A stretch of DNA of 64,000 nt from Halorubellus sp. JP-L1 (GTDB taxonomy: Archaea > Halobacteriota > Halobacteria > Halobacteriales > Natrialbaceae): NCBI RefSeq assembly GCF_011440375.1, contig NZ_JAAOIR010000003.1, forward strand, positions 124,001 through 188,000, given 5' to 3'. Position 1 is the first letter of the stretch. Every line of letters starts with the position of its first letter. Shown piece after piece: positions 1 through 64,000 of the stretch. Below the pieces are notes generated by a model that saw nothing but the letters and a program-made list of their open reading frames with translations, was not told where the DNA came from and searched no databases. The position numbers and the translations under genes are program-made.

Positions 1-135
1 GTCGACGACGACGTCTGCGTGAATGGAAAGATCGATTCGAGAGAGATCGACTCCGTCGGCCGCATGGGCGGCCCGTACTACACCGGCGTCAACTTTCTGC
101 CCTACGAACGTGGTGACGCCGGGAAGCGACAGTAA
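1..135 (+). CDS. Flavin reductase-like protein, C-terminal fragment (partial)
   Basis: Frame 1 is open from the window edge for 44 codons and stops with TAA at 133-135. It carries a GRMGGPYYTG segment after a VDDDV...G.ID stretch. That arrangement is typical of the C-terminus of FMN-binding flavin reductase-like domain proteins, where the GR(L/M)GG...Y segment closes the split-barrel fold. Such proteins pass electrons from NAD(P)H to flavin or act as flavin-dependent oxidoreductase partners. The body of the gene lies outside the window, so function rests on this short tail and on haloarchaeal-style acidic composition. Confidence 0.5.
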   Translation, partial: VDDDVCVNGKIDSREIDSVGRMGGPYYTGVNFLPYERGDAGKRQ

Positions 136-316
136 ACGGGCGTTCCGCGAAACCCGCCTCACCGGTAGTTATAAGGGGTGTGTTGTCATGCCATACAAAC
201 GGTTAACGAGTTGCGCATGACGAACCTCACCTCACAAGAGAGACCGACCACTTGTCGAGAGGGTCGGGTCTTCCGTGTACAGCACATACCCAAGCACAGC
301 CAATTTGACACCACCC

Positions 317-1180
317 ATGGCGTTCGTTGACACGCTCCTGACGTTGGTCGTTCTCAGCCTGACGCTCGGTGGCGTGTACACGCTCATCTCGCTGGGCCTG
401 ACGCTGATCTTCGGGGTGATGGACATTGTCAACATGGCGCATGGTGGGATGATCATGATCGGTGGCTTCATGGCCTTCGCCTTCACCCAGGAGTTCGCCA
501 TGAACCCACTCGTGAGCATCGTCGTCGTCGTCCCGGTGATGTTCGCCCTCGGTTACCTCCTTCAGGCCCAGCTCCTGGAGCGCCTGAAGTTCGACCTCCA
601 CATGAACAGTCTCCTGTTCACGTTCGGGTTCGCCGTGGTCATCGAAGCCCTGTTGACCCTCCACTTCGGGAACTCGCCGAAGTTCATCAACGCGTTCGAC
701 ACTTCGATTCCCATCAACGTCGGATTCGCGAACGTGGTCGCGGGCGTCGGCGGGTACATCGGCGCAGCCTCGCTGTACGTGTTCCTTCAGCGCTCAGAGA
801 CGGGTCGGGCCATCCGGGCGACGGCGCAGGTCCCCGACCTCGCGGAGGCGTCCGGGATCAACGTCCCCTACGTGCGGTCGATCACGTTCGGTATCGCGAG
901 CGTTCTGGCGGGCATCGGGGGCGTATTGTACCTGCTCCCGTACCAGATCTCGCCGATAGGTGGACAGAAACTCCTCGTGTTCTCGTTCATCATCGTCGCG
1001 CTCGGTGGCCTCGGAAGCCTCCGCGGCGCAGCCGTCAGCGCAGTCATCATCGCGACGTTACAGATGGTCATCACGTACTACGTCGGCTCGACGACCGCGT
1101 TCATGGTGTTGCTGTTCGGCGCGGTCGCCGTCCTCTTGGTCACGCCGAACGGACTGTTCGGTGACCAGGTGAGAGCATGA
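317..1180 (+). CDS. Branched-chain amino acid-type ABC transporter permease (LivH family)
   Basis: A 287-aa integral membrane protein starting MAFVDTLLTL, with hydrophobic helices throughout. The early segment LGLTLIFGVMDIVNMAHGG is the hallmark of LivH permeases, and the end LVTPNGLFG is also typical. I chose ATG 317 over an upstream in-frame ATG at 275 because homologous proteins begin at the first helix; the 14 extra residues look like untranslated sequence. It pairs with the LivM-type gene that overlaps its stop by 4 bp. No ATPase or binding protein lies beside this pair; they may sit upstream of the window, or the pair may use the ATPases at 41.7-43.2 kb. The substrate is unknown; the family carries amino acids, amides, urea and organic acids. 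Confidence 0.88.
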   Translation: MAFVDTLLTLVVLSLTLGGVYTLISLGLTLIFGVMDIVNMAHGGMIMIGGFMAFAFTQEFAMNPLVSIVVVVPVMFALGYLLQAQLLERLKFDLHMNSLLFTFGFAVVIEALLTLHFGNSPKFINAFDTSIPINVGFANVVAGVGGYIGAASLYVFLQRSETGRAIRATAQVPDLAEASGINVPYVRSITFGIASVLAGIGGVLYLLPYQISPIGGQKLLVFSFIIVALGGLGSLRGAAVSAVIIATLQMVITYYVGSTTAFMVLLFGAVAVLLVTPNGLFGDQVRA

Positions 1181-2238
1181 GTAAAGAACACGTGGACAGC
1201 AGCACGGCAGGTAGCCGTACCGACACCGGGTCGGCTGACGCCGACTGGTCGAAGATCACCGAGGAGTCGCTCTGGCGGCAGTTCCTCGTCACTGGGTCGA
1301 AGGAATACAGAAAGTACTTCTATCCCGTCCTCGGCGTGCTCGCGCTCGCCATCGTCACGTCGATGTTCGTCGTCGGCGCGTACCTCCACGAGTTCCTGTA
1401 CATCCTGTTCATGTACGTCGGGCTGGCGTGCCTCTGGAACTTCCTCTCGGGGTACAGCGGCTACGTCCTGTTCGGCGTGACGATATTCTTCGGGGTAGGA
1501 GCGTACGCTACTGCTGGCGTGATGAACGCGTTCGCCGTGTCCTGGCCCGTCGGCCTGCTCGCGGCGGCACTCATCTCGCTGGGGATCTCGGCCGTCATCG
1601 GCTACATCCTCCTCCGTATCTCGGGTATCTACTTCGCCATCGGGACGCTCCTCATCGTCGAAGGGACGCGCGAAGCGATCTTCGTCGAGGACGGAGTGAC
1701 GGGACACCTCGGCGGTGCGAGCGGAATCACCGTCTCGCCCGTGTCCAGCGAGATCACCTTCCTCGGGTTCGGCCTCCTCGCACTCTTCACGATCGCGCTC
1801 ACGTACGAGCTTGCGACCTCGAAGTTCGGACTGCGGATGATGGCGATACGCGAGGACGAAGAGGCGCTCGTCTCGTTGGGCGTGAACCCGCTCCGGTACA
1901 AGCTCACGGCGTTCGTCCTCATCTCGATCGTCATGGGCATCATCGGCGGGATGTACGTGCTCACGCTCGGGTTCATGTACCCGGAGACTCCGTTCAATCA
2001 CCAGATCATCCTCACCGTCATCCTCGCCGCCATCCTCGGCGGCCGCGGGACCGTGTGGGGGCCGGTGCTGGGCATCATCATCCTGGTGCCCCTCGAGGAG
2101 GTGCTCTGGCTGAACTACCCGGACATCTTCCTCGTCCTGTACGGGCTCTGCCTGATGGCTGTCATCCTCTTCATCCCCGATGGCATCATCAATCGCCTGA
2201 AGACCATGGGTATCCTCCCGAACAGTCGTTCGGTCTGA
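1177..2238 (+). CDS. Branched-chain amino acid-type ABC transporter permease (LivM family)
   Basis: A 353-aa permease whose start overlaps the livH stop (ATGA), implying translational coupling. A polar N-terminal extension of about 45 residues precedes the helices. The FLSGYSGYVLFG segment, the IREDEEALVSLGVNPLRYKL cytoplasmic loop and the GGRGTVWGPVLG stretch near residue 290 are diagnostic for LivM, the second subunit of the heterodimeric channel. It ends 56 bp from the convergent crotonase gene. A hairpin followed by a T-run lies between the two stops. The substrate is not deducible. Confidence 0.88.
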   Translation: MSKEHVDSSTAGSRTDTGSADADWSKITEESLWRQFLVTGSKEYRKYFYPVLGVLALAIVTSMFVVGAYLHEFLYILFMYVGLACLWNFLSGYSGYVLFGVTIFFGVGAYATAGVMNAFAVSWPVGLLAAALISLGISAVIGYILLRISGIYFAIGTLLIVEGTREAIFVEDGVTGHLGGASGITVSPVSSEITFLGFGLLALFTIALTYELATSKFGLRMMAIREDEEALVSLGVNPLRYKLTAFVLISIVMGIIGGMYVLTLGFMYPETPFNHQIILTVILAAILGGRGTVWGPVLGIIILVPLEEVLWLNYPDIFLVLYGLCLMAVILFIPDGIINRLKTMGILPNSRSV

Positions 2239-2246
2239 ACTGTCGC

Positions 2247-2281
2247 CTCGAGCACTTCCGCTCGAGACGGCTCGCCTTTTT
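2247..2281 (+). terminator. Candidate terminator between convergent genes
   Basis: Two copies of the self-complementary hexamer CTCGAG at 2247-2252 and 2261-2266 can pair as a stem with an 8-nt loop. A GC-rich stretch and a run of five T at 2277-2281 follow. Archaeal termination depends mainly on the T-run. The position, just past the livM stop and before the oppositely oriented crotonase stop, fits a terminator. No experimental support. Confidence 0.4.
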
Positions 2282-2293
2282 CGATCGTTCGGT

Positions 2294-3079
2294 TCAGTCG
2301 TCGAGCACGGCGTCGATCCGTTCGAGGACGCCCCCGGTCTCGTACGCCGACGCCAGGGCCTCGGTCTCGTCAACGCGGATGCGTTCCCTCTCGGCGTCGT
2401 CGACGGGGAACGACAGCCTGTCCTTGAGGACGCCAACAGCTCTGGAACTGCTCGCTGCGAGTCGGTCGACGTAGTCGCCGGTTCGCTCCGCCAGCTCCGA
2501 TTTCGGTGCGGCGACGGTGACGAATCCGGCTTCGACTGCCGTCTCGCAATCGACGGAACGACCGGTCAGCAGCCAGTCGCGTGCGCGACGGTCGCCGACG
2601 ATCTCGGGGAGCAGTACGGACGCCCAGCCCGCGATCGGAATTCCGAGCGTGACCTCCTTCATCCCGAACGTCGCGTCCTCGCCTGCGACGACGACGTCGG
2701 CGGCCATGCAGACCAGGAACCCGAGGCCAAACGCGATCCCAGTCACTTCGGTGACGACCGGTACCGGGCACGACCTGATCGCGTCCACGACGTCGTGGAC
2801 GCGCGTCTGGTCGACCGGGTTCCCCGAGACGATCTCGTCCCTGAGCTCCTCGATGTCGGCGCCCGCACAGAACTGGTCGCCGGCCCCGCGGACGACGACG
2901 GCGTCGTACTCGCCCTCCGAGACGGCCTCGAGGACCGCGACGAGGGCCCCTGCCGACGACGCCGGGAGCGAGTTCAGTTTCTCGGGGCGGGCGAGCGACA
3001 CGTCGAGAGCGGTCCCGTCGCCGTACGTCCGAACCTCCACTTCGAGATGCGGGTCTGCAGACCCGTCGATGGTACCCAT
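2294..3079 (-). CDS. Enoyl-CoA hydratase/isomerase family protein (crotonase fold)
   Basis: A 261-aa crotonase. I chose ATG 3079, preceded directly by GGAGGT, rather than an upstream in-frame ATG at 3160, because family alignment begins at MGTIDG. Visible are RPEKLNSL (CoA-binding region), the oxyanion-hole segment GDQFCAGADIEEL and GIAFGLGFLVCMAADVVVAG. The second catalytic region FGMKEVTLGIP keeps the Glu equivalent to E164 of rat hydratase. The first catalytic Glu (E144 equivalent, normally GGGCEL) is replaced in GLGFLV, so the protein may be an isomerase, lyase or hydrolase rather than a true hydratase. It is divergent from the flavoprotein at 3243. Confidence 0.82.
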   Translation of the reverse strand: MGTIDGSADPHLEVEVRTYGDGTALDVSLARPEKLNSLPASSAGALVAVLEAVSEGEYDAVVVRGAGDQFCAGADIEELRDEIVSGNPVDQTRVHDVVDAIRSCPVPVVTEVTGIAFGLGFLVCMAADVVVAGEDATFGMKEVTLGIPIAGWASVLLPEIVGDRRARDWLLTGRSVDCETAVEAGFVTVAAPKSELAERTGDYVDRLAASSSRAVGVLKDRLSFPVDDAERERIRVDETEALASAYETGGVLERIDAVLDD

Positions 3080-3205
3080 ACCTCCAAATCGTGGACCCGC
3101 GTCAAGAACATGTCGCCCACTGCACGCCGCCCGCGGACCTGCCAGCGAGGACCTACGCACGTCGAGGCAGCGTCGGAGTCACCGCTATCGATTTCGTAGA
3201 GACAT

Positions 3206-3213
3206 AGATTTAA
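3206..3213 (+). promoter_or_regulatory. TATA box for the flavoprotein gene at 3243
   Basis: The AT-rich element AGATTTAA sits about 33 nt before ATG 3243 in otherwise GC-rich DNA, the distance expected for a leaderless or near-leaderless haloarchaeal transcript. The same stretch read on the other strand (CTTAAATC) could serve the divergent crotonase gene, though about 130 nt away. Confidence 0.45.
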
Positions 3214-3242
3214 GAACGTCGGTGCTGAGTAGCCGTGTATAG

Positions 3243-4637
3243 ATGGAGACACGTCGCTCAGACCTCGTCGTCATAGGCTGCGGTATCGCCGGCCTCTCGG
3301 CCGGACTCCGGGGCGCCGAGCTCGGGATGGACGTCACGATCCTCGAGAAAGCACCGAAGGCCGAGCGCGGCGGTCAGACGCGCTACAGCGAATCGTTCCG
3401 TGCACCGTCCGCGAGTACGGACCTCTCCGAGTGGGGGTACGAGTTCGCCGTCCCCGACTACACTGAGCAGGACTTCTACGACGACATCATGGCGCGTACC
3501 GACGGGTCGGCAGACCCCGAGTTGGCCAGGACCGTCGTCGAGAATGCCGGGCCGACCATCGAGTGGTTGACGTCCCACGGCGTCGAGTGGGACATGGAAC
3601 CGCTCGCCGTCGGGTACGTCGCCGGGCGCACGTGGTTCGACAGCCCCGAACTCATCGAACATCTCGTGACGACGATCGAAGACCTCGGGGGGGAGATACA
3701 CTACGAGGCCGAAGCTCGCGACCTGGATCTCGCCGACGACCACTCGGTCGAGGCCGTGACCGCGGTCGTGGACGACCGATTCGTCCGGTTCGAGTGCGAG
3801 GCCGCGGTCCTCGCCACCGGTGGGTACGAGTCCAGCGAGGAGAAGCGCGCGAAGTACATCGGCGCCGGCTTCGAGGAGATGAAGGTCCGAGGTAGTCCGT
3901 TCAACACCGGTGAGGGTATCGATATGGCGGTCGACGCGGGCGCGAACGCCGTCGGCCAGTGGAGTGGCGCGCACATGGCGATCATCGACGCTGCCTCGCC
4001 CGCGTTCGGCGGCGGTGCGAACCGCGTCGACGGCTACCAGTACGGGCTCATACTCAACAAGAACGGCGAACGGTTCGTCGACGAGGGCGAGGACGCTCGC
4101 GCCCACACGTACGCGAAGTTCGGTCGCCTGATCTTCGAGGAACCCGAGCACGTCGCGTACATCGTAGTCGATTCCAAGGTCCACGACCTCGTGCGGGCCA
4201 CGGGCCCATCCGACCCAGTAATCGCTGATACCGTCCCCGACCTCCTCGCCGAACTCGACATCGACGAGAGTACCGCGGAGCAGACGGTGTCGGCGTTCAA
4301 CGACGCCTGCGACCCCGGCGAGTTCGACCCGGAGGTCCTGGACGGCAACGACGCCCAGCTCGACCCGCCGAAGAGCAACTGGGCGCTCCCCGTCGACGAA
4401 CCGCCATTCTACGCGTACGCAGTGACGGGCGGCATCACGTTCGGGTTCGGCGGCGTCGAGATCACCAGCAGCGGCGAAGTGAAGGACAGCCGCGGGCACG
4501 TCATCTCGGGGCTCTACGGCGCTGGGAACAGCACCGGCGGACTGTTCTACAACAACTATCCGGGCGGCACTGGGCTGACGAACGCCGCCGTTTTCGGGAA
4601 ACTAGCGGCCGAACACGCCCACGAATCGAGCGAGTGA
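3243..4637 (+). CDS. FAD-dependent dehydrogenase of the fumarate reductase flavoprotein family, tricarballylate dehydrogenase-like
   Basis: A 464-aa flavoprotein. The Rossmann motif VVIGCGIAGLSAGLRGAELG lies at residues 9-28, and the ERGGQTRYSESFRAP segment follows. That segment resembles the RGGN(S/T)RH.RN region of TcuA tricarballylate dehydrogenase and separates this group from ordinary fumarate reductases. The FAD-binding C-terminus includes SGLYGAGNSTGGLFYNNYPGGTGL. The closest functional idea is FAD-linked oxidation or reduction of a C-C bond in a tri- or dicarboxylate. A major-facilitator gene follows after 93 bp, as tcuC follows in bacterial tcu operons, but no TcuB-type Fe-S electron carrier is present. 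The substrate call is inference. Confidence 0.75.
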   Translation: METRRSDLVVIGCGIAGLSAGLRGAELGMDVTILEKAPKAERGGQTRYSESFRAPSASTDLSEWGYEFAVPDYTEQDFYDDIMARTDGSADPELARTVVENAGPTIEWLTSHGVEWDMEPLAVGYVAGRTWFDSPELIEHLVTTIEDLGGEIHYEAEARDLDLADDHSVEAVTAVVDDRFVRFECEAAVLATGGYESSEEKRAKYIGAGFEEMKVRGSPFNTGEGIDMAVDAGANAVGQWSGAHMAIIDAASPAFGGGANRVDGYQYGLILNKNGERFVDEGEDARAHTYAKFGRLIFEEPEHVAYIVVDSKVHDLVRATGPSDPVIADTVPDLLAELDIDESTAEQTVSAFNDACDPGEFDPEVLDGNDAQLDPPKSNWALPVDEPPFYAYAVTGGITFGFGGVEITSSGEVKDSRGHVISGLYGAGNSTGGLFYNNYPGGTGLTNAAVFGKLAAEHAHESSE

Positions 4638-4730
4638 TGGACGACCAGACGGTATTCGCTGCGCCGTACGTTCCCACACTTCCGAGCGTGAGGCCCGAGT
4701 CTGTCGCCCGACCGCAGCACTCGTAACGCC

Positions 4731-5981
4731 GTGGCTGTACTCAGCTGGTTATTCGGCGACGACGCCAACGTCCTCCGGAGACGCAACTTCCAGGCGTTGC
4801 TGCTGGCGAACGTCATCGGCCCCCTCGGCACGGCACTCATCTCGCCCATCCTCGACTCGCTCATCGAACCGTTCGGGGCGACGCCAGCGACGATCGGGCT
4901 CGTCATCTCGTTCTTCACCGCACCACCGATCGTGATGATCCCCCTCGTCGGCGTGCTCGCGGACCGATACGGTCGGAAGCCGATCCTCGTCACCGCAATC
5001 CTCGGGTACGGGCTCGCCGGGACGCTCATCGTCTTCACGACGGACTTCCAGATTGTCCTCGGGCTTCGATTCGTCCAGGGAATCGCGTACGCCGGTTTGA
5101 CGCCCATCATCATTACCTCCATCGGCGACATCTACGAGGGCTCGCTCGAGGCGACCGCACAAGGCCTCCGGTTCACGGGGTCGGGCCTGACCCAGGCAGC
5201 TGTCCCGTTGCTCTCCGGCGCGCTCGTCACGATTGCCTGGTACTATCCATTCCTATTCTATGCGCTGGCGTTCCCGATCGCTGTCGTCTGCTACGCGTGG
5301 TTCGACGAACCAGAGGGCGGCGACGAATCGGCTCCACGGGACGAAGTGGCGGCGGACGGCTCCGAGCCGGACACCCTCAGGTCAGTACTCCGACAGCCAT
5401 ACGTCCTTGCGTTAGTCGTCGCCCGTGGCCTCCCGGTCGTCATCTGGATCGGATTCCTCACGTACAATTCCATCATCGTCGTCCGTCTCTTCGACGGCAC
5501 GCCGACCCAGGCGGGGATTCTCGTCACCATCGCCAGCGTCTCGTACGCCCTCGCCGCCAGTCAAGCGGGACGGATCGCCGACACCTTCGACAGTCGATTC
5601 CTCCCGCTCGTCGGCGCGAACGTCTGCCTCGGGGTCGGCTTCGCCACGTTCCTCCTTGCGCCGACCATCTTCGTCGCCGCGGTCGGTATCGTCGTCACCG
5701 GCGTCGGATTCGGGGTCACGCTCTCGCTCTACCGGAGTCTGATTACTGGCATCACAACGAAGTCCCTCCGCGGCGGTCTTGTCGGCGTCAGCGAGTCGAT
5801 CGGACGGTTCGCCGCGACGGTCACTCCGCTCTACTTCGGGTGGGTCATCACCGTTACCTCCCCCCGGATTGGTATCGGCCCATCACTCCAGCTCGCCGGC
5901 GTTGCCTCAGCCCTGCTGGTGAGCACGAGTAGCATCCTCTGTCTCGTCGTCTTCTACTCCGCATCGTCGTACGTGGATTGA
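4731..5981 (+). CDS. Major facilitator superfamily transporter
   Basis: A 416-aa protein with about 12 hydrophobic helices and the MFS motif A GVLADRYGRKP between helices 2 and 3. A second, degenerate copy of the motif (GRIADTFDSRF) follows the central loop. The central loop is acidic and hydrophilic. The start is GTG 4731; no better ATG is in frame upstream. The family is secondary transport driven by ion gradients. The neighbouring tricarballylate-dehydrogenase-like gene suggests uptake or efflux of an organic acid. Substrate unknown. Confidence 0.8.
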   Translation: MAVLSWLFGDDANVLRRRNFQALLLANVIGPLGTALISPILDSLIEPFGATPATIGLVISFFTAPPIVMIPLVGVLADRYGRKPILVTAILGYGLAGTLIVFTTDFQIVLGLRFVQGIAYAGLTPIIITSIGDIYEGSLEATAQGLRFTGSGLTQAAVPLLSGALVTIAWYYPFLFYALAFPIAVVCYAWFDEPEGGDESAPRDEVAADGSEPDTLRSVLRQPYVLALVVARGLPVVIWIGFLTYNSIIVVRLFDGTPTQAGILVTIASVSYALAASQAGRIADTFDSRFLPLVGANVCLGVGFATFLLAPTIFVAAVGIVVTGVGFGVTLSLYRSLITGITTKSLRGGLVGVSESIGRFAATVTPLYFGWVITVTSPRIGIGPSLQLAGVASALLVSTSSILCLVVFYSASSYVD

Positions 5982-6327
5982 TCCGGCGGCGTGCGACGCG
6001 GCCTCGAAAGTACGGACGGCCCACTGACGGAGACACGTCCTCGAACTGCGAGTGGCGACCGTAGCGAGGACTGGGACGACGGAACGATCGTTACGACCTG
6101 ACTACCGATATCTCGAAGGGAGCGGTCGAAGGATCGCCATGTGCCGACTCGAAGCGTGGCGCTTTTGTGGCAGTTGAGCCCCACCGGAGTTTGGAGTCCA
6201 GTCAGTCCCCGACGGAGAGATACTGCCCTCCTAAACACCTCTAGAATCTTAGTATTACCGTGTCCTATAAATTAAAAGCACATTCTGATGGCGTCGTGAA
6301 TCCAGCCAATGGAACGGAGGCTGTACC
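5982..6327. other. Intergenic spacer left of IS relics
   Basis: A spacer of about 346 bp without a credible gene. It becomes AT-rich from about 6235 (CCTATAAATTAAAAG near 6263), unlike the flanking genes. This may be old promoter or insertion-element DNA. Nothing else is recognised. Confidence 0.5.
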
Positions 6328-6342
6328 GGCACTATCTAGTTA
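6328..6342 (+). repeat. IS6 terminal inverted repeat, left
   Basis: GGCACTATCTAGTTA is an exact reverse-complement match to 7892-7906. It is also similar to the inner copy at 7105-7120 (GGCACTGTGTAGTTAG read on the minus strand). The stop codon of the minus-strand transposase relic falls inside this repeat. Confidence 0.7.
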
Positions 6343-7060
6343 AGTACCTCCGGAGCTGGCGTGTACCCATCGAGTGCTTGGTGCGGTCGCCGATGGCTAT
6401 GGTAGTTCATGAAATGGACAAGTCATTCGCGGTCGATCCATCGACTGCTCACCCACGAGTTGTACAAGCGGTCGACCCGCATCTCGATTCTATGAAACCA
6501 CATCTCGATGGGTCTTGCTCCACGTCGTTCACCCGACCGCTCACACCCAAGCGAGCGAGGGCAGTCCGATTGACGTACTGGACGACGACAAACACAGACT
6601 CTGAACAGTCGGGTTTCTCCGTCAAACCGTGAAGGAATCCAGTCGCTGGACCGGTGCCGAGGCGACCACACAACGCGACGTCGAGGATCAACTTCATCTC
6701 GACGTCGATTGCAGCGTACTGCCAAGACTGCCCGCCATTACCGTCGGTTTCGTCGAGGGCGACCCACGGCAACCGAGCCGTCGGCGGGTCGAAGCCGCTA
6801 TCAGCGAACCGACGAACCAGTTTCAGACCACTCTGTGAGGACGTCCAACGCCCAATTCCGTGAGAACCGTAGCTGTTTCTCCGAGTGAACAACCTGTCTG
6901 CTGGTGGCGGACGCCGAACGCCCTGACGGGCGTCCCCAGAGCGCTCTGCATTCTGGTGTGGATCGAGACGCGAAGCATCTCGTCACCGTCGCTGTCCGTC
7001 GCGCTCCCAATATCCCTCTAACTCTCCGCCATACGTCTCGCTGATTAGGTCTGAGAGTAT
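6336..7060 (-). pseudogene. Degenerate IS6-family transposase
   Basis: Pieces of one transposase are recognisable in different minus-strand frames. An N-terminal segment (TGCSLGETATVLTELGVGR) lies near 6860-6920. The DDE core with LDET as first Asp, the stretch AAIDVEMKLILDVALCGR and RTALARLGVSG lies at 6540-6800. IEMWFHRIEMRVDRLYNSW follows near 6445-6500 in another frame. The C-terminus (RRPHQALDGYTPAPEVLN) ends at TAG 6336-6338. The second catalytic Asp region, normally V-D-x-F/Y, reads VVVQY, so the Asp is lost. At least two frameshifts are needed to join the parts. Clearly inactive. Confidence 0.75.
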
Positions 7061-7104
7061 CTATGGACAAGTCACTCGACGACTTGCTCGTTCCTCAATC
7101 TGCG

Positions 7105-7120
7105 CTAACTACACAGTGCC
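7105..7120 (-). repeat. IS6 terminal inverted repeat, inner copy
   Basis: Read on the minus strand this is GGCACTGTGTAGTTAG, an imperfect copy of the outer repeats. It defines the 5' end of the left IS6 unit and gives it a total length of about 793 bp, normal for the family. Confidence 0.55.
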
Positions 7121-7169
7121 AGACTGCAACACAAGTATAATACTAGATATACATTGTTCGTTGAAACGA

Positions 7170-7508
7170 CCGGGCTGCACGCAGATCGAACAACAGCTGC
7201 TGAACCGGAATCTTGGCCGGGTCGAAACGCTCACCGCCGACAAGGGATACGACTGGGACGAGTTACGGCGAGACTGCGCGAAGCGGCCGTGAAACCGATA
7301 TTTAAGCACCGCAAGTTCTCGTCTCTATATGGACCGCGCGAGACTCGACGAGGAGACGTACCACCGCAGATCGGGCGTCGATTCAGTTATCCACTTACTG
7401 GACCAAGGCCTCGGCGATACGTTGCGAGCACGAACCTGGTTCGGTCAGTTCCGCGAACTCGCGTTCAAGGCTGCCGTCAAAACCATCGAAGCCGTGATGA
7501 GTATCTAA
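7170..7508 (+). pseudogene. IS5-family transposase, 3' remnant
   Basis: A plus-strand relic. VETLTADKGYDWDELRRDC carries the last catalytic Asp region (residues ADKGYD) at about 7220-7280. The reading frame then shifts to AAVKPIFKHRKFSSL, and again at ATG 7329 to a 59-codon stretch with DEETYHRRSGVDSV, GDTLRARTWFGQFREL and a TAA at 7506-7508. These segments match the C-terminal half of haloarchaeal IS5-type transposases. The 5' half and ends are missing. Confidence 0.7.
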
Positions 7509-7689
7509 GACGCATGATCTGGACCCTTAAAAACGTCTGTCCCGAGAACATCCGGCAGAAAGCATCTCCGAGTCTCGCTACGGATGGCGGCAATAGGAGT
7601 ACCTGCTGGTTGGCACAGCTATCGACGTTCCTTTTTGACAAGGAAACGGGTGCGTTCACACCTCGACAACGGGTCACGTCGTAAACCAC

Positions 7690-7898
7690 AATATCCCAAC
7701 GGTGGTCGGGAGTCCTCGCGCCTTCGCACGAGAAAGATAGAAAAAACCCTGTATGCGGGTCGACCGCTTCTACAATCCGGAGGTTGGTAGTCGGGCGAGC
7801 CTCCGCGAATGGCTGGTGCTGTTCACGCACTAATACAATCACCAGCGACTGCACCAGGCGCTGACTGAAGGCCTGCCAGTTGTGGATGTACTAACTAG
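7690..7898 (+). pseudogene. IS6-family transposase, 3' fragment
   Basis: The plus strand encodes MRVDRFYNPEVGSRASLREW, then LVLFTH, an in-frame stop, then YNHQRLHQALTEGLPVVDVL. This is the conserved C-terminus of IS6 transposases, ending in the right terminal repeat. It lies in the opposite orientation to the left copy. The catalytic core and 5' end are missing; 7509-7690 holds nothing I can assign. Confidence 0.7.
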
Positions 7899-7906
7899 AT
7901 AGTGCC
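7892..7906 (-). repeat. IS6 terminal inverted repeat, right
   Basis: On the minus strand it reads GGCACTATCTAGTTA, identical over 15 bp to 6328-6342. It marks the outer edge of the second, truncated IS6 copy. Confidence 0.7.
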
Positions 7907-8062
7907 GTCAGTTCGCACGATTCAAGGATCCTCTTTGTGAACGGTCCTGCCGACTCGGACGTCCGAAGGCCACAGCAGATAAATGATAGGCCTTTCAACA
8001 GGACGCGTGTCTTCAGGGGGACGACACGTTGGGGCGTCCTCGGAATGCGGGGCCAAATGGAA

Positions 8063-11000
8063 ATGACACGAGCACCATCCACTTCGTTGCGGTCGGTCGT
8101 ACCGGTTCTGACTGTCGTATTTCTGGTCGTCGCGTTGGCGACGACGCCGCTTTCCGCGATGGCGGCCGACAGTGGCGAGATAACGATCGACGTCGTTCAC
8201 GAGAACGGGAATCAGGCGGGGGAGGTGAACGCGCTGGTGATATACCAGGACGGCCAGCACTACGAGACCGTCGAGAACTATCCGTCCGTCGACCTCGAGC
8301 ATATGTTCTCGAACCTCCCGACGGGACACGACTACACGATCAACGCGTACATCCACGACCAGCTGGCGGGCTCGGTCGGTCCGTTCACGTTGTCCTCGGA
8401 CGACTCGTGGTTCAGTGATCCGAGTTCGGTCTCGAAGACGATCACCGTCGAGAACCCGGTCGAGCTCTCGCCGACGGTGACGTACCAGGACGGGTCGACG
8501 CCGCTCGAGGGCGCGACCGTGCGGGTGAAGTCCCATCAGGACGACCCCGATGGGTCCGGGAAGGTCGTCTGGCGGTCGGCGACGACGACCGGCGACGGCA
8601 CGACCGATCCCTCGCCGCTGTACCTGTATCCGTCGGAGGGGACCGCCCCGGGATACTATACCGTCGAGGTGCTCTACGGCGGTGAGCAGGTGGCGAGCGA
8701 GCGCTTCGACGACCTCGATAGCGACGCGAGTCCGACCATCACGACGGACGCGACCGTTCCGGAGTACGACGTCTCCGCGTCCACCGACGGGTCGGGGAGC
8801 GTCGACGGCGTCCCCGACGGTCCGGTCGAGGCGGGGTCGACGGTGACGCTCACCGCTGACCCGGACGCGGGTCACGAGTTCGCGGGTTGGTCCGGTGACG
8901 TCCCCGCGGGCGCGGACGACGAGCGCGTCACGCTCACCGTCGACGCCGATACGAGCGTCACGGCCGAGTTCGAGGAACTCGCGGGCGACCTGACGGTCGA
9001 CGTCCGCCACGAGAACGGCGACCGAGCTAGCGAAGTGAACGGCCTGATCGTCTGGCAGGACTCCGTGGGCGGTGAGGCCTTCCGGACGTTCGAGAACTAT
9101 CCGTCCGTCGCCGTCGCACAGAAAATCAACGACTTGCCGGGCGGGCACGAGTACAAGGTCACCGCGTACGTCAACGACCAGTACGCGGGCTCGACCGACT
9201 GGATCGCCGTCCACGACAGCGACGAGAGTGCGACGATCACCGTCGACGACCCGGCGTCCGTCGAACCGACGGTCTACTACGCCGACGGCTCGACGCCGCT
9301 GTCGGACGCCCGGGTCGTCGTCGAGTCCCACGAGGGCGTGGAGTGGCGCAGCAGCACCACCACCGGTGACGGCACCACCGAAGCACCGAACCTCTACCTC
9401 CATCCCACGGACGAGGGGTACTACGACGTCACCGTGTACTACGACGGCGAGCAGGTGGCGAGCGAGCGCGTGGACTCGCTCTCGGGCGACCGCTCGCTGG
9501 ACTTGACGACGAGCGTCGAGGGGACGGTCGACGGAACGATCACGGGCTACCGGTCCCCGAGTAGCGACCAGGAGTACGCGCTCGACGAGTGGTACGACGT
9601 GACCGTCGCGGTGCGCAACGACGGCAGCACGGAGCGGACGTTCACGGTCCGCCCGAAGGTCCCCTCGGGGACGGAAACGCGGTCGGAGAGGGAGACCGTC
9701 ACGGTCGCTCCCGGTGCGACCGAGACCGTGACGTTCGAGCAGCGCTGGTACGGGACGTACACGCAGACGCGGTCGTTCTCGCACGAACTACTGGTCGACA
9801 CTGACGACGACGGATCGAAGGAGGTCGTCGACGAGGGGTCGGTGACGCTCTCGGAACCACGGAACGGCGACCTGCACCTCGCACCGAACACGGGCGACGG
9901 CGAACCGGCGTCGTTCCAGGTGACGGCGACGAACACCGAGACCGGCGACACGGAGATCGATCGACAGATCAGTACGGACGGGACGAACGTCTCCGCGAAG
10001 ATCATCTCCGTCCCGGCGGGGACCTACGACGTCACGGTCGACGGCGACGGGTACCGGTCGAAGACGACGACCGTCACCGTCGAGGCGGACACCGAGCGGG
10101 TCGTCGAACCGCTGGTGACGCCGACGGGCGTGGACGCCACGATCGACGACGCCGTCGACGTCTCGTCGGGGACCTACGAGACGGGTGACACCGTCGAGGC
10201 GACGGTCGACGTGACGAACACCGGCGAGAATCAGTGGGAGTTCTTCGTCGGGTACTCCGTCAGGCACGCCGAGAGCGGCGAGACGTACTCGAACGAGGGC
10301 CAGACCGGGACGTTCGTCACGCTCGAGCCCGGTGAAACGCGGTCCGTCACCGTCGAGTGGCGCGTCGACGACGGCGCGCAGAGCGGGACGTACGACGTCG
10401 TCACGGCCGTCTGGTACGGGTACCCGGAGGACGGTGCCGACCAGATCGAGTCCTCGGGGTGGACGACCGGCGTCTTCGACGTGTCGGATACGCCGACGAC
10501 CTCGCTCGAGTACCAGGGGTCGAAGTATACGATCGAAGAGCGGTCGGACGGGACCGTCGCGGTGTACGACGACTCGGGGTCGCTCGTCGGCGCGGAGACC
10601 GCCAAGAAGGTCCTCCAGTACAGGGTGTTCGTGAACAACTCCGTGGACGACGCGACCGGCGGGTGGTGGGAGGTCACGAACCAGTCCGAGGACTTCCGGA
10701 CGTACTACTGGCTGTCCCACGCCAACCAGGCCGGCATCACGGGGTTCAAGGCGTACGTCAACTCGCACTTCGGGGGATACAAGGACAGCATCGGTGAGTT
10801 CGTCGACCTCTCCGTGCAGGCGACCCGGGCGCTGAACCAGCAGCGGTCCGGGGCGACGTACCAGTGGCTCAACGAGTACTCCAGGGAGACCCAGCGTGCG
10901 TACGCGATGTACGACGGCCAGAAGACGGAGGTAGAGCGACTGACGAAGACGGCCGAACTCGTCCAGGAGGCCTACCGTCTGAAGAAGACGAGCGACGACG

Positions 11001-12673
11001 TCGATACGGTCACCGACGCCGTCAGGCAGGCGAGCGACTCGACGGACGCCGGAGAAACGATCCAGGGGATCGCGATCGAGACCGCGATGCTGCCGTTGAA
11101 CGACGTGAGCGCGGGACTGAAGACGACGGAGAAGCAGTCGCTCCTGCTCTACCACTGGGGGAAGACCAGCAAGGCGAACCTCCAGATGCTGGAGAACCTG
11201 GAGGAGAAGCGTCGCGCCGGGACGATCACGCCAGACGAGATGCGGCTGTACTACTACCTCCAGATCCGCTTCTACAGCTCGCAGACGAACCTGTGGCGGC
11301 ACATGGCGACCCTCCAGGAGCGCGGTGAGCGGTCGAGCGTCGGCTTCGACCTGATCGCGTCGGCGCACGGGAACTCTCCCGAGAAGTTCCGCGATAGCGC
11401 GGAGGGGATCCAGATGCTCGTCGAGCTGAAGGCGGACGCGATGGGGCGGTTCCTGAATCGCTCGGACAGGTTCGTCGACAGGTCGGTCAACGTGCGCGAC
11501 GACCCGGTGAAGACCCAGCTGGATACTGCCGAGCCGCTGACGGTCCAGCCGTCGTCGTGGGTCGCGCCGGGCGAGGAGGCGACGATCGACGTCTCGTCTC
11601 GTGGACGACCGGTGATCAACGCGAAGGTCGCGATCGGCGACAAAGTCGTCGAGACCGACAGCGAAGGAACGGCGACGGTGACGTTCTACCAGTCCGGATC
11701 GTACGACGTCACCATCTCCAAGGACGGGTTCGAGTCCGCGCAAGCGGCCCTGCTGGTCCGGGAACCGAACGTCTCGACTCAGGGCTTCTCGGCGGTGTCG
11801 CTCGGGACCGTCTCGGGCGAGGAGTCCGTGACGCGGTCGACGGAGATGACCAACTCCGGTGAGGTGGCCGTCGACGTCACGGACGCGTCCATCGACCACG
11901 ACGGCCTTTCGGCTTCGGTCGCGAGTGGGCACGCCGACCCCGGCGAGACGATCGAGGTCTCGGTCACCGCCGACCCGACCGAGCTCGAAACCGGGTCGTT
12001 CACCGCGAACGTCACGGTCGAGTGGGAGAGCGTCGACGAAACCACCGAGATCCCGGTCAGCGGGACCGTGGATGACGGCGACGAGGATGTGTCGCTGTCG
12101 GCCGACGCCGGCGGGGATCGAACGGTCGAGGCCGGTGCGACCGTCACGTTCGACGCGTCCGGTTCGAGCGATCCGGAAGGGGACGTCGAGTCCTACGAGT
12201 GGACGGTCGAAGGCGACGACGCGTCCGACCGGTCGGGAGCGCGAGTCGAGTACGCGTTCGAGCGTCCCGGTACCTACGAGGTGACGGTGACGGTGACCGA
12301 CGGGGACGGGAACACGGACGACGATACGGTGGTCGTCACGGTCGAGGAGCGCGACACGACGACCACGACGGCCGACGAGGGCCCGGCGACGGACGAGGAC
12401 CCAGCAGCGGACGAGGATCCGGCGACGGACGAGGCGTCGAGTCGGGGGTCGACGACTGGCGAGGACGAGACGGGAGGGTCCGAGTCCGATTCGGAATCGA
12501 CGCAGTCGTCGACGACCGGTGATCCGGGGTCGACGAGCGAGGTGGATTCGACGACGGGATCGAGCGACGGCGACGATTCGCTCACGGTGCCGTCCGCCGA
12601 GGAACCGGGCTTCGGTATCGTGGCTGCGCTCCTCGCCCTGTTGGGGCTCCTCGCTGTCGGTCGCCGGCGATAG
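8063..12673 (+). CDS. Large secreted PGF-CTERM surface protein with PKD and InlB-like repeats
   Basis: About 1536 aa. I chose ATG 8063 because it gives a short basic start, a hydrophobic stretch and an AxA-type cleavage region (AMAADSG); ATGs at 8045 and 8057 are possible. Order: a TIDVxHENGxxAxEVN repeat at about 40-110 and again at 310-390; an InlB-like repeat (GHEFAGWSGDVP...TAEFEE) at 237-305; CARDB-like beta domains at about 490-600 and 690-805; a long alpha-helical domain at about 815-1150; further beta domains; a PKD domain (FDASGSSDPEGDVESYEW) at 1340-1428; a Thr/Ser/Asp/Glu tether; and EEPGFGIVAALLALLGLLAV plus GRRR. The tail is the PGF-CTERM signal for archaeosortase A processing and lipid anchoring. 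Probably S-layer-associated or adhesive; the ligand is unknown. Confidence 0.85.
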   Translation: MTRAPSTSLRSVVPVLTVVFLVVALATTPLSAMAADSGEITIDVVHENGNQAGEVNALVIYQDGQHYETVENYPSVDLEHMFSNLPTGHDYTINAYIHDQLAGSVGPFTLSSDDSWFSDPSSVSKTITVENPVELSPTVTYQDGSTPLEGATVRVKSHQDDPDGSGKVVWRSATTTGDGTTDPSPLYLYPSEGTAPGYYTVEVLYGGEQVASERFDDLDSDASPTITTDATVPEYDVSASTDGSGSVDGVPDGPVEAGSTVTLTADPDAGHEFAGWSGDVPAGADDERVTLTVDADTSVTAEFEELAGDLTVDVRHENGDRASEVNGLIVWQDSVGGEAFRTFENYPSVAVAQKINDLPGGHEYKVTAYVNDQYAGSTDWIAVHDSDESATITVDDPASVEPTVYYADGSTPLSDARVVVESHEGVEWRSSTTTGDGTTEAPNLYLHPTDEGYYDVTVYYDGEQVASERVDSLSGDRSLDLTTSVEGTVDGTITGYRSPSSDQEYALDEWYDVTVAVRNDGSTERTFTVRPKVPSGTETRSERETVTVAPGATETVTFEQRWYGTYTQTRSFSHELLVDTDDDGSKEVVDEGSVTLSEPRNGDLHLAPNTGDGEPASFQVTATNTETGDTEIDRQISTDGTNVSAKIISVPAGTYDVTVDGDGYRSKTTTVTVEADTERVVEPLVTPTGVDATIDDAVDVSSGTYETGDTVEATVDVTNTGENQWEFFVGYSVRHAESGETYSNEGQTGTFVTLEPGETRSVTVEWRVDDGAQSGTYDVVTAVWYGYPEDGADQIESSGWTTGVFDVSDTPTTSLEYQGSKYTIEERSDGTVAVYDDSGSLVGAETAKKVLQYRVFVNNSVDDATGGWWEVTNQSEDFRTYYWLSHANQAGITGFKAYVNSHFGGYKDSIGEFVDLSVQATRALNQQRSGATYQWLNEYSRETQRAYAMYDGQKTEVERLTKTAELVQEAYRLKKTSDDVDTVTDAVRQASDSTDAGETIQGIAIETAMLPLNDVSAGLKTTEKQSLLLYHWGKTSKANLQMLENLEEKRRAGTITPDEMRLYYYLQIRFYSSQTNLWRHMATLQERGERSSVGFDLIASAHGNSPEKFRDSAEGIQMLVELKADAMGRFLNRSDRFVDRSVNVRDDPVKTQLDTAEPLTVQPSSWVAPGEEATIDVSSRGRPVINAKVAIGDKVVETDSEGTATVTFYQSGSYDVTISKDGFESAQAALLVREPNVSTQGFSAVSLGTVSGEESVTRSTEMTNSGEVAVDVTDASIDHDGLSASVASGHADPGETIEVSVTADPTELETGSFTANVTVEWESVDETTEIPVSGTVDDGDEDVSLSADAGGDRTVEAGATVTFDASGSSDPEGDVESYEWTVEGDDASDRSGARVEYAFERPGTYEVTVTVTDGDGNTDDDTVVVTVEERDTTTTTADEGPATDEDPAADEDPATDEASSRGSTTGEDETGGSESDSESTQSSTTGDPGSTSEVDSTTGSSDGDDSLTVPSAEEPGFGIVAALLALLGLLAVGRRR

Positions 12674-12836
12674 CCGACCTAGAACCGTCGAGCAAGCCAT
12701 CGACCACTCTCGTCCGGTCGTCGCGTCACCATGCCGGTGGCACCCGACGCGTCCGTATCTCGCCGTCGTCGTCCTCCGGCGTAATTGGCCGGAACCCACT
12801 TACTTGTCAAAGGGTAACTGGTGCCTATAGGCGAAG

Positions 12837-14777
12837 ATGGAGGCATCAGGAGGTCCGGTGGTGGTGGTGGGGGGCGACGAGTCGGTCGTCGCCGACGCCG
12901 CGCGGGCAGTGACGGATGCGGGGTTTCGCGTCGCGGGAACGGCCGAGGAGCCGACGACGCGAGGCGACGAGTCGGTGCTGGAGGGTGTGGAGTGCGTCGT
13001 GATCGCGGCGACCGACGGCGAATCGCTCGCCGAGCGGACGATAGCCGTTCGACGCGAGCCCGCGTCCCTCCCGATCGTCGCGGTCCTCGTCGTCGCCGAC
13101 GAAGCGACTGTGGGTGTCACGGATGCTGCGGACGAAGCGATCGCCAGCGTTCTCGATGCTGGCGCTGACGAGATCGTCCGGGGTCGCGTCGGGGACGACG
13201 GGTTCGAGCGCATCCTCGAGCATCGCATCGACCGGACGATCCGGGCGGCGGGCGCGAGCGGTGCGACTGAGACGGTCGACGTGGTCGGGGAACGGCCGGT
13301 CGCGGACCGAGTGGAAGCCCTCGAGGCCGAACTCGAGGACGTCGGTCGCGAGCAGCGGATCTGTCAGCGGATCGTTGCGGCGATCGTCGATACCGTCGCG
13401 TGCGACGCGTGCGGCGTCGTCGAAGCGCGCGACGGCGAGTTCGTGCCGCTCGCCGCCACCGCCGCCAAACCGAGCCCCGGCCGGGCGCGCCTTCGAACCG
13501 ACGAGGGGGTCGCGGGAGAGTCCTATCGGGCGGAACGCATCGTCTATGTCCGGGACGTCCAGACGCACGATCGGGCGCGCGCGGACCTCCCGTATCGGTC
13601 CGTGCTGTCGGTGCCAGTCGGCGACATCGGCGTCCTTCAGGTGGCGTCGACGAACGTGGACGCGTACGACGCGGCCGACCGGGAGACCGTTGCGCGGTTC
13701 GCTGACGTGGCGGAGCACGCGATGACGCGCGTTCGCTTCGAGCGGTCGTTGACTCAGGAGCGCGATCGTGCGGCCGCGCTCTTCCAGAACATCCCGGACG
13801 CCGCCGTCGAGTACGTCCTCGACGACGGGGCGCCCCGTATCGAGCGCGTGAACTCGGCGTTCGTTCGCCTGTTCGGGTACGAACCGGAGGAGAGCGTGGG
13901 CGAGACGACGCTCGACCTCCTCGTGCCGTCGGACGGCGTGGACGAGGCCCTGGACACCTTCGAGACGTTGCGCGACGGCGAGTTCACCGAGCGCGAAGTG
14001 GAGCGCGTCACGACGAACGGTTCGTCGCCGTTCCTCCTGCGTAACGTCCCGATATCGAGCGAGAGCGGGCTGTCGACGGGCTACCTCATCTACACGGACA
14101 TCTCGGAGCTCGTCGAGCGTGAACGCCAGCTCGAACGGCAGAACGAGCGGTTGGACGCGTTCGCGTCGATGGTGAGTCACGACCTCCGGAATCCGCTGTC
14201 GGCCGCACAGGGATACGTGGATCTGACCCAGGAGACGAGCGACCTCTCGCATCTCGAGGTCGTTCAGGCGGAGCACGAGCGCATGTTCGACATGATCGAC
14301 GACCTCCTGACGCTCGCGCGACAGGGCGAGGCGATCGGGGACGTGGAAACCGTCGACCTCGAGGGCGTGGTTGCGAGCGCCTGGGAGACGGTGGACACGG
14401 CGAACGCGACGGTCGAGACGGCGTCGCTCCCGGCCGTCGAGGGGGACCCGGACCGCATCCGGCAGCTGTTCGAGAACCTGTTCCGGAACGCGGCCCTGCA
14501 CGCCGGACCGGACGTCAATGTGACGGTCGGGGGGTTTCCCGGCGGGTTCTTCGTCGCCGATGACGGCCCGGGCATCCCCGAAGCCGAGCGCGACGCCGTC
14601 CTCGAGATGGGGATGACGACCGCGAAGGGCGAGGGTGGCACGGGGTTCGGGCTCGCGATCGTGACCGAGGTCGCCGACGGCCACGGCTGGGGGGTCGAGG
14701 TGACCGAGAGCGAGTCGGGTGGTGCGCGCTTCGAGTTCCACACCGAGTGTGCGCCAGTCGCGGAGGGCGAGCCGTGA
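12837..14777 (+). CDS. Soluble sensor histidine kinase (receiver-like, GAF, PAS, HisKA, HATPase)
   Basis: 646 aa without membrane helices, so cytoplasmic. The N-terminus (1-140) has a receiver-like alpha/beta pattern but lacks a clear phospho-acceptor Asp motif. A GAF-like domain spans about 165-305 and a PAS domain about 306-425 (RVNSAFVRLFGYEPEESVG). The H-box MVSHDLRNPLSAAQGY has phospho-accepting His448. The HATPase has the N-box FENLFRNAALHAG, the G1 box ADDGPGIPE and the G2 box GGTGFGLAI. No response regulator is adjacent. The gene overlaps the next by 4 bp (GTGA), so the CHAT-like protein is made with it and may be its partner. The input signal is unknown. Confidence 0.87.
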   Translation: MEASGGPVVVVGGDESVVADAARAVTDAGFRVAGTAEEPTTRGDESVLEGVECVVIAATDGESLAERTIAVRREPASLPIVAVLVVADEATVGVTDAADEAIASVLDAGADEIVRGRVGDDGFERILEHRIDRTIRAAGASGATETVDVVGERPVADRVEALEAELEDVGREQRICQRIVAAIVDTVACDACGVVEARDGEFVPLAATAAKPSPGRARLRTDEGVAGESYRAERIVYVRDVQTHDRARADLPYRSVLSVPVGDIGVLQVASTNVDAYDAADRETVARFADVAEHAMTRVRFERSLTQERDRAAALFQNIPDAAVEYVLDDGAPRIERVNSAFVRLFGYEPEESVGETTLDLLVPSDGVDEALDTFETLRDGEFTEREVERVTTNGSSPFLLRNVPISSESGLSTGYLIYTDISELVERERQLERQNERLDAFASMVSHDLRNPLSAAQGYVDLTQETSDLSHLEVVQAEHERMFDMIDDLLTLARQGEAIGDVETVDLEGVVASAWETVDTANATVETASLPAVEGDPDRIRQLFENLFRNAALHAGPDVNVTVGGFPGGFFVADDGPGIPEAERDAVLEMGMTTAKGEGGTGFGLAIVTEVADGHGWGVEVTESESGGARFEFHTECAPVAEGEP

Positions 14778-16834
14778 CGGACGCTCACGAGGATCGGTCG
14801 CCAGAGCGTTCGGCGGTGTCGGTCGAGGTGGACGACCGGACGATTCGCGCGACCGACAGCATGGACAACCAGGGGTCGGTGGAGACCAGTGGGTGGGACG
14901 AGATCCAGCCGCGTCACGACTTCCCGCAGGAGATGGACGCGGTCGTGGCCGGCCGGGTCTCGAACGCGTCCGTGCAGGCGAAGTTCCCGACGCTCTCGAT
15001 TGTCCACGACGACGGCGACCTCGGCGAGTCGCGGTCGCTGGAGGACGACGCGTCGCTCGAACTCGACGCCGGCCAGTACCACCTGAACGTCGACACGCCG
15101 GTGTCTGTCTCGCTCCGGTTCCAGGGGCCGGCGACGGTCACGTGGACCGATACCGACCGCATCAAGATCTCGTTCGACCAACCGGAAGCGGTGTCGATCG
15201 GGTTCGCGAGCTGGCTCCGGTACCCCAGGAATACCGTGACGGTTCCGCGGACGACAGAGGGGCTTGCGACGGCGGTCTCGCAGTTCTCCGCAGCGCTCCA
15301 GACCACGAAGTCGGGACGGACTGGCGACCCGAACCGACAGCATCCACCGACCGTCGAGTACGGGGATGCAGTCGACGTTCCGGACGCGGTCCAGGAGCAC
15401 GTCCCGGACACCGGCCTCCGGGTGGTCGTCCCCGACCGACTGGACGCGATCATGCAGGTCGCGCCGCTCGCGTACTACCTCGGCGCGGTCGTCGAGATCG
15501 ACGCGGGACCGCCGCGTCTCGAGTCGACGGACGGCGGCTTCGTACGCGAGTTCGCGTCGCCGCCGCGATTACAGTTCGAGGTGGCCGCGTTACTGCGTCG
15601 CATGTTCCTCGTGGAGAGCCTCGTCCGCCATAGCGAGACGGTGAACGCGAGTCCGCGCGAACTAGACTTCGTGGACGACATCGACCTCGACGTCTCGTCG
15701 TACGACACCGGCTCGGACCTCGAGCGGCTCAAGTCGGTGCTCGCGACGGACTTCGACGCGATCAGCGACGCGCTTCCCGAGTGGCACGTCGCGAGCTTCG
15801 TCGAACCGACGTTCGAGCACGCGAAGACGCTCCCGTACCTCCTTCGGTACCTCAGTCCGGTGTTCGATCCGTCAGCGTACCCCCGCGACGGCGAGGACTC
15901 GGCGTTGCTCGAGGAGTTCTCAGCGACGATACCGGACCGGCTCCGTCGGGGCACGCCACACGGGAGCGCGCTCGCGTGGGTGTCATCGGAGCCCCGCCCG
16001 GACGACCAACCGTTCGTCGGGACGCTCTCGGGGTTCGCGAACGGCTCGCGGTACGTAGACCGCTCCGACGGCGCTGGACGCGTGCTCGTCGTCTGCAACG
16101 ATTCCTCGCGTGCCAGTACCGCGGCTTCGACAGCGGACAGGTACCGCACGCATACGCCGGACTCGGTGACCGTCGAGATGCACGCGTCGACGACGCGACG
16201 TGAACTGGCGGCGCTGTTCGAGGACGGCGCGGACTTCCTGCACTTCGTGGGCGACGCGACCGACGGTCTCGCGTGCGAGGACGGCGTCCTCGACCCGTCG
16301 TCGGTCTCCGCGTCGAACGCCCGACTGCTCTTCCTGGATAGCCCGGCCGGAACGGCGACCGCCCGCACGTACCTCGAGCGCGGCAGCGTCGGCGCGTTCG
16401 CGTCCACCGCGAACCAGCCACCCAGCGAGCCGCTCCGGGAGACCCTGACGGGGACGCTCACTCGCGGGTTCACGGCCGAGCAAGCGGTCCGGTACGCGAA
16501 CACGATGACGGACGGATCGCGCCCGCTCGTCGCGATCGGCGACGGGTTCCAGCTGCTCGCGCGCTCGATGACCCTGTACAGTCCCGTGGCGTCGGTCGAG
16601 GGCCGCGGCACGAACGAGTTCGCGGTGACCGTCTATCCTTACGTCCCCGAGGCGGGGTTCGTGTGGCGACCGGAACCCCTCGACGTTCGCTCGCAGCTCT
16701 GCGGCGCGCCGTTCGAGCTCTCCGTCTCCGGGCCCGAACTGGAGGAACTCGTCCACACGGAGAACGTGGTCCTCGTCTACGACGACGTCGTCCACTGGAA
16801 CGACCACTTGGACTTCTTCAACCCGCTCGTCTAG
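14774..16834 (+). CDS. Haloarchaeal protein with degenerate CHAT (caspase-like) domain
   Basis: 686 aa from GTG 14774, whose GTGA overlaps the stop of the kinase gene; an internal ATG at 14858 is an alternative. The first 450 residues are acidic, without recognisable domains. Residues about 474-602 follow the order of a CHAT domain: DFLHFVGDATDGLACEDG, then NARLLFLDS, then ERGSVGAFAS and SRPLVAIGDG. In active CHAT proteases the first block ends in G-H and the second in N-A-C. Here they read G-D and L-D-S, so the His-Cys dyad is absent. It is best seen as a non-peptidase relative, perhaps a binding or scaffold partner of the kinase. Domain assignment is by eye. Confidence 0.5.
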   Translation: MTDAHEDRSPERSAVSVEVDDRTIRATDSMDNQGSVETSGWDEIQPRHDFPQEMDAVVAGRVSNASVQAKFPTLSIVHDDGDLGESRSLEDDASLELDAGQYHLNVDTPVSVSLRFQGPATVTWTDTDRIKISFDQPEAVSIGFASWLRYPRNTVTVPRTTEGLATAVSQFSAALQTTKSGRTGDPNRQHPPTVEYGDAVDVPDAVQEHVPDTGLRVVVPDRLDAIMQVAPLAYYLGAVVEIDAGPPRLESTDGGFVREFASPPRLQFEVAALLRRMFLVESLVRHSETVNASPRELDFVDDIDLDVSSYDTGSDLERLKSVLATDFDAISDALPEWHVASFVEPTFEHAKTLPYLLRYLSPVFDPSAYPRDGEDSALLEEFSATIPDRLRRGTPHGSALAWVSSEPRPDDQPFVGTLSGFANGSRYVDRSDGAGRVLVVCNDSSRASTAASTADRYRTHTPDSVTVEMHASTTRRELAALFEDGADFLHFVGDATDGLACEDGVLDPSSVSASNARLLFLDSPAGTATARTYLERGSVGAFASTANQPPSEPLRETLTGTLTRGFTAEQAVRYANTMTDGSRPLVAIGDGFQLLARSMTLYSPVASVEGRGTNEFAVTVYPYVPEAGFVWRPEPLDVRSQLCGAPFELSVSGPELEELVHTENVVLVYDDVVHWNDHLDFFNPLV

Positions 16835-16897
16835 TCCGGTCGACGCCGCGGTCGCGCCAGGCGACCGCCTCGCGGGTCGGTGGGTTCCTGCGTGCGG

Positions 16898-17254
16898 TCA
16901 GAACGTGATGACCTCGTAGTCGTCGGCGACGAGCGATCGGATGCTCGGGTGTCCGTCGTGGTCGTCGAGCGTCACGATGCCGGCGTCGTCGACCGCGTCG
17001 TCGACCCCGAACGCACCCGAACAGAAGTCGCACGCGGACGCGTCGTCGCGGACGGCCTGGTACAGTTCGTGGTTGTCGTTGTCCTCGTCCTCGAGTTCCG
17101 GGATCCACTGCGTGCCGGCGCCATCGAAGACGAGTTCGAGTTCGTCGTCGTCGTTCTCGGCGAACTCCTTCGCGGTCTCGAGTGCGTTCACGATGCGACC
17201 GAGATTCTCGTGGCCCTCTGTGCCTGCCAGGACGATGACTGCTGCTTTCGTCAT
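16898..17254 (-). CDS. DsrE family protein
   Basis: A 118-aa single-domain alpha/beta protein. The N-terminus TKAAVIVLAGTEGHENLGR, the VFDGAGT segment and the late Cys-containing stretch ACDFCSGAFGV are the usual layout of DsrE/DsrF-like proteins. These handle sulfur as persulfide carriers or act as accessory peroxiredoxin-like proteins. Two Cys lie in the C-x2-C spacing. The start at ATG 17254 gives the normal family length. It lies 127 bp upstream of the disulfide reductase 3' end on the same strand. A thiol or sulfur-trafficking link between the two is inference. Confidence 0.72.
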   Translation of the reverse strand: MTKAAVIVLAGTEGHENLGRIVNALETAKEFAENDDDELELVFDGAGTQWIPELEDEDNDNHELYQAVRDDASACDFCSGAFGVDDAVDDAGIVTLDDHDGHPSIRSLVADDYEVITF

Positions 17255-17381
17255 TACGTCACTTGCTATGGGCGAGGGGGCATTATCGAGCGGGGTGCTG
17301 TGTGTCGGCGCTGCTTTCGCGACGAGCGTTTATACGACCCGGTTCGCAGTTCGGGAGCCGGTTCGTCGTCGCGGAACCGTG

Positions 17382-18857
17382 TCAGTGCGAGTGGTCGACG
17401 TCGCCGCGCGTGAACTGCCCGGAGAACCCGCGCTGGACGACTTCCGAGAGCGCGGGATGGATGTGAACGGACTCGCGGACGTCCTGGACGGAGCCCGAAC
17501 CGGCCTTCATCGCGACGACGACCTCCTGCACGAGGTTCGAGGCCTCGGGGCCCACGATGTGACAGCCGAGGATTCCGCCGTCGAGGTCGACGATGGCCTT
17601 CAGGAAGCCGTTGGCCTTCATCGCACTCCCCCTCGCGGTCTGGTCGTACTGGTACGTGCGGGTGGCGTAATCGCGGCCGGCGGCGCGGAGTTCGCTCTCG
17701 GTCGCGCCGACGCCGGCGACCTCGGGCGACGCGAACACCGCGAACGGCATCGCCGTGTAGTCGACCGGCACGAGGTCCTCGCCGAAGAGGTTCCGCGCGA
17801 CGGCCTGGCCCTCGTGGTTCGCGCTGTGCTTCAGGAGGTACTCGCCGACGACGTCGCCGAGCGCCCAGACGCCGTCGGCGGTCGTCCGCAGGTACTCGTC
17901 GGTCTCGACGAACCCCTGCGCGTCCGTCTCGATTCCAGCGGCCTCGACGTCGAGGTTGTCCGTATTCGGGCGGCGGCCCGCCGCGACGAGCAACTCGTCG
18001 CCCGTCACGCGAACCGGGTCGGCGTCGGCCTGGACGCCGGCGTCCACGCCGCCTTCGCCAGCCTTGCCGTCTTCGCCGCTATCAGCGTCCTCGCCGTACT
18101 CGTACGGGCGCGCCTCGACCGTGACCGTGCCGTCGGACTCGGAGACCGACGTGGCCGCGTGCCCGGTGTGGAGCGAGAACCGGTCGGCGTACCGCTCGGT
18201 GAACGCTTCGGCGACCTCCGCGTCGGCGTCCGGGAGGAGGTTCGGTCGCCGGCCGATTATGGTGACGTCGCTCCCGAACGTCCCGAAGAAGTGCCCGAGC
18301 TCGGCCGCGATGTATCCGCCGCCGACGATCACGAGGTGGTCGGGCGGCGTCTCCCGCTGGAGCGCCTCCGTGCTCGTCAGGTAGTCCACGTCGTCGATGC
18401 CGTCGATGTCGGGGATCGCCGGACGGGTTCCGCTGGCGACGAGCACCGTCTCGGCCTTCACGGTCGCGCCCTCGTCCGGGCCGCTCACGACCTCGATGGT
18501 CCTCTTGTCGACGAACCGCCCCTCGCCCTCGTAGAGGTCGTGGTGGGGCGACGAGGAGAGTCCTTGGCGGATGGACTCGGCGCTGCCCTGGACGTCCTCG
18601 TTGACCTCCCTGACGATGTCGGCGAACGCGACGTCGTTCACCTCGACGTCGATATTGAACTCGTCGGCGCGCTCGACCGTCTCCAGCACGTCCGCGTGGT
18701 ACAGGAGCATCTTCGAGGGGATGCAGCCGCGGTTCAGGCACGTCCCGCCGAGTGGTCCCTTCTCGACGACGGCGACCGACTGTCCCTGGTTCGCCGCGGC
18801 GTTCGCGACGTCCAGTCCCGACCCGGAACCGATGACCAAGAAGTCCACTTCGTTCAT
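17382..18857 (-). CDS. FAD/NAD(P)H pyridine nucleotide-disulfide oxidoreductase (dihydrolipoyl dehydrogenase / bis-gamma-glutamylcystine reductase type)
   Basis: 491 aa from ATG 18857 (MNEVDFLVIGSGSGLD). The FAD Rossmann motif is VIGSGSGLDVANAA. The redox-active disulfide is GGTCLNRGCIPSKM, and an NAD(P)-binding motif VIVGGGYIAAELG follows. The dimerisation domain ends with HIHPALSEVV, carrying the His-Glu pair that activates the thiol. A GSGSG rather than GGGPGG start resembles mycothione-reductase-like and haloarchaeal bis-gamma-glutamylcystine reductases. Halobacteria keep gamma-glutamylcysteine as their main thiol, so that role is attractive. No 2-oxoacid dehydrogenase genes are nearby. 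Fold certain, substrate not. Confidence 0.8.
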   Translation of the reverse strand: MNEVDFLVIGSGSGLDVANAAANQGQSVAVVEKGPLGGTCLNRGCIPSKMLLYHADVLETVERADEFNIDVEVNDVAFADIVREVNEDVQGSAESIRQGLSSSPHHDLYEGEGRFVDKRTIEVVSGPDEGATVKAETVLVASGTRPAIPDIDGIDDVDYLTSTEALQRETPPDHLVIVGGGYIAAELGHFFGTFGSDVTIIGRRPNLLPDADAEVAEAFTERYADRFSLHTGHAATSVSESDGTVTVEARPYEYGEDADSGEDGKAGEGGVDAGVQADADPVRVTGDELLVAAGRRPNTDNLDVEAAGIETDAQGFVETDEYLRTTADGVWALGDVVGEYLLKHSANHEGQAVARNLFGEDLVPVDYTAMPFAVFASPEVAGVGATESELRAAGRDYATRTYQYDQTARGSAMKANGFLKAIVDLDGGILGCHIVGPEASNLVQEVVVAMKAGSGSVQDVRESVHIHPALSEVVQRGFSGQFTRGDVDHSH

Positions 18858-19082
18858 ACCGTGGTGGAGGGTCTCGGGCCGTAATAGTCGCCGGCTGTCG
18901 TGCACAAGGACCGCATCGCACGTCGCGGTCCGCGGATCGGCCGGAGCAGGACGTCGCCCCCTCGACCTGACAGACGAACGCGGCCGTCAAACCCACCACT
19001 TTCTATCCTTTCAGACGGAATTCGGAGACCTTCGAAGACACCAAATGGTAGCGAATGGTTCTCGCTGCCACTCGGGGGTAAG

Positions 19083-19089
19083 CTTATAT
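19083..19089 (+). promoter_or_regulatory. TATA box for the coiled-coil/HhH gene
   Basis: CTTATAT lies about 30 nt before ATG 19116, matching the spacing of leaderless haloarchaeal promoters. Confidence 0.55.
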
Positions 19090-19115
19090 CCCTCCGGCGT
19101 CTACGTTAGGGTACA

Positions 19116-19874
19116 ATGAGTCAACTGAACGCTCCCGTCAGCACGATGTTCGACGTCCAGCGCACGATGATCGAGCAGTCCCACGAGGCGATGACACAGA
19201 GCATCGACGCCCAGCAGCAGTTCGTCCAGTCCATGATGGACGTCGACGCCGCGAAGCAACTGAACGAGCGCGGTTACGAGGCCGCCCACGGGATGGTCGA
19301 CGCCTACTTCGACACGCTCGAAGCCACGCTCCCCACCGACCAGGCGACCGCCCTCGAGGACGTCCGCACGACGATGGTCGAGCAACTCGACGCGCTCGAG
19401 GCGAACCAGACGGAGGCACTCGAGGCGTTCGAGGCGTCCGTCGAGGACGCGACCGAAGTCACCGACGACGGCTTCGAGGCGTTCCTCGCCGCGCTCGACG
19501 AACAGATCGACGCGACCTTGGAACTCCACGGCGACGTCGAGCACCAGACCCTCGAGAGCGTGGACGAGTTCGAGCACAACCTCGAACAGCTCGAGACGCA
19601 GGTCGGCGAGATACAGGCCAAGCTCGAGGACGCGTCCGACGCGATCGCCGACTCCACCGAGGAGATGGTGGAGGTCCAGTTCGAAGCGACCGGCGAGTCC
19701 CTCGAGTCCCTCCCGGGCCTCGGCGCGACGTACGCCCAGCGGCTCCAGGAGCAGGGCATCGAGACCGTGCAGACGCTGACCGAAGCCAACGCCGACGCCA
19801 TCGCGGAGATCGCCGACGTCTCCACCGAACAGGCCGAAGCGTGGATCGACGCCGCCCAGACCACCGCGAACTGA
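19116..19874 (+). CDS. Phasin-like coiled-coil protein with C-terminal helix-hairpin-helix domain
   Basis: A 252-aa, almost wholly helical, very acidic protein. Residues 1-190 form long amphipathic helices rich in Gln, Glu, Ala and Asp (repeated AFEASVEDATEVTDDGFEAF-like stretches), as in phasins and apolipoprotein-like coiled coils. Residues about 200-250 (SLPGLGATYAQRLQEQGIET, then VQTLTEANADAIAEIADVS) make a helix-hairpin-helix pair like those in DNA-binding or scaffold proteins. Phasin-type proteins coat polyhydroxyalkanoate granules, and an HhH tail would suit attachment to DNA or another protein. No PHA synthase is in the window, so the granule role is a guess. The strong TATA box suggests good expression. 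Confidence 0.6.
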   Translation: MSQLNAPVSTMFDVQRTMIEQSHEAMTQSIDAQQQFVQSMMDVDAAKQLNERGYEAAHGMVDAYFDTLEATLPTDQATALEDVRTTMVEQLDALEANQTEALEAFEASVEDATEVTDDGFEAFLAALDEQIDATLELHGDVEHQTLESVDEFEHNLEQLETQVGEIQAKLEDASDAIADSTEEMVEVQFEATGESLESLPGLGATYAQRLQEQGIETVQTLTEANADAIAEIADVSTEQAEAWIDAAQTTAN

Positions 19875-21164
19875 CCGGCGCGCAAATCGGCGGCACTGAC
19901 CGTGGAACCGAGCGTTAGTGCCGGCGAGAGCCTCTCGGACGCTACTGCCCTCCCGACAACTTTCCGTTTCTTTTGCAACTCACGGATCGAACCAACGCTC
20001 TCTTCGCGAAGGAGACGACGCTCTCATAGCTGGAGAGCAGGCATTTAGGGAGAAGCGCGAGCGACCGCCAGAGTCACAGGCGGAGATCGATGTAGCGGAC
20101 GCGAACATGGATTTCGGACGCGAGGCGCGGGAACCGGTGTATCGCCGAAGCGGGGTCTCAGCGAGGGGATCACTGACTCGACTCCTGATCTGCAGTGGTA
20201 CGGCTCGTCGTCGAGTCGCGCGTTGTGCGCGTCGTGGAGCGACGGGAACTCCCGGTACTCGCTCACCGACCCGACGCCGCTATTCCGAAGATCGTGCCGA
20301 TTCGAGGATCGATACACCGAACACATGGACGTCTGTGAGAACACTCCTTCGTTTGTCACGACGGACGGAAAAGAAGAAAACATAGAATGACACCTATATT
20401 ATGGTTCTTCAATATTCGTTGAGAACAAATACGAAGTAAAGTCGTCCGCTGACGACTAGTAATGCCTTCTCTGCTCAGGATCCTGCGATCGTTCGTGTAC
20501 CGGACTTCCAGGAGGATTATCAGTAACACTTGAAACCGAGGATCGGTCCCGGTCGGGCATCAGGGTTAGACGCCGAAATGAACGTTCCCTCCGGCTATAC
20601 CCGTACAATCGGTTTATAGGGGACGCTCCCGATACCCGATTTCTCCGATTCAGTATGGGTGGTTGCTGGGAAAAGCACCGAACTATCGGACGTGCCAGGG
20701 ATTGGAGCGGGGCGCGGGATCCGAACTCCCGATGTTTGAAGCGACGATGCTCGTCGGCCGCGAAACAGATAGTATTCTAGATATACACCGCCAGATGGGG
20801 GGAATGCCTGAACCACGGATCGGTGAACGGGTGCGTTATCGGAATTTTGAGCGGGTGGCAACGATTGTCACTGGCAACTGGTACGACTCGGACGAATATC
20901 GGCGCCATCATCGGAGCGACGTTCGTGAGGCTGTACTGCAGTACGGTTCGCGTATCGCTATCGCCCGTCGCCCGCGTCGATCGAACGAAGGACCGCTGTT
21001 CGATCTGGCGCACCTGCGACCGGATAACCCGTGCGCTGGCTCGCCAGAGGATGCGGCCCGTCCAACGGCGACCACCGTTCGACCCGTCGAACGACCGGGA
21101 CTCGAGAACTCGCTCGAGGGAAGCACATATTATCACCCGCGGGGAATACCGTGCATAGGGTCGC
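19875..21164. other. Gene-poor stretch with IS debris
   Basis: About 1.29 kb without an intact gene. It holds an IS5 scrap at 20132-20290 (minus strand). It also has AT-rich DNA around 20380-20480 and a short tRNA-3'-end-like sequence near 20703-20735 on the minus strand. A TATA-like CATATTATC at 21125-21133 leads into the dead hydantoinase-cluster remnant. Base composition is lower in G+C than the genes on either side. Confidence 0.55.
20132..20290 (-). pseudogene. IS5-family transposase scrap
   Basis: The minus strand encodes EYREFPSLHDAHNARLDDE, then PYHCRSGVESVIPSLRPRFG and DTP. This is the segment upstream of RARTWFGQFREL in haloarchaeal IS5 transposases, and it overlaps in type with the remnant at 7170-7508. 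The flanking N- and C-terminal parts cannot be followed, and no terminal repeats are visible. Confidence 0.6.
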
Positions 21165-21453
21165 ATGACCGACCAGATGCGGAACGGCCTGTTCACCGAA
21201 CAGGGCAAGGCAGCGATCGAGAAGGCCGGCTACGACGAGCCCGGCGCGACCTCCTGGGAGTCCCGGGGGCTCGGTGACGACCCGGTGGTGCCCCACGGGG
21301 GCCGCGAGGTCATCGGATGGCCGTTGCACACGGTCGTCCGCGGCCAGTTCGCGTACGCCGACGGCGATGGTTCGCGATCAGCACGCTGACGAAGACGGCG
21401 AGGTCGACGGCGCGTACGGGTACGGGACGCACATCGGTCGCCCCATCGAACTG
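21165..21453 (+). pseudogene. Fused remnant of an isochorismatase-like hydrolase and a hydantoinase
   Basis: The first 42 codons (KAAIEKAGYDEPGATSWESR, then GLGDDPVV) match the start of the intact hydrolase at 29354-30022. They run directly into GREVIGWPLHTVVRGQFAYA, which matches the C-terminus of the intact hydantoinase at 27967-29361 (ELAGWPTHTVVRGQIAY). After GDG a frameshift follows; the tail YGYGTHIGRPIEL continues in another frame. In the intact pair the hydrolase also precedes the hydantoinase, so one deletion of about 1.7 kb in a second copy explains the fusion. The copy lies inverted relative to the intact one. Confidence 0.85.
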
Positions 21454-21568
21454 GGACAAAGGTACGAGCTATGGAACACGGACACATCAACGCGGCAGGC
21501 GACGGCGCACAGCACTCACCGACGGGCGTGGTGGCGAACCACTCGGATCGACGAGGGACGGTGGTCAG

Positions 21569-22771
21569 ATGACTGAACGAGCCGGCCCCCTAGCGGGACT
21601 GCGGGTCGTGGAGGTCGGAACGATGATCTCCGCGGGCACGGTCGGTCGGCTGCTCGCCGACTTCGGCGCGGACGTCGTGAAGGTCGAGCACCCGAAGGCT
21701 GGCGACCACTTGCGGCGGTTCGGGCCGGAGAGCAACGACGCTGGCATTTGGTGGAAGTACCTCGCGCGCAACAAGCGCTCGGTGACGCTCAACCTCTCCA
21801 CGGAGGAAGGGAGCGTGGTGTTTGAGGACCTCGTCGCGGAGGCGGACGTGCTCGTGGAGAACTTCCGCCCGGGAACACTGGAGCGCTGGAACGTCGGCTG
21901 GGATCACCTATCGACGGTGAATCCGGACCTCGTGATGCTCCGATTGAGTGGGTTCGGACAGACCGGCCCGTACAGCGAACGCCCCGGGTTCGGGACGCTT
22001 GCCGAGGCGATGTCGGGGTTCGCGTACCTGAACGGGTTCCCGGACCGCGAGCCGCTCCTCCCGCCGAGCGGGCTCGCCGACGGCATCGCCGCGATGTACT
22101 CGACGTTCGCCGTGATGTTCGCGCTCTACCACCGAGACGTCAACGGAGGTGGCGGCCAGTACATCGACACCAGCCTCATCGAGCCCATCTTCTCCATCCT
22201 CGGGCCGCAGCCGCTGCGGTACCAGCAACTCGACGAGGTCGAGGAACGCGCGGGGAACCGCTCAACGTCGTCCGCGCCCCGGAACGTCTACGAGACGAAG
22301 GACGACCGGTACGTCGCCATCTCCGCAAGCTCGCAACCGATCGCGATGCGGTTGTTCGACGCCATCGATCGCCCGGACCTCAAGGACGACCCGCGCTTCG
22401 AGACTAACGAGAAGCGCCTTGAGAACGTCGAGGAACTGGACGCGATCATCCAGGACTGGATGGACGACCACGACCGCGAGACGATTCTGGAGCGCTTCGA
22501 GGAGTACGAGACGACGATCGCGCCGATCTACAACGTCGCTGACATCGTCGAGGACGACCACTATCGGGCCCGGGACGCGGTCGTGGAGGTCCCCGACGAC
22601 GACCTCGGGGACGCGCTCGTCCAGGGCGTCGTCCCGAAGTTCTCGGAGACCCCTGGCGAGATCACGCACCTCGGGCCGAGCCTCGGCGAGCACAACGACG
22701 AGGTGTACGCGGAGATGCTCGGATACGACACGGAAACGCTCGCGGACCTCGAGTCCGCGGGGGCGATCTGA
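21569..22771 (+). CDS. Class III CoA transferase (CaiB/BaiF family)
   Basis: 400 aa from ATG 21569. The N-terminal PLAGLRVVEVGT and RLLADFGADVVKVEHP motifs, RNKRSVTLNLSTEEG and LVENFRPGTLERWNVG are classic for the family. The catalytic Asp that forms the aspartyl-CoA intermediate is most likely Asp171 in GLADGIAAM. It moves CoA between a donor thioester and a carboxylate. It starts a same-strand run with the aldolase and the hydro-lyase genes. This suggests it activates a di- or hydroxyacid for, or recovers CoA after, cleavage by the lyase that follows. No promoter of its own is evident; transcription may enter through the dead remnant upstream. Confidence 0.85.
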   Translation: MTERAGPLAGLRVVEVGTMISAGTVGRLLADFGADVVKVEHPKAGDHLRRFGPESNDAGIWWKYLARNKRSVTLNLSTEEGSVVFEDLVAEADVLVENFRPGTLERWNVGWDHLSTVNPDLVMLRLSGFGQTGPYSERPGFGTLAEAMSGFAYLNGFPDREPLLPPSGLADGIAAMYSTFAVMFALYHRDVNGGGGQYIDTSLIEPIFSILGPQPLRYQQLDEVEERAGNRSTSSAPRNVYETKDDRYVAISASSQPIAMRLFDAIDRPDLKDDPRFETNEKRLENVEELDAIIQDWMDDHDRETILERFEEYETTIAPIYNVADIVEDDHYRARDAVVEVPDDDLGDALVQGVVPKFSETPGEITHLGPSLGEHNDEVYAEMLGYDTETLADLESAGAI

Positions 22772-22791
22772 ATGCCGGCGCTCGCTCGCGT

Positions 22792-22798
22792 GGAGGTG
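22792..22798 (+). promoter_or_regulatory. Shine-Dalgarno for the lyase gene
   Basis: GGAGGTG lies six bases before ATG 22805, in the 33-bp gap after the CoA transferase stop. It supports an internal cistron of a polycistronic mRNA rather than a leaderless start. Confidence 0.5.
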
Positions 22799-22804
22799 GC
22801 CTGA

Positions 22805-23743
22805 ATGGACCTCCCTGCGGACGTGACGATCGTCGAGATGCTACCACGCGACGGGTTCCAGCGCCTCGACGAGTTCGTGCCGACCGACGAGAAGGTCGAG
22901 ATAATCGACGCGCTGTCCAGTACCGGCGTGGACGAGATCGAGTTCACGTCGTTCACGCACCCGAAAGCGGTGCCGACGCTCCGGGACGCCGACGAGGTCG
23001 CGGCGCGCATCGACCGCAACGACGACGTCACCTATCGCGCGCTCGTCCCGAACGCCGTCGGGATGGAGCGCGCTTTGGAGGCGGGCGTTGACAAGGTGAA
23101 CGCACTTGTCACCGTCTCGGAGACGTATAGTCGGAACAACCAGAACATGACCGTCGACGAGATCCTCGACGAGATCGACGCTATCGTCGAGCTCGCCGAC
23201 GGCACTGACGTCGAGGTCGAAGCCGGGATGGGGACGAGCTTCTACTGTCCGTACGAGGGGCGGATCCCGCAGGAACAGACGCTCGCGGTGGTTGACCGCG
23301 TCGTGGAGGCGGGCGTGGACGAGGTGACGCTCGCGACGACGATGGGGCTCGCGAACCCGGTGCAGGTGGAGTCGATGTTCGACGAGGTGTTCGAGCGCCA
23401 CCCCGACATCGACGTCGGATTGCACCTCCACGATACGAACGGGATGAGTCTCGCGAACACGCTCACCGCGATGCAGGCGGGCGTCGATCGCTTCGACGCG
23501 TCGCACTGCGGGCTCGGCGGCGGCGTCGTGCTCCCCGAAGGAATGTCGGGCGTCGGGAACACGCCCACGGAGGACCTCGTCCACATGCTCACCGAGATGG
23601 ACGTCGCGGTCGACGCGGACTTCGACCGCGTCCAGGACGTCGCGCGCGACGTCTCGGACCGCCTCGGGCTCGGAGCGACGAGTCACGTCCTCATGGGCGG
23701 GACCGTTGCGGGCGTCCTCGACACCGTCGCCGGCGACGAGTAG
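22805..23743 (+). CDS. HMG-CoA lyase-like DRE-TIM metallolyase lacking the usual catalytic Cys
   Basis: A 312-aa TIM barrel. The opening VEMLPRDGFQ holds the conserved Arg-Asp pair, and GLHLHDTNGM gives the His-x-His metal ligands. These match 3-hydroxy-3-methylglutaryl-CoA lyases. HMG-CoA lyases end their active-site loop with GLGGCP(Y/F), where Cys is catalytic. Here the region reads ASHCGLGGGVVLPEGMSG, so that Cys is Gly and the loop is longer, while NTPTEDLVHML keeps the usual helix. A nearby Cys (SHC) may or may not substitute. It probably cleaves or forms a C-C bond in a related 3-hydroxyacyl-CoA. A true HMG-CoA role is doubtful. Confidence 0.75.
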   Translation: MDLPADVTIVEMLPRDGFQRLDEFVPTDEKVEIIDALSSTGVDEIEFTSFTHPKAVPTLRDADEVAARIDRNDDVTYRALVPNAVGMERALEAGVDKVNALVTVSETYSRNNQNMTVDEILDEIDAIVELADGTDVEVEAGMGTSFYCPYEGRIPQEQTLAVVDRVVEAGVDEVTLATTMGLANPVQVESMFDEVFERHPDIDVGLHLHDTNGMSLANTLTAMQAGVDRFDASHCGLGGGVVLPEGMSGVGNTPTEDLVHMLTEMDVAVDADFDRVQDVARDVSDRLGLGATSHVLMGGTVAGVLDTVAGDE

Positions 23744-23848
23744 CGAGAGCAGTTCACCCAGTCGACCAGGCGGTATCCTTTTCCTCGCGTCCCGAGTATA
23801 CCGTCCAACGGGCGACGGCCGCGGTCGGGCGGTCGCCGGAGACATCAT

Positions 23849-25162
23849 ATGACAGGCAAGACGCTGGCGGAAAAGATACTGTCGCGGAAGTCCAACACCG
23901 ACGCGTACGCCGGAGACTACGTCGAGGCGGCGATCGACGTCGGGTTCACGCACGACGTCACTGGCCCGCTCACGTTCGACGTGTTCGAGGAAGTGACGGG
24001 CGGTGACGGCGAACTATTCGACCCCGGTCGAACGGCGATCACGATCGATCACCACGCACCCGCGGACGGCGTACAGGCGGCGAACAACCACAATCGCGTC
24101 CGCGAGTTCGCCGCGGAGTACGGCGCCGTCCAGTACGCCGTCGGCGACGGCATCTGCCATCAGGTCCTCGTCGAGGACGGGTTCGCGGGACCGGGCGATC
24201 TCGTGATCGGAGCAGACTCGCACACGACGACGTTCGGCGGCCTCGGCGCGTTCGGCACCGGCGTCGGGTCGACCGACCTCGGCACCGCGCTTGCGACCGG
24301 TGAACTCTGGTTCCGCGTGCCCGAGACGCTCCGGTTCGAGGTCGAGGGAGACCTCCCCGACGGCGTGTACGCGAAGGACCTCATCCTGCGGTTCATCGGC
24401 GACGTCGGGTTCGACGGCTGCACGTACATGGCCGCGGAGTACGCGGGCAGCGCCGTGACGGACCTCCCCGTCCATGAGCGACTCGTGCTCGCGAACATGG
24501 CGATCGAGATGGGCGGGAAGGCCGGCATCGTTCCGCCCGACCAGCGCACCGTCGACTATCTCGAAGCGCAGACCGGGGAGCGCGTCGACCTCGACCCGGA
24601 CCTCGCATCCGACCCCGACGCCGCCTACTACGACGTCCACAGGTACGACGCCGCCGCGTTCTCGCCGCAGGTGTCGAAACCGAGCAACCCTGAGAACGCC
24701 GTCGACGTGGACGAGGTCGTCGGGACCGAGATCGACCAGTTCTTCGTGGGGACGTGCACGAACGGGCGCTACGAGGACATCCGCGTCGTCGCGGACATCA
24801 TGGAGGGTGAGACGCTCGCGCCGGGGACCCGGATGGTGGTCGTCCCGGCGTCCGCGGACGTCTACGACCGCATGCTCCAGGGCGGCGAGTTGAAGACGTT
24901 CGTCGACGCGGGCGCCATCGTGCAGGCCGCCGGCTGCGGCCCGTGTTTCGGCACGCACCAGGGCGCGCTCGGCGACGGCGACGTCGCGCTCGCGACCGCG
25001 AACCGGAACTTCCCCGGACGCGAAGGTTCGATGGACAGCGAAGTGTACCTATCGAGTCCCGCAACCGTCGGCGCCAGCGCGCTCTACGGCGAGATCACGG
25101 ACCCGCGCACCGTCGAGACGCCGCGCTACGACGACGTCGTCCTCGAGGAGGTCGCGGCATGA
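23849..25162 (+). CDS. Aconitase-superfamily hydro-lyase, large subunit (LeuC/DmdA-like), copy 1
   Basis: 437 aa, typical for archaeal LeuC-type subunits. VIGADSHTTTFGGLGAFGTG is the signature region. Three Cys ligate the [4Fe-4S] cluster: one in FVGTCTNGRYED and two in AAGCGPCFGTHQG. It adds or removes water on a di- or tricarboxylate (isopropylmalate, homoaconitate, maleate, citraconate or dimethylmaleate type). No leucine-synthesis partner (leuA, leuB) is adjacent; the neighbours are catabolic, favouring a degradative hydratase. The small subunit overlaps by 4 bp. A second, diverged pair is at 38.1-39.9 kb. Confidence 0.85.
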   Translation: MTGKTLAEKILSRKSNTDAYAGDYVEAAIDVGFTHDVTGPLTFDVFEEVTGGDGELFDPGRTAITIDHHAPADGVQAANNHNRVREFAAEYGAVQYAVGDGICHQVLVEDGFAGPGDLVIGADSHTTTFGGLGAFGTGVGSTDLGTALATGELWFRVPETLRFEVEGDLPDGVYAKDLILRFIGDVGFDGCTYMAAEYAGSAVTDLPVHERLVLANMAIEMGGKAGIVPPDQRTVDYLEAQTGERVDLDPDLASDPDAAYYDVHRYDAAAFSPQVSKPSNPENAVDVDEVVGTEIDQFFVGTCTNGRYEDIRVVADIMEGETLAPGTRMVVVPASADVYDRMLQGGELKTFVDAGAIVQAAGCGPCFGTHQGALGDGDVALATANRNFPGREGSMDSEVYLSSPATVGASALYGEITDPRTVETPRYDDVVLEEVAA

Positions 25163-25674
25163 CGGGCGCGACGAACATCACCGAACCCGGGCGGGCGTGG
25201 GTGTTCGGCGACGACATCGACACCGATCAGATCGCACCGTCGCGGTTCCTCGTTTCCAGCGATCCCGAAGAACTCGCCGAAGCCGCGTTCCACGACCATC
25301 GCCCCGAGTTCCACGAGGAGGTCGTCGACGGCGACTTCGTCGTCGGGGGCGAGAACTTCGGGAGTGGATCCTCGCGCGAGCACGCACCACTCGCGCTCGT
25401 CGGCGCGGGCGTCGACGGCGTCGTCGCCGTCTCCTTCGCCCGCATCTTCTTCCGGAACGCCATCAATCTCGGGCTCCCCGTACTCATCAGTCCCGAGGCG
25501 AGGCGGATCGACGACGGCGACGAGATCGCCCTTCGGCTCGAGGAGGGGACCATCGTCAACCATACGACCGGCGAGACATACGACGCCGAGGCGCTCCCGC
25601 CGTTCCTCCAGGAGCTCGTTGACCGCGGCGGCCTGAAGCCGTACACGAAGGCGAAGCTCGCCGGCGACCTGTAG
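25159..25674 (+). CDS. Aconitase-superfamily hydro-lyase, small subunit (LeuD/DmdB-like), copy 1
   Basis: 171 aa; its ATGA overlaps the large-subunit stop. [20 protein letters not shown] gives the start of the swivel domain and its substrate-recognition loop. ENFGSGSSREHAP carries the conserved active-site Ser-Arg, and FARIFFRNAINLGLPVL is the usual core. The loop after DTDQI (RFLVSSDPEELAEAAFHD) differs from that of copy 2 ([18 protein letters not shown]), so the two enzymes probably take different substrates. Confidence 0.85.
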   Translation: MTGATNITEPGRAWVFGDDIDTDQIAPSRFLVSSDPEELAEAAFHDHRPEFHEEVVDGDFVVGGENFGSGSSREHAPLALVGAGVDGVVAVSFARIFFRNAINLGLPVLISPEARRIDDGDEIALRLEEGTIVNHTTGETYDAEALPPFLQELVDRGGLKPYTKAKLAGDL

Positions 25675-25798
25675 GACCGAAGGGGTCGCCTCCCCCGCGG
25701 ACACGGTTCGAGTGCGAGGGAGCGGTCATCGCTCGATCGACTCGACGAGTCGTCCCGTCCGAAGGTTCGTCACTCGGATGCGTGTACCATCGTCCGTA

Positions 25799-25808
25799 GT
25801 CTTAAGAC
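25799..25808 (+). promoter_or_regulatory. TATA box for the peroxiredoxin gene
   Basis: GTCTTAAGAC, a perfect 10-bp palindrome centred about 28 nt before ATG 25832, fits a leaderless promoter. Confidence 0.5.
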
Positions 25809-25831
25809 ATCAGTCCCCGAACGTCCCATCC

Positions 25832-26320
25832 ATGCTTCACGAAGGTGACACCGTACCAGACGTGACGGCGAAGGTGACCGCTGGCGACGACGGCCACGAG
25901 ACGTTCTCGCCCGCCGACGCAGTCACAGACGGCCCCGTCATGCTCGCGTTCTTCCCGCTCGCGTTCTCCTCGATCTGTACCACGCAGGTCGAGGACGTCC
26001 AGGAGAATCACCTCGATCAGCTCCGCGATCTCGACGCCAACGTGTACGGCGTCAGCGTCGACAGCCCGTACGCGCTCTCGGCGTTCCACGAGGAGCGCGA
26101 CCTCGAGTTCCCGCTGGTGAGCGACTTCAATCGCGAGATCATCGAGGCGTTCGGCATCGCGACGGACGCGGTCGGGCTCGAGGACGTCGCCCAACGCGCC
26201 GTGTTCGTCGTCGACGAAGACCAGCGGGTCGCGTACGCCAACGTCCTCGAGGACGGCACCGAACTCCCGACTATGGATCCCGCAATTGACGCCGTCGAAC
26301 GGCTGCAGGCGGCCGACTGA
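25832..26320 (+). CDS. Peroxiredoxin, 1-Cys AhpC/TSA type
   Basis: 162 aa from ATG 25832. FFPLAFSSICTTQVEDVQEN carries the peroxidatic Cys49 with the T-x-x-C context slightly altered (SSIC). VYGVSVDSPYALSAFHEERD and FPLVSDFNREIIEAFGI are the conserved Prx core. No other Cys is present, so recycling must use an external thiol. It removes peroxides or peroxynitrite. It is monocistronic with its own promoter and unrelated to the catabolic genes except by position. Confidence 0.85.
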   Translation: MLHEGDTVPDVTAKVTAGDDGHETFSPADAVTDGPVMLAFFPLAFSSICTTQVEDVQENHLDQLRDLDANVYGVSVDSPYALSAFHEERDLEFPLVSDFNREIIEAFGIATDAVGLEDVAQRAVFVVDEDQRVAYANVLEDGTELPTMDPAIDAVERLQAAD

Positions 26321-26984
26321 CCGCTCGCTCGACGGCGCATCCTCACACCGCGTCGACGTCGTGGACGCCGTTACCGGACCTGCTGACCGACGTCAGGACG
26401 TCGACGTCGAGATGCATCCATTCCGTATCGCCGACCGCCCCCGTCTCGACCTCGCTCGTACCGACGTGCGACGTGCTCGAGGAGTCACCTCTCCAGGCGG
26501 CCGTCTGCCGCGCGGTAGCATGCACGACTCACGCCGGCACTTCCCCGGGCGGCTATTCCCGTGCTCCCGGACGAAGTCGGTCGTGCGGTTCGATCGACCC
26601 TGGCGTTCCACATTACGGAACATAGTGATCGTCGAGGGCCGGTCAGGTGAGAAGTGCGATCGGGGCTTCAGACGGGTTGCTTCGATGGGGTTCTTCTCAC
26701 TCGCGACACAACTGTTACAGGAGTAATTATGTAACATGGCTCGCCATCCGGAGTGAACTCTATCCCGGATAACGGAACGCAACCGATCCTCGGTCACGTC
26801 GCGGATCTTTCGGGGAACGACAGCGGGGTACCATGTATGACTCTGGCGCACGTTCTACGTTCGAGAAACGGGATACGATACTGTTCGTCCTAGAAAATGC
26901 GGCTATCCTATGCGCCGAAGGCGGGGCGTGAGGGGTCGCCATGGAATAGTACTGTTACGATACCAGCGATGTACGGGCAACGCC
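26321..26984. other. Intergenic stretch between peroxiredoxin and IclR genes
   Basis: About 660 bp. A minus-strand 60-codon reading frame at 26343-26525 has coding-like GC3 but no recognised homology and no clear promoter; I do not call it. A 33-codon plus-strand frame from ATG 26833 is likewise unassigned. The middle part (26680-26890) is AT-richer. No RNA gene, repeat or insertion element is recognised. Confidence 0.4.
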
Positions 26985-27755
26985 TCACATGTACTCGAGG
27001 TTGATCTCGAGCTCGTTGGCGGTGCCCAGCAGGAGGTTGGGGATCTCCTCCTCGAACCAGTCGCCGCGGATTCGGTGGCTGGGCCCGGAGACCGAGAGGG
27101 CGCCGTTGACCGTATCGTCTGGGCCCAGGACGGGGGCGGCAACGGCCCGCAAGCCCTTGATTGCCTCCTCGTCGTTGAACGCGATGCCTCGCTCGCGGAT
27201 ATCGTCGAGCTGGTCGACCAGTTCGTCGCGGTCCGTGACCGTGTTCTCGGTCAGCTCGGGAAGCCCCCAGCGATCCAGGATCTCCTCGACGCGGTCCTCG
27301 GGCATGTGGGCGAGCATCGCCTTCCCGCCGGCGATGGTGTGGAGATAGCGGTAGGTACCGATGCGGGAGTTGGTGCGGACGGCGTGATTGCCGATGCCGC
27401 GGTAGAGGTAGACGGCGCGGCCGTGTTCCTCGGTCATGAAGAGCGAACGCTCGTCGGTTTCCTCCGCGAGCGTGTCGACGGCTGGACGGACCAGCTCGTA
27501 GACGTTCCGACGGGCTCGCGCGTACTCACCGAAGTTGAGGAACTTCAGACCGACGTGGTACGTGTCGCCTTCCTGAACGACGAACTCGTGGCGGTCGAGC
27601 GCCTTGAGGTGACGGTGGACGGTGCTCTTCGCGAACCCGGTCTCTTCGGCGAGTTCGGTAACGCGCCCACCGTCGAGGTCACGGATGGCTTCGACGATGG
27701 CGAACATCTTGTCCGCCGTCTTCAGTCCCCCGTCGTCGGCGTCGTTCGTGCTCAT
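26985..27755 (-). CDS. IclR family transcriptional regulator
   Basis: 256 aa from ATG 27755 (MSTNDADDGGLKTADKMFAI). A winged helix-turn-helix with GGRVTELAEETGFAKSTVHR and HLKALDRHEFV fills residues about 25-75. The effector domain follows, with RSLFMTEEHGRAVYLYRGIG, GTYRYLHTIAGGKAMLA and ERGIAFNDEEAIKGLRAVAA, the last being the IclR ligand-pocket region. It lies in a catabolic island, next to the hydantoinase-hydrolase operon and read in the same direction. Two matching 17-bp operators lie upstream (27786-27802 and 27905-27921), the first over its own promoter. Autoregulation and control of the neighbouring genes are likely; the effector is unknown. Confidence 0.9.
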   Translation of the reverse strand: MSTNDADDGGLKTADKMFAIVEAIRDLDGGRVTELAEETGFAKSTVHRHLKALDRHEFVVQEGDTYHVGLKFLNFGEYARARRNVYELVRPAVDTLAEETDERSLFMTEEHGRAVYLYRGIGNHAVRTNSRIGTYRYLHTIAGGKAMLAHMPEDRVEEILDRWGLPELTENTVTDRDELVDQLDDIRERGIAFNDEEAIKGLRAVAAPVLGPDDTVNGALSVSGPSHRIRGDWFEEEIPNLLLGTANELEINLEYM

Positions 27756-27780
27756 ACCACCTACAAGGCGCGGAGGGCAC

Positions 27781-27787
27781 ATAAAGT
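27781..27787 (-). promoter_or_regulatory. TATA box of the IclR gene
   Basis: On the minus strand this reads as ACTTTAT, centred about 28 nt before the start at 27755. It touches the first operator palindrome, so a bound repressor would block TBP or TFB. Confidence 0.5.
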
Positions 27788-27802
27788 TCCGGAAAGTGGA
27801 AC
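27786..27802. promoter_or_regulatory. Candidate IclR operator 1
   Basis: A 17-bp imperfect palindrome with arms GTTCC and GGAAC. Read on the minus strand it is GTTCCACTTTCCGGAAC. It differs from the second copy at 27905-27921 at only 3 of 17 positions and overlaps the TATA region of the IclR gene. Confidence 0.6.
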
Positions 27803-27904
27803 AGTAGTCGTTCCGACGAGAGCCCTCGTACGACCCCGTGATGGATGTAGGCATGGAATGACGGAGGTGGAGTGCAGGGGTTGTGGGAGCAACGGCCACC
27901 ACGT

Positions 27905-27921
27905 GTTCCACTATACAGAAC
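27905..27921. promoter_or_regulatory. Candidate IclR operator 2
   Basis: GTTCCACTATACAGAAC is a near-palindrome with arms GTTC and GAAC, matching operator 1 at 14 of 17 positions. It lies in the 211-bp spacer between the IclR gene and the hydantoinase stop. It may act with operator 1, about seven to eight helical turns apart centre to centre counting from 27794 to 27913. Confidence 0.55.
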
Positions 27922-27966
27922 GCAGCTGCAGGTGTTTCGCGAACGAACGCAACGGTACGTCGGGGT

Positions 27967-29361
27967 TCAGATCGGCCGGTCGATGTGCGTCCCGTAGCCC
28001 TTGTCGCCGACCACATCGCCGTTCTCATAGGCGATCTGGCCGCGAACGACGGTGTGGGTCGGCCACCCCGCGAGTTCCATGCCCTCGTAGGGCGAGTAGT
28101 CGGAGCCGCCCTGGAGGAACTCGGCGGTGACCGTCTCTGTCTCGTCCAGATCGACGACGGCGAGGTCAGCGTCGGAACCGACCTGGATGGTGCCCTTCTT
28201 CGGGTAGACGTTCCACGCCTTCGCACTGTTCGTCGAGGTGACCTCGACGGCGCGAGGCAGCGAGATGCGGCCCTCGCCGACGCCCTCGGTCAGGATGAAC
28301 GGCAACATTACCGACGACCCGGGGAAGCCCAGCAGCGAGTCCGTGAACGTCTCGCCGAACTTGTTCTCGGAGACGTTCGCGATGTGGTCGCAACCGATGG
28401 TCTGGATCGTGCCGTCCGCGAGGCGATCCCAGAGCACCTCCTGGTCTTCTTCGTAGCGCACCGGCGGGTTGACCTTGAACTCGGCGCCGGCCTCGTCGGC
28501 CGTCGCGGCGAGGTAGTGAAGTGTCGTCTCGCCCCACAGGTCGTACCCGGCCTTCCGGAGCTCCTTGAGTTCGTTCGCGGTGCGGCCCGAACTGATGTGG
28601 ACCGCGTAGAAGCTGTCGTCGTAGTCGTGCTGTTTCGCGAGTGCCGCGCCCGACACCATGCTTTGGGTCTCGGCGTACCCGGGGAACTCCTCGACCATCT
28701 CCTCGTAGTCGTAGTCCTCGTCGGGTTCGCTCTCCAGGTAGGGGTTGCCTCCCGCGAGCGCGTTCGTGATCTCGACGTTCTCGGAGTGATAACCGAGCGT
28801 CGTCGGGACGTCGACCGCCGCCAGTTTCTGGATGAAGGCGTCGCCGAAGTCGTCGCGCATGTCGCAGTCGACGCCGAACTTCTCCCGGGCCGCGTTCTTG
28901 TAGTTCATGTACCACTTGAACGACGTGATGCCCAGCTCCTCGACGATGTAGGGGATCTCCTCGACGTGCTCGAACGACAGCAGGCCGAGCGAGAAGAAGT
29001 AGTCGTGGTAGTAGTTGGGCTCGGTCTGCGCGAAGTAGTCGTCCATGATCTCCTCGTACGACCCCGCGCGCCGGAAGAAGTTCCCGATGGTCGTCACCCC
29101 GCCGACGAGGTTGCCGCGCGATTCGCTCTTGGCGTCCTCGTCCACACCCCGGTAGATGCCGTGGTGCGTGTGGGGGTCGATGGCGCCCGGGAGGACGTAC
29201 TTGCCGGTGGCGTCGACCTCGGTGTCGCCCTCGCCGGCGAGCGACCCCGGTGCGGCGATGGCGGAGATGACGTCGCCGTCCGCGGCGACGTCGGCCTCGA
29301 ACTCGCCGACCTCGGGGGTGACGACGGTGCCACCGGTGACGACGAGGTCGTGGTCAGTCAT
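27967..29361 (-). CDS. Dihydropyrimidinase/hydantoinase-family amidohydrolase, copy 1
   Basis: 464 aa. All metal ligands are visible: His64 and His66 in DPHTHHG, the carboxylated Lys149 in ITSFKWYMNY, His in LGYHSENVEI, His in YAVHISSGR and Asp in IGCDHIANV. The family hydrolyses cyclic amides: hydantoins, dihydropyrimidines and related ring amides, including the enamidase of nicotinate fermentation. The gene overlaps the 3' end of the N-carbamoylsarcosine-amidase-like hydrolase by 8 bp. Together they suggest ring opening followed by removal of a carbamoyl or amide group. A dead second copy is at 21.2 kb and a divergent intact paralogue at 33.2 kb. Confidence 0.87.
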   Translation of the reverse strand: MTDHDLVVTGGTVVTPEVGEFEADVAADGDVISAIAAPGSLAGEGDTEVDATGKYVLPGAIDPHTHHGIYRGVDEDAKSESRGNLVGGVTTIGNFFRRAGSYEEIMDDYFAQTEPNYYHDYFFSLGLLSFEHVEEIPYIVEELGITSFKWYMNYKNAAREKFGVDCDMRDDFGDAFIQKLAAVDVPTTLGYHSENVEITNALAGGNPYLESEPDEDYDYEEMVEEFPGYAETQSMVSGAALAKQHDYDDSFYAVHISSGRTANELKELRKAGYDLWGETTLHYLAATADEAGAEFKVNPPVRYEEDQEVLWDRLADGTIQTIGCDHIANVSENKFGETFTDSLLGFPGSSVMLPFILTEGVGEGRISLPRAVEVTSTNSAKAWNVYPKKGTIQVGSDADLAVVDLDETETVTAEFLQGGSDYSPYEGMELAGWPTHTVVRGQIAYENGDVVGDKGYGTHIDRPI

Positions 29362-30022
29362 CGAGCATCGCCTCCACGTACTCCTCGACCTCCTCCGTCT
29401 CGAGGACCTCGGCGTACTTCATCCAGAGGTCCATCAGGCCGATCTTGTGGCTGGCCTCGATGCGGTCGAAGATGCACTCCTGGGGGAGGACGACGTTGAA
29501 GCCGTGCTGCTGGGCATCGACGGCGGTCGCCCGCACGCACCCGCTCGTGGAGTTGCCGACGACGACGACGGTGTCGTACTCGTTGCGGACGAACCGACTC
29601 AGGAGGTCGGTGCCGTAGAACGCGGACGCGTAGGACTTGTCCACGACCGTCTCGCCGTCCTCGGGCGCGACCGGGTCGACGATGTCCAGGTCCTCGTGAT
29701 GCGGATCGTCGTAACTTGTCGGAACGACGCGCGTGTACATCACGTCGACGTCGTGCCCGCGAGCGAACGCGAGGAAATCCTCGATGTGCTCGATGGCGTC
29801 CCACGCGATCTCGCCCATCGCGGTCCGATACTCCTCGACGGCCTCCAGGATGGGGACGTCCTCGCCGACGACGAGCCGCTGGACGTCGATGACGAGGACG
29901 ACGGGGTTGTCGCCCAGGCCCCGCGACTCCCAGGAGGACGCGCCCTCCTCGTCGTAGCCCGCGGCCTCGATGACCTTCTTGTCTCGTTCGGTCAGCAGGT
30001 CCTCCCAGATTCGCTTTGTCAT
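29354..30022 (-). CDS. Cysteine hydrolase, N-carbamoylsarcosine amidase-like (isochorismatase family)
   Basis: 222 aa from ATG 30022. The catalytic triad is Asp46 (VVLVIDVQ), Lys129 (VVDKSYASAFYGT) and Cys162 (NSTSGCVRATAVDA). The segment after Cys (QQHGFNVVLPQECIFDR, then HKIGLMDLWMKYAEV) resembles N-carbamoylsarcosine amidohydrolase more than isochorismatase or nicotinamidase. Expected reaction: hydrolysis of an N-carbamoyl or primary amide to ammonia, plus CO2 for a carbamoyl. The N-terminal 40 residues are also kept in the dead remnant at 21.2 kb. First gene of the operon with the hydantoinase; TATA-like TTTTAAG about 34 nt upstream. Confidence 0.83.
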   Translation of the reverse strand: MTKRIWEDLLTERDKKVIEAAGYDEEGASSWESRGLGDNPVVLVIDVQRLVVGEDVPILEAVEEYRTAMGEIAWDAIEHIEDFLAFARGHDVDVMYTRVVPTSYDDPHHEDLDIVDPVAPEDGETVVDKSYASAFYGTDLLSRFVRNEYDTVVVVGNSTSGCVRATAVDAQQHGFNVVLPQECIFDRIEASHKIGLMDLWMKYAEVLETEEVEEYVEAMLDD

Positions 30023-30159
30023 GGTACTCCTTCGAACGATACCCCGCGCCGGGCTTAAAATTTCGTGCCAGCGGCTCGTGCGTGAGCGACGCAAATGAAA
30101 TCGTCCCGAGTGCGGACGTCGCTAGCGACGACACGTCGCCCGGTCTCGGTGTGCGATAG

Positions 30160-30167
30160 CTTTACAC
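30160..30167 (+). promoter_or_regulatory. TATA box for the 30.2-33.1 kb operon
   Basis: CTTTACAC lies about 28 nt before ATG 30191. The divergent hydrolase promoter (minus-strand TTTTAAG at about 30055-30061) is 100 bp away, so the 168-bp spacer serves both directions. Confidence 0.45.
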
Positions 30168-30190
30168 TCGCGGCCGTACCCCGTAGTGGT

Positions 30191-31633
30191 ATGAGCGAGT
30201 CCGAGCAGTACGCTCTCAGCGACGAGACCAGCGAGGTCGTCGGCGTCGACGACGTGGAGTGGGACGTCTCCACGGACGTCCTTGTGGCTGGCGCGGGCGG
30301 CACCGGGTTGGTCGCCGCGCTCGCCGCCGCCGAGGAATCCGACCTCACAGTCACGATCCTGGAGAAGGCCGCCGAACCAGGCGGGAACACCAGCCTGTCG
30401 ACGGGGATGGTCCCCGCGGCGGGCACCCACCTCCAGGAGGAGGCCGGCATCCACGAGACGCCCGCAGACATGGCCCGCGACATCCTGGAGAAGAATGGGT
30501 ACGAGGCGGACGAGGACATGGTCGTCCACCTCGCTGAGGAATCGCGCCACCTCATCCATTGGCTGGTCGAGGACTGGGACGTCGACATGCACCTCGTGGA
30601 CGACTTCAAGTACCCCAAGCACAGCGAGTACCGGATGCACGCCCCGCCGGGCCGGAACGGCGCGAACCTCGTCAGCCAGCTCGTCGACCTGCTCGAGGAA
30701 CTGGACAACGTGGAGCTCCTCACGAACGTCCCCGTGAACCAACTCGTCGCCGACGACGGCGCCGTCGTCGGCGTGAAGGCGGGCGTCCACCGCGAGGAAG
30801 CGATCGAGGCCGAGAAGGTCGTGCTCGCGACCGACGGCTTCGGCGGGAACAAGCGCATGATCCAGGAGAACCTCGACGAGGAGATCGAGGACGCCCTCTA
30901 CTTCGGCGCGGACGGGAACGAGGGCGACGGCATCCGCTGGGGCGCGGAACTGGGTGCAGCGCTCGCGTCGATGGACTCCTACCAGGGGCACGCCACCGTC
31001 GCGCACCAGACCGGCGCGCTCTCGACGTACGCGATCGTGATGAACGGCGGCATCCTCGTCAACGAGGACGGCGAGCGCTTCGGCGACGAGTCCGCGGGCT
31101 ACAGCGAGTTCGCCATCGACGTCCTCCAGCAACCCGACGGGGTCGGCTACGAGATATTCGACGAACGCATCTTCGAGCGCCTGCAGGGCCAGTTCGACGA
31201 CTTCGACGAAGCCGTCCAACTCGGCGCGTACGACTCCGCGGAGACGGTCGAGGAACTTGCGGAGACGCTGGGCTGCGATCCCGACGCGACGGCCGCGGCC
31301 GTCGAGTCCTACAACGAGGCCATCGACACCGACAGGCCCGACGACGTCGGGCGGACGGACGGTCGGGACACGCTCCGGTCGCCGTACTACGGCACGAAGG
31401 TCACTGGCGCGCTGTTCCACACGCAGGGCGGCCTCGTCGTCGACGCGCACGGTCGCGTGCTGCGCGAGGACGGCGATCCCGTCCCGAACCTCTACGCGGG
31501 CGGCGGGAGCGCGGTCGGCATCAGCGGCAGCGGTGCCGGCGGCTACCTCTCCGGGAACGGCCTCACCGCGGCGCTCGGCCTCGGGCGGCTCGCCGGCGAG
31601 CACGCCCGGGACGCGCTCGGGATACGGCGATGA
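30191..31633 (+). CDS. FAD-dependent oxidoreductase, fumarate reductase/3-ketosteroid dehydrogenase-like
   Basis: 480 aa from ATG 30191. After 35 residues comes the dinucleotide motif VLVAGAGGTGLVAALAAAEE, then EPGGNTSLSTGMVPAAGT. The C-terminus has VPNLYAGGGSAVGISGSGAG and GYLSGNGLTAALGLGRLAGE, like KsdD and fumarate reductase flavoproteins. It oxidises or reduces a C-C bond next to a carbonyl or carboxylate using bound FAD. It heads a three-gene run with a SnoaL-like protein and an LLM oxidoreductase, all joined by 4-bp overlaps, so the three work in one pathway. Substrate unknown. Confidence 0.8.
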   Translation: MSESEQYALSDETSEVVGVDDVEWDVSTDVLVAGAGGTGLVAALAAAEESDLTVTILEKAAEPGGNTSLSTGMVPAAGTHLQEEAGIHETPADMARDILEKNGYEADEDMVVHLAEESRHLIHWLVEDWDVDMHLVDDFKYPKHSEYRMHAPPGRNGANLVSQLVDLLEELDNVELLTNVPVNQLVADDGAVVGVKAGVHREEAIEAEKVVLATDGFGGNKRMIQENLDEEIEDALYFGADGNEGDGIRWGAELGAALASMDSYQGHATVAHQTGALSTYAIVMNGGILVNEDGERFGDESAGYSEFAIDVLQQPDGVGYEIFDERIFERLQGQFDDFDEAVQLGAYDSAETVEELAETLGCDPDATAAAVESYNEAIDTDRPDDVGRTDGRDTLRSPYYGTKVTGALFHTQGGLVVDAHGRVLREDGDPVPNLYAGGGSAVGISGSGAGGYLSGNGLTAALGLGRLAGEHARDALGIRR

Positions 31634-32121
31634 GCGACCAGACGGCCGGCGACGAGGGCGGTGACGTCGACGAGCGGGCGGCCCTCCGCGGCGTCGTCGA
31701 GGAGTTCTTCGAACGTATGGCCGACGACGACCGGCGGTCGACCGTCGGGGAACTGTTCGCGGACGACGCCACCATCACGGTCCCGGGCGCGACGTTCGAG
31801 GGCTCAGATGCTGCCGACGAGATGCTCGCGTTCTTCGCGCCGCGCTACGAGTGGGCCGCCAAGGAGTACGACCGCTGGTTCGTCGACGAGCGCGAGAACG
31901 CGGTCGTCTCGCTCGGCACGCTCTACGGCGTGGACAACGACGGCGACGAGTTCTCGGACGTGAGCTACGTCGACGTCTACGAGATCCGGGACGGGGAGAT
32001 CGATCGCCTCGACATCTACAACGACCTCGTGGCCGACGGCGTCGTCCCGGTCGGGGGCGCGAGCGGTGTCGGCGACGACGCTACCGCCACCGGGAGCGGT
32101 TCGGAGGGCGCGAATCGATGA
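31630..32121 (+). CDS. SnoaL/NTF2-like protein
   Basis: 163 aa; ATGA overlap with the flavoprotein stop. VVEEFFERMADDDRRSTVGE, then LFADDATITVPGATFEG, then SYVDVYEIRDGEIDRLDIYN give the cone-shaped NTF2-like fold of SnoaL-type cyclases, isomerases and hydrolases. The last 25 residues are low-complexity Gly, Ala, Asp and Ser. In catabolic operons such proteins often act as small isomerases or hydratases, or bind a substrate. No catalytic residue can be assigned. Its position between two flavin enzymes suggests it treats the same intermediate. Confidence 0.68.
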   Translation: MSDQTAGDEGGDVDERAALRGVVEEFFERMADDDRRSTVGELFADDATITVPGATFEGSDAADEMLAFFAPRYEWAAKEYDRWFVDERENAVVSLGTLYGVDNDGDEFSDVSYVDVYEIRDGEIDRLDIYNDLVADGVVPVGGASGVGDDATATGSGSEGANR

Positions 32122-33104
32122 GCGGTCGCGAGCGCACGGGCGTCCTGTTCTCGCTCGAGGACGACCTCGACCTCGTGCAGCGAGCGGAGACGCTCGGGTA
32201 CGAGAGCGTCTGGACGGCGGAAGGGCAGGGGAGGACGGCGTTCGGGAAGCTGGAGCGGTGGGCGACTGTCACTGACGAGATCGGCCTGGCGACGGGCATC
32301 GTGAACGTCTACGCTCGCACGCCCGCCACGCTCGCGCAGGCGGCGGCGACGCTCGACGCGCACTCCGACGGTCGCGCGATTCTCGGGCTCGGCGTCGCCC
32401 ACCCGGGCGTCGTCGAGGAGTTCCACGGCGTCGAGTTCGACCGGCCGCTCGCGCGGATGGCGGAGTTCGTCGAACTCGTCCAGCGCTACCTGCGCGGCGA
32501 GCCTGGGGGCTACGACGGCGAGTTCTTCACCCCGAAGCGAACGCGCTTCTGGGACGCCTTCGAGCCGGTCCGCGAGGAGATCCCCATCTACAACGCCGCG
32601 CTCGGTCCCGGGAACGTCCGCCTGGCCGGCGAGTACTGCGACGGCTGGCTCCCCAACCTCTACCCGCTCGACCGGTTCGAGGAGGCCCGGGAGTGGCTCG
32701 CGACGGGCGCCGAGCGCGCGGACCGGGACGTCGCGGACGTCGACGTTGCGATGTACGTCCTCACCGCCGTCGCCGACGACCCCGCGAGAGCCCGACGCGC
32801 GGCGAGGCGTCACGTCGCGTACTACCTGCGGGACATTCCCGGGTACTACGGTCGGGTCGCGGAGAACGCCGGGTTCGCCGACGAGGTGGCGGCCGTCCGC
32901 GACGCCAGCGACCGGGACGCGGCGGCCGCGGCCATCAGCGACGAGTTCCTCGACGTGGTCGCCGTCACCGGCGGTCCCGACGACGTCCGGCGCGACCTCG
33001 AGGACCTCCGGAGCGCGGGCGTCGACCTCCCCATCGTTCGCGCCCCCGCCGGTGCGGACCGGGACCTCGTCGAGCGCGTCCTCGAGACCTGCGCGCCCCG
33101 TTGA
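32118..33104 (+). CDS. LLM class flavin/F420-dependent oxidoreductase
   Basis: 328 aa; ATGA overlap with the gene before. A luciferase-like TIM barrel: GYESVWTAEGQGRTAFG, then IGLATGIVNVYARTPATLAQ, then GRAILGLGVAHPGVVEEFHG and IPIYNAALGPGNVRLAGEYC. It resembles 5,10-methylenetetrahydromethanopterin reductase-type and F420-dependent members, and haloarchaea do make F420. It likely transfers hydride, or adds oxygen if FMN-linked. Last gene of the three-gene overlapping set; a 91-bp gap with its own promoter precedes the next hydantoinase. Confidence 0.78.
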   Translation: MSGRERTGVLFSLEDDLDLVQRAETLGYESVWTAEGQGRTAFGKLERWATVTDEIGLATGIVNVYARTPATLAQAAATLDAHSDGRAILGLGVAHPGVVEEFHGVEFDRPLARMAEFVELVQRYLRGEPGGYDGEFFTPKRTRFWDAFEPVREEIPIYNAALGPGNVRLAGEYCDGWLPNLYPLDRFEEAREWLATGAERADRDVADVDVAMYVLTAVADDPARARRAARRHVAYYLRDIPGYYGRVAENAGFADEVAAVRDASDRDAAAAAISDEFLDVVAVTGGPDDVRRDLEDLRSAGVDLPIVRAPAGADRDLVERVLETCAPR

Positions 33105-33195
33105 CCGCCCGACCCGTCGGGGAAGAACCGACGGACGAATCCCTCGTCCGCCGCGCGACCATACCTTTTTGCCGACGCCCGTTGCAGAGTCTGCC

Positions 33196-34608
33196 ATGTC
33201 AGAGAGTAGCGTCGACCTCGTGGTCAGCGACGCCCGCGTCGTCGCAGAACGTGGAACGATCCGGGGCGGCGTCGCCTGCGACGACGGTCGCATCGTCGCC
33301 ATCGGTAGCGACGCGTGCCTCCCGCCTGCCGACCGAGTGATCGACGCGGACGGGAACTTCCTATTGCCAGGATTCGTCGACCCACACGTCCACCTCGGCC
33401 GGCGGGACGCGGGCTACCCCGAGCAGCTCGAGATCGACTTCGAGACCGAGACGCGGGGCGCAGTTCACGGCGGCGTCACGACGCTGTTGAACTTCGTCGA
33501 GCAGGGCGACCAGTACCTCCCGGACTGGGACGACTTCGTCGACGTCGGCGAACGCAACTCCTACGTGGACTTCGGTCACCATGCCGTGATGAGTCACGAG
33601 CACCACATCGAGGAGATCCCCGGCCTCGTCGACCGCGGCGTCACGTCGTTCAAGATGTTCTTCAACATGTACAAGTATCACGACATCGACATCGAGCCCT
33701 GCGAGGCCGACCGCGTCCACCGCGTGCTCTCCCACGTCGCCGAGTACCCGGAAGCGGTCGGGATGTTCCACTGCGAGAACGCCGAGATCCAGCGCGAGAT
33801 GGAGCGCGAGCTGCGCGAGTCCGGCCGCGAGGACCTCCAGGCGTGGCGCGAGTCGTCCCCGCCCGTTGCGGAGGCGATGCAGATCGAGCACGTTGGCCGC
33901 CTCACCCGCTTCAGCGACGCGAACTCCTACGCCGTCCACGTCTCCTCCGCCGAGGGCGCGGACGTCGTCGAGCGCTACCGGCGAGAGGGCGTGAACCTCC
34001 ACGGCGAGACGCTCGTGACCTTCCTCGTCAACACCGCCGACGAGGACCTCGGCGTCTGGGGGAAGGTGTCGCCGCCGCTCAGAGACGAACGCCACCAGGA
34101 ACGCCTCTGGGAGGCGCTGCGGCAGGGCGTCATCCGGCACGTCGGCACCGACCACATCGCCACGAGCAAGGAGGTCCGCGAGGGCGGCGAGGGCAAGTAC
34201 GGCAACATGTGGGCGGCACCGCCTGGCATCCAGCCTGGCGTCGAGTTCTTCCTGCCGATGATGGTATCGGAAGGCTACAACCGCAACCGGCTGTCGATGG
34301 AGCGCATCGTCGAGGTTTGTGCGACGAACAACGCGAAGCGGTTCGGGCTCTACCCCCGGAAGGGTGTCATTGCGGAGGGCGCTGACGCCGACCTCGTCGT
34401 CGTCGACCCCCAGGCGACGACGGTGATCGACGACGACTTCTTCCACACGCGCGAACCGCGCTGGTCGTCCGTCCACGGCCGCGGAGTGCAGGGACTCCCC
34501 ACGCACACCATCGCCGGCGGCGAGGTCGTCGTCGAATGCGGCGACCTGCACGCCGACCCGGGACGCGGCTCGTACCTGCACCGGGGTCCCGGTGGTGAGA
34601 CGGCGTGA
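33196..34608 (+). CDS. Dihydropyrimidinase/hydantoinase-family amidohydrolase, copy 2
   Basis: 470 aa from ATG 33196. Metal ligands are His64 and His66 (DPHVHLG), Lys153 (TSFKMFFNMYK), His in GMFHCENAEI, His in YAVHVSSAEG and Asp in VGTDHIATS. It is a diverged paralogue of the 27.9-kb gene, with different substrate-loop residues, so the pair may act on different rings or stereoisomers. GTGA overlap with the acyl-CoA synthetase gene downstream couples ring opening to acid activation. A T-rich element (CCTTTTTG) lies about 28 nt before the start. Confidence 0.86.
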   Translation: MSESSVDLVVSDARVVAERGTIRGGVACDDGRIVAIGSDACLPPADRVIDADGNFLLPGFVDPHVHLGRRDAGYPEQLEIDFETETRGAVHGGVTTLLNFVEQGDQYLPDWDDFVDVGERNSYVDFGHHAVMSHEHHIEEIPGLVDRGVTSFKMFFNMYKYHDIDIEPCEADRVHRVLSHVAEYPEAVGMFHCENAEIQREMERELRESGREDLQAWRESSPPVAEAMQIEHVGRLTRFSDANSYAVHVSSAEGADVVERYRREGVNLHGETLVTFLVNTADEDLGVWGKVSPPLRDERHQERLWEALRQGVIRHVGTDHIATSKEVREGGEGKYGNMWAAPPGIQPGVEFFLPMMVSEGYNRNRLSMERIVEVCATNNAKRFGLYPRKGVIAEGADADLVVVDPQATTVIDDDFFHTREPRWSSVHGRGVQGLPTHTIAGGEVVVECGDLHADPGRGSYLHRGPGGETA

Positions 34609-36704
34609 CCGACGACCGAACCGGTCCCGAGTTCGACATCGAGAGCGACGCGCCGAACCTCGATCGGCTGTTCTCGCCGGACAGCATCGCGCTCGTGGGT
34701 GCCTCGGGCGACCCGGAGAAACTCGCAGGGCGTCCGCATCGGTTCCTCGAACGCCACGAGTACGACGGCGACTGCTACCTCGTGAATCCGAACCGGGACG
34801 AGATAGACGGCCACACCTGTTACGACGCGGTCGCGGACCTCCCCGCGGTCCCCGATATGGCGATGGTGCTCGTCCCAGCACGCGTCACCCCGAGCGTCGT
34901 CCGCGCCTGTGGCGAGCACGGCATCCCGTTCGCGACCGTCATCGCGTCCGGGTTCTCCGAGGCGGGCGACGACGACCTGGAAGCCGACCTCGCCGCGGCG
35001 GCCGACGAGAGCGGCGTCCGATTGCTGGGTCCGAACTCGGAGGGGTTCCTGAACCTGCACGACGACGTCTTCGCGTCGTTCAGCTCCATCTGTAAGCGCG
35101 ACGATCTCGACCCCGGCCCCGTGGGGTTCGTCACGCAGAGCGGCGCGTTCGGCGGTGCCCTCTTCCAACTCACGCAGGACCGCGACGTCGGCACCAGCAC
35201 GTGGGTATCGACGGGGAACGAAGTAGACGTGGACGCTCTCGACGTCCTCTCGCACCTCGTCGCGGACGACCGGACGGACACCGTGGCCGCGTACGTCGAG
35301 TCGCTCTCCGACGGGCGGCGCCTGCTGGAACTGGGTCGATGGGCCGCCGCTACCGACACCGACCTCGTCGCGATGCGCGTGGGCGCGTCCCGCCGCGGCC
35401 AGCAGGCCGCCGCGTCGCACACGGGGAGCGTCGCCTCCAGCGACGACGTCTACGACGCCGTCTTCGAGCAGGCCGGCGTCACGCGCGTCCGCGGCGTCGA
35501 CGAGTTCCTCGACGCCGTTACCGCGTTCACTCGCCTCCCCGGCGACTCGCGACCGGACCCGGGCGGCGGACTGGGCGTCGTCAGCATGTCCGGCGGTGCC
35601 GCGGTCCTCTGCGCGGACGTCGCCGAGGACGTCGGCCTCCCGCTCGCGGACCTCTCGGAGGAGACCGTCGCCGCGGTGGACGAGGTCATCCCCGACTACG
35701 GTTCCGCGACGAACCCGCTGGACGTCACCGCCGCCGCCATCAGCGACCCCGCCGTCTTCGAGCGCTGCATCGGCCGCGTCGCCGGCGACCCCGCGGTGAA
35801 CGCCCTGCTCGTCCAGTTCGGGAACTCCGGGCGGGACGTCGTGGAGACCTTCGAGGACGAACTCGCACGACTCCGACGCGAACACCGGATGCCGGTCGTC
35901 TGCGTGTTCACCGGGTCGACGCCCCGCGCGGAGACGGCGGCGGCTCTCCGGGACGCCGGCATTCTCGTCTTCGAGGACCCCGTCCGCGCCGTCGAGACGT
36001 GCCAGCGTCTCCAGGCTCGAAGCGAGGCCGTCGACCGCCTCAGCGACGCGCCCGCGTTCGGTCCCGGACACGGCGACCGCGTCTTCCCGCGCGACGACCT
36101 CGCGGCCGCCATCGACCGCCTCGACGAGTACGGCGTCGAAAGCGTCGAGACGCAGGTCGTCGCGGACGCCGACGCCGACGACCGAGCGGCCGCGGCGGTC
36201 ACCGCCGCCGCGAATATCGGCTACCCCGTCGTCGTCAAGCAGGACCCGCTTCGGGTCGCGCACAAGACCGAGTCCGGCGGCGTCCACACCGACGTCGGTT
36301 CCCCCAAGGAGGTCCGGGACGCCGTCGCCGCGTGCGGCGACGACCCGGTGGTCGTCCAGCGCCAGTTCGAGGGCGTCGAAGCGCTCGTCGGCGTCGTGGA
36401 CGACGACGACTTCGGCCCCGTCCTCACGCTGGGCGCGGGCGGCGTGTTCGTCGAACTGTTCGACGACTTCGCCTACCGCGCGCTCCCCGTCGACGAGGCG
36501 ACCGCCCGCGAGATGATCGCGGAGACGCCGCTCTCCCGGCTCCTCGAGGGCTTCCGCGGGCACTCGGGAAGCGTGGACGAGCTCGCGCGGTTCGTCGCGG
36601 GCGTCTCCGAGTGCTACCGCGACCACGACCTCGCGGAACTGGAGTGCAACCCCGTCGTCGTCACCGACGACGCGGCGGTGGCGGTCGACCTGCTCGTCGA
36701 GTGA
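34605..36704 (+). CDS. ADP-forming acyl-CoA synthetase (fused alpha-beta subunits)
   Basis: 699 aa from GTG 34605, whose GTGA overlaps the hydantoinase stop. A CoA-binding domain with SIALVGASGDPEKLAGRPHR is followed by succinyl-CoA ligase-type domains. Phospho-His272 sits in ASHTGSVASSDDV. The ATP-grasp domain at about 480-699 has PVVVKQDPLRVAHKTESGGV. Reaction: acid + CoA + ATP to acyl-CoA + ADP + Pi, reversible. Haloarchaea use it both for making ATP from acetyl-CoA and for acid activation. In this operon it probably activates the acid released by the hydrolases. Confidence 0.86.
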   Translation: MTDDRTGPEFDIESDAPNLDRLFSPDSIALVGASGDPEKLAGRPHRFLERHEYDGDCYLVNPNRDEIDGHTCYDAVADLPAVPDMAMVLVPARVTPSVVRACGEHGIPFATVIASGFSEAGDDDLEADLAAAADESGVRLLGPNSEGFLNLHDDVFASFSSICKRDDLDPGPVGFVTQSGAFGGALFQLTQDRDVGTSTWVSTGNEVDVDALDVLSHLVADDRTDTVAAYVESLSDGRRLLELGRWAAATDTDLVAMRVGASRRGQQAAASHTGSVASSDDVYDAVFEQAGVTRVRGVDEFLDAVTAFTRLPGDSRPDPGGGLGVVSMSGGAAVLCADVAEDVGLPLADLSEETVAAVDEVIPDYGSATNPLDVTAAAISDPAVFERCIGRVAGDPAVNALLVQFGNSGRDVVETFEDELARLRREHRMPVVCVFTGSTPRAETAAALRDAGILVFEDPVRAVETCQRLQARSEAVDRLSDAPAFGPGHGDRVFPRDDLAAAIDRLDEYGVESVETQVVADADADDRAAAAVTAAANIGYPVVVKQDPLRVAHKTESGGVHTDVGSPKEVRDAVAACGDDPVVVQRQFEGVEALVGVVDDDDFGPVLTLGAGGVFVELFDDFAYRALPVDEATAREMIAETPLSRLLEGFRGHSGSVDELARFVAGVSECYRDHDLAELECNPVVVTDDAAVAVDLLVE

Positions 36705-36792
36705 GCGACGCCCGTCGCCCGTCCCGGTCGGCGGACGGACGTGGGGCCCACTACCCACACCGCTAAGACCCTCCACGACGGTAGCACACGTG

Positions 36793-37923
36793 ATGGACTT
36801 CACGCTCGACGAGACGCAGCGACTCCTCACGCGTACCGCCCGCGACCTCGCGGAATCGGAACTCGCCGCCGACGCCTTCACCTGGGAGGACGAGTTCCCC
36901 TGGCCGAACGTCGAGAAGCTCGCCGACGCCGGACTGCTCGGCATCGCCATCGACGAAGCATGCGGCGGCGGCGGCCTCTCTCCCGTCGAGGTCCTGCTCG
37001 TCCAGGAGGAGATCGGTCGAATCTGTCCCGACAGCGCGCACGTCGTCTCGCGGTCCTCGATGGGCGCGCCGCGCGCGGTCGACGAACTCGGCTCCGACCA
37101 CCTGAAGGAGCGCTACCTCCCCGCCGTCTGCGACGGCGAGAGCGTCATGAGCATCGCGATCAGCGAAGCGGAGGCCGGGAGCGACGCGACGAACATGACG
37201 ACGACCGCCGAGGACGACGGCGACGACCTCGTCCTGAACGGCTCCAAGCTTTGGGTTACGAAGTCGGACGTCGCCGACGTCTTCCTCGTCTACGTGCGGT
37301 TCCCGGAGGGCATCGGCGCCGTGATGGTCGAGGACGACGACCCCGGCTTCGAACGTGGCGAGGAGTACACGAACATGCACGGGGGCGTCCAGGGCGAACT
37401 CGTCTTCGACGACTGCACCATTCCCGAGTCCCGAACCCTGGTCCGGGGCGAGGACGCGCTCGTCACCCTGCTCAAGACGTTCAACGTCGAGCGCTGTCAC
37501 AACGCGATGATGTGCGTCACCGTCGCCCGCAACGCCTTCGAGAAGGCCCTGGCGTACGCGCAGGACCGCGAACAGTTCGACCAGCCCATCGGCGACTTCC
37601 AGGCGATCGAGCACAAGCTCGCTGACATGGCGATGCAGATAGAGACCGCTCGCCTCGCGGTCCTGTACGCGGCCGCTACCGTCGATCGGGACGCCGGCCT
37701 GCCATCGCGCGCGCAGACGAGCATCGCCAAGGTGTACGCCAACGAGATCGGCGAGTCGGTGCTGACCGACGCCGTCCAGATCTTCGGCGCGAACGGCTAC
37801 ATGCGGGGCCACCCCGTCGAGTACATGTACCGGATGGTGCGCGGCTGGAAGATCGCCGGCGGCACCGTCGAGGTCCACCGCAACGGCATCGCCCGCACGC
37901 TCTACGACAAGGGGTATCGTTGA
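36793..37923 (+). CDS. Acyl-CoA dehydrogenase
   Basis: 376 aa from ATG 36793, 28 nt after a weak TATA-like element (CGCTAAGACC). EAEAGSDATNMTTTAEDDGD and LVLNGSKLWVTKSDVADVFL are FAD-binding regions. The C-terminal catalytic position that reads YEGT in most acyl-CoA dehydrogenases is IAGGT here. A Glu lies instead in FNVERCHN, as the helix-G Glu of isovaleryl-CoA and long-chain dehydrogenases does. It introduces a double bond into a branched or long acyl-CoA. It follows the acyl-CoA synthetase by 88 bp and likely oxidises its product. Confidence 0.85.
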   Translation: MDFTLDETQRLLTRTARDLAESELAADAFTWEDEFPWPNVEKLADAGLLGIAIDEACGGGGLSPVEVLLVQEEIGRICPDSAHVVSRSSMGAPRAVDELGSDHLKERYLPAVCDGESVMSIAISEAEAGSDATNMTTTAEDDGDDLVLNGSKLWVTKSDVADVFLVYVRFPEGIGAVMVEDDDPGFERGEEYTNMHGGVQGELVFDDCTIPESRTLVRGEDALVTLLKTFNVERCHNAMMCVTVARNAFEKALAYAQDREQFDQPIGDFQAIEHKLADMAMQIETARLAVLYAAATVDRDAGLPSRAQTSIAKVYANEIGESVLTDAVQIFGANGYMRGHPVEYMYRMVRGWKIAGGTVEVHRNGIARTLYDKGYR

Positions 37924-38069
37924 GACGCGAGGCGTCGCGTCGAGACCACGGCGAGACCGCCGACGGCACGACGCTAGCGGCGGTGGTCTGCTAGCGGTAC
38001 GAAGTCCGTTCCGGTCGACCGTCGACGACGTGACGCCAGCACCGGCCGCCCATCCCTGGAACACGAATC

Positions 38070-38078
38070 GTTTTAACT
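38070..38078 (+). promoter_or_regulatory. TATA box for the second hydro-lyase pair
   Basis: GTTTTAACT is centred 27 nt before ATG 38099, a good match to the haloarchaeal core promoter spacing. Confidence 0.55.
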
Positions 38079-38098
38079 GTGTGCAAGTATTTCGAGGT

Positions 38099-39358
38099 AT
38101 GGTAGGAGGAACGATCGCCCAGAAAGTGCTAGCGTCGCACGCCGGCCTCGACGACGCGCCGGACCCGGGCGAACACGTCACCGCGACGCCGGACTGGATA
38201 CTCTGCCACGACATCTCCGCGTACAGTGGAATCGAGCGTATGAGCCAGCTCGGGTTCAACGAGGTCGCACGCCCCGAGGACGTCGTCCTCGTGTTCGACC
38301 ACTACGTGCCGTCACCGAACGAACGCATCTCCACGCAGATGAACGAGATGGAGCGCTGGGTCGACGAACAGGGCATCGAGCACTTCTTCGACGCCGGGAA
38401 CGGCATCAGCCACAACGTCATGGCCGAGGAGGGGTACAGCCTGCCGGGGACGCTCGTTCTGGGCGCGGACTCGCACACCGTCACGCACGGCGCGTTCGGG
38501 GCGTTCGCCACCGGCATCGGTCACACCGACCTCGGCGAGGTACTGGGCAGCGGCGAACTCTGGCTCCGCGTCCCGGAGTCCCAGAAGGTCGTCGTCGAGA
38601 ACACGCTCCCCGACGGCGTCGCGGCGAAGGATCTCGCGCTGGCGATGATGCGCGAGTTCACGACGAAGGGCGCGATCTACGACAGCGTCGAGTTCCACGG
38701 CGAGGGCGTCCGCGACCTCGCGATGCACGAGCGCCACACGCTCTCGAACATCACCGTCGAGATGGGTGCGATGGCCGGCATCGTCCCGCCCGACGACACC
38801 ACCGAGGAGTACCTCGACGGGCGCGCGGTGCGGGAGTACGAACCGGTCCGCCCGGACGAGGACGCCGAGTACGCGAACGAACGGACGGTCGACGCCAGTA
38901 GCCTCGAACCGCTCGTCGCGAAGCCGTCGGCGGTCGACAACATCGACACCGTCGCGAACTGCGCGGGTACCGACGTCGACCACGTGTTCGTCGGCACCTG
39001 CAACAACGGCAGCTGGGCGGACATCAGGGCGTTCGCCGAACGCATCGAGGACGAGTCGGTCGCCCGCGGCACCGACCTCGTCGTCACCCCCGGCACGAAG
39101 GAGGCGCTGAAGAAGCTGAACGCCAGCGGGCTCTCGAACGACATCGTTGACGCCGGCGGGATGATCGGCACCCCCGGCTGTGGCTCGTGTTTCGGCGCGC
39201 ACGGTGGCATCCTCGGCGAGGGCGACACGTGCGTCGGCACGATGAACCGCAACTTCCCGGGCCGCATGGGGCCGGGCGAGATATACCTCGCGAGCCCCGA
39301 GACGGCCGCCGCCGCAGCGATTCACGGCGAGATAACCGACCCGAGGGAGGTGTTTTGA
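38099..39358 (+). CDS. Aconitase-superfamily hydro-lyase, large subunit (LeuC/DmdA-like), copy 2
   Basis: 419 aa from ATG 38099. VLGADSHTVTHGAFGAFATG is the signature region. Cluster Cys are in FVGTCNNGSWAD and TPGCGSCFGAHGG. It is clearly diverged from copy 1 at 23.8 kb, which has GTCTNG and CGPC. Copy 2 is followed on the opposite strand by the isocitrate-lyase-family lyase. That is the gene neighbourhood expected of a dimethylmaleate-hydratase/dimethylmalate-lyase or methylcitrate-type module. The hydratase substrate cannot be read from sequence. Confidence 0.85.
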   Translation: MVGGTIAQKVLASHAGLDDAPDPGEHVTATPDWILCHDISAYSGIERMSQLGFNEVARPEDVVLVFDHYVPSPNERISTQMNEMERWVDEQGIEHFFDAGNGISHNVMAEEGYSLPGTLVLGADSHTVTHGAFGAFATGIGHTDLGEVLGSGELWLRVPESQKVVVENTLPDGVAAKDLALAMMREFTTKGAIYDSVEFHGEGVRDLAMHERHTLSNITVEMGAMAGIVPPDDTTEEYLDGRAVREYEPVRPDEDAEYANERTVDASSLEPLVAKPSAVDNIDTVANCAGTDVDHVFVGTCNNGSWADIRAFAERIEDESVARGTDLVVTPGTKEALKKLNASGLSNDIVDAGGMIGTPGCGSCFGAHGGILGEGDTCVGTMNRNFPGRMGPGEIYLASPETAAAAAIHGEITDPREVF

Positions 39359-39359
39359 G

Positions 39360-39851
39360 ATGGAGCGCGTCGGGCCCGCACACGTCCTGCACGACGACAT
39401 CGACACCGACCAGATCATCCCCGGCGAGTACCTCAACACCGTCCCGGACGCCAAGCTCGGCGAGTTCGTCCTCGAGGGCTACGACCCCGAGTTCGCCGAC
39501 CAGGTCGAGCCGGGCGACGTCATCGTCGCCGGCGAGAACTTCGGGCTCGGGTCCTCGCGCGAAGCGGCGCCGATAGCTATCCGGAACGCGGGCGTGGGTG
39601 CGGTCGTCGCTGAGTCCTTCGCTCGCATCTTCTACCGGAACGCCATCAACGTCGGCCTCCCCATCGTCGTCGTCCCCGGCATCACGGACCACGTCAGCGA
39701 GGGCGACGAGATCCGCGTCGACGTCGCCGAGGGCGTCGTGGAGAACGTCACCACCGGCGAGACGTTCGACGCCACCGGCCTCCCCGAGGACCTCCTCGAG
39801 ATCCTCGAGGCCGGGGGACTCGTCGAGTACCGCAAGCAACAGCGAGCCTGA
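39360..39851 (+). CDS. Aconitase-superfamily hydro-lyase, small subunit (LeuD/DmdB-like), copy 2
   Basis: 163 aa, one base after the large-subunit stop. [17 protein letters not shown] holds the substrate-recognition loop, and [20 protein letters not shown] holds the active-site Ser-Arg. [20 protein letters not shown] is the core. It forms a heterodimer with the 38.1-kb subunit. The next gene is convergent, with 30 bp between stops. Confidence 0.86.
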
Positions 39852-39881
39852 CCACTGCGCCGACCGAGCGGGCGAACCGAT

Positions 39882-40781
39882 CTACAGTTCGTCGTAGGCG
39901 TCCGCGTACCGCTCTTTGGCCGCCGCGTACTTGTCTTCGAGCGCTTCGACGTCGCCCATCTCGGTTATCTCGTCGCGTTCGCCCCACTCGACCATGCCGT
40001 CGAGGATGTTCTCCTGGCTGCGTTCGTCGATCAGCGTCTCGTAGGTGTTCTGGATAGTCTTGAGCGCGGCCTTGAACGAATCGGAAGGGTAGATGGCGAG
40101 GTCGTAGCCGATGTCGGCCAGTTCCTCGGCGGGAATGGGCGGGGTCTTGCCTTTCGCCGCGAGGTTCGCGAGTAGCGGCCCGGGCGCTTCCCTGCAGACG
40201 CGCTCCATCTGCTCGCGCTCGGTCGGCGCCTCGACGAACAGGACGTCCGCGCCGGCTTCCTTGTAGAGGTTCGCGCGACGGATCGCCTCGTCCAGGCCGT
40301 CGGTGGCGAGCGCGTCCGTGCGGGCGATGATCTGGAAGTCCTCGCTCTCGCGGGCGTCGGTCGCCGCCTCGACCTTCGCCGCGAAGTCGGCAGGGTCGAC
40401 GATGCTCTTCCCATCGAAGTGCCCGCAGCGCTTGGGGAACGTCTGGTCCTCCAGCTGGATGGCGTTGACGCCGGCGCGCTCGTACTCCCTGACGGTCCGG
40501 TGGACGTTCATCTCGTTGCCGTAGCCCGTGTCGCCGTCCGCGATCAGTGGAACGTCGAGGACGCCGGCCATCTGGCGGGCGCGACGCACCATCTCGGTCA
40601 TCGTCGTCAGACCGACGTCCGGGCCGCCGTGGACCGACGACGACACGCACGACCCGGACATGTAGACCGCTTCTGCGCCTGCCTGCTGGGCCATCCGGGC
40701 AGTGAGGGCGTCCCAGCCGCCGATGGCCATGAGGAGTTCGTCGCGCTCGATCAGCTCTCGAAGCTTCGCTCCGCGATCCAT
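39882..40781 (-). CDS. Isocitrate lyase/PEP mutase superfamily lyase (methylisocitrate or 2,3-dimethylmalate lyase-like)
   Basis: 299 aa from ATG 40781, normal for the short members. Metal-binding ADGDTGYGN holds Asp83 and Asp85. Catalytic FPKRCGHFDGK has Cys119, found in lyases and missing from phosphonate mutases. VYMSGSCVSSS and IIARTDALATDGLDEAI are the substrate and metal regions. Reaction: aldol cleavage of a 2-hydroxy tri- or dicarboxylate to pyruvate or a 2-oxoacid plus a second acid. No citrate or methylcitrate synthase is in the window. Its location beside two hydratase subunits supports a hydratase-lyase pathway ending in pyruvate; candidates are 2,3-dimethylmalate, methylisocitrate and oxaloacetate-type substrates. 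Confidence 0.82.
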   Translation of the reverse strand: MDRGAKLRELIERDELLMAIGGWDALTARMAQQAGAEAVYMSGSCVSSSVHGGPDVGLTTMTEMVRRARQMAGVLDVPLIADGDTGYGNEMNVHRTVREYERAGVNAIQLEDQTFPKRCGHFDGKSIVDPADFAAKVEAATDARESEDFQIIARTDALATDGLDEAIRRANLYKEAGADVLFVEAPTEREQMERVCREAPGPLLANLAAKGKTPPIPAEELADIGYDLAIYPSDSFKAALKTIQNTYETLIDERSQENILDGMVEWGERDEITEMGDVEALEDKYAAAKERYADAYDEL

Positions 40782-40866
40782 ACCCACCGCTAGCGGGGGC
40801 CGTGACAAAAGCCTGCCTCTCGGGGCGAACCTCCACGTCCGGCTGGCCGACTCGGCGAGTCGAGGG

Positions 40867-41649
40867 TTAGCCGGTCGAGTGGACGCCGCCGTCGACGACC
40901 AGCGATTCGCCGTTGACGTAGGCCGATAGGTCGCTCGCGAGGAACAGGGCGGCGGCGGCGACGTCGTCCGGACGCCCGAAGTGTCCGAGCGGGATGCGGT
41001 CGCGGAACGCGTCGCCGGTCGGAGTGTCGACGACCTCGGAGTCCGCTCGCGTCATCTCGGTCTCGACCACGCCGGGGTGGACGACGTTCGATCGAACCCC
41101 GTGTGGGCCGAGGGCGTCCGCGAGCGCGTACGTGAGGAGGCGGGTGGCGCCCTTGGACGCGCAGTAAGCGACGTAGTCGCCGACGCCGTACAGACCGGCG
41201 GTCGAGGAGACGTTGACGATACTCCCTTCGCCCGCCGGCACCATCCGTTCGGCGGCGGCCTGCGCTCCGAAGAACGTGCTCTTCACGTTCGTCGCCATCA
41301 CGCGGTCGAACTCGTCCTCGGTGGTGTCCTGGAGGTCGCGCTTGAGGAAGATCCCGGCGTTGTTCACGAGGACGTCCACGCCGCCCCAGTCGTCGGCGGC
41401 GGCGACGGCACGCTCGATCGCGTCGGGGTCGCGGACGTCGCACTCGACGAACCTGGCGTCGCGATCCGTCTCGTCGCGGATGCAGTCGTGCGTTGCCGTT
41501 CCGCCCTCTCGGGGGGTTTCGCGGATGTCCGCGACGACGACGTCTGCGCCCGCTTCGGCGAACCGGCGGGCGATGGCGCGGCCGATGCCGGACGCGCCGC
41601 CCGTGACGACGGCGGCCCGGTCAGTGAGGAGTGCTGGCGTCGAATCCAT
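40867..41649 (-). CDS. Short-chain dehydrogenase/reductase
   Basis: A 260-aa classical SDR. The cofactor motif is [20 protein letters not shown]. The acidic VVADIR after strand 2 indicates NAD rather than NADP. The catalytic triad Ser149-Tyr162-Lys166 lies in [20 protein letters not shown] and the following Lys, with NNAGIF upstream. It interconverts an alcohol and a ketone in the pathway, perhaps a hydroxyacid. It shares a strand with the lyase gene; 85 bp separate them. Confidence 0.85.
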
Positions 41650-41722
41650 ACCCTCAGTGGCGCCGGCGCGACGTTGTATCTTTCCCCCGCGGCGTTCGTC
41701 GAGGCGGTCGTCGGCCCCCCAA

Positions 41723-41730
41723 GGTTATTG
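41723..41730 (+). promoter_or_regulatory. TATA-like box for livG-livF
   Basis: GGTTATTG, about 28 nt before ATG 41754, in GC-rich surroundings. Divergent from the SDR gene. Confidence 0.4.
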
Positions 41731-41753
41731 TGACCCGGTTGCAACCAGAGGGT

Positions 41754-42491
41754 ATGCCACCGCTCCTAGAGACCGAGGACCTCAGAAAGACGTTCGGGGC
41801 TATCCTCGCCAACGACGGCATCTCGCTGTCAGTTTCGGAGGGTGAAGTGCGCGGCGTCATCGGACCGAACGGGAGTGGGAAGTCCACGTTCTTCAACACG
41901 ATCACGGGCTTCTACCGTCCCGACGGCGGCACGGTGACGTTCGACGGCGAGGACGTGACCGGCTGGTCGTCCCACCGCATCGCCCGACGCGGCCTCGTCC
42001 GAACCTTCCAGATCGTATCGCCGTTCGAGGACCTCACCGTGCGCGAGAACCTGCTCGCAACGCACTCGAGGGGGTTCCGAGTCGAGGACGAGAAGCAGGC
42101 GAAGGCCGACGAGATCCTCGAGTTCCTCGAGATCGACCATATCGCCGACAACGAGGCCAGCGAGATGAGCGGCGGCCAGCAGAAGCTCCTCGAGCTGGCG
42201 CGCGTCCTGATGCTCGACCCGAAGTGCATCCTGCTCGACGAGCCGACCGCTGGCGTCAACCCGGCGCTCCAGGACCGCATCCTCGACCGACTCGTGGAGA
42301 TGAACGAACGGGGGACGACGTTCGTCATCGTCGAGCACGACATGGACCTGGTTCGGGAGTTCGCGGACACCGTCACCGTCTTCGACCAGGGGAAGGTCAT
42401 CGCCGAGGGGGACTTCGACGAGGTCACCGCTCAGCAGGGCGTCCGCGAGGCCTACCTCGGGACCGAGGACAGCGAGGAGGTGCTGCCATGA
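41754..42491 (+). CDS. ABC transporter ATP-binding protein, LivG type
   Basis: 245 aa. Walker A GPNGSGKST, Q-loop RTFQIVSPFEDLTVREN, signature EMSGGQQKLLELARVLM, Walker B CILLDEPTAGVNPALQDRI and switch EHDMDLV are all intact. TFQIVSPFEDLTVRENLL is the LivG type. It overlaps the LivF gene by 4 bp. With the binding protein at 46.3 kb and permeases at 47.8-49.8 kb it completes an importer, although two dehydratase-operon genes on the other strand interrupt the cluster. Confidence 0.9.
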   Translation: MPPLLETEDLRKTFGAILANDGISLSVSEGEVRGVIGPNGSGKSTFFNTITGFYRPDGGTVTFDGEDVTGWSSHRIARRGLVRTFQIVSPFEDLTVRENLLATHSRGFRVEDEKQAKADEILEFLEIDHIADNEASEMSGGQQKLLELARVLMLDPKCILLDEPTAGVNPALQDRILDRLVEMNERGTTFVIVEHDMDLVREFADTVTVFDQGKVIAEGDFDEVTAQQGVREAYLGTEDSEEVLP

Positions 42492-43249
42492 GCCTCGACG
42501 ACGCGACTACTGACCGATCGACGGACGACGCCGGGGCGCCGCCGCGACTGGTGGGCGAGGACATCGTCACCGGTTACGGGAGCAGCGAGATCCTCCACGG
42601 GATCTCCGTGCGGAGCCACGACGGCGTCACCTGCATCTTCGGGCCGAACGGGAGCGGGAAATCGACGCTCATCAAGGCCCTGAACGGCAAACTCGACCTC
42701 TGGGAGGGCACTCGTCGCATCGGCGACAGGGACTGCTCTGACGCCTCCGCGAGCGACATGGTGAAGTCCGGGGTCGTCACCGTCCCGCAGGACGGCGGAC
42801 TGTTCCCGTCCATGACGGTCCACGAGAACCTGCTCGTCGGCGGGCACACCGTCGACGACGGGCAGGTCGTTCGGGACCGCATCGAGGATGCCATCGACGC
42901 GTTCCCCGCCCTGGAGGAGAAGCTGGACGCCAAGGCACAGTCGCTGTCCGGCGGCCAGCAGATGATGGTGTCGTTCGCGCGGGCGATGGTGACCGGCGCG
43001 GACATCCTGTTGCTCGACGAACCGTCCGCGGGCCTCCAGCCCTCGCTGGTCAGCGATCTGATGGACCGGATCGTCGGACTCACGGAGCACGGCGTCCAGG
43101 TCGTGCTCGTCGAGCAGAACGTGACGTCGGCGATGCGCATCGCCGACCACGTCTACATCCTCGCGCAAGGAGAGAAGCAGTTCGACGGCGTCACCGAGGA
43201 CCTCTCCGAGGAGGACGAGCTCATCGAGGTCTACCTCGGACTGGGATAG
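42488..43249 (+). CDS. ABC transporter ATP-binding protein, LivF type
   Basis: 253 aa; ATGA overlap with the LivG gene. Walker A GPNGSGKST, signature SLSGGQQMMVSFARAMV, Walker B ILLLDEPSAGLQPSLV and EQNVTSAM as switch. The order and the LFPSMTVHENLLVGG stretch are LivF-like. Its stop (43249) abuts the stop of the convergent PrpD-like gene (43250) with no spacer, so 3' ends of the two transcripts must overlap. Confidence 0.9.
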   Translation: MSLDDATTDRSTDDAGAPPRLVGEDIVTGYGSSEILHGISVRSHDGVTCIFGPNGSGKSTLIKALNGKLDLWEGTRRIGDRDCSDASASDMVKSGVVTVPQDGGLFPSMTVHENLLVGGHTVDDGQVVRDRIEDAIDAFPALEEKLDAKAQSLSGGQQMMVSFARAMVTGADILLLDEPSAGLQPSLVSDLMDRIVGLTEHGVQVVLVEQNVTSAMRIADHVYILAQGEKQFDGVTEDLSEEDELIEVYLGLG

Positions 43250-44590
43250 TCAGGGCTGGAGGTGCGTTGAGAGTGCGCGGGGCGCTGCGGGGCCGCGGCG
43301 ACAGGCGTCCCACAGGTCGGACGCTCGCTGGTCGCCGAGGACGGGCGTGACGAGTTCACGGAACTTCTCCTCGATCTCGGACTCGGTATACGGTCGTTCG
43401 GCGTCGCCTTTCGCGGTGACGACTTCCTCGACGAGCGTGTGGCCGTCGGCGAGCGTAACGGTGACGCGAGCGCTTCGTTCGTCGGGGAGGCGAGCGGTCA
43501 TCTCGTCGGTCGCCTCGACCGCGATGCGGTCCGCGAGGTCGATGACGGCGTCGGTGAGGGCGTCGTCGACGAACGCCTCCTTCCCCGACGTGTGGTTGAC
43601 GATGCGCGTGGCGACGGCGAACGGCACCGAGAACTTCGCCTGTAGCGCGTTCCGCGGACGGGGTTCGTCGAGGTCGGCGGCGGTGGGATAGGTCTCGACG
43701 CGGACCGACGCGACGTCGTCGGCGTCGAAGCCGTTCGCGTCCTGGAGTGAGCCGAGGGCGTCGAGCGTCGGGTGCGTGTAGCGGCAGGCGGCGTGGCGCT
43801 TGAAGTAGCCCCGCGTGACCTCCCATCGCTCGCCGAGGGCGGCGTCCAGCTCGGTGCGGTCGACGCCGTCGGCGGTGGCGAGTTCGAGGTGGCGGCCGGT
43901 TCCGTCGTCGAGGCCGGTGAGGCCCGCGGCTGCGAGGTCCGCGGCGAGGAGGCCGGTGGCGTTGGCCATCCCGGCGAACGTCTGGCGGACCGTCGCACCC
44001 TCGGTGGCGGCGGCCATCAAGGTGTGCTGGGCTTGGTTAGCGGCGATCCGCATCGCCTGGAGGGTCGTGTCATCGTCGTAGTCGCGGAGGCTGGCGACAG
44101 CGACGGCCGCACCGACGGGTCCCCAGACGCCGTGGGGGTGGTAGCCGTCGGCGAGCGGGTAGCAGGCGCGGGCGACGCGCGTGACCACCTCGTAGCCGGC
44201 GACGAACGCGACGAGGAGGTCGTCGCCGCTCGCGTCCGCGACCTCGGCCTCCGCGAGCGCGGCCGGGAGCGTGTGGATGGAGGGGTGGCCGGCAGCGTAC
44301 TTGTGGCCCTCGTCGAGTTCCAGGACGGTCCCGACGCTCCCGTTCGCCAGCGCCGCGTACACTCGGGAGGTGGTGGTGTCGTGGCCGACCACCGACGCGT
44401 CGCCGGGGACCGCCCCGCAGGTATCGTCGACGAACCGGGAGAGGTCCGGGTCGGTGGACCCGCCGACCATCGCCGCTACGGTGTCCGCGAGGACGAGACG
44501 GGCGTGGTCGCGGACCGCCTCGGGGACGTCGTCGACCGCGAGGCCGGCGGCGAACGCGGCGGCCGCGCGTTCGTGGCTGGATCCGGTCAT
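43250..44590 (-). CDS. MmgE/PrpD family protein, copy 1
   Basis: 446 aa from ATG 44590. The all-helical N-terminal half has VYAALANGSVGTVLELDEGH and GHPSIHTLPAALAEAEVADA. The cleft Lys/Tyr region reads YFKRHAACRYTHPTLDAL. The family includes 2-methylcitrate dehydratase, cis-aconitate decarboxylase and others that act on branched di- or tricarboxylates without a metal. It is translated with the upstream flavoprotein (4-bp overlap), so the two share a pathway step. No methylcitrate synthase is present, so a PrpD-type dehydration of a different branched acid is likely. Confidence 0.82.
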   Translation of the reverse strand: MTGSSHERAAAAFAAGLAVDDVPEAVRDHARLVLADTVAAMVGGSTDPDLSRFVDDTCGAVPGDASVVGHDTTTSRVYAALANGSVGTVLELDEGHKYAAGHPSIHTLPAALAEAEVADASGDDLLVAFVAGYEVVTRVARACYPLADGYHPHGVWGPVGAAVAVASLRDYDDDTTLQAMRIAANQAQHTLMAAATEGATVRQTFAGMANATGLLAADLAAAGLTGLDDGTGRHLELATADGVDRTELDAALGERWEVTRGYFKRHAACRYTHPTLDALGSLQDANGFDADDVASVRVETYPTAADLDEPRPRNALQAKFSVPFAVATRIVNHTSGKEAFVDDALTDAVIDLADRIAVEATDEMTARLPDERSARVTVTLADGHTLVEEVVTAKGDAERPYTESEIEEKFRELVTPVLGDQRASDLWDACRRGPAAPRALSTHLQP

Positions 44591-46047
44591 CGAACCGCCT
44601 CCGTCCGTTCGGCAACCTGCGTACCGACCATGTAGCCCTCGGTGAGTGCGGTCATCAGGTCCATGCCGGGGATGTAGACGTTCGGGTCGCCTCCCTCGAG
44701 ACTCTCCGAGGCGTTCCCGCCGGCGTAGAGGTTGTCGACCGGCGTGCCGTCGGCGCGGAGACAGCGGAGCCGGCGGTCGACGCGGATGCCCTGGCGAGCT
44801 TTCACGTACATTGGTCGGATCTTCGCGGCGTAGAACGTCGGTTCGAGTTCGTGGGGATACGCCCGGCCGTAAGCCGGGTCGTCGCCGTTGACGTCCGCGA
44901 TGGTCTCGCGGAGCGCGTCGGCGTCGAGACCGTATAGTGCGGCGAGTTCGTCGACGGAGTCGGCGGTGTCGAACGCGCCGTCGTCGAGCACGTAGCCGAA
45001 CTGGTGACTGGTGAGGTCGGCGTCGAGGAACTCGTCGACGATGGCCCGATCGAGGATCAGGTAGCCCGTCCCGTGCTCCTGTTCGAGGATGCGCATGTCC
45101 ATGACTCGGTAGGGGACGTCTCCGCAGTCCATGAACCGCTCGGCGCTCTCGTTGACGATGATCGAACCCGCCTTCACGAGTTCGTTCGGGAGATAGATGC
45201 CGTCGGGCACGCTGAACGGGCCGTGCATGTCGTAGAGCGGGACGTCGAGCGCGAGGTCGAGTTCGTCGGCGACCCGGATGGCGTCGCCGGTGTTCTCGCG
45301 GGTCCCCCAGTAGTCGAGCTGGGCGAGCTCGGGGAACCGGTCGGTGACGAGTTCGCGGTCCGCGGCGAACCCGTCGCATGCGAGGAGGACGTAGTCGGCG
45401 CGGACGGCGTGATTGGGCTGGCGGCGCGGGACCGGGTCGGGGTTCTCCTTCGAGACGACGCCGATGACCGCGTCGGTGTCCTCGTCCAGCAGGAGCTGGT
45501 CCATCGGGAAGCCAGTGCGGACGTCGACGCCGTTCGACCGGATCGTCCCTTCGAGGCGGTCGGTGAGCGGCTGCCCTGCGCGCGGAACGACGCCGTCGTC
45601 CCGCACTGGGTAGTGGGTGCGGTGGACGCGGTGACCGGGCATCTCGAACCTCCCGCGGTGGAGCGTGAGTCCGGCGCCGACGACGTCCCCGAGGAACTCC
45701 ATCGCGGCCCCCGAGTTGCCGGCGACGGTGGTGATGAGGTCGCGGTTCAGGTCGTACTTCGCGCTCGATTCCGCGGTCTGCTGGTCGACGAGGTCCTCGC
45801 AGAAGGCGTCCGCGGAGTCGTCGATGCCCACCTCGCGCTGGTGTGGGGTATCGACCCCGCAGATCTGGCCGGTGGCGACCCGTGCCTTCCCGCCGAGGCG
45901 GTCGGCCTTCTCGAACAGCGTCACGTCGACGCCGTGCTGGCTGGCCGCGGCGGCGGCGGTGAGGCCGCAGCCACCCCCGCCGACGATCGCCAGTTCGGTC
46001 TCGTGGTCCCAGTCGACCCGCGCAGGGTCTACGCGTCGGACGAACAT
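44587..46047 (-). CDS. FAD-dependent dehydrogenase, fumarate reductase flavoprotein family
   Basis: A 486-aa flavoprotein. LAIVGGGGCGLTAAAAASQH is the FAD motif. VDVTLFEKADRLGGKARVAT follows, and VDNLYAGGNASESLEGGDPN is near the C-terminus with IPGMDLMTALTEGYMVG. It is likely a substrate-level C-C dehydrogenase or reductase for the same acid that the overlapping PrpD-like enzyme handles. The start at ATG 46047 gives full family length. The 212-bp spacer to the divergent binding-protein gene holds both promoters. Confidence 0.8.
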   Translation of the reverse strand: MFVRRVDPARVDWDHETELAIVGGGGCGLTAAAAASQHGVDVTLFEKADRLGGKARVATGQICGVDTPHQREVGIDDSADAFCEDLVDQQTAESSAKYDLNRDLITTVAGNSGAAMEFLGDVVGAGLTLHRGRFEMPGHRVHRTHYPVRDDGVVPRAGQPLTDRLEGTIRSNGVDVRTGFPMDQLLLDEDTDAVIGVVSKENPDPVPRRQPNHAVRADYVLLACDGFAADRELVTDRFPELAQLDYWGTRENTGDAIRVADELDLALDVPLYDMHGPFSVPDGIYLPNELVKAGSIIVNESAERFMDCGDVPYRVMDMRILEQEHGTGYLILDRAIVDEFLDADLTSHQFGYVLDDGAFDTADSVDELAALYGLDADALRETIADVNGDDPAYGRAYPHELEPTFYAAKIRPMYVKARQGIRVDRRLRCLRADGTPVDNLYAGGNASESLEGGDPNVYIPGMDLMTALTEGYMVGTQVAERTEAVR

Positions 46048-46218
46048 ACACCCTGTTCGTGGGTTGCAGACGCCATAACACTAGTGGGAAGGTCGGGTCC
46101 GTTACCCGGGTTCATGGGCTGGTGGCGATACCCGAGTGGGTGCCAGGAGGCACGTACTGGCGGTCGTATCCGTTGACCGTCTGCCAACGTTCCCTCGACG
46201 GTGTTCCTCTAGCAACAA

Positions 46219-46226
46219 CTTTATAC
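46219..46226 (+). promoter_or_regulatory. TATA box for the ABC binding-protein gene
   Basis: CTTTATAC lies about 37 nt before ATG 46260, the best match to the core promoter in the divergent spacer. It suggests a short leader of about ten bases. Confidence 0.5.
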
Positions 46227-46259
46227 TCACTCGACCGAAACCACACGGTATCGCCTAGC

Positions 46260-47594
46260 ATGAGTGACGATAACAACACTAGCAGACGAAACTACATCAA
46301 GACCGCCGGGGCGGGCGTCGCCGCGGTAGGAATCGCTGGCTGTACCGGGAACGATGGCGGCGGTGACGGCGACGGCGGCGACGGCGGCGACGGCGGCGAC
46401 GGCGGTGACACCGACACCACGTCCGGATCGAACGGCGGATCGGCGCCCGACGAAATCCTCATCGGCGGGAATCATCCGCTGTCCGGCTCCCTCTCACGTG
46501 CAGGGGTCGCGATGGCGAACGGTGGCCGTCTCGCCGTCAAGCACATCAACGACGGCGGCGTCGTCCCCGGATTCGAGGACGGCGGCATCCCGGCACTCGA
46601 CGGCGCCGAACTCGCATTCGAGGCGAGGGACAACAAGGGCGAACAGGAACTCGGCGGCGAAGTCGAACAGGAGCTCATCGACGCCGGCGCGAAAGTCCTC
46701 ACCGGCTGTTACAGTTCGCCCGTGACCCTGGCCGCGACGCAGGTCGCGGAGCGCTCGCAGATTCCCCACGTCGTCGACGTCTCCGTCGCCGACGGCATCC
46801 TCCAGGGCCGAGACGCCGAGTACACGTGGCGGGTCTCACCGAACGCGAACCGGTTCGCGGAGAACTACGCCGAGTTCATGCCGAACCTCGCCCGCGCGAA
46901 CGACAAGACCTACGACACCGCGTCTATCGTCTACCTCAACACCGCCTTCGGGCAGGCGATCCGCCAGCACCTGAACACCTACCTCCCGGAGAACGACGTC
47001 GAGGTCGTGATGGAGGACGCCTACGAGTTCGGCCAGTCCAGCATGGACACCGAGGCGACGAAGGTCAAGCAGACCGACGCCGACGCGTTCGTCTTCGTCG
47101 GCTACGCCGGCGGCGGTATCCGGATGATGAACTCGTTCCAGAACGTGAACTACCGGCCGTCCCTCATGACCGGCTGTTCGACGCCGACGTACACGTCGGT
47201 CGACGCCGTCACGGAGATCGGGAGGTACGCGAACGGCGGCTTCGGGAACAACTACGACTTCAACTACAACCTCGACTGGACCGACAAGATCTTCGCAGAC
47301 TACCGGACCGAGTTCGGTGAGCCCCTCGAAGTCATCCACGCGGCGATGACCTACACCACGGTCGTCACCGTCGCGAACGCCATCGAGGAAGCCGGGTCCG
47401 CGAACGTCGACGACATCAACAGCGCACTCGGGAACGTGTCCGTGTCCGACCATCCCGCGGCGATGGGGCCGGTCACCTTCCGCGACGACCACGAGAACGA
47501 GAACGGGATGGCGCCGATGCTCAACGTCAAGAACATCGACCCCCAGGTCGTCTGGCCCGAGGAGTACGCCGAGACCGAGCCGGTGTTCGAGTAA
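46260..47594 (+). CDS. ABC transporter substrate-binding protein (LivK family), Tat lipoprotein
   Basis: 444 aa from ATG 46260. The twin-Arg signal SRRNYIKTAGAGVAAVGIAG ends in the lipobox GIAGC; the Cys after cleavage would be lipid-modified and exported folded. A Gly/Asp-rich linker of about 35 residues made of GGD repeats is a common haloarchaeal tether. The periplasmic-binding fold begins ILIGGNHPLSGSLSRAGVAM. The ligand cleft regions GCYSSPVTLAATQVAERSQI and VYLNTAFGQAIRQHL are visible. Ligand unknown; members bind amino acids, amides, urea or aromatic acids. Likely partner of the 41.8-43.2 kb ATPases and 47.8-49.8 kb permeases. Confidence 0.88.
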   Translation: MSDDNNTSRRNYIKTAGAGVAAVGIAGCTGNDGGGDGDGGDGGDGGDGGDTDTTSGSNGGSAPDEILIGGNHPLSGSLSRAGVAMANGGRLAVKHINDGGVVPGFEDGGIPALDGAELAFEARDNKGEQELGGEVEQELIDAGAKVLTGCYSSPVTLAATQVAERSQIPHVVDVSVADGILQGRDAEYTWRVSPNANRFAENYAEFMPNLARANDKTYDTASIVYLNTAFGQAIRQHLNTYLPENDVEVVMEDAYEFGQSSMDTEATKVKQTDADAFVFVGYAGGGIRMMNSFQNVNYRPSLMTGCSTPTYTSVDAVTEIGRYANGGFGNNYDFNYNLDWTDKIFADYRTEFGEPLEVIHAAMTYTTVVTVANAIEEAGSANVDDINSALGNVSVSDHPAAMGPVTFRDDHENENGMAPMLNVKNIDPQVVWPEEYAETEPVFE

Positions 47595-47740
47595 CGCCAG
47601 AATCCCCAACCACCTCACGTTCGCGCGGTCCGCACACGCAATCCCCAGCGTCTCCGATGGCGCAGGCCCACGTTTGGCCATCCGATCAGCAAGTGCCATC
47701 CGAATCGACGGCCGGAACCGTGCTACGGACAGGGGCAACC

Positions 47741-47748
47741 ATTAAATA
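47741..47748 (+). promoter_or_regulatory. TATA box for the second permease pair
   Basis: ATTAAATA centred 28 nt before ATG 47772 supports a leaderless start independent of the binding-protein gene. Confidence 0.55.
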
Positions 47749-47771
47749 GAGAATCTCCGAAACACCATATC

Positions 47772-48719
47772 ATGCTACCGCTGGTCACTGGCAGCCAGAT
47801 ACTCGAGCCGTTCCGCAACTTCTGGACGGACCTATCGGCGCTCGACCCTGTTCTCTTGCAGCTGGCGGCGTTCGCCGTCCTCCTCGGGGGCGTGTACGCG
47901 CTCGCCGCGCTCGGGTTGACGATGATCTTCGGCGTCATGGACGTCATCAACTTCGCGCACGGGATGTTCCTCGTCGTCGGCATGTACACGGCGTGGCTCG
48001 TCTCCTCGAACCTCGGCTTCCCGGACTACGTCGGGCTCCCGATAGCGATCATCGCCGCGACGGCGTTGATGTTCGCCGTCGGTTGGATACTGAGCGTCCT
48101 CACCATCGAACCGATCATCGAAGCACCCGAGGAGAACCAGTTCATCGTCACCCTCGGGATCTCGTTCATCCTCCTCGCGGCGCTCCGCCTCCGCTTCTCG
48201 ACCCAGTCCCGCCAGATCAACCTCCAGTTCGGCGAGCTACAGATCGGGGGCACGTTCATCCCGTGGGCCCAGCTGGCCGCCGTCGGCATCGCCGTCGCCG
48301 CGATCGTCGCCGTCTACCTGTTCCTCCAGTACACCAAGCGGGGGCGAGCCATCCGCGCCACCGCCGACAACCGCGACGGCGCCTGGTACATGGGTATCGA
48401 CGTCCCGCGCGTCGACCACCTGACCTTCGGGCTGGGAGCCGCACTCGCCGGGCTGGCGGGCGCTTCCATCGCGCTGTTCTCGCCGTTCAGCCCCTCCGCT
48501 GGCGACGTCTACCTCGTCCGGGCGTTCATCATCGTCGTCCTCGGCGGACTGGGGTCGTTCCCGGGCGCCCTCGTCGGCGGGCTCGTCATCGGGTTCATCG
48601 AGGTGTTCGGCGGCTACTACCTCCCCGGCACGTTCGGTGACGTCGTCGTGTTCGCGCTGTTCGTCGGTCTCCTCTACGTCAAACCCACCGGGCTGTTCGG
48701 CACGGAGGCAGAGCGATGA
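47772..48719 (+). CDS. Branched-chain amino acid-type ABC permease (LivH family)
   Basis: 315 aa. A 30-residue amphipathic lead is followed by LGGVYALAALGLTMIFGVMD and VINFAHGMFLVVGMY, the LivH signature. VYLFLQYTKRGRAIRATADN and VVLGGLGSFPGALVGG give the later LivH blocks. It pairs with the LivM gene through a 4-bp overlap and completes the importer of this island. It is a diverged relative of the permease at 0.3-1.2 kb rather than a fresh copy. Confidence 0.9.
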   Translation: MLPLVTGSQILEPFRNFWTDLSALDPVLLQLAAFAVLLGGVYALAALGLTMIFGVMDVINFAHGMFLVVGMYTAWLVSSNLGFPDYVGLPIAIIAATALMFAVGWILSVLTIEPIIEAPEENQFIVTLGISFILLAALRLRFSTQSRQINLQFGELQIGGTFIPWAQLAAVGIAVAAIVAVYLFLQYTKRGRAIRATADNRDGAWYMGIDVPRVDHLTFGLGAALAGLAGASIALFSPFSPSAGDVYLVRAFIIVVLGGLGSFPGALVGGLVIGFIEVFGGYYLPGTFGDVVVFALFVGLLYVKPTGLFGTEAER

Positions 48720-49786
48720 GTGCGGAGTCCACGCCCCTCGAGGGCGTCAGCGACGCGTACTCGCGATTCGACGAGCACCGGTACAGTTCACTCGCGAAGG
48801 GCGTGCTGGGGTTCGCGTTGCTCGCCGCGCTCCCGTTCCTCTCGAAGAACACGCCTCTCGGTGGGTTCCTCTCCGTCAACGTCCTCGTCGTCACCCTCGT
48901 GTTCGCGTACACCAGTCAGGCGTGGAACATCGTCAGCGGGTTCACCGGGTACTTCTCGTTCGGGCACGCGGCGTTCTTCGGCCTCGGCGCGTACATCGCG
49001 ACGAAGCTCGTCGTCGCGTATAGCGTCAACCCCTGGATCGGGCTGCTCGTCGCGGCCGTCGTTGCGGCCGTCGTCGGACTGGTCGTCGGTTACCTGAACT
49101 TCCGGTACCGACTGAGTGGGCACTACTTCGCGCTCGCCACGTTCGCGTTCGCGATGCTCCTCCAGGTGACGTTCCGGAATCTGGGGGAGTTCGGCGGTGC
49201 CGTCGGCATCTACCGGCCGTTCCCGCGGGACTACATGACCAACCCCGAGTACGGTCTCGTCGCCATGCAGTTCCGTAGCCCCGAACCCTACTACTACGTC
49301 ATCCTCGCGTTCCTCGTCATCGTCACGGTGGCGGCGTGGCTCATCAAGAACAGCCAGATGGGGCTGTACCTGTTCGCCATCCGCGAGAACGAGGACGCCG
49401 CGGCCAGTATCGGCATCTCGACGTACCGCTACAAGATGGCCGCTACCGGCATCAGCGCGTTCTTCACGGCGTGGGCGGGGACGTTCTGGGCGTTCTACCT
49501 GGAGCTCATCCGGCCGGAGACCGTGTTCGGCCTTTTCAAGAACGTCCAGATCCTCCTGCCCGCAGTCGTCGGAGGGCTCGGTACCATCGCCGGGTCGATC
49601 GTCGGGGCGTTCGTCATCTTCCCCCTCAGCGAGTTCCTCCGCCTCAACTTCGGGGACCTCGCGGGCGCCGACGACATCGTCTACGGGCTCTCGCTCGTCC
49701 TCATCGCGCTCCTCCTGCCGAACGGCGTCCTCTCGCTCCCTGCTCGAATACGGTCGCTGCTCGGTGGAGACGACGACGAAGACTGA
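48716..49786 (+). CDS. Branched-chain amino acid-type ABC permease (LivM family)
   Basis: 356 aa; ATGA overlap. About 40 polar residues precede the first helix. WNIVSGFTGYFSFGHAAFFG is the LivM motif. The cytoplasmic loop IRENEDAAASIGISTYRYKM and the GGLGTIAGSIVGAFVI stretch are conserved. The last residues are acidic. Convergent with the second PrpD-like gene, 42 bp between stops. Confidence 0.9.
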   Translation: MSAESTPLEGVSDAYSRFDEHRYSSLAKGVLGFALLAALPFLSKNTPLGGFLSVNVLVVTLVFAYTSQAWNIVSGFTGYFSFGHAAFFGLGAYIATKLVVAYSVNPWIGLLVAAVVAAVVGLVVGYLNFRYRLSGHYFALATFAFAMLLQVTFRNLGEFGGAVGIYRPFPRDYMTNPEYGLVAMQFRSPEPYYYVILAFLVIVTVAAWLIKNSQMGLYLFAIRENEDAAASIGISTYRYKMAATGISAFFTAWAGTFWAFYLELIRPETVFGLFKNVQILLPAVVGGLGTIAGSIVGAFVIFPLSEFLRLNFGDLAGADDIVYGLSLVLIALLLPNGVLSLPARIRSLLGGDDDED

Positions 49787-49828
49787 ACGACGGCCATTCA
49801 CGCCGGGTTTCCCGGTGCTCTCGCCCGG

Positions 49829-51187
49829 TCAGGGCCGGAGTGCTGTTCCGACGTCGCGCACCGACCTGTTCCTGATATCCAGCACTGCCTCCAGTGCCAC
49901 GTCCGGGTCGTCGACGCCGTGTTCGAACAGATCGCCGAAAAGCGCGTGCAGGTCGGCCTCGTCCGGTGCGCGTCGGAAGTCGCCGGGCGGGTCGACGCAC
50001 TCAGCGTCGACGGTCCGGCCGTCATCGTGGGTGACCTCGACGCGGGCGCTCCAGTGCTCGGGGAACGTCTGCTCGTAGGTCGGGTCGTGGTGGAGGTGGA
50101 CGCGTTCGGCGAGCGCGAGCGTGTCTGGGTCCGAGAGGGCGTCGCCGTGGAAGTCCTCCAGCCAGAGGTCGCCCGACGCGAGGTATCGCGCGAGGACGAA
50201 CGGGATGGAGAACTTCGCGCTCGTGTACGTCGAGACGTCGTGGTAGTCGAGGTCGCACGCGTTCCGGTACGTGTAGACGTCGATGGACTCGACCGCGTCG
50301 ACGTCGACGTCATCGACGATCTCCTGGAGCGCGCCCAGCGGCGGGTGCGTGTATCGGCACGAGGGCGTGAACTTGAAGTATGACTCCCGGACGTTCCAGT
50401 GGTCGCCGAGCGTCCGGAACCAGCGGTCGAAGCCGCCGTCGGTCAGGTCGTCGAGGGGCCCGTAGACCTCCCCCATCGCTGCCTTCGAGCCTTGGAGGCC
50501 CGCGGCGGCGGTAAGTGCGGCGTCGACGCCCGCCTGCGCGGAGAACCCGGCGGTGAAACTCCGCGACGTCGGCCCTTCTTCGTAGGCGTCGTGCATGGAG
50601 ACGACGGCGAGGTTCGCCGCGATGCGGAACGCGTTCCGCAACTGGTCGTCGTCGAGGTCCATGCAGAGCGCGCCGGTGAGCGCGGGGCCGACGGTCGTCC
50701 ACGTCGAGTGCGGGTTGCGGACCAGCCACGGGAGTGCGTCGTTCATCCGGTCCTTCATCGCGAAGATCCCACGTTCGAGTCGCGTGCATATCTCGTAGGC
50801 CTTCACCGCCGCCTCGACGAACGCCTCGCCGTCGGCGTCGGCGTGCTCGGCGAGCGCGAACCCGCCACCGACGATGCTCGCGCCTACGTGCCCGCCCGTG
50901 TTGTGCCCCTCCTCTATCTCCTGGACGATGGCGGCGGACGTGTTCGCGAGGGCCGCTTGCCCGGGTGCAGCACTGCGGTCGGTGCCGAGGACGGTCGCCG
51001 TGCCGTCCGCGAAGTCCGCGCCGTTCGCGACCTCGTTGACGTCCGCCAGGTTCGCGCCGGCCGTCGCCGCCGCGAGGACGTCCGCCACGACGAGGGCGCC
51101 CCGGTCGAGGACGTCGTCGGGGACTGGCTCCTCGAGGAACTCGTACGTTTGCTGCTCCCATACCGGCAGGTCTGCGGTCGCTGTCAT
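49829..51187 (-). CDS. MmgE/PrpD family protein, copy 2
   Basis: 452 aa from ATG 51187. AALANTSAAIVQEIEEGHNT and GGHVGASIVGGGFALAEHAD hold the family motifs. The later block SYFKFTPSCRYTHPPLGALQ parallels YFKRHAACRYTHP of copy 1. It resembles copy 1 in layout but not closely in sequence, so it may take a different acid. It sits divergent to the glutaryl-CoA-dehydrogenase-like gene, with a 102-bp spacer. Confidence 0.82.
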   Translation of the reverse strand: MTATADLPVWEQQTYEFLEEPVPDDVLDRGALVVADVLAAATAGANLADVNEVANGADFADGTATVLGTDRSAAPGQAALANTSAAIVQEIEEGHNTGGHVGASIVGGGFALAEHADADGEAFVEAAVKAYEICTRLERGIFAMKDRMNDALPWLVRNPHSTWTTVGPALTGALCMDLDDDQLRNAFRIAANLAVVSMHDAYEEGPTSRSFTAGFSAQAGVDAALTAAAGLQGSKAAMGEVYGPLDDLTDGGFDRWFRTLGDHWNVRESYFKFTPSCRYTHPPLGALQEIVDDVDVDAVESIDVYTYRNACDLDYHDVSTYTSAKFSIPFVLARYLASGDLWLEDFHGDALSDPDTLALAERVHLHHDPTYEQTFPEHWSARVEVTHDDGRTVDAECVDPPGDFRRAPDEADLHALFGDLFEHGVDDPDVALEAVLDIRNRSVRDVGTALRP

Positions 51188-51259
51188 GTGTGAGACAGGG
51201 ACACGCCCCGGCATAACTCTTGGCGTCCTCCGGGGACAGTCGGCACCATCACCCGCACA

Positions 51260-51268
51260 ACTATTACC
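51260..51268 (+). promoter_or_regulatory. TATA-like box for the acyl-CoA dehydrogenase/CoA transferase operon
   Basis: ACTATTACC lies about 27 nt before ATG 51290. Confidence 0.45.
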
Positions 51269-51289
51269 CTGAGAGCCCCACGCAAGGGT

Positions 51290-52453
51290 ATGCTGGATTA
51301 CGTCTCGCTGGAGAGCGATCTTGGCGACGAAGAGCGCATGATACGCGACACCGCCCGCGAGTTCGTCGACGAGAAGGTCCGCCCCGACATCGGCCAGCAC
51401 TTCGAGGACGGCACCTTCCCCACGGAACTCATCCCAGAGATGGGCGAACTCGGCTTCTACGCCCCCAACCTCGAAGGGTATGGGTCGCCGAACGTCTCCG
51501 AGAAGGCCTACGGCCTCCTCATGCAGGAACTCGAAGCGTGTGACTCCGGACTGCGTTCGATGGCGAGCGTGCAGGGCGCGCTCGTCATGTACCCCATCCA
51601 CGCGTTCGGTAGCGAGGAACAGAAGGAACGATGGTTGCCCGACATGGGCATGGGCGAGAAGGTGGGCTGCTTCGGGCTGACCGAGCCCGAACACGGCTCG
51701 AACCCCACGGCGATGGAGACCAGCGCCGAACGCGACGGCGACGAGTACGTCCTGAACGGCTCGAAGACGTGGATCACGAACTCGCCGATCGCGGACGTCG
51801 CCGTCGTGTGGGCGAGGGACCGCTCCGAGGACGACGACCCCGTCCGTGGGTTCCTCGTCGAAACTGACCGAGACGGTGTCACTACCAACAAGATCACGGA
51901 GAAGCTCTCGCTCCGGGCCTCCATCACCGGCGAGATCAGTCTCCAGAACGCACGCATCCCCAGAGAGAACCGTCTCCCGCACGTCGAGGGGATGAAGGGC
52001 CCGCTGTCGTGTCTCACGCAGGCGCGCTACGGCATCGCGTGGGGCGCCGTCGGCGCCGCCCGCGACGCCTTCGAGACCGCTCGCCAGTACGCGCTCGACC
52101 GCGACCAGTTCGGCGGCCCCATTGCCAGGTTCCAGCTCCAGCAGCAGAAGCTCGCGGAGATGGCTACGCAGATCACGCTGGGCCAACTGCTCGCGCACCG
52201 GCTCGCGGACCTCAAGGAACGAGGCGACCTCCGCCCGCAGCACGTCTCCATGGCGAAGCGCAACAACGTCGCCATGGCGCGCGAACAGTCGAAGGTTGCC
52301 CGCGAGATGCTCGGTGGGAACGGCATCACGACCGACTACTCGCCGATGCGGCACATGGCGAACCTCGAGACCGTCTACACGTACGAGGGCACGCACGACA
52401 TCCACACGCTCATCCTCGGCGAGGACCTCACCGGCATCGCCGCCTTCGAGTGA
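51290..52453 (+). CDS. Glutaryl-CoA dehydrogenase-like acyl-CoA dehydrogenase
   Basis: 387 aa. LTEPEHGSNPTAMETSAERD and YVLNGSKTWITNSPIADVAV are FAD and substrate regions. The C-terminus, GGNGITTDYSPMRHMANLET then YTYEGTHDIHTLILG, is almost textbook glutaryl-CoA dehydrogenase, with catalytic Glu366. These enzymes oxidise and decarboxylate glutaryl-CoA to crotonyl-CoA and CO2; some relatives only dehydrogenate. The class III CoA transferase two bases downstream matches the known pairing of gcdH with a glutarate:CoA transferase. It suggests that a C5 or methyl-branched dicarboxylate is one intermediate of the island. Confidence 0.85.
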   Translation: MLDYVSLESDLGDEERMIRDTAREFVDEKVRPDIGQHFEDGTFPTELIPEMGELGFYAPNLEGYGSPNVSEKAYGLLMQELEACDSGLRSMASVQGALVMYPIHAFGSEEQKERWLPDMGMGEKVGCFGLTEPEHGSNPTAMETSAERDGDEYVLNGSKTWITNSPIADVAVVWARDRSEDDDPVRGFLVETDRDGVTTNKITEKLSLRASITGEISLQNARIPRENRLPHVEGMKGPLSCLTQARYGIAWGAVGAARDAFETARQYALDRDQFGGPIARFQLQQQKLAEMATQITLGQLLAHRLADLKERGDLRPQHVSMAKRNNVAMAREQSKVAREMLGGNGITTDYSPMRHMANLETVYTYEGTHDIHTLILGEDLTGIAAFE

Positions 52454-52455
52454 CG

Positions 52456-53691
52456 ATGGTCGGCGAAGCGAAGGAGCCAGACGAGGACGAAGGGCCGCTT
52501 TCCGGCGTGACGGTACTGGACGCGTCGCGGGTGCTCGCGGCACCGTTCTGCGGGATGCAGCTTGGGGACCTCGGTGCGGACGTCATCAAGGTCGAACGCC
52601 CCGGCGTGGGCGACCAGACCCGCGGCTGGTACCCGCCCACGTACGGGGACGACGCGGACGGCGAGAGCGCGTACTACCTCAGTATCAACCGCAACAAGCG
52701 CTCCATCACGCTGAATCTCGCGAGCGAGGACGGCCGCGAGGTGTTCCGCGACCTGGCGAGCGAGGCGGACGTCCTCCTGGAGAACTTCCGCGTCGGCAAG
52801 ATGGACGAGTGGGGTCTCGGTTACGAGGATCTCAAGGCCGAGAACCCTGGTCTGGTGTACGCCCACATCACGGGCTACGGCGAGTGGGGGCCGGACGCCG
52901 AACGTGCTGCCTACGATATCATGATGCAGGCCCGGGGCGGGATGATGAGTATCACCGGCGAGGAGGGCGGCGCCCCGGTCCGGGTAGGTGTCGCGATCGC
53001 CGACCTTGGCGCGGGCATGTACGCCACGCAGGCCATCCTCGCTGCGCTCTTCCGGCGGGAGTTCGCGGGCGACGGCGAAGGACAGAAGGTGGACGTCAGC
53101 CTCTACGACGGCCAGGTGGCGTGGATGACTTACATGGCGTCGTACTACTTCGCGTCCGGCGACCCGCCGGGGCGGATGGGGAGCAAGCACCCGACCATCG
53201 CGCCCTACCAGGCGTTCGAGACCCGTGACGACTACATCGTGGTCGCCGTCTCCAGTGAGAACATGTGGCCGCGGTTCTGTCGCGCCATCGACCGCGAGGA
53301 CCTGATCGACGACCCCCGGTTCGCGGAGAACGCCGACCGCGTACGGAACCGGGACGAACTGGACGCCATCCTCGACGCTGAACTCGCCGACTACCGAACG
53401 GTCGAGATCGCCGATCAGCTGGACGAACACGGCGTCCCCGCGAGTTCCGTCAAGGACATGGCCGATGTCTTCGACGACCCCCAAGTGGACGCACGACGCA
53501 TGCACCAGCACGTCGAGCACCCCACAATCGGCGACGTCGAGATGCCTGGGAGTCCGATGCATCTCTCGAAGACCTCCACCAGCATCCGCCGTCACCCGCC
53601 GCTTCTCGGTGAACACACTGACGAGGTCCTCCAGGAGTTCGGGTACACTGACGAAGACCTCGAACGGCTGAAACGAAACGACGCCATCTAG
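52456..53691 (+). CDS. Class III CoA transferase (CaiB/BaiF family), probable dicarboxylate:CoA transferase
   Basis: 411 aa from ATG 52456, two bases after the dehydrogenase stop. PLSGVTVLDASRVLAAPFC, then GDLGADVIKVERPGVGDQTR, then NRNKRSITLNLASEDGREVF and LLENFRVGKMDEWGLGYEDL are typical. The catalytic Asp is probably Asp183 (VAIADLGAG). ESAYYLSINRNKRS resembles succinate/glutarate:CoA transferases. It would supply the acyl-CoA that the preceding dehydrogenase oxidises. Last gene of the island. Confidence 0.87.
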   Translation: MVGEAKEPDEDEGPLSGVTVLDASRVLAAPFCGMQLGDLGADVIKVERPGVGDQTRGWYPPTYGDDADGESAYYLSINRNKRSITLNLASEDGREVFRDLASEADVLLENFRVGKMDEWGLGYEDLKAENPGLVYAHITGYGEWGPDAERAAYDIMMQARGGMMSITGEEGGAPVRVGVAIADLGAGMYATQAILAALFRREFAGDGEGQKVDVSLYDGQVAWMTYMASYYFASGDPPGRMGSKHPTIAPYQAFETRDDYIVVAVSSENMWPRFCRAIDREDLIDDPRFAENADRVRNRDELDAILDAELADYRTVEIADQLDEHGVPASSVKDMADVFDDPQVDARRMHQHVEHPTIGDVEMPGSPMHLSKTSTSIRRHPPLLGEHTDEVLQEFGYTDEDLERLKRNDAI

Positions 53692-54465
53692 GATCGGCTG
53701 GTCCGGCCGTCCCCCGGTGGCGATCCACGACCGCAATATCTCGGTGAAGGTGACGCAGCGTCGAACGTGCCACGCTCCCGAATTATGACAGATATGAATT
53801 TATATAAAAATACTGGTGGTAACGGAGTCTCGGATGGTCATTCTGACCGCGAAGCAACACTAGCTTCCACCGGTTTCCCGAGCCGTCGGGCGAAGACGGA
53901 TTACGTTCGTCGAATTCGGAACTCGGGACACGTTCGATGGGCCGCCCGCGGATCGAGGTCGGGCGACTCGTCGACGAACGAGGCTTCGAGGGTTTCGTTC
54001 TCAACTGATGCGGCTCTATACGACCTACAACGGCCGCTAGAAGAAGCTGAGCGATCTCCTCTCGTTCGACCGTCGCGTACGGGCGGAGGAGACCGACCAT
54101 GTTGGGATGCAGTAGCTCGACGACGACTACGAGACCGTCTCCGGGATGGCGGGGACCGATGTCGGATCCGTGTGGTCGATTATACTCGCACGGCCCTGGA
54201 TAGAAACGGAACCGACCCTCTCACGAAACACATAACGACGAACTTACAAGTTTCGATATACATAACTTTCTATATGTATGTGGTGGGCGGGTGGAACGAC
54301 GGGGCGTGACGAGGAGCTCCGGGGAGCACACGAGCCGGTCCACGAACTGCACACCGAAGCGTCCGAACTATGTCCGGAAGGACAGCGGAAGGTGTGGGGG
54401 AGCGAACGCAGCTGTCGGGGGTTCGTCGCCGTCGACTACCCCGGCCTACAGTGGATTGCGGCGGT
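53692..54465. other. Intergenic stretch, AT-rich in places
   Basis: About 770 bp. 53784-53815 is strikingly AT-rich (AATTTATATAAAAATAC). 54229-54285 is also AT-rich and holds a 7-bp inverted repeat, ATACATA/TATGTAT, at 54258-54279. Frame-broken coding-like pieces (for example around 53990-54150) suggest gene decay but match no family I recognise. No RNA gene is seen. Confidence 0.5.
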
Positions 54466-54783
54466 TCACGTGTGGACGCGGACGACGTGGCCGCCGCACC
54501 CGCACTGCTCGACGTACTCCCAGTCGACGTCGTCGTCGAACGCGTCCTCGAGCGCCGAGAAGAGGTACTCGGATGGATGGCCGTGGTTCGCGTGCGTCAC
54601 GAGGTTCACGTGGTTGCCGTCGGCGGTGTGTTCGACGGCCTCGATCGCCTGCCGGACGACGATTTCGCGGTCGTCGCCGTGCTCGGGCTTCTCGAGGTTC
54701 GCCGACCAGGAGTTGTCGTGCACGCGGTCGGTGACCGGTTCGGCGTCGTGGTCGTGCTCGTGGTCGTGGGGCGTACTGGACAT
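54466..54783 (-). CDS. CGCGG-family protein, candidate radical-SAM-modified RiPP precursor
   Basis: 105 aa from ATG 54783. The N-terminus is His/Asp/Glu-rich (HDHEHDHDAEP). The middle is a small alpha/beta-like stretch (IVVRQAIEAVEHTADGNHVN). The C-terminus is EQCGCGGHVVRVHT, with the CGCGG motif at residues 94-98. A haloarchaeal family with exactly this tail is described as putative rSAM-modified RiPP precursors, though the product and chemistry are unproven. No radical SAM gene is in the surrounding 10 kb, so any modifying enzyme is elsewhere. The alternative is a metal- or sulfur-handling small protein, given His and Cys. Confidence 0.62.
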   Translation of the reverse strand: MSSTPHDHEHDHDAEPVTDRVHDNSWSANLEKPEHGDDREIVVRQAIEAVEHTADGNHVNLVTHANHGHPSEYLFSALEDAFDDDVDWEYVEQCGCGGHVVRVHT

Positions 54784-54970
54784 CGTCGATAGGTACGGGC
54801 CGTGAGATGGAGATGGTTTCGGTCGCGGAAGCCGTGCGACGAGCGACTGGGACACCGTGCCGGTTACCGCGGCGTCGACCGGTCGGGAGTATTCGCCTGA
54901 ACGTTCTTCCGTTCGTATCGCGACGTACTAGACGTATGTGCCTCAACCGCATCGCGGACCGGGTCGAGTC

Positions 54971-56551
54971 ATGAAGGCGTCGGACCTGCTGGTCGCGTGC
55001 CTGGAACGCGAGGGCGTCGATCACGTGTTCGGTGTCCCCGGCGAGGAACTCGAGGACCTGCTGTTCTCGATCCGGGACTCGACGGTGACGTTCGTCCCGG
55101 TGCGTCACGAGCAGGGCGCGGCGTTCATGGCGGACGTCCACGGCCGACTGACCGGCGACGCGGGCGTCTGCCTCGGCACGCTCGGGCCCGGGGCGACGAA
55201 CCTCCTCACGGGCGTCGCCGACGCCCATCTGGACAAGAGCCCGCTGGTCGCGATCACGGGCCAGGGCGGGCTCGAGCGCCTCCACCAGGAGAGCCATCAG
55301 GCGATCGACGTGCTGCGGATGTTCGGGCCCGTGACGAAGTGGAACACGCAACTCGACAGTCCGGACATCGTCCACGAGGCCGTCCGGAAGGCGTTCAAGG
55401 TCGCGGAGTACGAGAAACCCGGCGCGACGCACCTGGAGCTCCCCGAGGACGTCGCCGCCGAGGCGACCGACGCGCGGCCGCTCGAACGCCGGGAGCGAGT
55501 TCCGTTCGCCGCACCCAATCCGGAGACGCTCGCTCGCGTCGAGGAGCGCTTGCGGGCGGCGGACCGACCGATCGTGATCGCGGGGAACGGTGCCGTCCGC
55601 ACGCACGCCGCGACGCAACTCCGCGAGTTCGTCGAGGAGACCGGCATCCCGGTCGTGTCGACGTACATGGGGAAGGGAGCGGTGTCCGACGCCGACGAGC
55701 GCTCGCTGATGACGCTCGGGTCGGGGAGCGACGGCGAGGCGACGGCCGCTATCTCGCGATCGGACCTCGTCCTCACCGTCGGCTACGACATCGCCGAGCA
55801 CGACCCGGCGGACTGGAACGACGGCACCGCGGTCCTCGTCCACGTCGACAGCGAACCCGCGGAGGTGTACGAGGCCTACGACCCCGAGGTCGAGGTGATC
55901 GCGGACAGCGGTCGAACCCTCCAGGCGCTCACTGACTGGGCGCGGTCGGCCGAGCCGTCCTTCGAGACGGAGTGGTTCCAGGACTACCGGGCGCGGATCG
56001 TCGCGGACGTCGAGCGGACGCCGAGCGAGACGGCGCCGTTCACGGTCGCAGGCGTCCTCCCGATGTTGCGCGACGTGATGGCGCCCGAAGACGTGCTCGT
56101 CTCGGACGTCGGCAACCACAAGATGGAGATCGCGCAGCGCTTCCCGACGTACGAGCCGAACACGTGCATCATCTCGAACGGGCTCGCCTCGATGGGGATC
56201 GCGGTCCCCGGCGGGCTGGCGGGCGACCTGGCGGTCGACGCGAACGTCGTCGCGGCGACCGGCGACGGCGGCTTCCTGATGAACGCCGCGGAGATCGAGA
56301 CGGCGACCCGGACCGGCTGTGGCTACACGATCGTCGTGTTCAACGACGACGACTACGGCCTCATCTCGAAGAAACAGCGCGACCACACGGGCGAGTCGTT
56401 CGGCACCGGACTGACGAACCCGGACCTCGTCGCGTTCGCGGAGAGCTTCGGCATCGACGGGTACCGGCCGGAATCGAGCGCGGAGCTGCGGGACGCTCTC
56501 GAGTCCGCCGTCGGCGGCGACATGGCGCTCGTCGAGGTCCCCGTCGAGTGA
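54971..56551 (+). CDS. Thiamine-diphosphate enzyme, AlsS-like acetolactate synthase
   Basis: 526 aa from ATG 54971. FGVPGEELEDLLFSI and the catalytic Glu47 in VRHEQGAAFMAD open the PYR domain. LGTLGPGATNLLTGVADAHL and HQESHQAIDVLRMFGPVTKW resemble catabolic AlsS more than biosynthetic IlvB. The ThDP-binding GDGGFLMNAAEIETAT closes the enzyme. Reaction: two pyruvate to 2-acetolactate + CO2. No regulatory subunit (IlvN) or decarboxylase is next to it. Other ThDP enzymes of this family (for example glyoxylate carboligase-like) cannot be excluded. Confidence 0.82.
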   Translation: MKASDLLVACLEREGVDHVFGVPGEELEDLLFSIRDSTVTFVPVRHEQGAAFMADVHGRLTGDAGVCLGTLGPGATNLLTGVADAHLDKSPLVAITGQGGLERLHQESHQAIDVLRMFGPVTKWNTQLDSPDIVHEAVRKAFKVAEYEKPGATHLELPEDVAAEATDARPLERRERVPFAAPNPETLARVEERLRAADRPIVIAGNGAVRTHAATQLREFVEETGIPVVSTYMGKGAVSDADERSLMTLGSGSDGEATAAISRSDLVLTVGYDIAEHDPADWNDGTAVLVHVDSEPAEVYEAYDPEVEVIADSGRTLQALTDWARSAEPSFETEWFQDYRARIVADVERTPSETAPFTVAGVLPMLRDVMAPEDVLVSDVGNHKMEIAQRFPTYEPNTCIISNGLASMGIAVPGGLAGDLAVDANVVAATGDGGFLMNAAEIETATRTGCGYTIVVFNDDDYGLISKKQRDHTGESFGTGLTNPDLVAFAESFGIDGYRPESSAELRDALESAVGGDMALVEVPVE

Positions 56552-56644
56552 CGACCCGTGGCCGCAGACTGCCGGTGGCCACTCGAGACGCGAACGTGTT
56601 CGAACGCAGTTCCTTGGCGGCGGCGACCGTAGCATTCCATACTA

Positions 56645-59311
56645 ATGGCGGACGGCACCGAGTGTCCAGTCTGGAATCCGGAGTCGTGCGAGGGAACGTC
56701 GTCGTGTCCGCCCCGGTGTCCGCGGTACGTCGCGCCCGACGGCACCGCGTACACGATCTATCGACTCGCTGACTGTCCGGTCCGTCGCACGGACGAGGTG
56801 GCGGCTGTCACCGGACTCGACCCGGCCGTCGACGACGGGCTGGTCGCGTTCCGTGCGGACGCCGTCGACGCTTGGGTGGAGCGACTCGACGGAGCGACGG
56901 GACGGAGTTCGAGCGAGGAGGGGCGACGCTGGGAGGCGACCGTGCACGTGGACGACGGAGCCTCCCCCGTCGTCGGCGTGGAGCTCGTCAGGCAGCTCGT
57001 CGCCGAGGCCGTCGACCGAGAGGCGGACTCGCTCTGCGTCCACGCACCGGCAGCCGTCGCCGACGCGGCCGTGCGGGACCTCGACGGTGCGAACCACGCG
57101 ACTGACGACCAGAGAAGCGACCTGACGCACTCCGAGGGCGCTGACTCCATCGTCGTCGACCTGGATTCGGACGGGGCGCGGCGGACGACCCGGACGCCGG
57201 CGAACCGCGGCGACGTTCGCGTCTCCCGGGACCTGGACGCGCTGTTCGCGCCGGAGACGGTCGCCGTCGTCGGTGCGACCGACCGTGAGGGCGCCATCGG
57301 CCGCGCGGTCGTCGAGAACCTGGCGTCGTCGTTCGCGGGCGAGGTCGTCCCCGTGAGTCGGTCGACCCAGAGCGTCCTCGGACGGGAGGCGGTGAAAGAC
57401 GTGAGCGAAGCCGACGCGGACCTGGCCGTCGTCGTGCTGCCGGCGGACGCGACCGTCGACGCCGTCCGCGACGCCGGGCAGGCCGGCGTCGACGCCGTCG
57501 CCGTGCTCTCCGCGGGCTTCGGCGAGAGCGACGACGAGGACGGCGCCAGCCGCGAGCGAGCGCTCCGCGAGATCGCCGCGGAGCACGACCTCGTGCTCGT
57601 CGGCCCGAACGCGCTCGGCGTCCTGAGCACGCGCCGGTCGATGAACGCGAGCTTCGGGCCGTCGCTCCCCGACCCCGGCGGCGTCTCCGTCTTGAGTCAC
57701 TCCGGCGCGGTGGTGACGGCGACGCTCGACTGGGCGGCCTCGAACGACGTCGGCGTGCGCGACGTCGTCTCCCTCGGGAACGGCACGGGAATCGACGAGG
57801 CGGACGTCCTCCGGTACTGGGGCGCGGACCCGGACACCGACGTCGTGTTCGCGTACCTGGAGGACGTCCAAGACGGCGACCGGTTCGTCGAGGCGGCCCG
57901 CGAGGTGTCGCGCACGACGCCCGTCGTCGGGCTGAAGTCCGGTCGGTCCGAGGCGGGTGCGTCGGCCGCGGCGTCCCACACGGGCGCGCTCGTCGGCGAC
58001 GACGCCGGGTTCGACGCCGCGTTCGACGCGGCTGGCGTGGTGCGTGCGGCGAGCCAACAGGCCGCGTACGACCTCGTCGGCGCGTTCGCACGCCAGCCCC
58101 TGCAGCGCGGCGACCGCGTCGCCGTGGTGACGAACGCCGGCGGCCCGGGCGTCCTCGCGACCGATGCGGTCTCGGACGCCGACCTGTCGCTCGCCTCCCT
58201 CTCGGCGGAGACGCGAACCCGCCTCGCCGAGTCGCTGCCAGACGCCGCGAGCGTCACCAACCCGCTGGACGTCCTCGGCGACGCGACCGTCGACCGGTTC
58301 GTGAACGCGCTCGAGGTCGTGCTCGCCGACGACGGCGTGGACGCGGCGATCGTCGCCTCGACGCCGCACCCGCTCGTCGACGGTCCGGAACTCGTCGCCG
58401 GGATCGGCGACGCGAGCAGGCGGTACGGGAAGCCGGTCGCGACCTGCTTCTCGGGCGGTCCACCGACCGCGGAGACGACCGCCGCGCTCGCGGACGCCAG
58501 CATCGTGAACTATCCCGACGCGGACCGGGCGGCGAACGCGCTCGCAGCGCTAGCGACCCAGGCCGAACGTCGGCGACACCCCAGGCACGCCCCCCAGCCA
58601 GTCGACGCCGACCGAACGCGAGTCGCCGACGTGCTGGACCGCGCCGCGTCCGAAGGCCGCGACACGCTCGGCGTCAACGCGATGGCGGTCCTCGACGCCT
58701 ACGGCGTGTCGACGCCGGCGGGCGAACTCGTGACGTCCCCGGCGGACGCGGCGCGGTTCGCGACCGCCGCGGACGGCCCGTTCGCGATCAAGGTGGCGAG
58801 CCCGGATCTGGTCCACAAGTCCGACGTCGGTGGCGTCCGCGTCGGCGTCCCCGCCAGCGACGTCGAGGACGCGGTCGCCGAAGTGCTCGAGACGGTCCAC
58901 GAGCACGCTCCGACCGCGGACGTGACGGGCGTGCTCGTCCAGGAGCTCGCCCCCGACGGCGTCGAGTGCGTCGCCGGCGTCACCCGCCACGCCCGCTTCG
59001 GGCCGATGGTGACGTTCGGCCTCGGCGGCGTCCTCGTCGAACACCTCGACGACGTCGTGCACGGCCTCGCACCGCTCTCGCAAGACGACGCCCGCCAACT
59101 CGTCGAGTCCGTCGACGCCGCCGAAATCCTCGACGGCGCACGCGGCTCGGACCCGGTCGACCTCGACGCCCTCGCGGCCGCCCTCGTCCGACTCTCCTGG
59201 CTCGCAGTCGACCACCCCGAACTGGTCGAACTCGAGGTCAACCCGTTCGTCGCGACGCCGGACGGGGCGGTCGCCGTCGACTTCCACGCCGAACTCCAGA
59301 ACGACAAGTAG
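56645..59311 (+). CDS. ADP-forming acyl-CoA synthetase with Cys-rich N-terminal extension
   Basis: 888 aa, about 190 longer than the 699-aa paralogue at 34.6 kb. The extension begins MADGTECPVWNPESCEGTSS and continues with CPPRCPRYV: five Cys within about 21 residues, plus one in LADCPVRR, which could bind Zn or an Fe-S cluster. The body has CoA-binding ETVAVVGATDREGAIGRAVV, phospho-His445 in ASHTGALVGDDAGF, and the ATP-grasp PFAIKVASPDLVHKSDVGGV near residue 720. Reaction as in the paralogue. The extension has an unknown role, perhaps redox or metal regulation. Confidence 0.84.
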   Translation: MADGTECPVWNPESCEGTSSCPPRCPRYVAPDGTAYTIYRLADCPVRRTDEVAAVTGLDPAVDDGLVAFRADAVDAWVERLDGATGRSSSEEGRRWEATVHVDDGASPVVGVELVRQLVAEAVDREADSLCVHAPAAVADAAVRDLDGANHATDDQRSDLTHSEGADSIVVDLDSDGARRTTRTPANRGDVRVSRDLDALFAPETVAVVGATDREGAIGRAVVENLASSFAGEVVPVSRSTQSVLGREAVKDVSEADADLAVVVLPADATVDAVRDAGQAGVDAVAVLSAGFGESDDEDGASRERALREIAAEHDLVLVGPNALGVLSTRRSMNASFGPSLPDPGGVSVLSHSGAVVTATLDWAASNDVGVRDVVSLGNGTGIDEADVLRYWGADPDTDVVFAYLEDVQDGDRFVEAAREVSRTTPVVGLKSGRSEAGASAAASHTGALVGDDAGFDAAFDAAGVVRAASQQAAYDLVGAFARQPLQRGDRVAVVTNAGGPGVLATDAVSDADLSLASLSAETRTRLAESLPDAASVTNPLDVLGDATVDRFVNALEVVLADDGVDAAIVASTPHPLVDGPELVAGIGDASRRYGKPVATCFSGGPPTAETTAALADASIVNYPDADRAANALAALATQAERRRHPRHAPQPVDADRTRVADVLDRAASEGRDTLGVNAMAVLDAYGVSTPAGELVTSPADAARFATAADGPFAIKVASPDLVHKSDVGGVRVGVPASDVEDAVAEVLETVHEHAPTADVTGVLVQELAPDGVECVAGVTRHARFGPMVTFGLGGVLVEHLDDVVHGLAPLSQDDARQLVESVDAAEILDGARGSDPVDLDALAAALVRLSWLAVDHPELVELEVNPFVATPDGAVAVDFHAELQNDK

Positions 59312-59364
59312 GACTGCAGGGCTGGGAGCGTTCGCCGACTATTCGAAGTCGCCGCTTGCGTCTC

Positions 59365-59805
59365 TCACAGTAAGCCTGCCACGACGAGGAGGGCGATCGC
59401 GACCACGCTCGCAGCGAGGAACCAGGGTCGCGCTGCCGTCGCTGCAGTCGCCATCGATTGGTTCGGCGAGATATCGCGTAGCTTTCGGAAGCCGCCGTAG
59501 AGCGCTATCGGGAGGACGAGCCACAGGCCGACCATCGTCAGGACGAGGTGCCCACGCCCCGTCGACTGGAGGCTCTCGAACGTGTAGAGCGTCCCTGCGA
59601 GGTGGCCGCCGGTGAACAGCAGTCCCAGTACCGACGCGATCGTGAGGTACGAGAACCGACGCCCGATGAGCGCCAGCGCCTCCTCGCCGAGCAGTTCTCT
59701 ACGGGCCGCAGGGAGCACGCCGCCTGCGACCACGAGCGTTCCGCCGGTCCACAGCGCCGCGAAGACGGTGTGAATCGTCATCACGACGTCGAGCATCGAC
59801 ACCAT
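59365..59805 (-). CDS. Small integral membrane protein (CopD-like)
   Basis: 146 aa from ATG 59805. Four hydrophobic segments are visible: VVMTIHTVFAALWTGGTLVV, then YLTIASVLGLLFTGGHL, then LTMVGLWLVLPIALYGGF, and the C-terminal FLAASVVAIALLVVAGLL. A His in the first segment and another in TGGHL resemble CopD/haem-copper-type membrane proteins. Function is not established; transport of copper or electron transfer are possible. Divergent from the wHTH gene at 60.2 kb, sharing a 369-bp spacer. Confidence 0.6.
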   Translation of the reverse strand: MVSMLDVVMTIHTVFAALWTGGTLVVAGGVLPAARRELLGEEALALIGRRFSYLTIASVLGLLFTGGHLAGTLYTFESLQSTGRGHLVLTMVGLWLVLPIALYGGFRKLRDISPNQSMATAATAARPWFLAASVVAIALLVVAGLL

Positions 59806-60174
59806 CACTGCCCCTCCACGGTCGAACGGGCTGCTCGCCCCGAATTCGGGGTCTCGTCAGTCGATTCGCGAACCTCTAGCGAGGTGCGTACGTTCCGTTC
59901 GCTCCGACGGTGAAGACCGGCGTGCATCGTTCGCCCGAATCTGGGACGGCAATAGGTAAACAACGATGGAAGCATCCCAGAGTGTGGGAGTGGGGCGTGG
60001 CCGGCGGCGTCCAGCGACGGCATCGTCGACTGCCGACCATCGGCGTCTCGGAACACCTGCAACTCCCACGTCCTGGGACGACCCGATAGCTCTAAACGAC
60101 CATCGTCACAAGATGGATGTAACTGGCGGCGCACTCGGCTCCGAGTCGAGGCGCCTCGAGAACACTATATTCGA
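59806..60174. other. Divergent promoter region
   Basis: A 369-bp spacer between the CopD-like gene and the wHTH regulator. The TATA-like CTATATTC at 60165-60172 is very close to ATG 60175 and may be part of a short leader or operator instead. AGGTAAACAACG near 59955 is another AT-rich point. No gene or repeat is recognised. Confidence 0.4.
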
Positions 60175-60627
60175 ATGACCGAGGAATACGTCGACCGTAC
60201 GCGGCTTTCGCTCGTCCCCTCGCGGTCGAACGAGACGCGGACAGCGACCGACGTGGACCGAGAATCCTCGACGGACGACGACGACCCGCCCGTGTCGGCA
60301 GTCCTCCGATCGCTCGACGACGACAAGTGCAGGGCGATACTCGCGACGCTGGACGAACCGAAGTCCGCGACCGAACTCTGCGACGAGTGCGACCTCTCGA
60401 GTTCGACGGTGTACCGGAAACTCGAGCGACTCCGGGACGCGGCACTCGTCAAGGAGTACACCGAGGTCCGCAGCGACGGACCGAACGCCACCCTCTACGA
60501 GCGGCACTTCACGGACGTCTCGATCAGTATCGACGGCGACGAGTTCGCGGTCTCCATCGACCGACCAGCGGAGGACCCGGAGGAACGGTTGGCGACCTTC
60601 TGGTCGGAGATGCGGCGAGAGTCATGA
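60175..60627 (+). CDS. Winged helix-turn-helix transcriptional regulator
   Basis: 150 aa from ATG 60175. DDDKCRAILATLDEPKSATE, then LCDECDLSSSTVYRKLERLR and DAALVKEYTEV form an ArsR-like winged helix at residues about 45-100. Cys occur at CRAIL and LCDEC. The C-terminal part (TLYERHFTDVSISIDGDEFA) is the beta extension common in haloarchaeal regulators of this kind. It is translationally coupled to a small membrane protein, a recurrent haloarchaeal pair that probably senses membrane or metal signals. Target unknown. Confidence 0.78.
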   Translation: MTEEYVDRTRLSLVPSRSNETRTATDVDRESSTDDDDPPVSAVLRSLDDDKCRAILATLDEPKSATELCDECDLSSSTVYRKLERLRDAALVKEYTEVRSDGPNATLYERHFTDVSISIDGDEFAVSIDRPAEDPEERLATFWSEMRRES

Positions 60628-60902
60628 CGGACGCCATCGTCGTCGTCCTCGGCCTCGTCAAGGTCGCCGCGCTCATACTCGGGGGCGTCGTCTCCCTGTT
60701 GGCGTATCGCGCGTATCAGCGAACGCGGATCGAGGGCCTCCAGTACTTCGCAGTGGGTCTCGTGGTCATCACGATCGGGACGTTCCTGGTCGGTGTCCTC
60801 CACCACGTCTTCGCCATCCCGAGCGTTCAGGGGATGCTCTTCGAGAGTCTCGTCGCCTGCGCCGGCTTTCTCGTCATGATCTACGGCCTCTACGGCCACT
60901 GA
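60624..60902 (+). CDS. Small membrane protein coupled to wHTH regulator
   Basis: 92 aa; ATGA overlap with the regulator. Three hydrophobic helices: AIVVVLGLVKVAALILGGVV, then LQYFAVGLVVITIGTFLVGV, then LFESLVACAGFLVMIYGLYG. Haloarchaeal genomes often carry such a protein of 90-100 aa directly after an ArsR-like wHTH gene. It has no enzyme motifs. A role as a sensor or sequestering partner of the regulator is likely but unproven. Confidence 0.68.
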   Translation: MTDAIVVVLGLVKVAALILGGVVSLLAYRAYQRTRIEGLQYFAVGLVVITIGTFLVGVLHHVFAIPSVQGMLFESLVACAGFLVMIYGLYGH

Positions 60903-60945
60903 ACGGTTCGGGGGCGACGACGCGTCCTCGACCTCGATGTCCTCA

Positions 60946-61431
60946 CTAGCAAATGCATTCGTGGCCCTGGCCAGACTGCCCGACGATGTAGGCGTGCAGT
61001 TCCTCGGCGAGCGCGTACATTTTCTCGGCACGGTCGGCAGCGGCGAGCCCATCCCGATAGTACGTCTTCGCCCGATGGTCCCGCCAGAGTTCCGCGAGCT
61101 CGTTCGCAGTCGTCTCGGAAAATGTGCCAATCCGAGCGGCTTCCCCGTAGACGCCGGGATGAGTGCCGGGGAGTTCGTCGGGGTCAGTAGTACCTCGCTC
61201 GAGGAGTCGAAATTCGACTGTTCGTTCGATAGCGACGAACGACGCTTCGATCACGAGCGTGTAGAATTCCTCGTCGCGGAGTGCGTCTGCGCCTGCCAGG
61301 AGGCGGCATGCTTTCCGGAGTTGCAAGAGCGCTGGGCTACTGACGTCGAGACCGGGTTCCACGTGGGTCGGTCGTCGGTCGAACGCAGCTTGCGCATCGG
61401 CGATGAGTTGTTCGATGCGAGTGCTACTCAT
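60946..61431 (-). CDS. HEPN domain protein, putative toxin of HEPN/MNT module
   Basis: 161 aa from ATG 61431 (a TTG six bases upstream is in frame). An all-helical protein. The conserved stretch LWRDHRAKTYYRDG at about residues 115-128 marks the HEPN active-site region. It is not the textbook R-x4-H-x-Y arrangement, so catalytic activity cannot be assumed. It ends with QGHECIC. The start overlaps the stop of the nucleotidyltransferase gene by 8 bp, the order seen in MNT-HEPN (MntA-HepT) systems. In these the HEPN RNase is kept silent by the partner. Confidence 0.7.
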   Translation of the reverse strand: MSSTRIEQLIADAQAAFDRRPTHVEPGLDVSSPALLQLRKACRLLAGADALRDEEFYTLVIEASFVAIERTVEFRLLERGTTDPDELPGTHPGVYGEAARIGTFSETTANELAELWRDHRAKTYYRDGLAAADRAEKMYALAEELHAYIVGQSGQGHECIC

Positions 61432-62101
61432 CGGCAAACACCTCGGTTCGGAGTGCGGTCAGCTCTCCGCTCCCGTGGACTGCGATGCCTTCCTCGAAGA
61501 TTTCCCGGAGTTTCGATCTTGCTCGAGTTGCGCTCTCAGTGGTCTCGACGTAGGGCTCGAACTCGAAGCGCTCGCCATCGAACCGTTCTGCTTCCAGATC
61601 GGTCACGACCTCGGTGACGGTTCGTCTGGCGGTTGTCCGGTCGCCACGAACGACGACGAACAGATCGATGTCGCTGCGCCGGTCAGCCTCACCGCGAGCG
61701 ACGCTCCCGAAGACGAGGACTCCCACGAGATCTTCGACCTCGTCGGTCGTTTCGAGGGCGTTTGTTACGCGGTCGACGAATTCTCGTGTCGGCGGGCGGA
61801 ACTCCGGTTGCTCGATGGCGAAGACGGGGTCGTCCTTCTGGAGGCGTTCCGGGTGTATCGAGACGTAGTTCCGCTGTGGCGTCTCGCGAACTCGGACTGC
61901 GCTGATGCTCTCGAGTAACTCGACGGCTCGCCACACGGTCGATCTGGACACGTCGGTCGCGTCGACAAGTTCGGGAATGGTGAACTCCGACTCGTGCGCA
62001 TCGGCAAGAACTCGAAGAATCTCATCGGCCGCTTCTATCCGGAAGACTGTGCCATCGCTCGGCGAGGGCACGTCCACGCAGATACTTATACCTCGTCCCA
62101 T
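61424..62101 (-). CDS. MNT-type nucleotidyltransferase antitoxin with N-terminal HTH
   Basis: 225 aa from ATG 62101. The N-terminus carries a helix-turn-helix (SEFTIPELVDATDVSRSTVW). The nucleotidyltransferase core follows: GVLVFGSVARGEADRRSDID with the G-S-x(~10)-D-x-D motif, catalytic Asp pair in SDIDLF. The family AMPylates the HEPN partner in MntA-HepT systems. An HTH on the antitoxin fits autoregulation. A perfect palindrome lies just upstream at 62105-62121, between the TATA box and the start. It precedes and overlaps the HEPN gene by 8 bp. Toxin neutralisation is inferred from the gene pair. Confidence 0.78.
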   Translation of the reverse strand: MGRGISICVDVPSPSDGTVFRIEAADEILRVLADAHESEFTIPELVDATDVSRSTVWRAVELLESISAVRVRETPQRNYVSIHPERLQKDDPVFAIEQPEFRPPTREFVDRVTNALETTDEVEDLVGVLVFGSVARGEADRRSDIDLFVVVRGDRTTARRTVTEVVTDLEAERFDGERFEFEPYVETTESATRARSKLREIFEEGIAVHGSGELTALRTEVFADE

Positions 62102-62104
62102 GAA

Positions 62105-62121
62105 ATCGGACACTATCCGAT
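62105..62121. promoter_or_regulatory. Palindromic operator of the MNT/HEPN module
   Basis: ATCGGACACTATCCGAT has perfect 6-bp arms around a 5-bp spacer and lies 4-20 bases upstream of the MNT start. The TATA box (minus-strand ATTTATATG) is at 62134-62144, so the palindrome covers the expected transcription start. The HTH of the encoded protein is the natural ligand. Confidence 0.6.
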
Positions 62122-62133
62122 ACTGTGCAACGA

Positions 62134-62144
62134 CATATAAATAT
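62134..62144 (-). promoter_or_regulatory. TATA box of the MNT/HEPN operon
   Basis: The minus strand reads ATATTTATATG in otherwise GC-rich DNA, about 38 nt before ATG 62101. A short leader containing the palindrome would result. Confidence 0.5.
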
Positions 62145-62265
62145 GGTGCCAAGGGGAAACTCGCTGTTCACCCTCTCCTCGTGAAGGGTGAGCGATACCG
62201 CCACGGCGCATCGTCCTCCAGAGCAGTTCTGAAGGGGGACGTGACCTCTGAGGAGATCGTGACCG

Positions 62266-63291
62266 TCAGGCGGTCGGCGTCGCCGTCGCTTCGGCAGCGT
62301 CGCGGTGCGTTTCGAGGTATTCCTCGGCGTCGAGTGCGGCCATGCTGCCGGTTCCGGCGGACGTGATCGCCTGTCGGTACCGGGGGTCGGCGACGTCGCC
62401 GGCGGCGAACACGCCGTCGGCGTCCGTCCGCGCTGTCGGCCGACCAGTGTCCTCGGTCTGCGTGAAGACGTAGCCGCTCTCGTCCCGTTCGACGGCAGTC
62501 CCTTCGAGGAATCCCGTGTTCGGCGTGTGGCCGACGGCGTAGAACACGCCGCCGACGTCGACCGTCTCTCGTGCGACGTCGACGCCGGACGCGGCCCTCT
62601 CCCTGGGGTAGCCCTCGGGATGGGAGACGAGCGTGACGCCGGTGACGCCATCGTCCCGCGAGCCGTGGATGGCGTCGAGTTCCGTGTTCCAGCGGAACTG
62701 GACCGACTCGTGCTCGCGAGCGCGGTCGGCCATGATCTCGGATGCGCGAAGTTCCTCGCGACGGTGGACGACCGTCACGGTGTCGGCGAACTTCGCGAGG
62801 AAGAGCGCTTCCTCCATCGCGCTGTCGCCGCCGCCGACGACGAGGACGTCGTCGCCGCGGTGGAACGCGCCGTCGCACGTCGCGCACGTCGAGAGTCCGT
62901 GCCCCATCAATTCGTCCTCGTTCTCGGCGCCGACCCAGCGTGCGCTCGCGCCGGTCGCGACGATCAGCGCTCGCGTGCGGATCGAGTCGCCGTTCGACAG
63001 CGAGAGCGCTATCGGGTCGTCGTCGAGGACGGCATCGTCGATGCGGCCGTGCTGGAACTCGGCGCCGAACTTCTCGGCTTGCTCTTTTCCCCGTTGGACG
63101 AGGTCCATGCCGCCGACGCCGTCGGGGAACCCGAGGTAGTTCTCGACGTCGGTCGTCAGCGTGAGCTGGCCGCCGGGCTCGTCGCCCTCGAGCACGAGCG
63201 GGTCGAGGTCGGCGCGCGCGGCGTACACAGCGGCCGAGAGGCCAGCGATCCCCGACCCGGCGACGACGAGGTCGCGAACGTCCCCGGTCAT
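62266..63291 (-). CDS. trxB: Thioredoxin reductase
   Basis: A 341-aa FAD/NAD(P)H enzyme. VVAGSGIAGLSAAVYAARAD is the FAD motif. The redox-active CATCDG has Cys136 and Cys139. VVGGGDSAMEEALFLAKFAD is the second nucleotide motif, and GVFAAGDVADPRYRQAITSA closes the FAD site. It reduces thioredoxin, whose gene lies directly upstream with no intervening base; the two form an operon. The C-terminal tail is Ala/Thr-rich and acidic. Cofactor specificity is not assignable by eye. Confidence 0.87.
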   Translation of the reverse strand: MTGDVRDLVVAGSGIAGLSAAVYAARADLDPLVLEGDEPGGQLTLTTDVENYLGFPDGVGGMDLVQRGKEQAEKFGAEFQHGRIDDAVLDDDPIALSLSNGDSIRTRALIVATGASARWVGAENEDELMGHGLSTCATCDGAFHRGDDVLVVGGGDSAMEEALFLAKFADTVTVVHRREELRASEIMADRAREHESVQFRWNTELDAIHGSRDDGVTGVTLVSHPEGYPRERAASGVDVARETVDVGGVFYAVGHTPNTGFLEGTAVERDESGYVFTQTEDTGRPTARTDADGVFAAGDVADPRYRQAITSAGTGSMAALDAEEYLETHRDAAEATATPTA

Positions 63292-63654
63292 CTACTGGCT
63301 GTAGGATTCGACGAGCGTTCGAAGTTCCTCCTCGCTCTGGAGGCCGACGAGTTCCTCGACCTGGTCGCCGTCGGCGAACAGGACGAGCGTCGGGACGCCA
63401 CGGACGCCGTAGGCCTGCGCGAGTGGCTGGTTGGCGTCGACGTCGACCTTGGCGACGGTCGCGTCGGTGTCCGCGGCGAGCGTCTCGACGACGGGTTCGA
63501 GCATCTGGCAGGGGCCACACCAGTCGGCGTAGAAGTCCACGAGGACGACGTCGTTCTCGGCGACGAGGACGTCGAGTTGTGACTCGCCGTCGACGTGGCG
63601 GGGTTCGTTCGCGGTGGCGGTGCCGGCGTCGGCTGCAGTATCAGTCGTCATCAT
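63292..63654 (-). CDS. trxA: Thioredoxin
   Basis: 120 aa; ATG 63654 or the second ATG at 63651. The first 25 residues are a low-complexity acidic lead. VVLVDFYADWCGPCQMLEPV carries the WCGPC active site and GVRGVPTLVLFADG the cis-Pro. Its stop codon abuts the trxB start (63292/63291). TATA-like CTTAATT on the minus strand at 63676-63682, about 25 nt before the start, suits a leaderless transcript. It reduces disulfides in the cytoplasm. Confidence 0.9.
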   Translation of the reverse strand: MMTTDTAADAGTATANEPRHVDGESQLDVLVAENDVVLVDFYADWCGPCQMLEPVVETLAADTDATVAKVDVDANQPLAQAYGVRGVPTLVLFADGDQVEELVGLQSEEELRTLVESYSQ

Positions 63655-63828
63655 CAGTTCCTACGAACCGGCACCAATTAAGAGTTTTGGAGAATATTCA
63701 CAATACCGCACAACCGAGTTCTGTGACCAGGAACGCGGTCTTCCCACTCGGCCCCCAGGGTCGTGTCTCACCGACCGGAAGTCTTGTAGGGTGCGCACAG
63801 ATGAGTAGAGAAGAGAGAGAAGACGGCG

Positions 63829-64000
63829 TTAGCCTTCGACGGGAGGAGCCGAGGCCTCGGACTGCTCGTACTTGTCCTCGAACTCCTGGATGAGCTGGCC
63901 CATCTTCGCGTACCAGTCGTTGAGCAGTCGCTGCATCTCGTCCGCGATCTGGGACGGGTCCGTCGGCGAGTAGACGTGGTAGTAACCGCCCTGGTCGTAG
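63829..64000 (-). CDS. Unidentified protein, C-terminal part
   Basis: The minus strand is open from the window edge for 56 codons, ending at TAA 63829-63831. The visible end is YDQGGYYHVYSPTDPSQIAD, then EMQRLLNDWYAKMGQLIQEF, then EDKYEQSEASAPPVEG. It is acidic and helical with haloarchaeal composition, but I recognise no family. The 174-bp gap to the thioredoxin start holds the trxA promoter. Confidence 0.6.
   Translation of the reverse strand, partial: YDQGGYYHVYSPTDPSQIADEMQRLLNDWYAKMGQLIQEFEDKYEQSEASAPPVEG

Follow-up and report, generated by a model that had tools for sequence, protein, structure and literature searches.

We analyzed a window of 64,000 nucleotides from Halorubellus sp. 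JP-L1 and found an island of 28 genes (21.5-53.7 kb of the window, a block of about 32 kilobases) that may encode a catabolic pathway in which a cyclic imide is imported and opened, and the branched diacid is cleaved to pyruvate and an acyl product. We give this reading an even chance of being correct, and the imide would likely be a methyl-substituted succinimide or maleimide. Every step that we propose is based on protein family and gene order. An open-access literature search found no description of an imide-ring/branched-diacid pathway.

All 28 genes were scanned with Pfam, and subsets of them with NCBIfam models and PDB matches (Table 1). The preliminary description had listed two ring-opening hydantoinases, an N-carbamoylsarcosine-amidase-like hydrolase, two aconitase-family hydratases, an isocitrate-lyase-family lyase, two PrpD proteins, flavoproteins, CoA-transferases, a glutaryl-CoA-dehydrogenase-like enzyme and an ABC importer of the island's own. 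The scans found all these classes close to where they had been placed, the flavoproteins being two of the fumarate-reductase fold (FAD_binding_2), the CoA-transferases two of class III and the hydratases two LeuCD/DmdAB-type pairs. The absence of a B12 mutase, a methylcitrate synthase and a nicotinate hydroxylase also holds among the 28 island genes, where the Pfam scan returned no B12-mutase, citrate-synthase-type or molybdenum-hydroxylase domain. To this list we add an HMG-CoA-lyase-family protein, an LLM oxidoreductase, a SnoaL-like protein, an NDP-forming acyl-CoA synthetase, a second acyl-CoA dehydrogenase, an SDR, an IclR regulator and a peroxiredoxin. The earlier observation is confirmed, and its interpretation as an undescribed, linked pathway for cyclic-amide hydrolysis and di/tricarboxylate breakdown is partly supported: the linkage stood, but the HMG-CoA-lyase branch, one of two cleavage branches in the island, had been overlooked, and the best reading is a single route with the cyclic amide at one stage and the branched diacid at another. 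Most of the NCBIfam equivalog cut-offs were missed by island proteins, which counts against the imide reading.

Table 1. Genes of the island, with positions in the window and supporting models (scores in bits where so marked).
Gene	Product	Position	Strand	Models
CoAT3a	class III CoA-transferase	21569..22771	+	PF02515 389.6 bits
HMGL	HMG-CoA-lyase-family lyase	22805..23743	+	PRK05692 285 bits, cut-off 246
ACO1 large	LeuC/DmdA-type hydratase subunit	23849..25162	+	PF00330; PRK00402 526, cut-off 385
ACO1 small	LeuD/DmdB-type subunit	25159..25674	+	TIGR02087 172.8, cut-off 108.95
	AhpC/TSA peroxiredoxin	25712..26320	+	PF00578
	IclR-family regulator	26985..27755	-	PF01614, PF09339
AMH1	hydantoinase/dihydropyrimidinase-type cyclic amidohydrolase	27967..29361	-	PF01979
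ISO	isochorismatase-fold amidase	29354..30022	-	PF00857
FAD1	fumarate-reductase-fold flavoprotein	30191..31633	+	PF00890
	SnoaL/NTF2-like protein	31645..32121 (start codon not fixed)	+	PF12680 37.3, cut-off 27
LUC	F420-type LLM oxidoreductase	32118..33104	+	PF00296; TIGR04024 235.9, cut-off 345.4
AMH2	second hydantoinase-type cyclic amidohydrolase	33196..34608	+	PF01979
ACS	NDP-forming acyl-CoA synthetase	34605..36704	+	PF13607, PF13549
ACAD	acyl-CoA dehydrogenase	36793..37923	+	PF00441, PF02771, PF02770
ACO2 large	LeuC/DmdA-type hydratase subunit	38099..39358	+	PRK00402 486, cut-off 385
ACO2 small	LeuD/DmdB-type subunit	39360..39851	+	TIGR02087 202, cut-off 108.95
ICL	PrpB/2,3-dimethylmalate-lyase-family lyase	39882..40808	-	PF13714
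	SDR oxidoreductase	40867..41649	-	PF13561
	LivG-type ABC ATPase	41754..42491 (start approximate)	+	PF00005, PF12399
	LivF-type ABC ATPase	42488..43249	+	PF00005
PrpD1	MmgE/PrpD family	43250..44590	-	PF03972, PF19305
FAD2	FAD_binding_2 flavoprotein	44587..46047	-	PF00890
	Liv-type solute-binding protein	46059..47594 (ORF bounds; start uncertain)	+	PF13458
	LivH-type permease	47772..48719	+	PF02653
	LivM-type permease	48716..49786	+	PF02653
PrpD2	MmgE/PrpD family	49829..51169 (start uncertain)	-	PF19305, PF03972
GCDH	glutaryl-CoA-dehydrogenase-like	51290..52453	+	PDB matches
CoAT3b	class III CoA-transferase	52456..53691	+	PF02515

The linkage is conserved in relatives. Of 31 haloarchaeal loci, 25 carry the genes for ISO, AMH1, CoAT3a, HMGL and the large and small subunits of ACO1 as direct neighbors in this order, and 30 have ISO next to AMH1; a contig end interrupts two of the six loci that depart from the full run. 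An ISO orthologue was found in 33 of the 392 genomes of the order, representing 16 of its 95 genera. The AMH1 and ISO genes of the window overlap by 8 bases and those of the two ACO1 subunits by 4. In the window itself, however, CoAT3a does not directly follow AMH1, and the six core genes form two nearby blocks with the peroxiredoxin and IclR genes between them, which counts against the imide reading. The peroxiredoxin lies outside the conserved module, its one match near the module in relatives being partial (35%, G031), whereas 10 of the 12 family loci have an IclR gene (40-44%) next to FAD1. LUC is present in 28 of the 31 haloarchaeal loci, and the SnoaL-like gene, which lies immediately upstream of it, in 26.

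This linkage bears on the reading that the genes serve a branched di/tricarboxylate pathway (methylsuccinate, citraconate, a homoaconitate-like compound or a methylcitrate-cycle variant) and that the hydantoinases and the amidase have some other purpose. The PrpD, PrpB-like and aconitase-type genes do resemble the methylcitrate cycle, relatives of GCDH (84-85%) adjoin CoAT3b and ACO2 in G111 and G115, where the 40 kb read of each genome include neither AMH nor ISO, and an MmgE/PrpD protein from a known C5-dicarboxylate cluster of Cupriavidus is reported to be a methylsuccinate isomerase (PMC12290011). We nonetheless consider this reading unlikely, as the adjacent ISO and AMH1 genes recur together with hydratase and lyase in the loci counted above, no citrate-synthase-type gene was found among the 28 island genes, and ICL misses the equivalog cut-off for methylisocitrate lyase prpB (299.3 bits against 354.4).

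That two unrelated catabolic operons became neighbors by chance would explain why AMH2, ACS, ACAD, ACO2, ICL orthologues and GCDH are not in the stretches read around most type-1 loci, but it is very improbable: both gene sets occur together in G138, G203 and G364 (three other families), and in G138 ISO-AMH1 shares a 15-kb contig with the type-2 run. AMH2 has relatives in G138 (72%) and G364 (68%), those of ACS (58%) and ACAD (72%) hold equivalent positions in G138, and a 66% relative of the SDR adjoins ICL in G364 and L095. Relatives of the ACO2 large subunit (61-77%) were found in 5 genomes besides its own, among 392 searched.

Versions of the module in which some enzymes are exchanged occur in bacteria and in other archaea. 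Thermoplasmata MAGs carry ISO and AMH with ICL and a LeuCD-type hydratase, and a search of one of these genomes (G424, a 1.5-Mb MAG) found no HMGL. AcnA and ICL serve instead in Antarctobacter and Shinella, the Methylobacterium locus reads ICL-ISO-Liv-PrpD-FAD-PrpD-AMH, Natronomonas pharaonis and Natronorubrum aibiense have HyuAB-ISO-ICL, and Chloroflexota G536 has HMGL-hydratase-CoAT3-hydantoinase. We counted this exchange of lyases, hydratases and ring openers, round what would be one chemistry, in favor of the imide pathway. Against it, no aconitase-type gene was found in the stretches read of the Methylobacterium, Variovorax, Hydrogenophaga, Novosphingobium, Natronomonas and Natronorubrum loci, and when 19 distant ISO plasmid loci were inspected, 9 showed no ICL and no ring opener of either kind (AMH, HyuAB), three of these nine being unannotated, so that HyuAB would not be visible there. 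The module is on plasmids in several carriers. Cultured haloarchaea, such as Haloferax alexandrinus, are among the carriers, and the question is therefore directly testable.

In the proposed pathway, the ring would enter through the Liv-type ABC system, AMH1 or AMH2 would convert the cyclic imide to a half-amide, and ISO would free ammonia from it to give a citraconate-type diacid. AMH1 is thus predicted to be an imide opener and ISO a half-amidase. Residues H64, H66, K149, H192, H255 and D325 of AMH1, which we take to be the His/Lys/His/His/Asp ligands of the binuclear metal site of cyclic amidohydrolases, are unchanged in 9 of 9 aligned sequences, and D46, K129 and C162 of ISO, presumably the Asp-Lys-Cys catalytic triad of N-carbamoylsarcosine/maleamate-type amidases, in 10 of 10. 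Imidases are described in one report as members of the cyclic amidohydrolase family (PMC9863593).

The main rival is degradation of a hydantoin, dihydropyrimidine or ureide, in which AMH would open a hydantoin-like ring, ISO would remove the N-carbamoyl group and the remaining enzymes would process the amino- or oxo-acid released, with the hydratase acting late or on a side product. D-hydantoinase models gave the best scores for AMH1 and AMH2 (244 and 279, cut-off 393), and two observations speak for this rival and against the imide reading, namely that the best PDB match of ISO is a named N-carbamoylsarcosine amidohydrolase and that AMH1 relatives (53-57%) in Haloarcula and Halomicrococcus lie within ammonia-lyase/HutU clusters, which look like hydantoin-type routes. 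Moreover, hutUGIH is 2-3 kb from the module in Haloferax alexandrinus, a protein that we take by its looks for an M20 N-carbamoyl hydrolase lies 8-31 kb off in G078b/L093, G110 and G113, and a Variovorax plasmid with F420 genes, an LLM oxidoreductase, a C-N hydrolase and AMH recalls reductive pyrimidine breakdown. The six-gene core, however, has no ammonia-lyase, aminotransferase or N-carbamoyl amino acid hydrolase, and its order (amidase and hydantoinase, then CoA-transferase, lyase and hydratase) is more in keeping with an unsaturated branched diacid than with an amino acid. We regard this rival as a real possibility, if a somewhat unlikely one.

In the imide pathway, after import, the PrpD proteins would epimerize a saturated ring or its acid, and FAD1, a predicted ring dehydrogenase or reductase, would dehydrogenate it. 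FAD1 is without the fumarate reductase/succinate-type arginines that align with FccA R402 and R544, in that numbering presumably the carboxylate-binding ones: a Tyr aligns with R402 in 34 of 34 copies and a Tyr is found in the R544 region in all 33 copies spanning it, some loci being present twice in both counts. Lacking dicarboxylate-binding arginines, FAD1 therefore likely acts on an uncharged ring. In Variovorax and Methylobacterium its relatives (44-45%) have a PrpD gene on either side, and in the window the FAD2 gene overlaps that of PrpD1 by 4 bases. The methylsuccinate isomerase cited above, itself an MmgE/PrpD protein, counts in favor of the imide reading as well. Against that reading, the characterized PrpD isomerase is reported to be inactive on citraconate and citramalate (PMC12290011).

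The diacid would then be hydrated to a 2-alkylmalate by ACO1 or ACO2, which pass the subfamily cut-offs of LeuCD/DmdAB two-subunit hydratases with both subunits. Two more distant homologues, separate from these and presumed to be LeuC and aconitase, are encoded elsewhere in the genome. Cleavage could follow two branches. In one, CoAT3a and HMGL would convert the malate to its CoA ester and cleave that (citramalate giving acetyl-CoA and pyruvate). In the other, ICL would act on a free 2,3-disubstituted malate, yielding pyruvate and an acid. CoAT3a, whose best NCBIfam model is succinate--glutarate CoA-transferase (237, cut-off 750), is predicted to activate the 2-alkylmalate. HMGL, a predicted alkylmalyl-CoA lyase with no second copy in the genome save a 28% relative, retains R-D and HxH, and the catalytic-loop GLGGC is GLGGG in 9 of 9 aligned sequences and in at least 31 of 34 copies. 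Its activity is uncertain because this Cys, which we take to be the catalytic loop cysteine of HMG-CoA lyases, is lost; among 30 Chloroflexota homologues the loop has Cys in 25 and Gly in 5. ICL, the sole copy in the genome at E <= 1e-10, carries the catalytic-Cys motif K-[KR]-C-G-H (PKRCGH in the window, PK[RK]CGH in 4 of 4 close relatives), and its PDB relatives are methylisocitrate lyases, petal death protein and 2,3-dimethylmalate lyase.

That ICL is of the same family as 2,3-dimethylmalate lyase, that the LeuD/DmdB-family small subunits pass their cut-off and that an amidohydrolase is present would also suit a pathway that begins with a pyridine ring and is related to the 2,3-dimethylmalate route of nicotinate fermentation, and some distant ISO relatives cluster with xanthine-dehydrogenase-family and FAD monooxygenase genes. 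We find this far-fetched, as neither molybdenum-hydroxylase nor B12-mutase domains are found among the 28 island genes and, to our knowledge, that route has no place for an HMG-CoA-lyase branch or a separate amidase.

In the last step of the imide pathway, acids such as butyrate and glutarate would reach crotonyl-CoA through ACS and ACAD, and through CoAT3b and GCDH. Among the ten best PDB matches of GCDH, nine carry the name glutaryl-CoA dehydrogenase (one of them as 'putative'; from E 7e-130) and one acyl-CoA dehydrogenase; its score with NCBIfam GlutCoADH_Des is 235 against a cut-off of 470. A second copy, 80% identical, lies on contig C5 of the same genome. CoAT3b is a predicted glutarate CoA-transferase (best NCBIfam model succinate--glutarate CoA-transferase, 375, cut-off 750).

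More speculatively, the substrates might be pyrrole-ring imides from chlorophyll or heme decay, each bearing a methyl group, an idea that we hold to be rather unlikely. Methylmaleimide would be converted by way of citraconate, then (R)-citramalate, into acetyl-CoA and pyruvate (ACO1, CoAT3a, HMGL), and methyl-ethylmaleimide and hematinic acid would give 2-methyl-3-alkylmalates and then pyruvate with butyrate or glutarate (ACO2, ICL), butyrate entering crotonyl-CoA by ACS-ACAD and glutarate by CoAT3b-GCDH. Reduced, chlorin-derived succinimides would be fed in by PrpD and FAD1. A published scheme of chlorophyll/heme oxidation products includes methyl maleimide, methyl ethyl maleimide and hematinic acid, and the same source puts chlorophyll turnover on the scale of 10^12 kg a year (PMC7318184). 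If true, this would supply the missing last stage of tetrapyrrole mineralization, with modified forms in marine, soil and other archaeal microbes. In any case, ring-opening hydrolase, amidase, hydratase and C-C lyase recur together as a catabolic module in which the opener, hydratase or lyase family is swapped, and with an alkyl-imide as substrate it would explain microbial recycling of a class of nitrogen rings whose breakdown we did not find described.

Cyclic-imide metabolism in Blastobacter A17p-4 is said to proceed by an imidase and then a half-amidase. The island is predicted to share with bacterial cyclic-imide metabolism a dihydropyrimidinase-like ring opening followed by half-amide hydrolysis, and adds to it LeuCD/DmdAB-type hydratases and the C-C lyases expected for branched malates, as well as importer, flavoprotein and PrpD genes. 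Nicotinate fermentation in Eubacterium barkeri uses a 2,3-dimethylmalate route, in which a DmdAB hydratase and a PEP-mutase/ICL-family lyase yield pyruvate and an acid. Both enzyme types are present here, but the 28 genes include no nicotinate hydroxylase or B12-dependent 2-methyleneglutarate mutase by Pfam, and there is a separate amidase and an extra CoA-transferase/HMGL branch. The methylcitrate cycle also has PrpD, an aconitase-type hydratase and a PrpB-family lyase, whereas the island is without a citrate-synthase-type gene and its lyase falls short of the PrpB equivalog. In Chloroflexus, (R)-citramalate is cleaved by a class III CoA-transferase and an HMG-CoA-lyase-like (R)-citramalyl-CoA lyase, and the direct succession of CoAT3a and HMGL genes in the island resembles this at the level of protein family. 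The itaconate/methylsuccinate cluster ict-ich-ccl-mcd-mmgE likewise combines a CoA-transferase and a C-C lyase giving acetyl-CoA and pyruvate with an acyl-CoA dehydrogenase and an MmgE/PrpD isomerase (PMC12290011, PMC9875883). P. putida carrying the PA0878-PA0883 cluster is reported there not to metabolize citraconate or (R)-citramalate (PMC9875883). Neither the MaoC-type hydratase (Ich) nor the CitE-type lyase (Ccl) family was found by Pfam among the 28 genes of the island, which in contrast has HMGL or ICL as its lyase, an aconitase-type hydratase and ring-opening hydrolases.

The island holds 28 genes between 21.5 and 53.7 kb of the window, in a host genome of 3.76 Mb and five contigs whose relatives are haloarchaea. 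The enzyme list of the preliminary description was right in the classes that it named; its main omission was a gene of the HMG-CoA-lyase family, HMGL. Judged by coordinates, the reading frames of the isochorismatase-fold amidase ISO and the hydantoinase-type amidohydrolase AMH1 share 8 bases, and 4-base overlaps join the large and small subunits of the hydratase ACO1, AMH2 and the acyl-CoA synthetase ACS, LivG and LivF, LivH and LivM, and the flavoprotein FAD2 and PrpD1. Six genes form a core (type-1), lying as two blocks within 8.5 kb that are separated by peroxiredoxin and IclR genes. Outside the island, the genes near the window edge are probably a further catabolic cluster cut by that edge, with a flavoprotein 32% identical to FAD1; the 1578-aa protein is probably a surface protein, and a TPP enzyme and a synthetase stand side by side just beyond the island.

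Gene arrangements and coordinates in the window and in other loci
Sequence	Coordinates	Strand	Content or gene order
Window	275-5981		second Liv permease pair, enoyl-CoA hydratase, third FAD_binding_2 flavoprotein, MFS transporter
Window	3243-4637		third FAD_binding_2 flavoprotein
Window	7937-12673		1578-aa protein with PKD, InlB-like and Ig-like domains
Window	22805-23743	plus	HMGL
Window		plus	core block 1: CoAT3a-HMGL-ACO1-ACO1s
Window		minus	core block 2: ISO-AMH1
Window	54938-56551		three-domain TPP enzyme
Window	56645-59311		long NDP-forming acyl-CoA synthetase
Natronorubrum aibiense, L203	6033-11623		compact plasmid operon HyuA-HyuB-ISO-ICL
Natronomonas pharaonis, L204	6024-11602		compact plasmid operon HyuA-HyuB-ISO-ICL
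Variovorax SRS16 and PBL-E5 (near-identical strains)			SBP-LivHMGF-PrpD-FAD-PrpD-CobW-AMH-ISO
Methylobacterium currus and M. nodulans			ICL-ISO-SBP-LivHMGF-PrpD-FAD-PrpD-AMH
Antarctobacter heliothermus (diatom culture origin)			ICL-GntR-AcnA-NTF2-AMH-ISO-SDR-ABC-LLM
Shinella WSC3-e			PrpD-AcnA ... ICL-GntR-AcnA-AMH-ISO
Hydrogenophaga BPS33			AMH-ISO-prpB
Micromonospora, L107			TctB-TctA, ISO (32%), AMH, PrpD, CoAT3, CitE-family lyase
Porticoccaceae MAG, L108	1217-10561		CoA-transferase-HMGL-HyuA-HyuB, isochorismatase
Variovorax PBL-E5 plasmid 3, L181	746-11305		F420 genes cofE, C, D, H, G, npdG, adjoining LLM oxidoreductase, C-N hydrolase, cyclic amidohydrolase
Chloroflexota, L172	392-18777		domain-less proteins, Rieske oxygenase, HMGL fused to flavin reductase, hydratase subunits, CoA-transferase, hydantoinase

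As the marker of linkage we used ISO. Orthologues of at least 70% identity were found at 13 loci in 12 of 125 genomes of the family, own genome included, and the next match by score in that search was only 38% identical. Matches at E <= 1e-70 occurred in 33 of 392 genomes of the order and in 16 of 95 genera; therefore, the module has a sporadic distribution, with several plasmid-borne copies. Haloferax alexandrinus, H. gibbonsii and Natrinema versiforme are among its carriers. ISO relatives were encoded at 47 loci in named genomes, and the haloarchaeal set comprised 31 loci (L064-L093 and L095), not all independent, as L086 and L095 cover overlapping parts of a single chromosome, and L076 and L093 come from plasmids of a single strain. 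Results showed that ISO adjoins AMH1 in 30 of these 31 loci and that in 25 the matched genes run without interruption through the whole core, in the order ISO-AMH1-CoAT3a-HMGL-ACO1-ACO1s; among the other six loci, L087 and L089 stop at contig ends. Within flanks of up to 10 kb, which makes the counts lower bounds, the core was accompanied by the F420-type oxidoreductase LUC in at least 28 loci, FAD1 and a SnoaL-like gene in at least 26 each, LivG in at least 20, PrpD1 in at least 17 and PrpD2 in at least 10. Haloferax massiliensis carries the module twice on one contig in opposite orientation (L079 and L080, counted as two loci).

The type-2 genes (AMH2, ACS, ACAD, ACO2, ICL, SDR and GCDH) are rarer: a search with ACO2 at E <= 1e-150 matched 6 of 392 genomes, counting the host's own. 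On a 15-kb contig of genome G138, the run SnoaL-LUC-AMH2-ACS-ACAD-ACO2-ACO2s-ICL is the same as in the window, with ISO-AMH1 on one side of it and CoAT3b-LivG-LivF on the other. An ACO2-ACO2s-ICL set with an ICL 90% identical adjoins the type-1 operon in G203. G364 combines genes of the two branches with the importer, CoAT3b and both types of PrpD in a single 40-kb stretch that lacks ACS, GCDH and any close ACAD. The ACO2 of G111 and G115 lies beside GCDH (84-85%) and CoAT3b, and neither AMH nor ISO was found in the 40 kb around it. The two sets therefore travel together but can separate.

Convergent assemblies were also found beyond these loci. Seven loci (L097-L103; six from Thermoplasmata MAGs and one labelled only "bacterium") have hydratase subunits, AMH and an ISO of 40-42% identity, with CoAT3 and ICL upstream in six, the seventh (L101) ending early, and Liv permease genes in L097, L098, L100 and L103. 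In the one Thermoplasmata-type genome searched (G424, 1.5 Mb), HMGL was not found at E <= 1e-20. Of the plasmid records, 30 had an ISO of less than 60% identity, and we examined 19 of these with flanks of 10-12 kb: a cyclic amidohydrolase or HyuAB was present in 10, and 8 of these also had ICL. Best identities to window proteins in the loci with a ring opener were 32-36% for AMH, 35-39% for ISO, 34-48% for ICL and 42-45% for FAD1. The other nine showed neither ring opener nor ICL, HyuAB being not visible in the unannotated L193, L195 and L202; they included clusters encoding xanthine-dehydrogenase-family proteins and FAD monooxygenases and, in one case, a polysaccharide-deacetylase-family gene beside ISO. 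Therefore, the ISO fold is not diagnostic by itself. The CitE-family lyase of Micromonospora had the itaconate lyase RipC_Ccl as best model, scoring 141 of 375, below the cut-off. The Porticoccaceae locus shows an alternative ring opener in the same company, and the plasmid of Variovorax, a betaproteobacterium, carries F420 genes.

We also considered the active-site residues. The metal ligands of AMH1 are kept in all nine aligned sequences, and the Asp-Lys-Cys of ISO in 10 of 10, an alignment that omitted three of the 13 family loci. The strongest rival explanation is that these hydrolases degrade hydantoins or ureides: the best-scoring models for the AMH proteins are hydantoinases, the nearest solved ISO relative is named N-carbamoylsarcosine amidohydrolase, AMH1 relatives (53-57%) occur together with genes for ammonia-lyase and urocanate hydratase, and hutUGIH lies close to the module in Haloferax alexandrinus. 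The clusters containing those relatives, in Haloarcula halophila (L183) and Halomicrococcus gelatinilyticus (L186), encode ammonia-lyase, HutU, the AMH1-like hydrolase and D-aminoacylase, and look like ergothioneine- or histidine-derivative types.

In the cyclic-imide reading, imidase and half-amidase would convert a methyl-substituted cyclic imide to the branched maleate that both cleavage branches need, with the PrpD proteins as possible epimerases. In an alignment with flavocytochrome c3 fumarate reductase, FAD1 has Tyr where the catalytic Arg402 stands (34 of 34 copies, some loci counted twice) and also in the Arg544 region (33 of 33 copies covering it); its best PDB match is 1jrz, which we take to be the R402Y mutant, and three bacterial FAD proteins share the Tyr and an HTQGG motif. 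Judged by sequence, Tyr in place of Arg speaks for a substrate without charge rather than for a dicarboxylate, although these residues do not identify that substrate. Fumarate or tricarballylate chemistry was set aside, as the arginines are missing.

HMGL keeps R-D and HxH, and Gly replaces the loop Cys. Matches occurred in 110 of 301 Chloroflexota genomes, and 30 homologues split by loop into 5 with Gly and 25 with Cys; within the 3.9 kb examined, an ICL-family gene adjoined 3 of the 5 Gly-loop loci (L153, L156 and L158) and none of the 25 Cys-loop loci. ICL has the lyase motif KRCGH and a GKTP segment like that of petal death protein (EGGKTP); three aligned chains named methylisocitrate lyase (3eoo, 1o5q and 1mum) have EFGxTP, and 4iqd has EFGKTP.

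One attractive fit, made after the genes were known, is to imides from tetrapyrroles. PMC7318184 places methyl maleimide, methyl ethyl maleimide, methyl vinyl maleimide and hematinic acid in a scheme of the products formed when chlorophyll and heme are oxidised, reports hematinic acid in leaves with maleimides undetectable in that study's samples, and cites both from senescent leaves and lake sediments. Cleavage of the corresponding malates is predicted to give acetyl-CoA, butyrate and glutarate, for which the island would have CoAT3a-HMGL, ACS-ACAD and CoAT3b-GCDH, respectively. No tetrapyrrole genes were linked to the module in the loci examined for them, and heme oxygenase (PF01126), as an upstream marker, was found in none of five relatives (G203, G364, G536, G421 and G424, own genome not among them), the search control matching in 3 of 14. 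Chlorophyllase and pheophorbide-oxygenase genes in the Chloroflexota operon L172 were not borne out by domains, its Rieske protein having a VanA-type domain and its hydrolase weak alpha/beta matches, and heme oxygenase was absent as a chlorophyll-type marker for this operon. The structure model of one domain-less protein from this operon (mean pLDDT 89.5) is similar to BFA1 and DUF3598 and, to a weaker degree, to the Ycf58/CpeS folds; this likeness is too indirect to count as support for a chlorophyll link.

We infer the substrates assigned to the island enzymes, and a fixed order of steps is made less likely by the several bacterial loci that show no hydratase. Class III CoA-transferase, HMG-CoA-lyase-family and IPMI-type hydratase chemistry, known from separate families, leads from citraconate through (R)-citramalate and citramalyl-CoA to acetyl-CoA and pyruvate, and a lyase of the PrpB/2,3-dimethylmalate family with a DmdAB-type hydratase does the equivalent for 2,3-disubstituted malates as free acids. 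CoAT3a-HMGL beside an IPMI-type hydratase matches the former gene set, and ICL beside a DmdAB-type hydratase the latter. The methylcitrate cycle, the itaconate cluster and nicotinate fermentation were set aside by membership tests. Every enzyme family is already known, and the combination is not described in the open-access literature searched, where no account of the pathway was found among the papers listed, judging by titles and abstract openings, subscription papers being mostly outside this scope. In the Cupriavidus itaconate cluster, an MmgE/PrpD protein is a methylsuccinate isomerase, described in PMC12290011 as inactive on citraconate, mesaconate, itaconate, aconitates and citramalate. 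According to PMC9875883, P. putida with the itaconate cluster of Pseudomonas aeruginosa does not metabolise citraconate or (R)-citramalate; therefore, a citraconate route would be complementary to that cluster.
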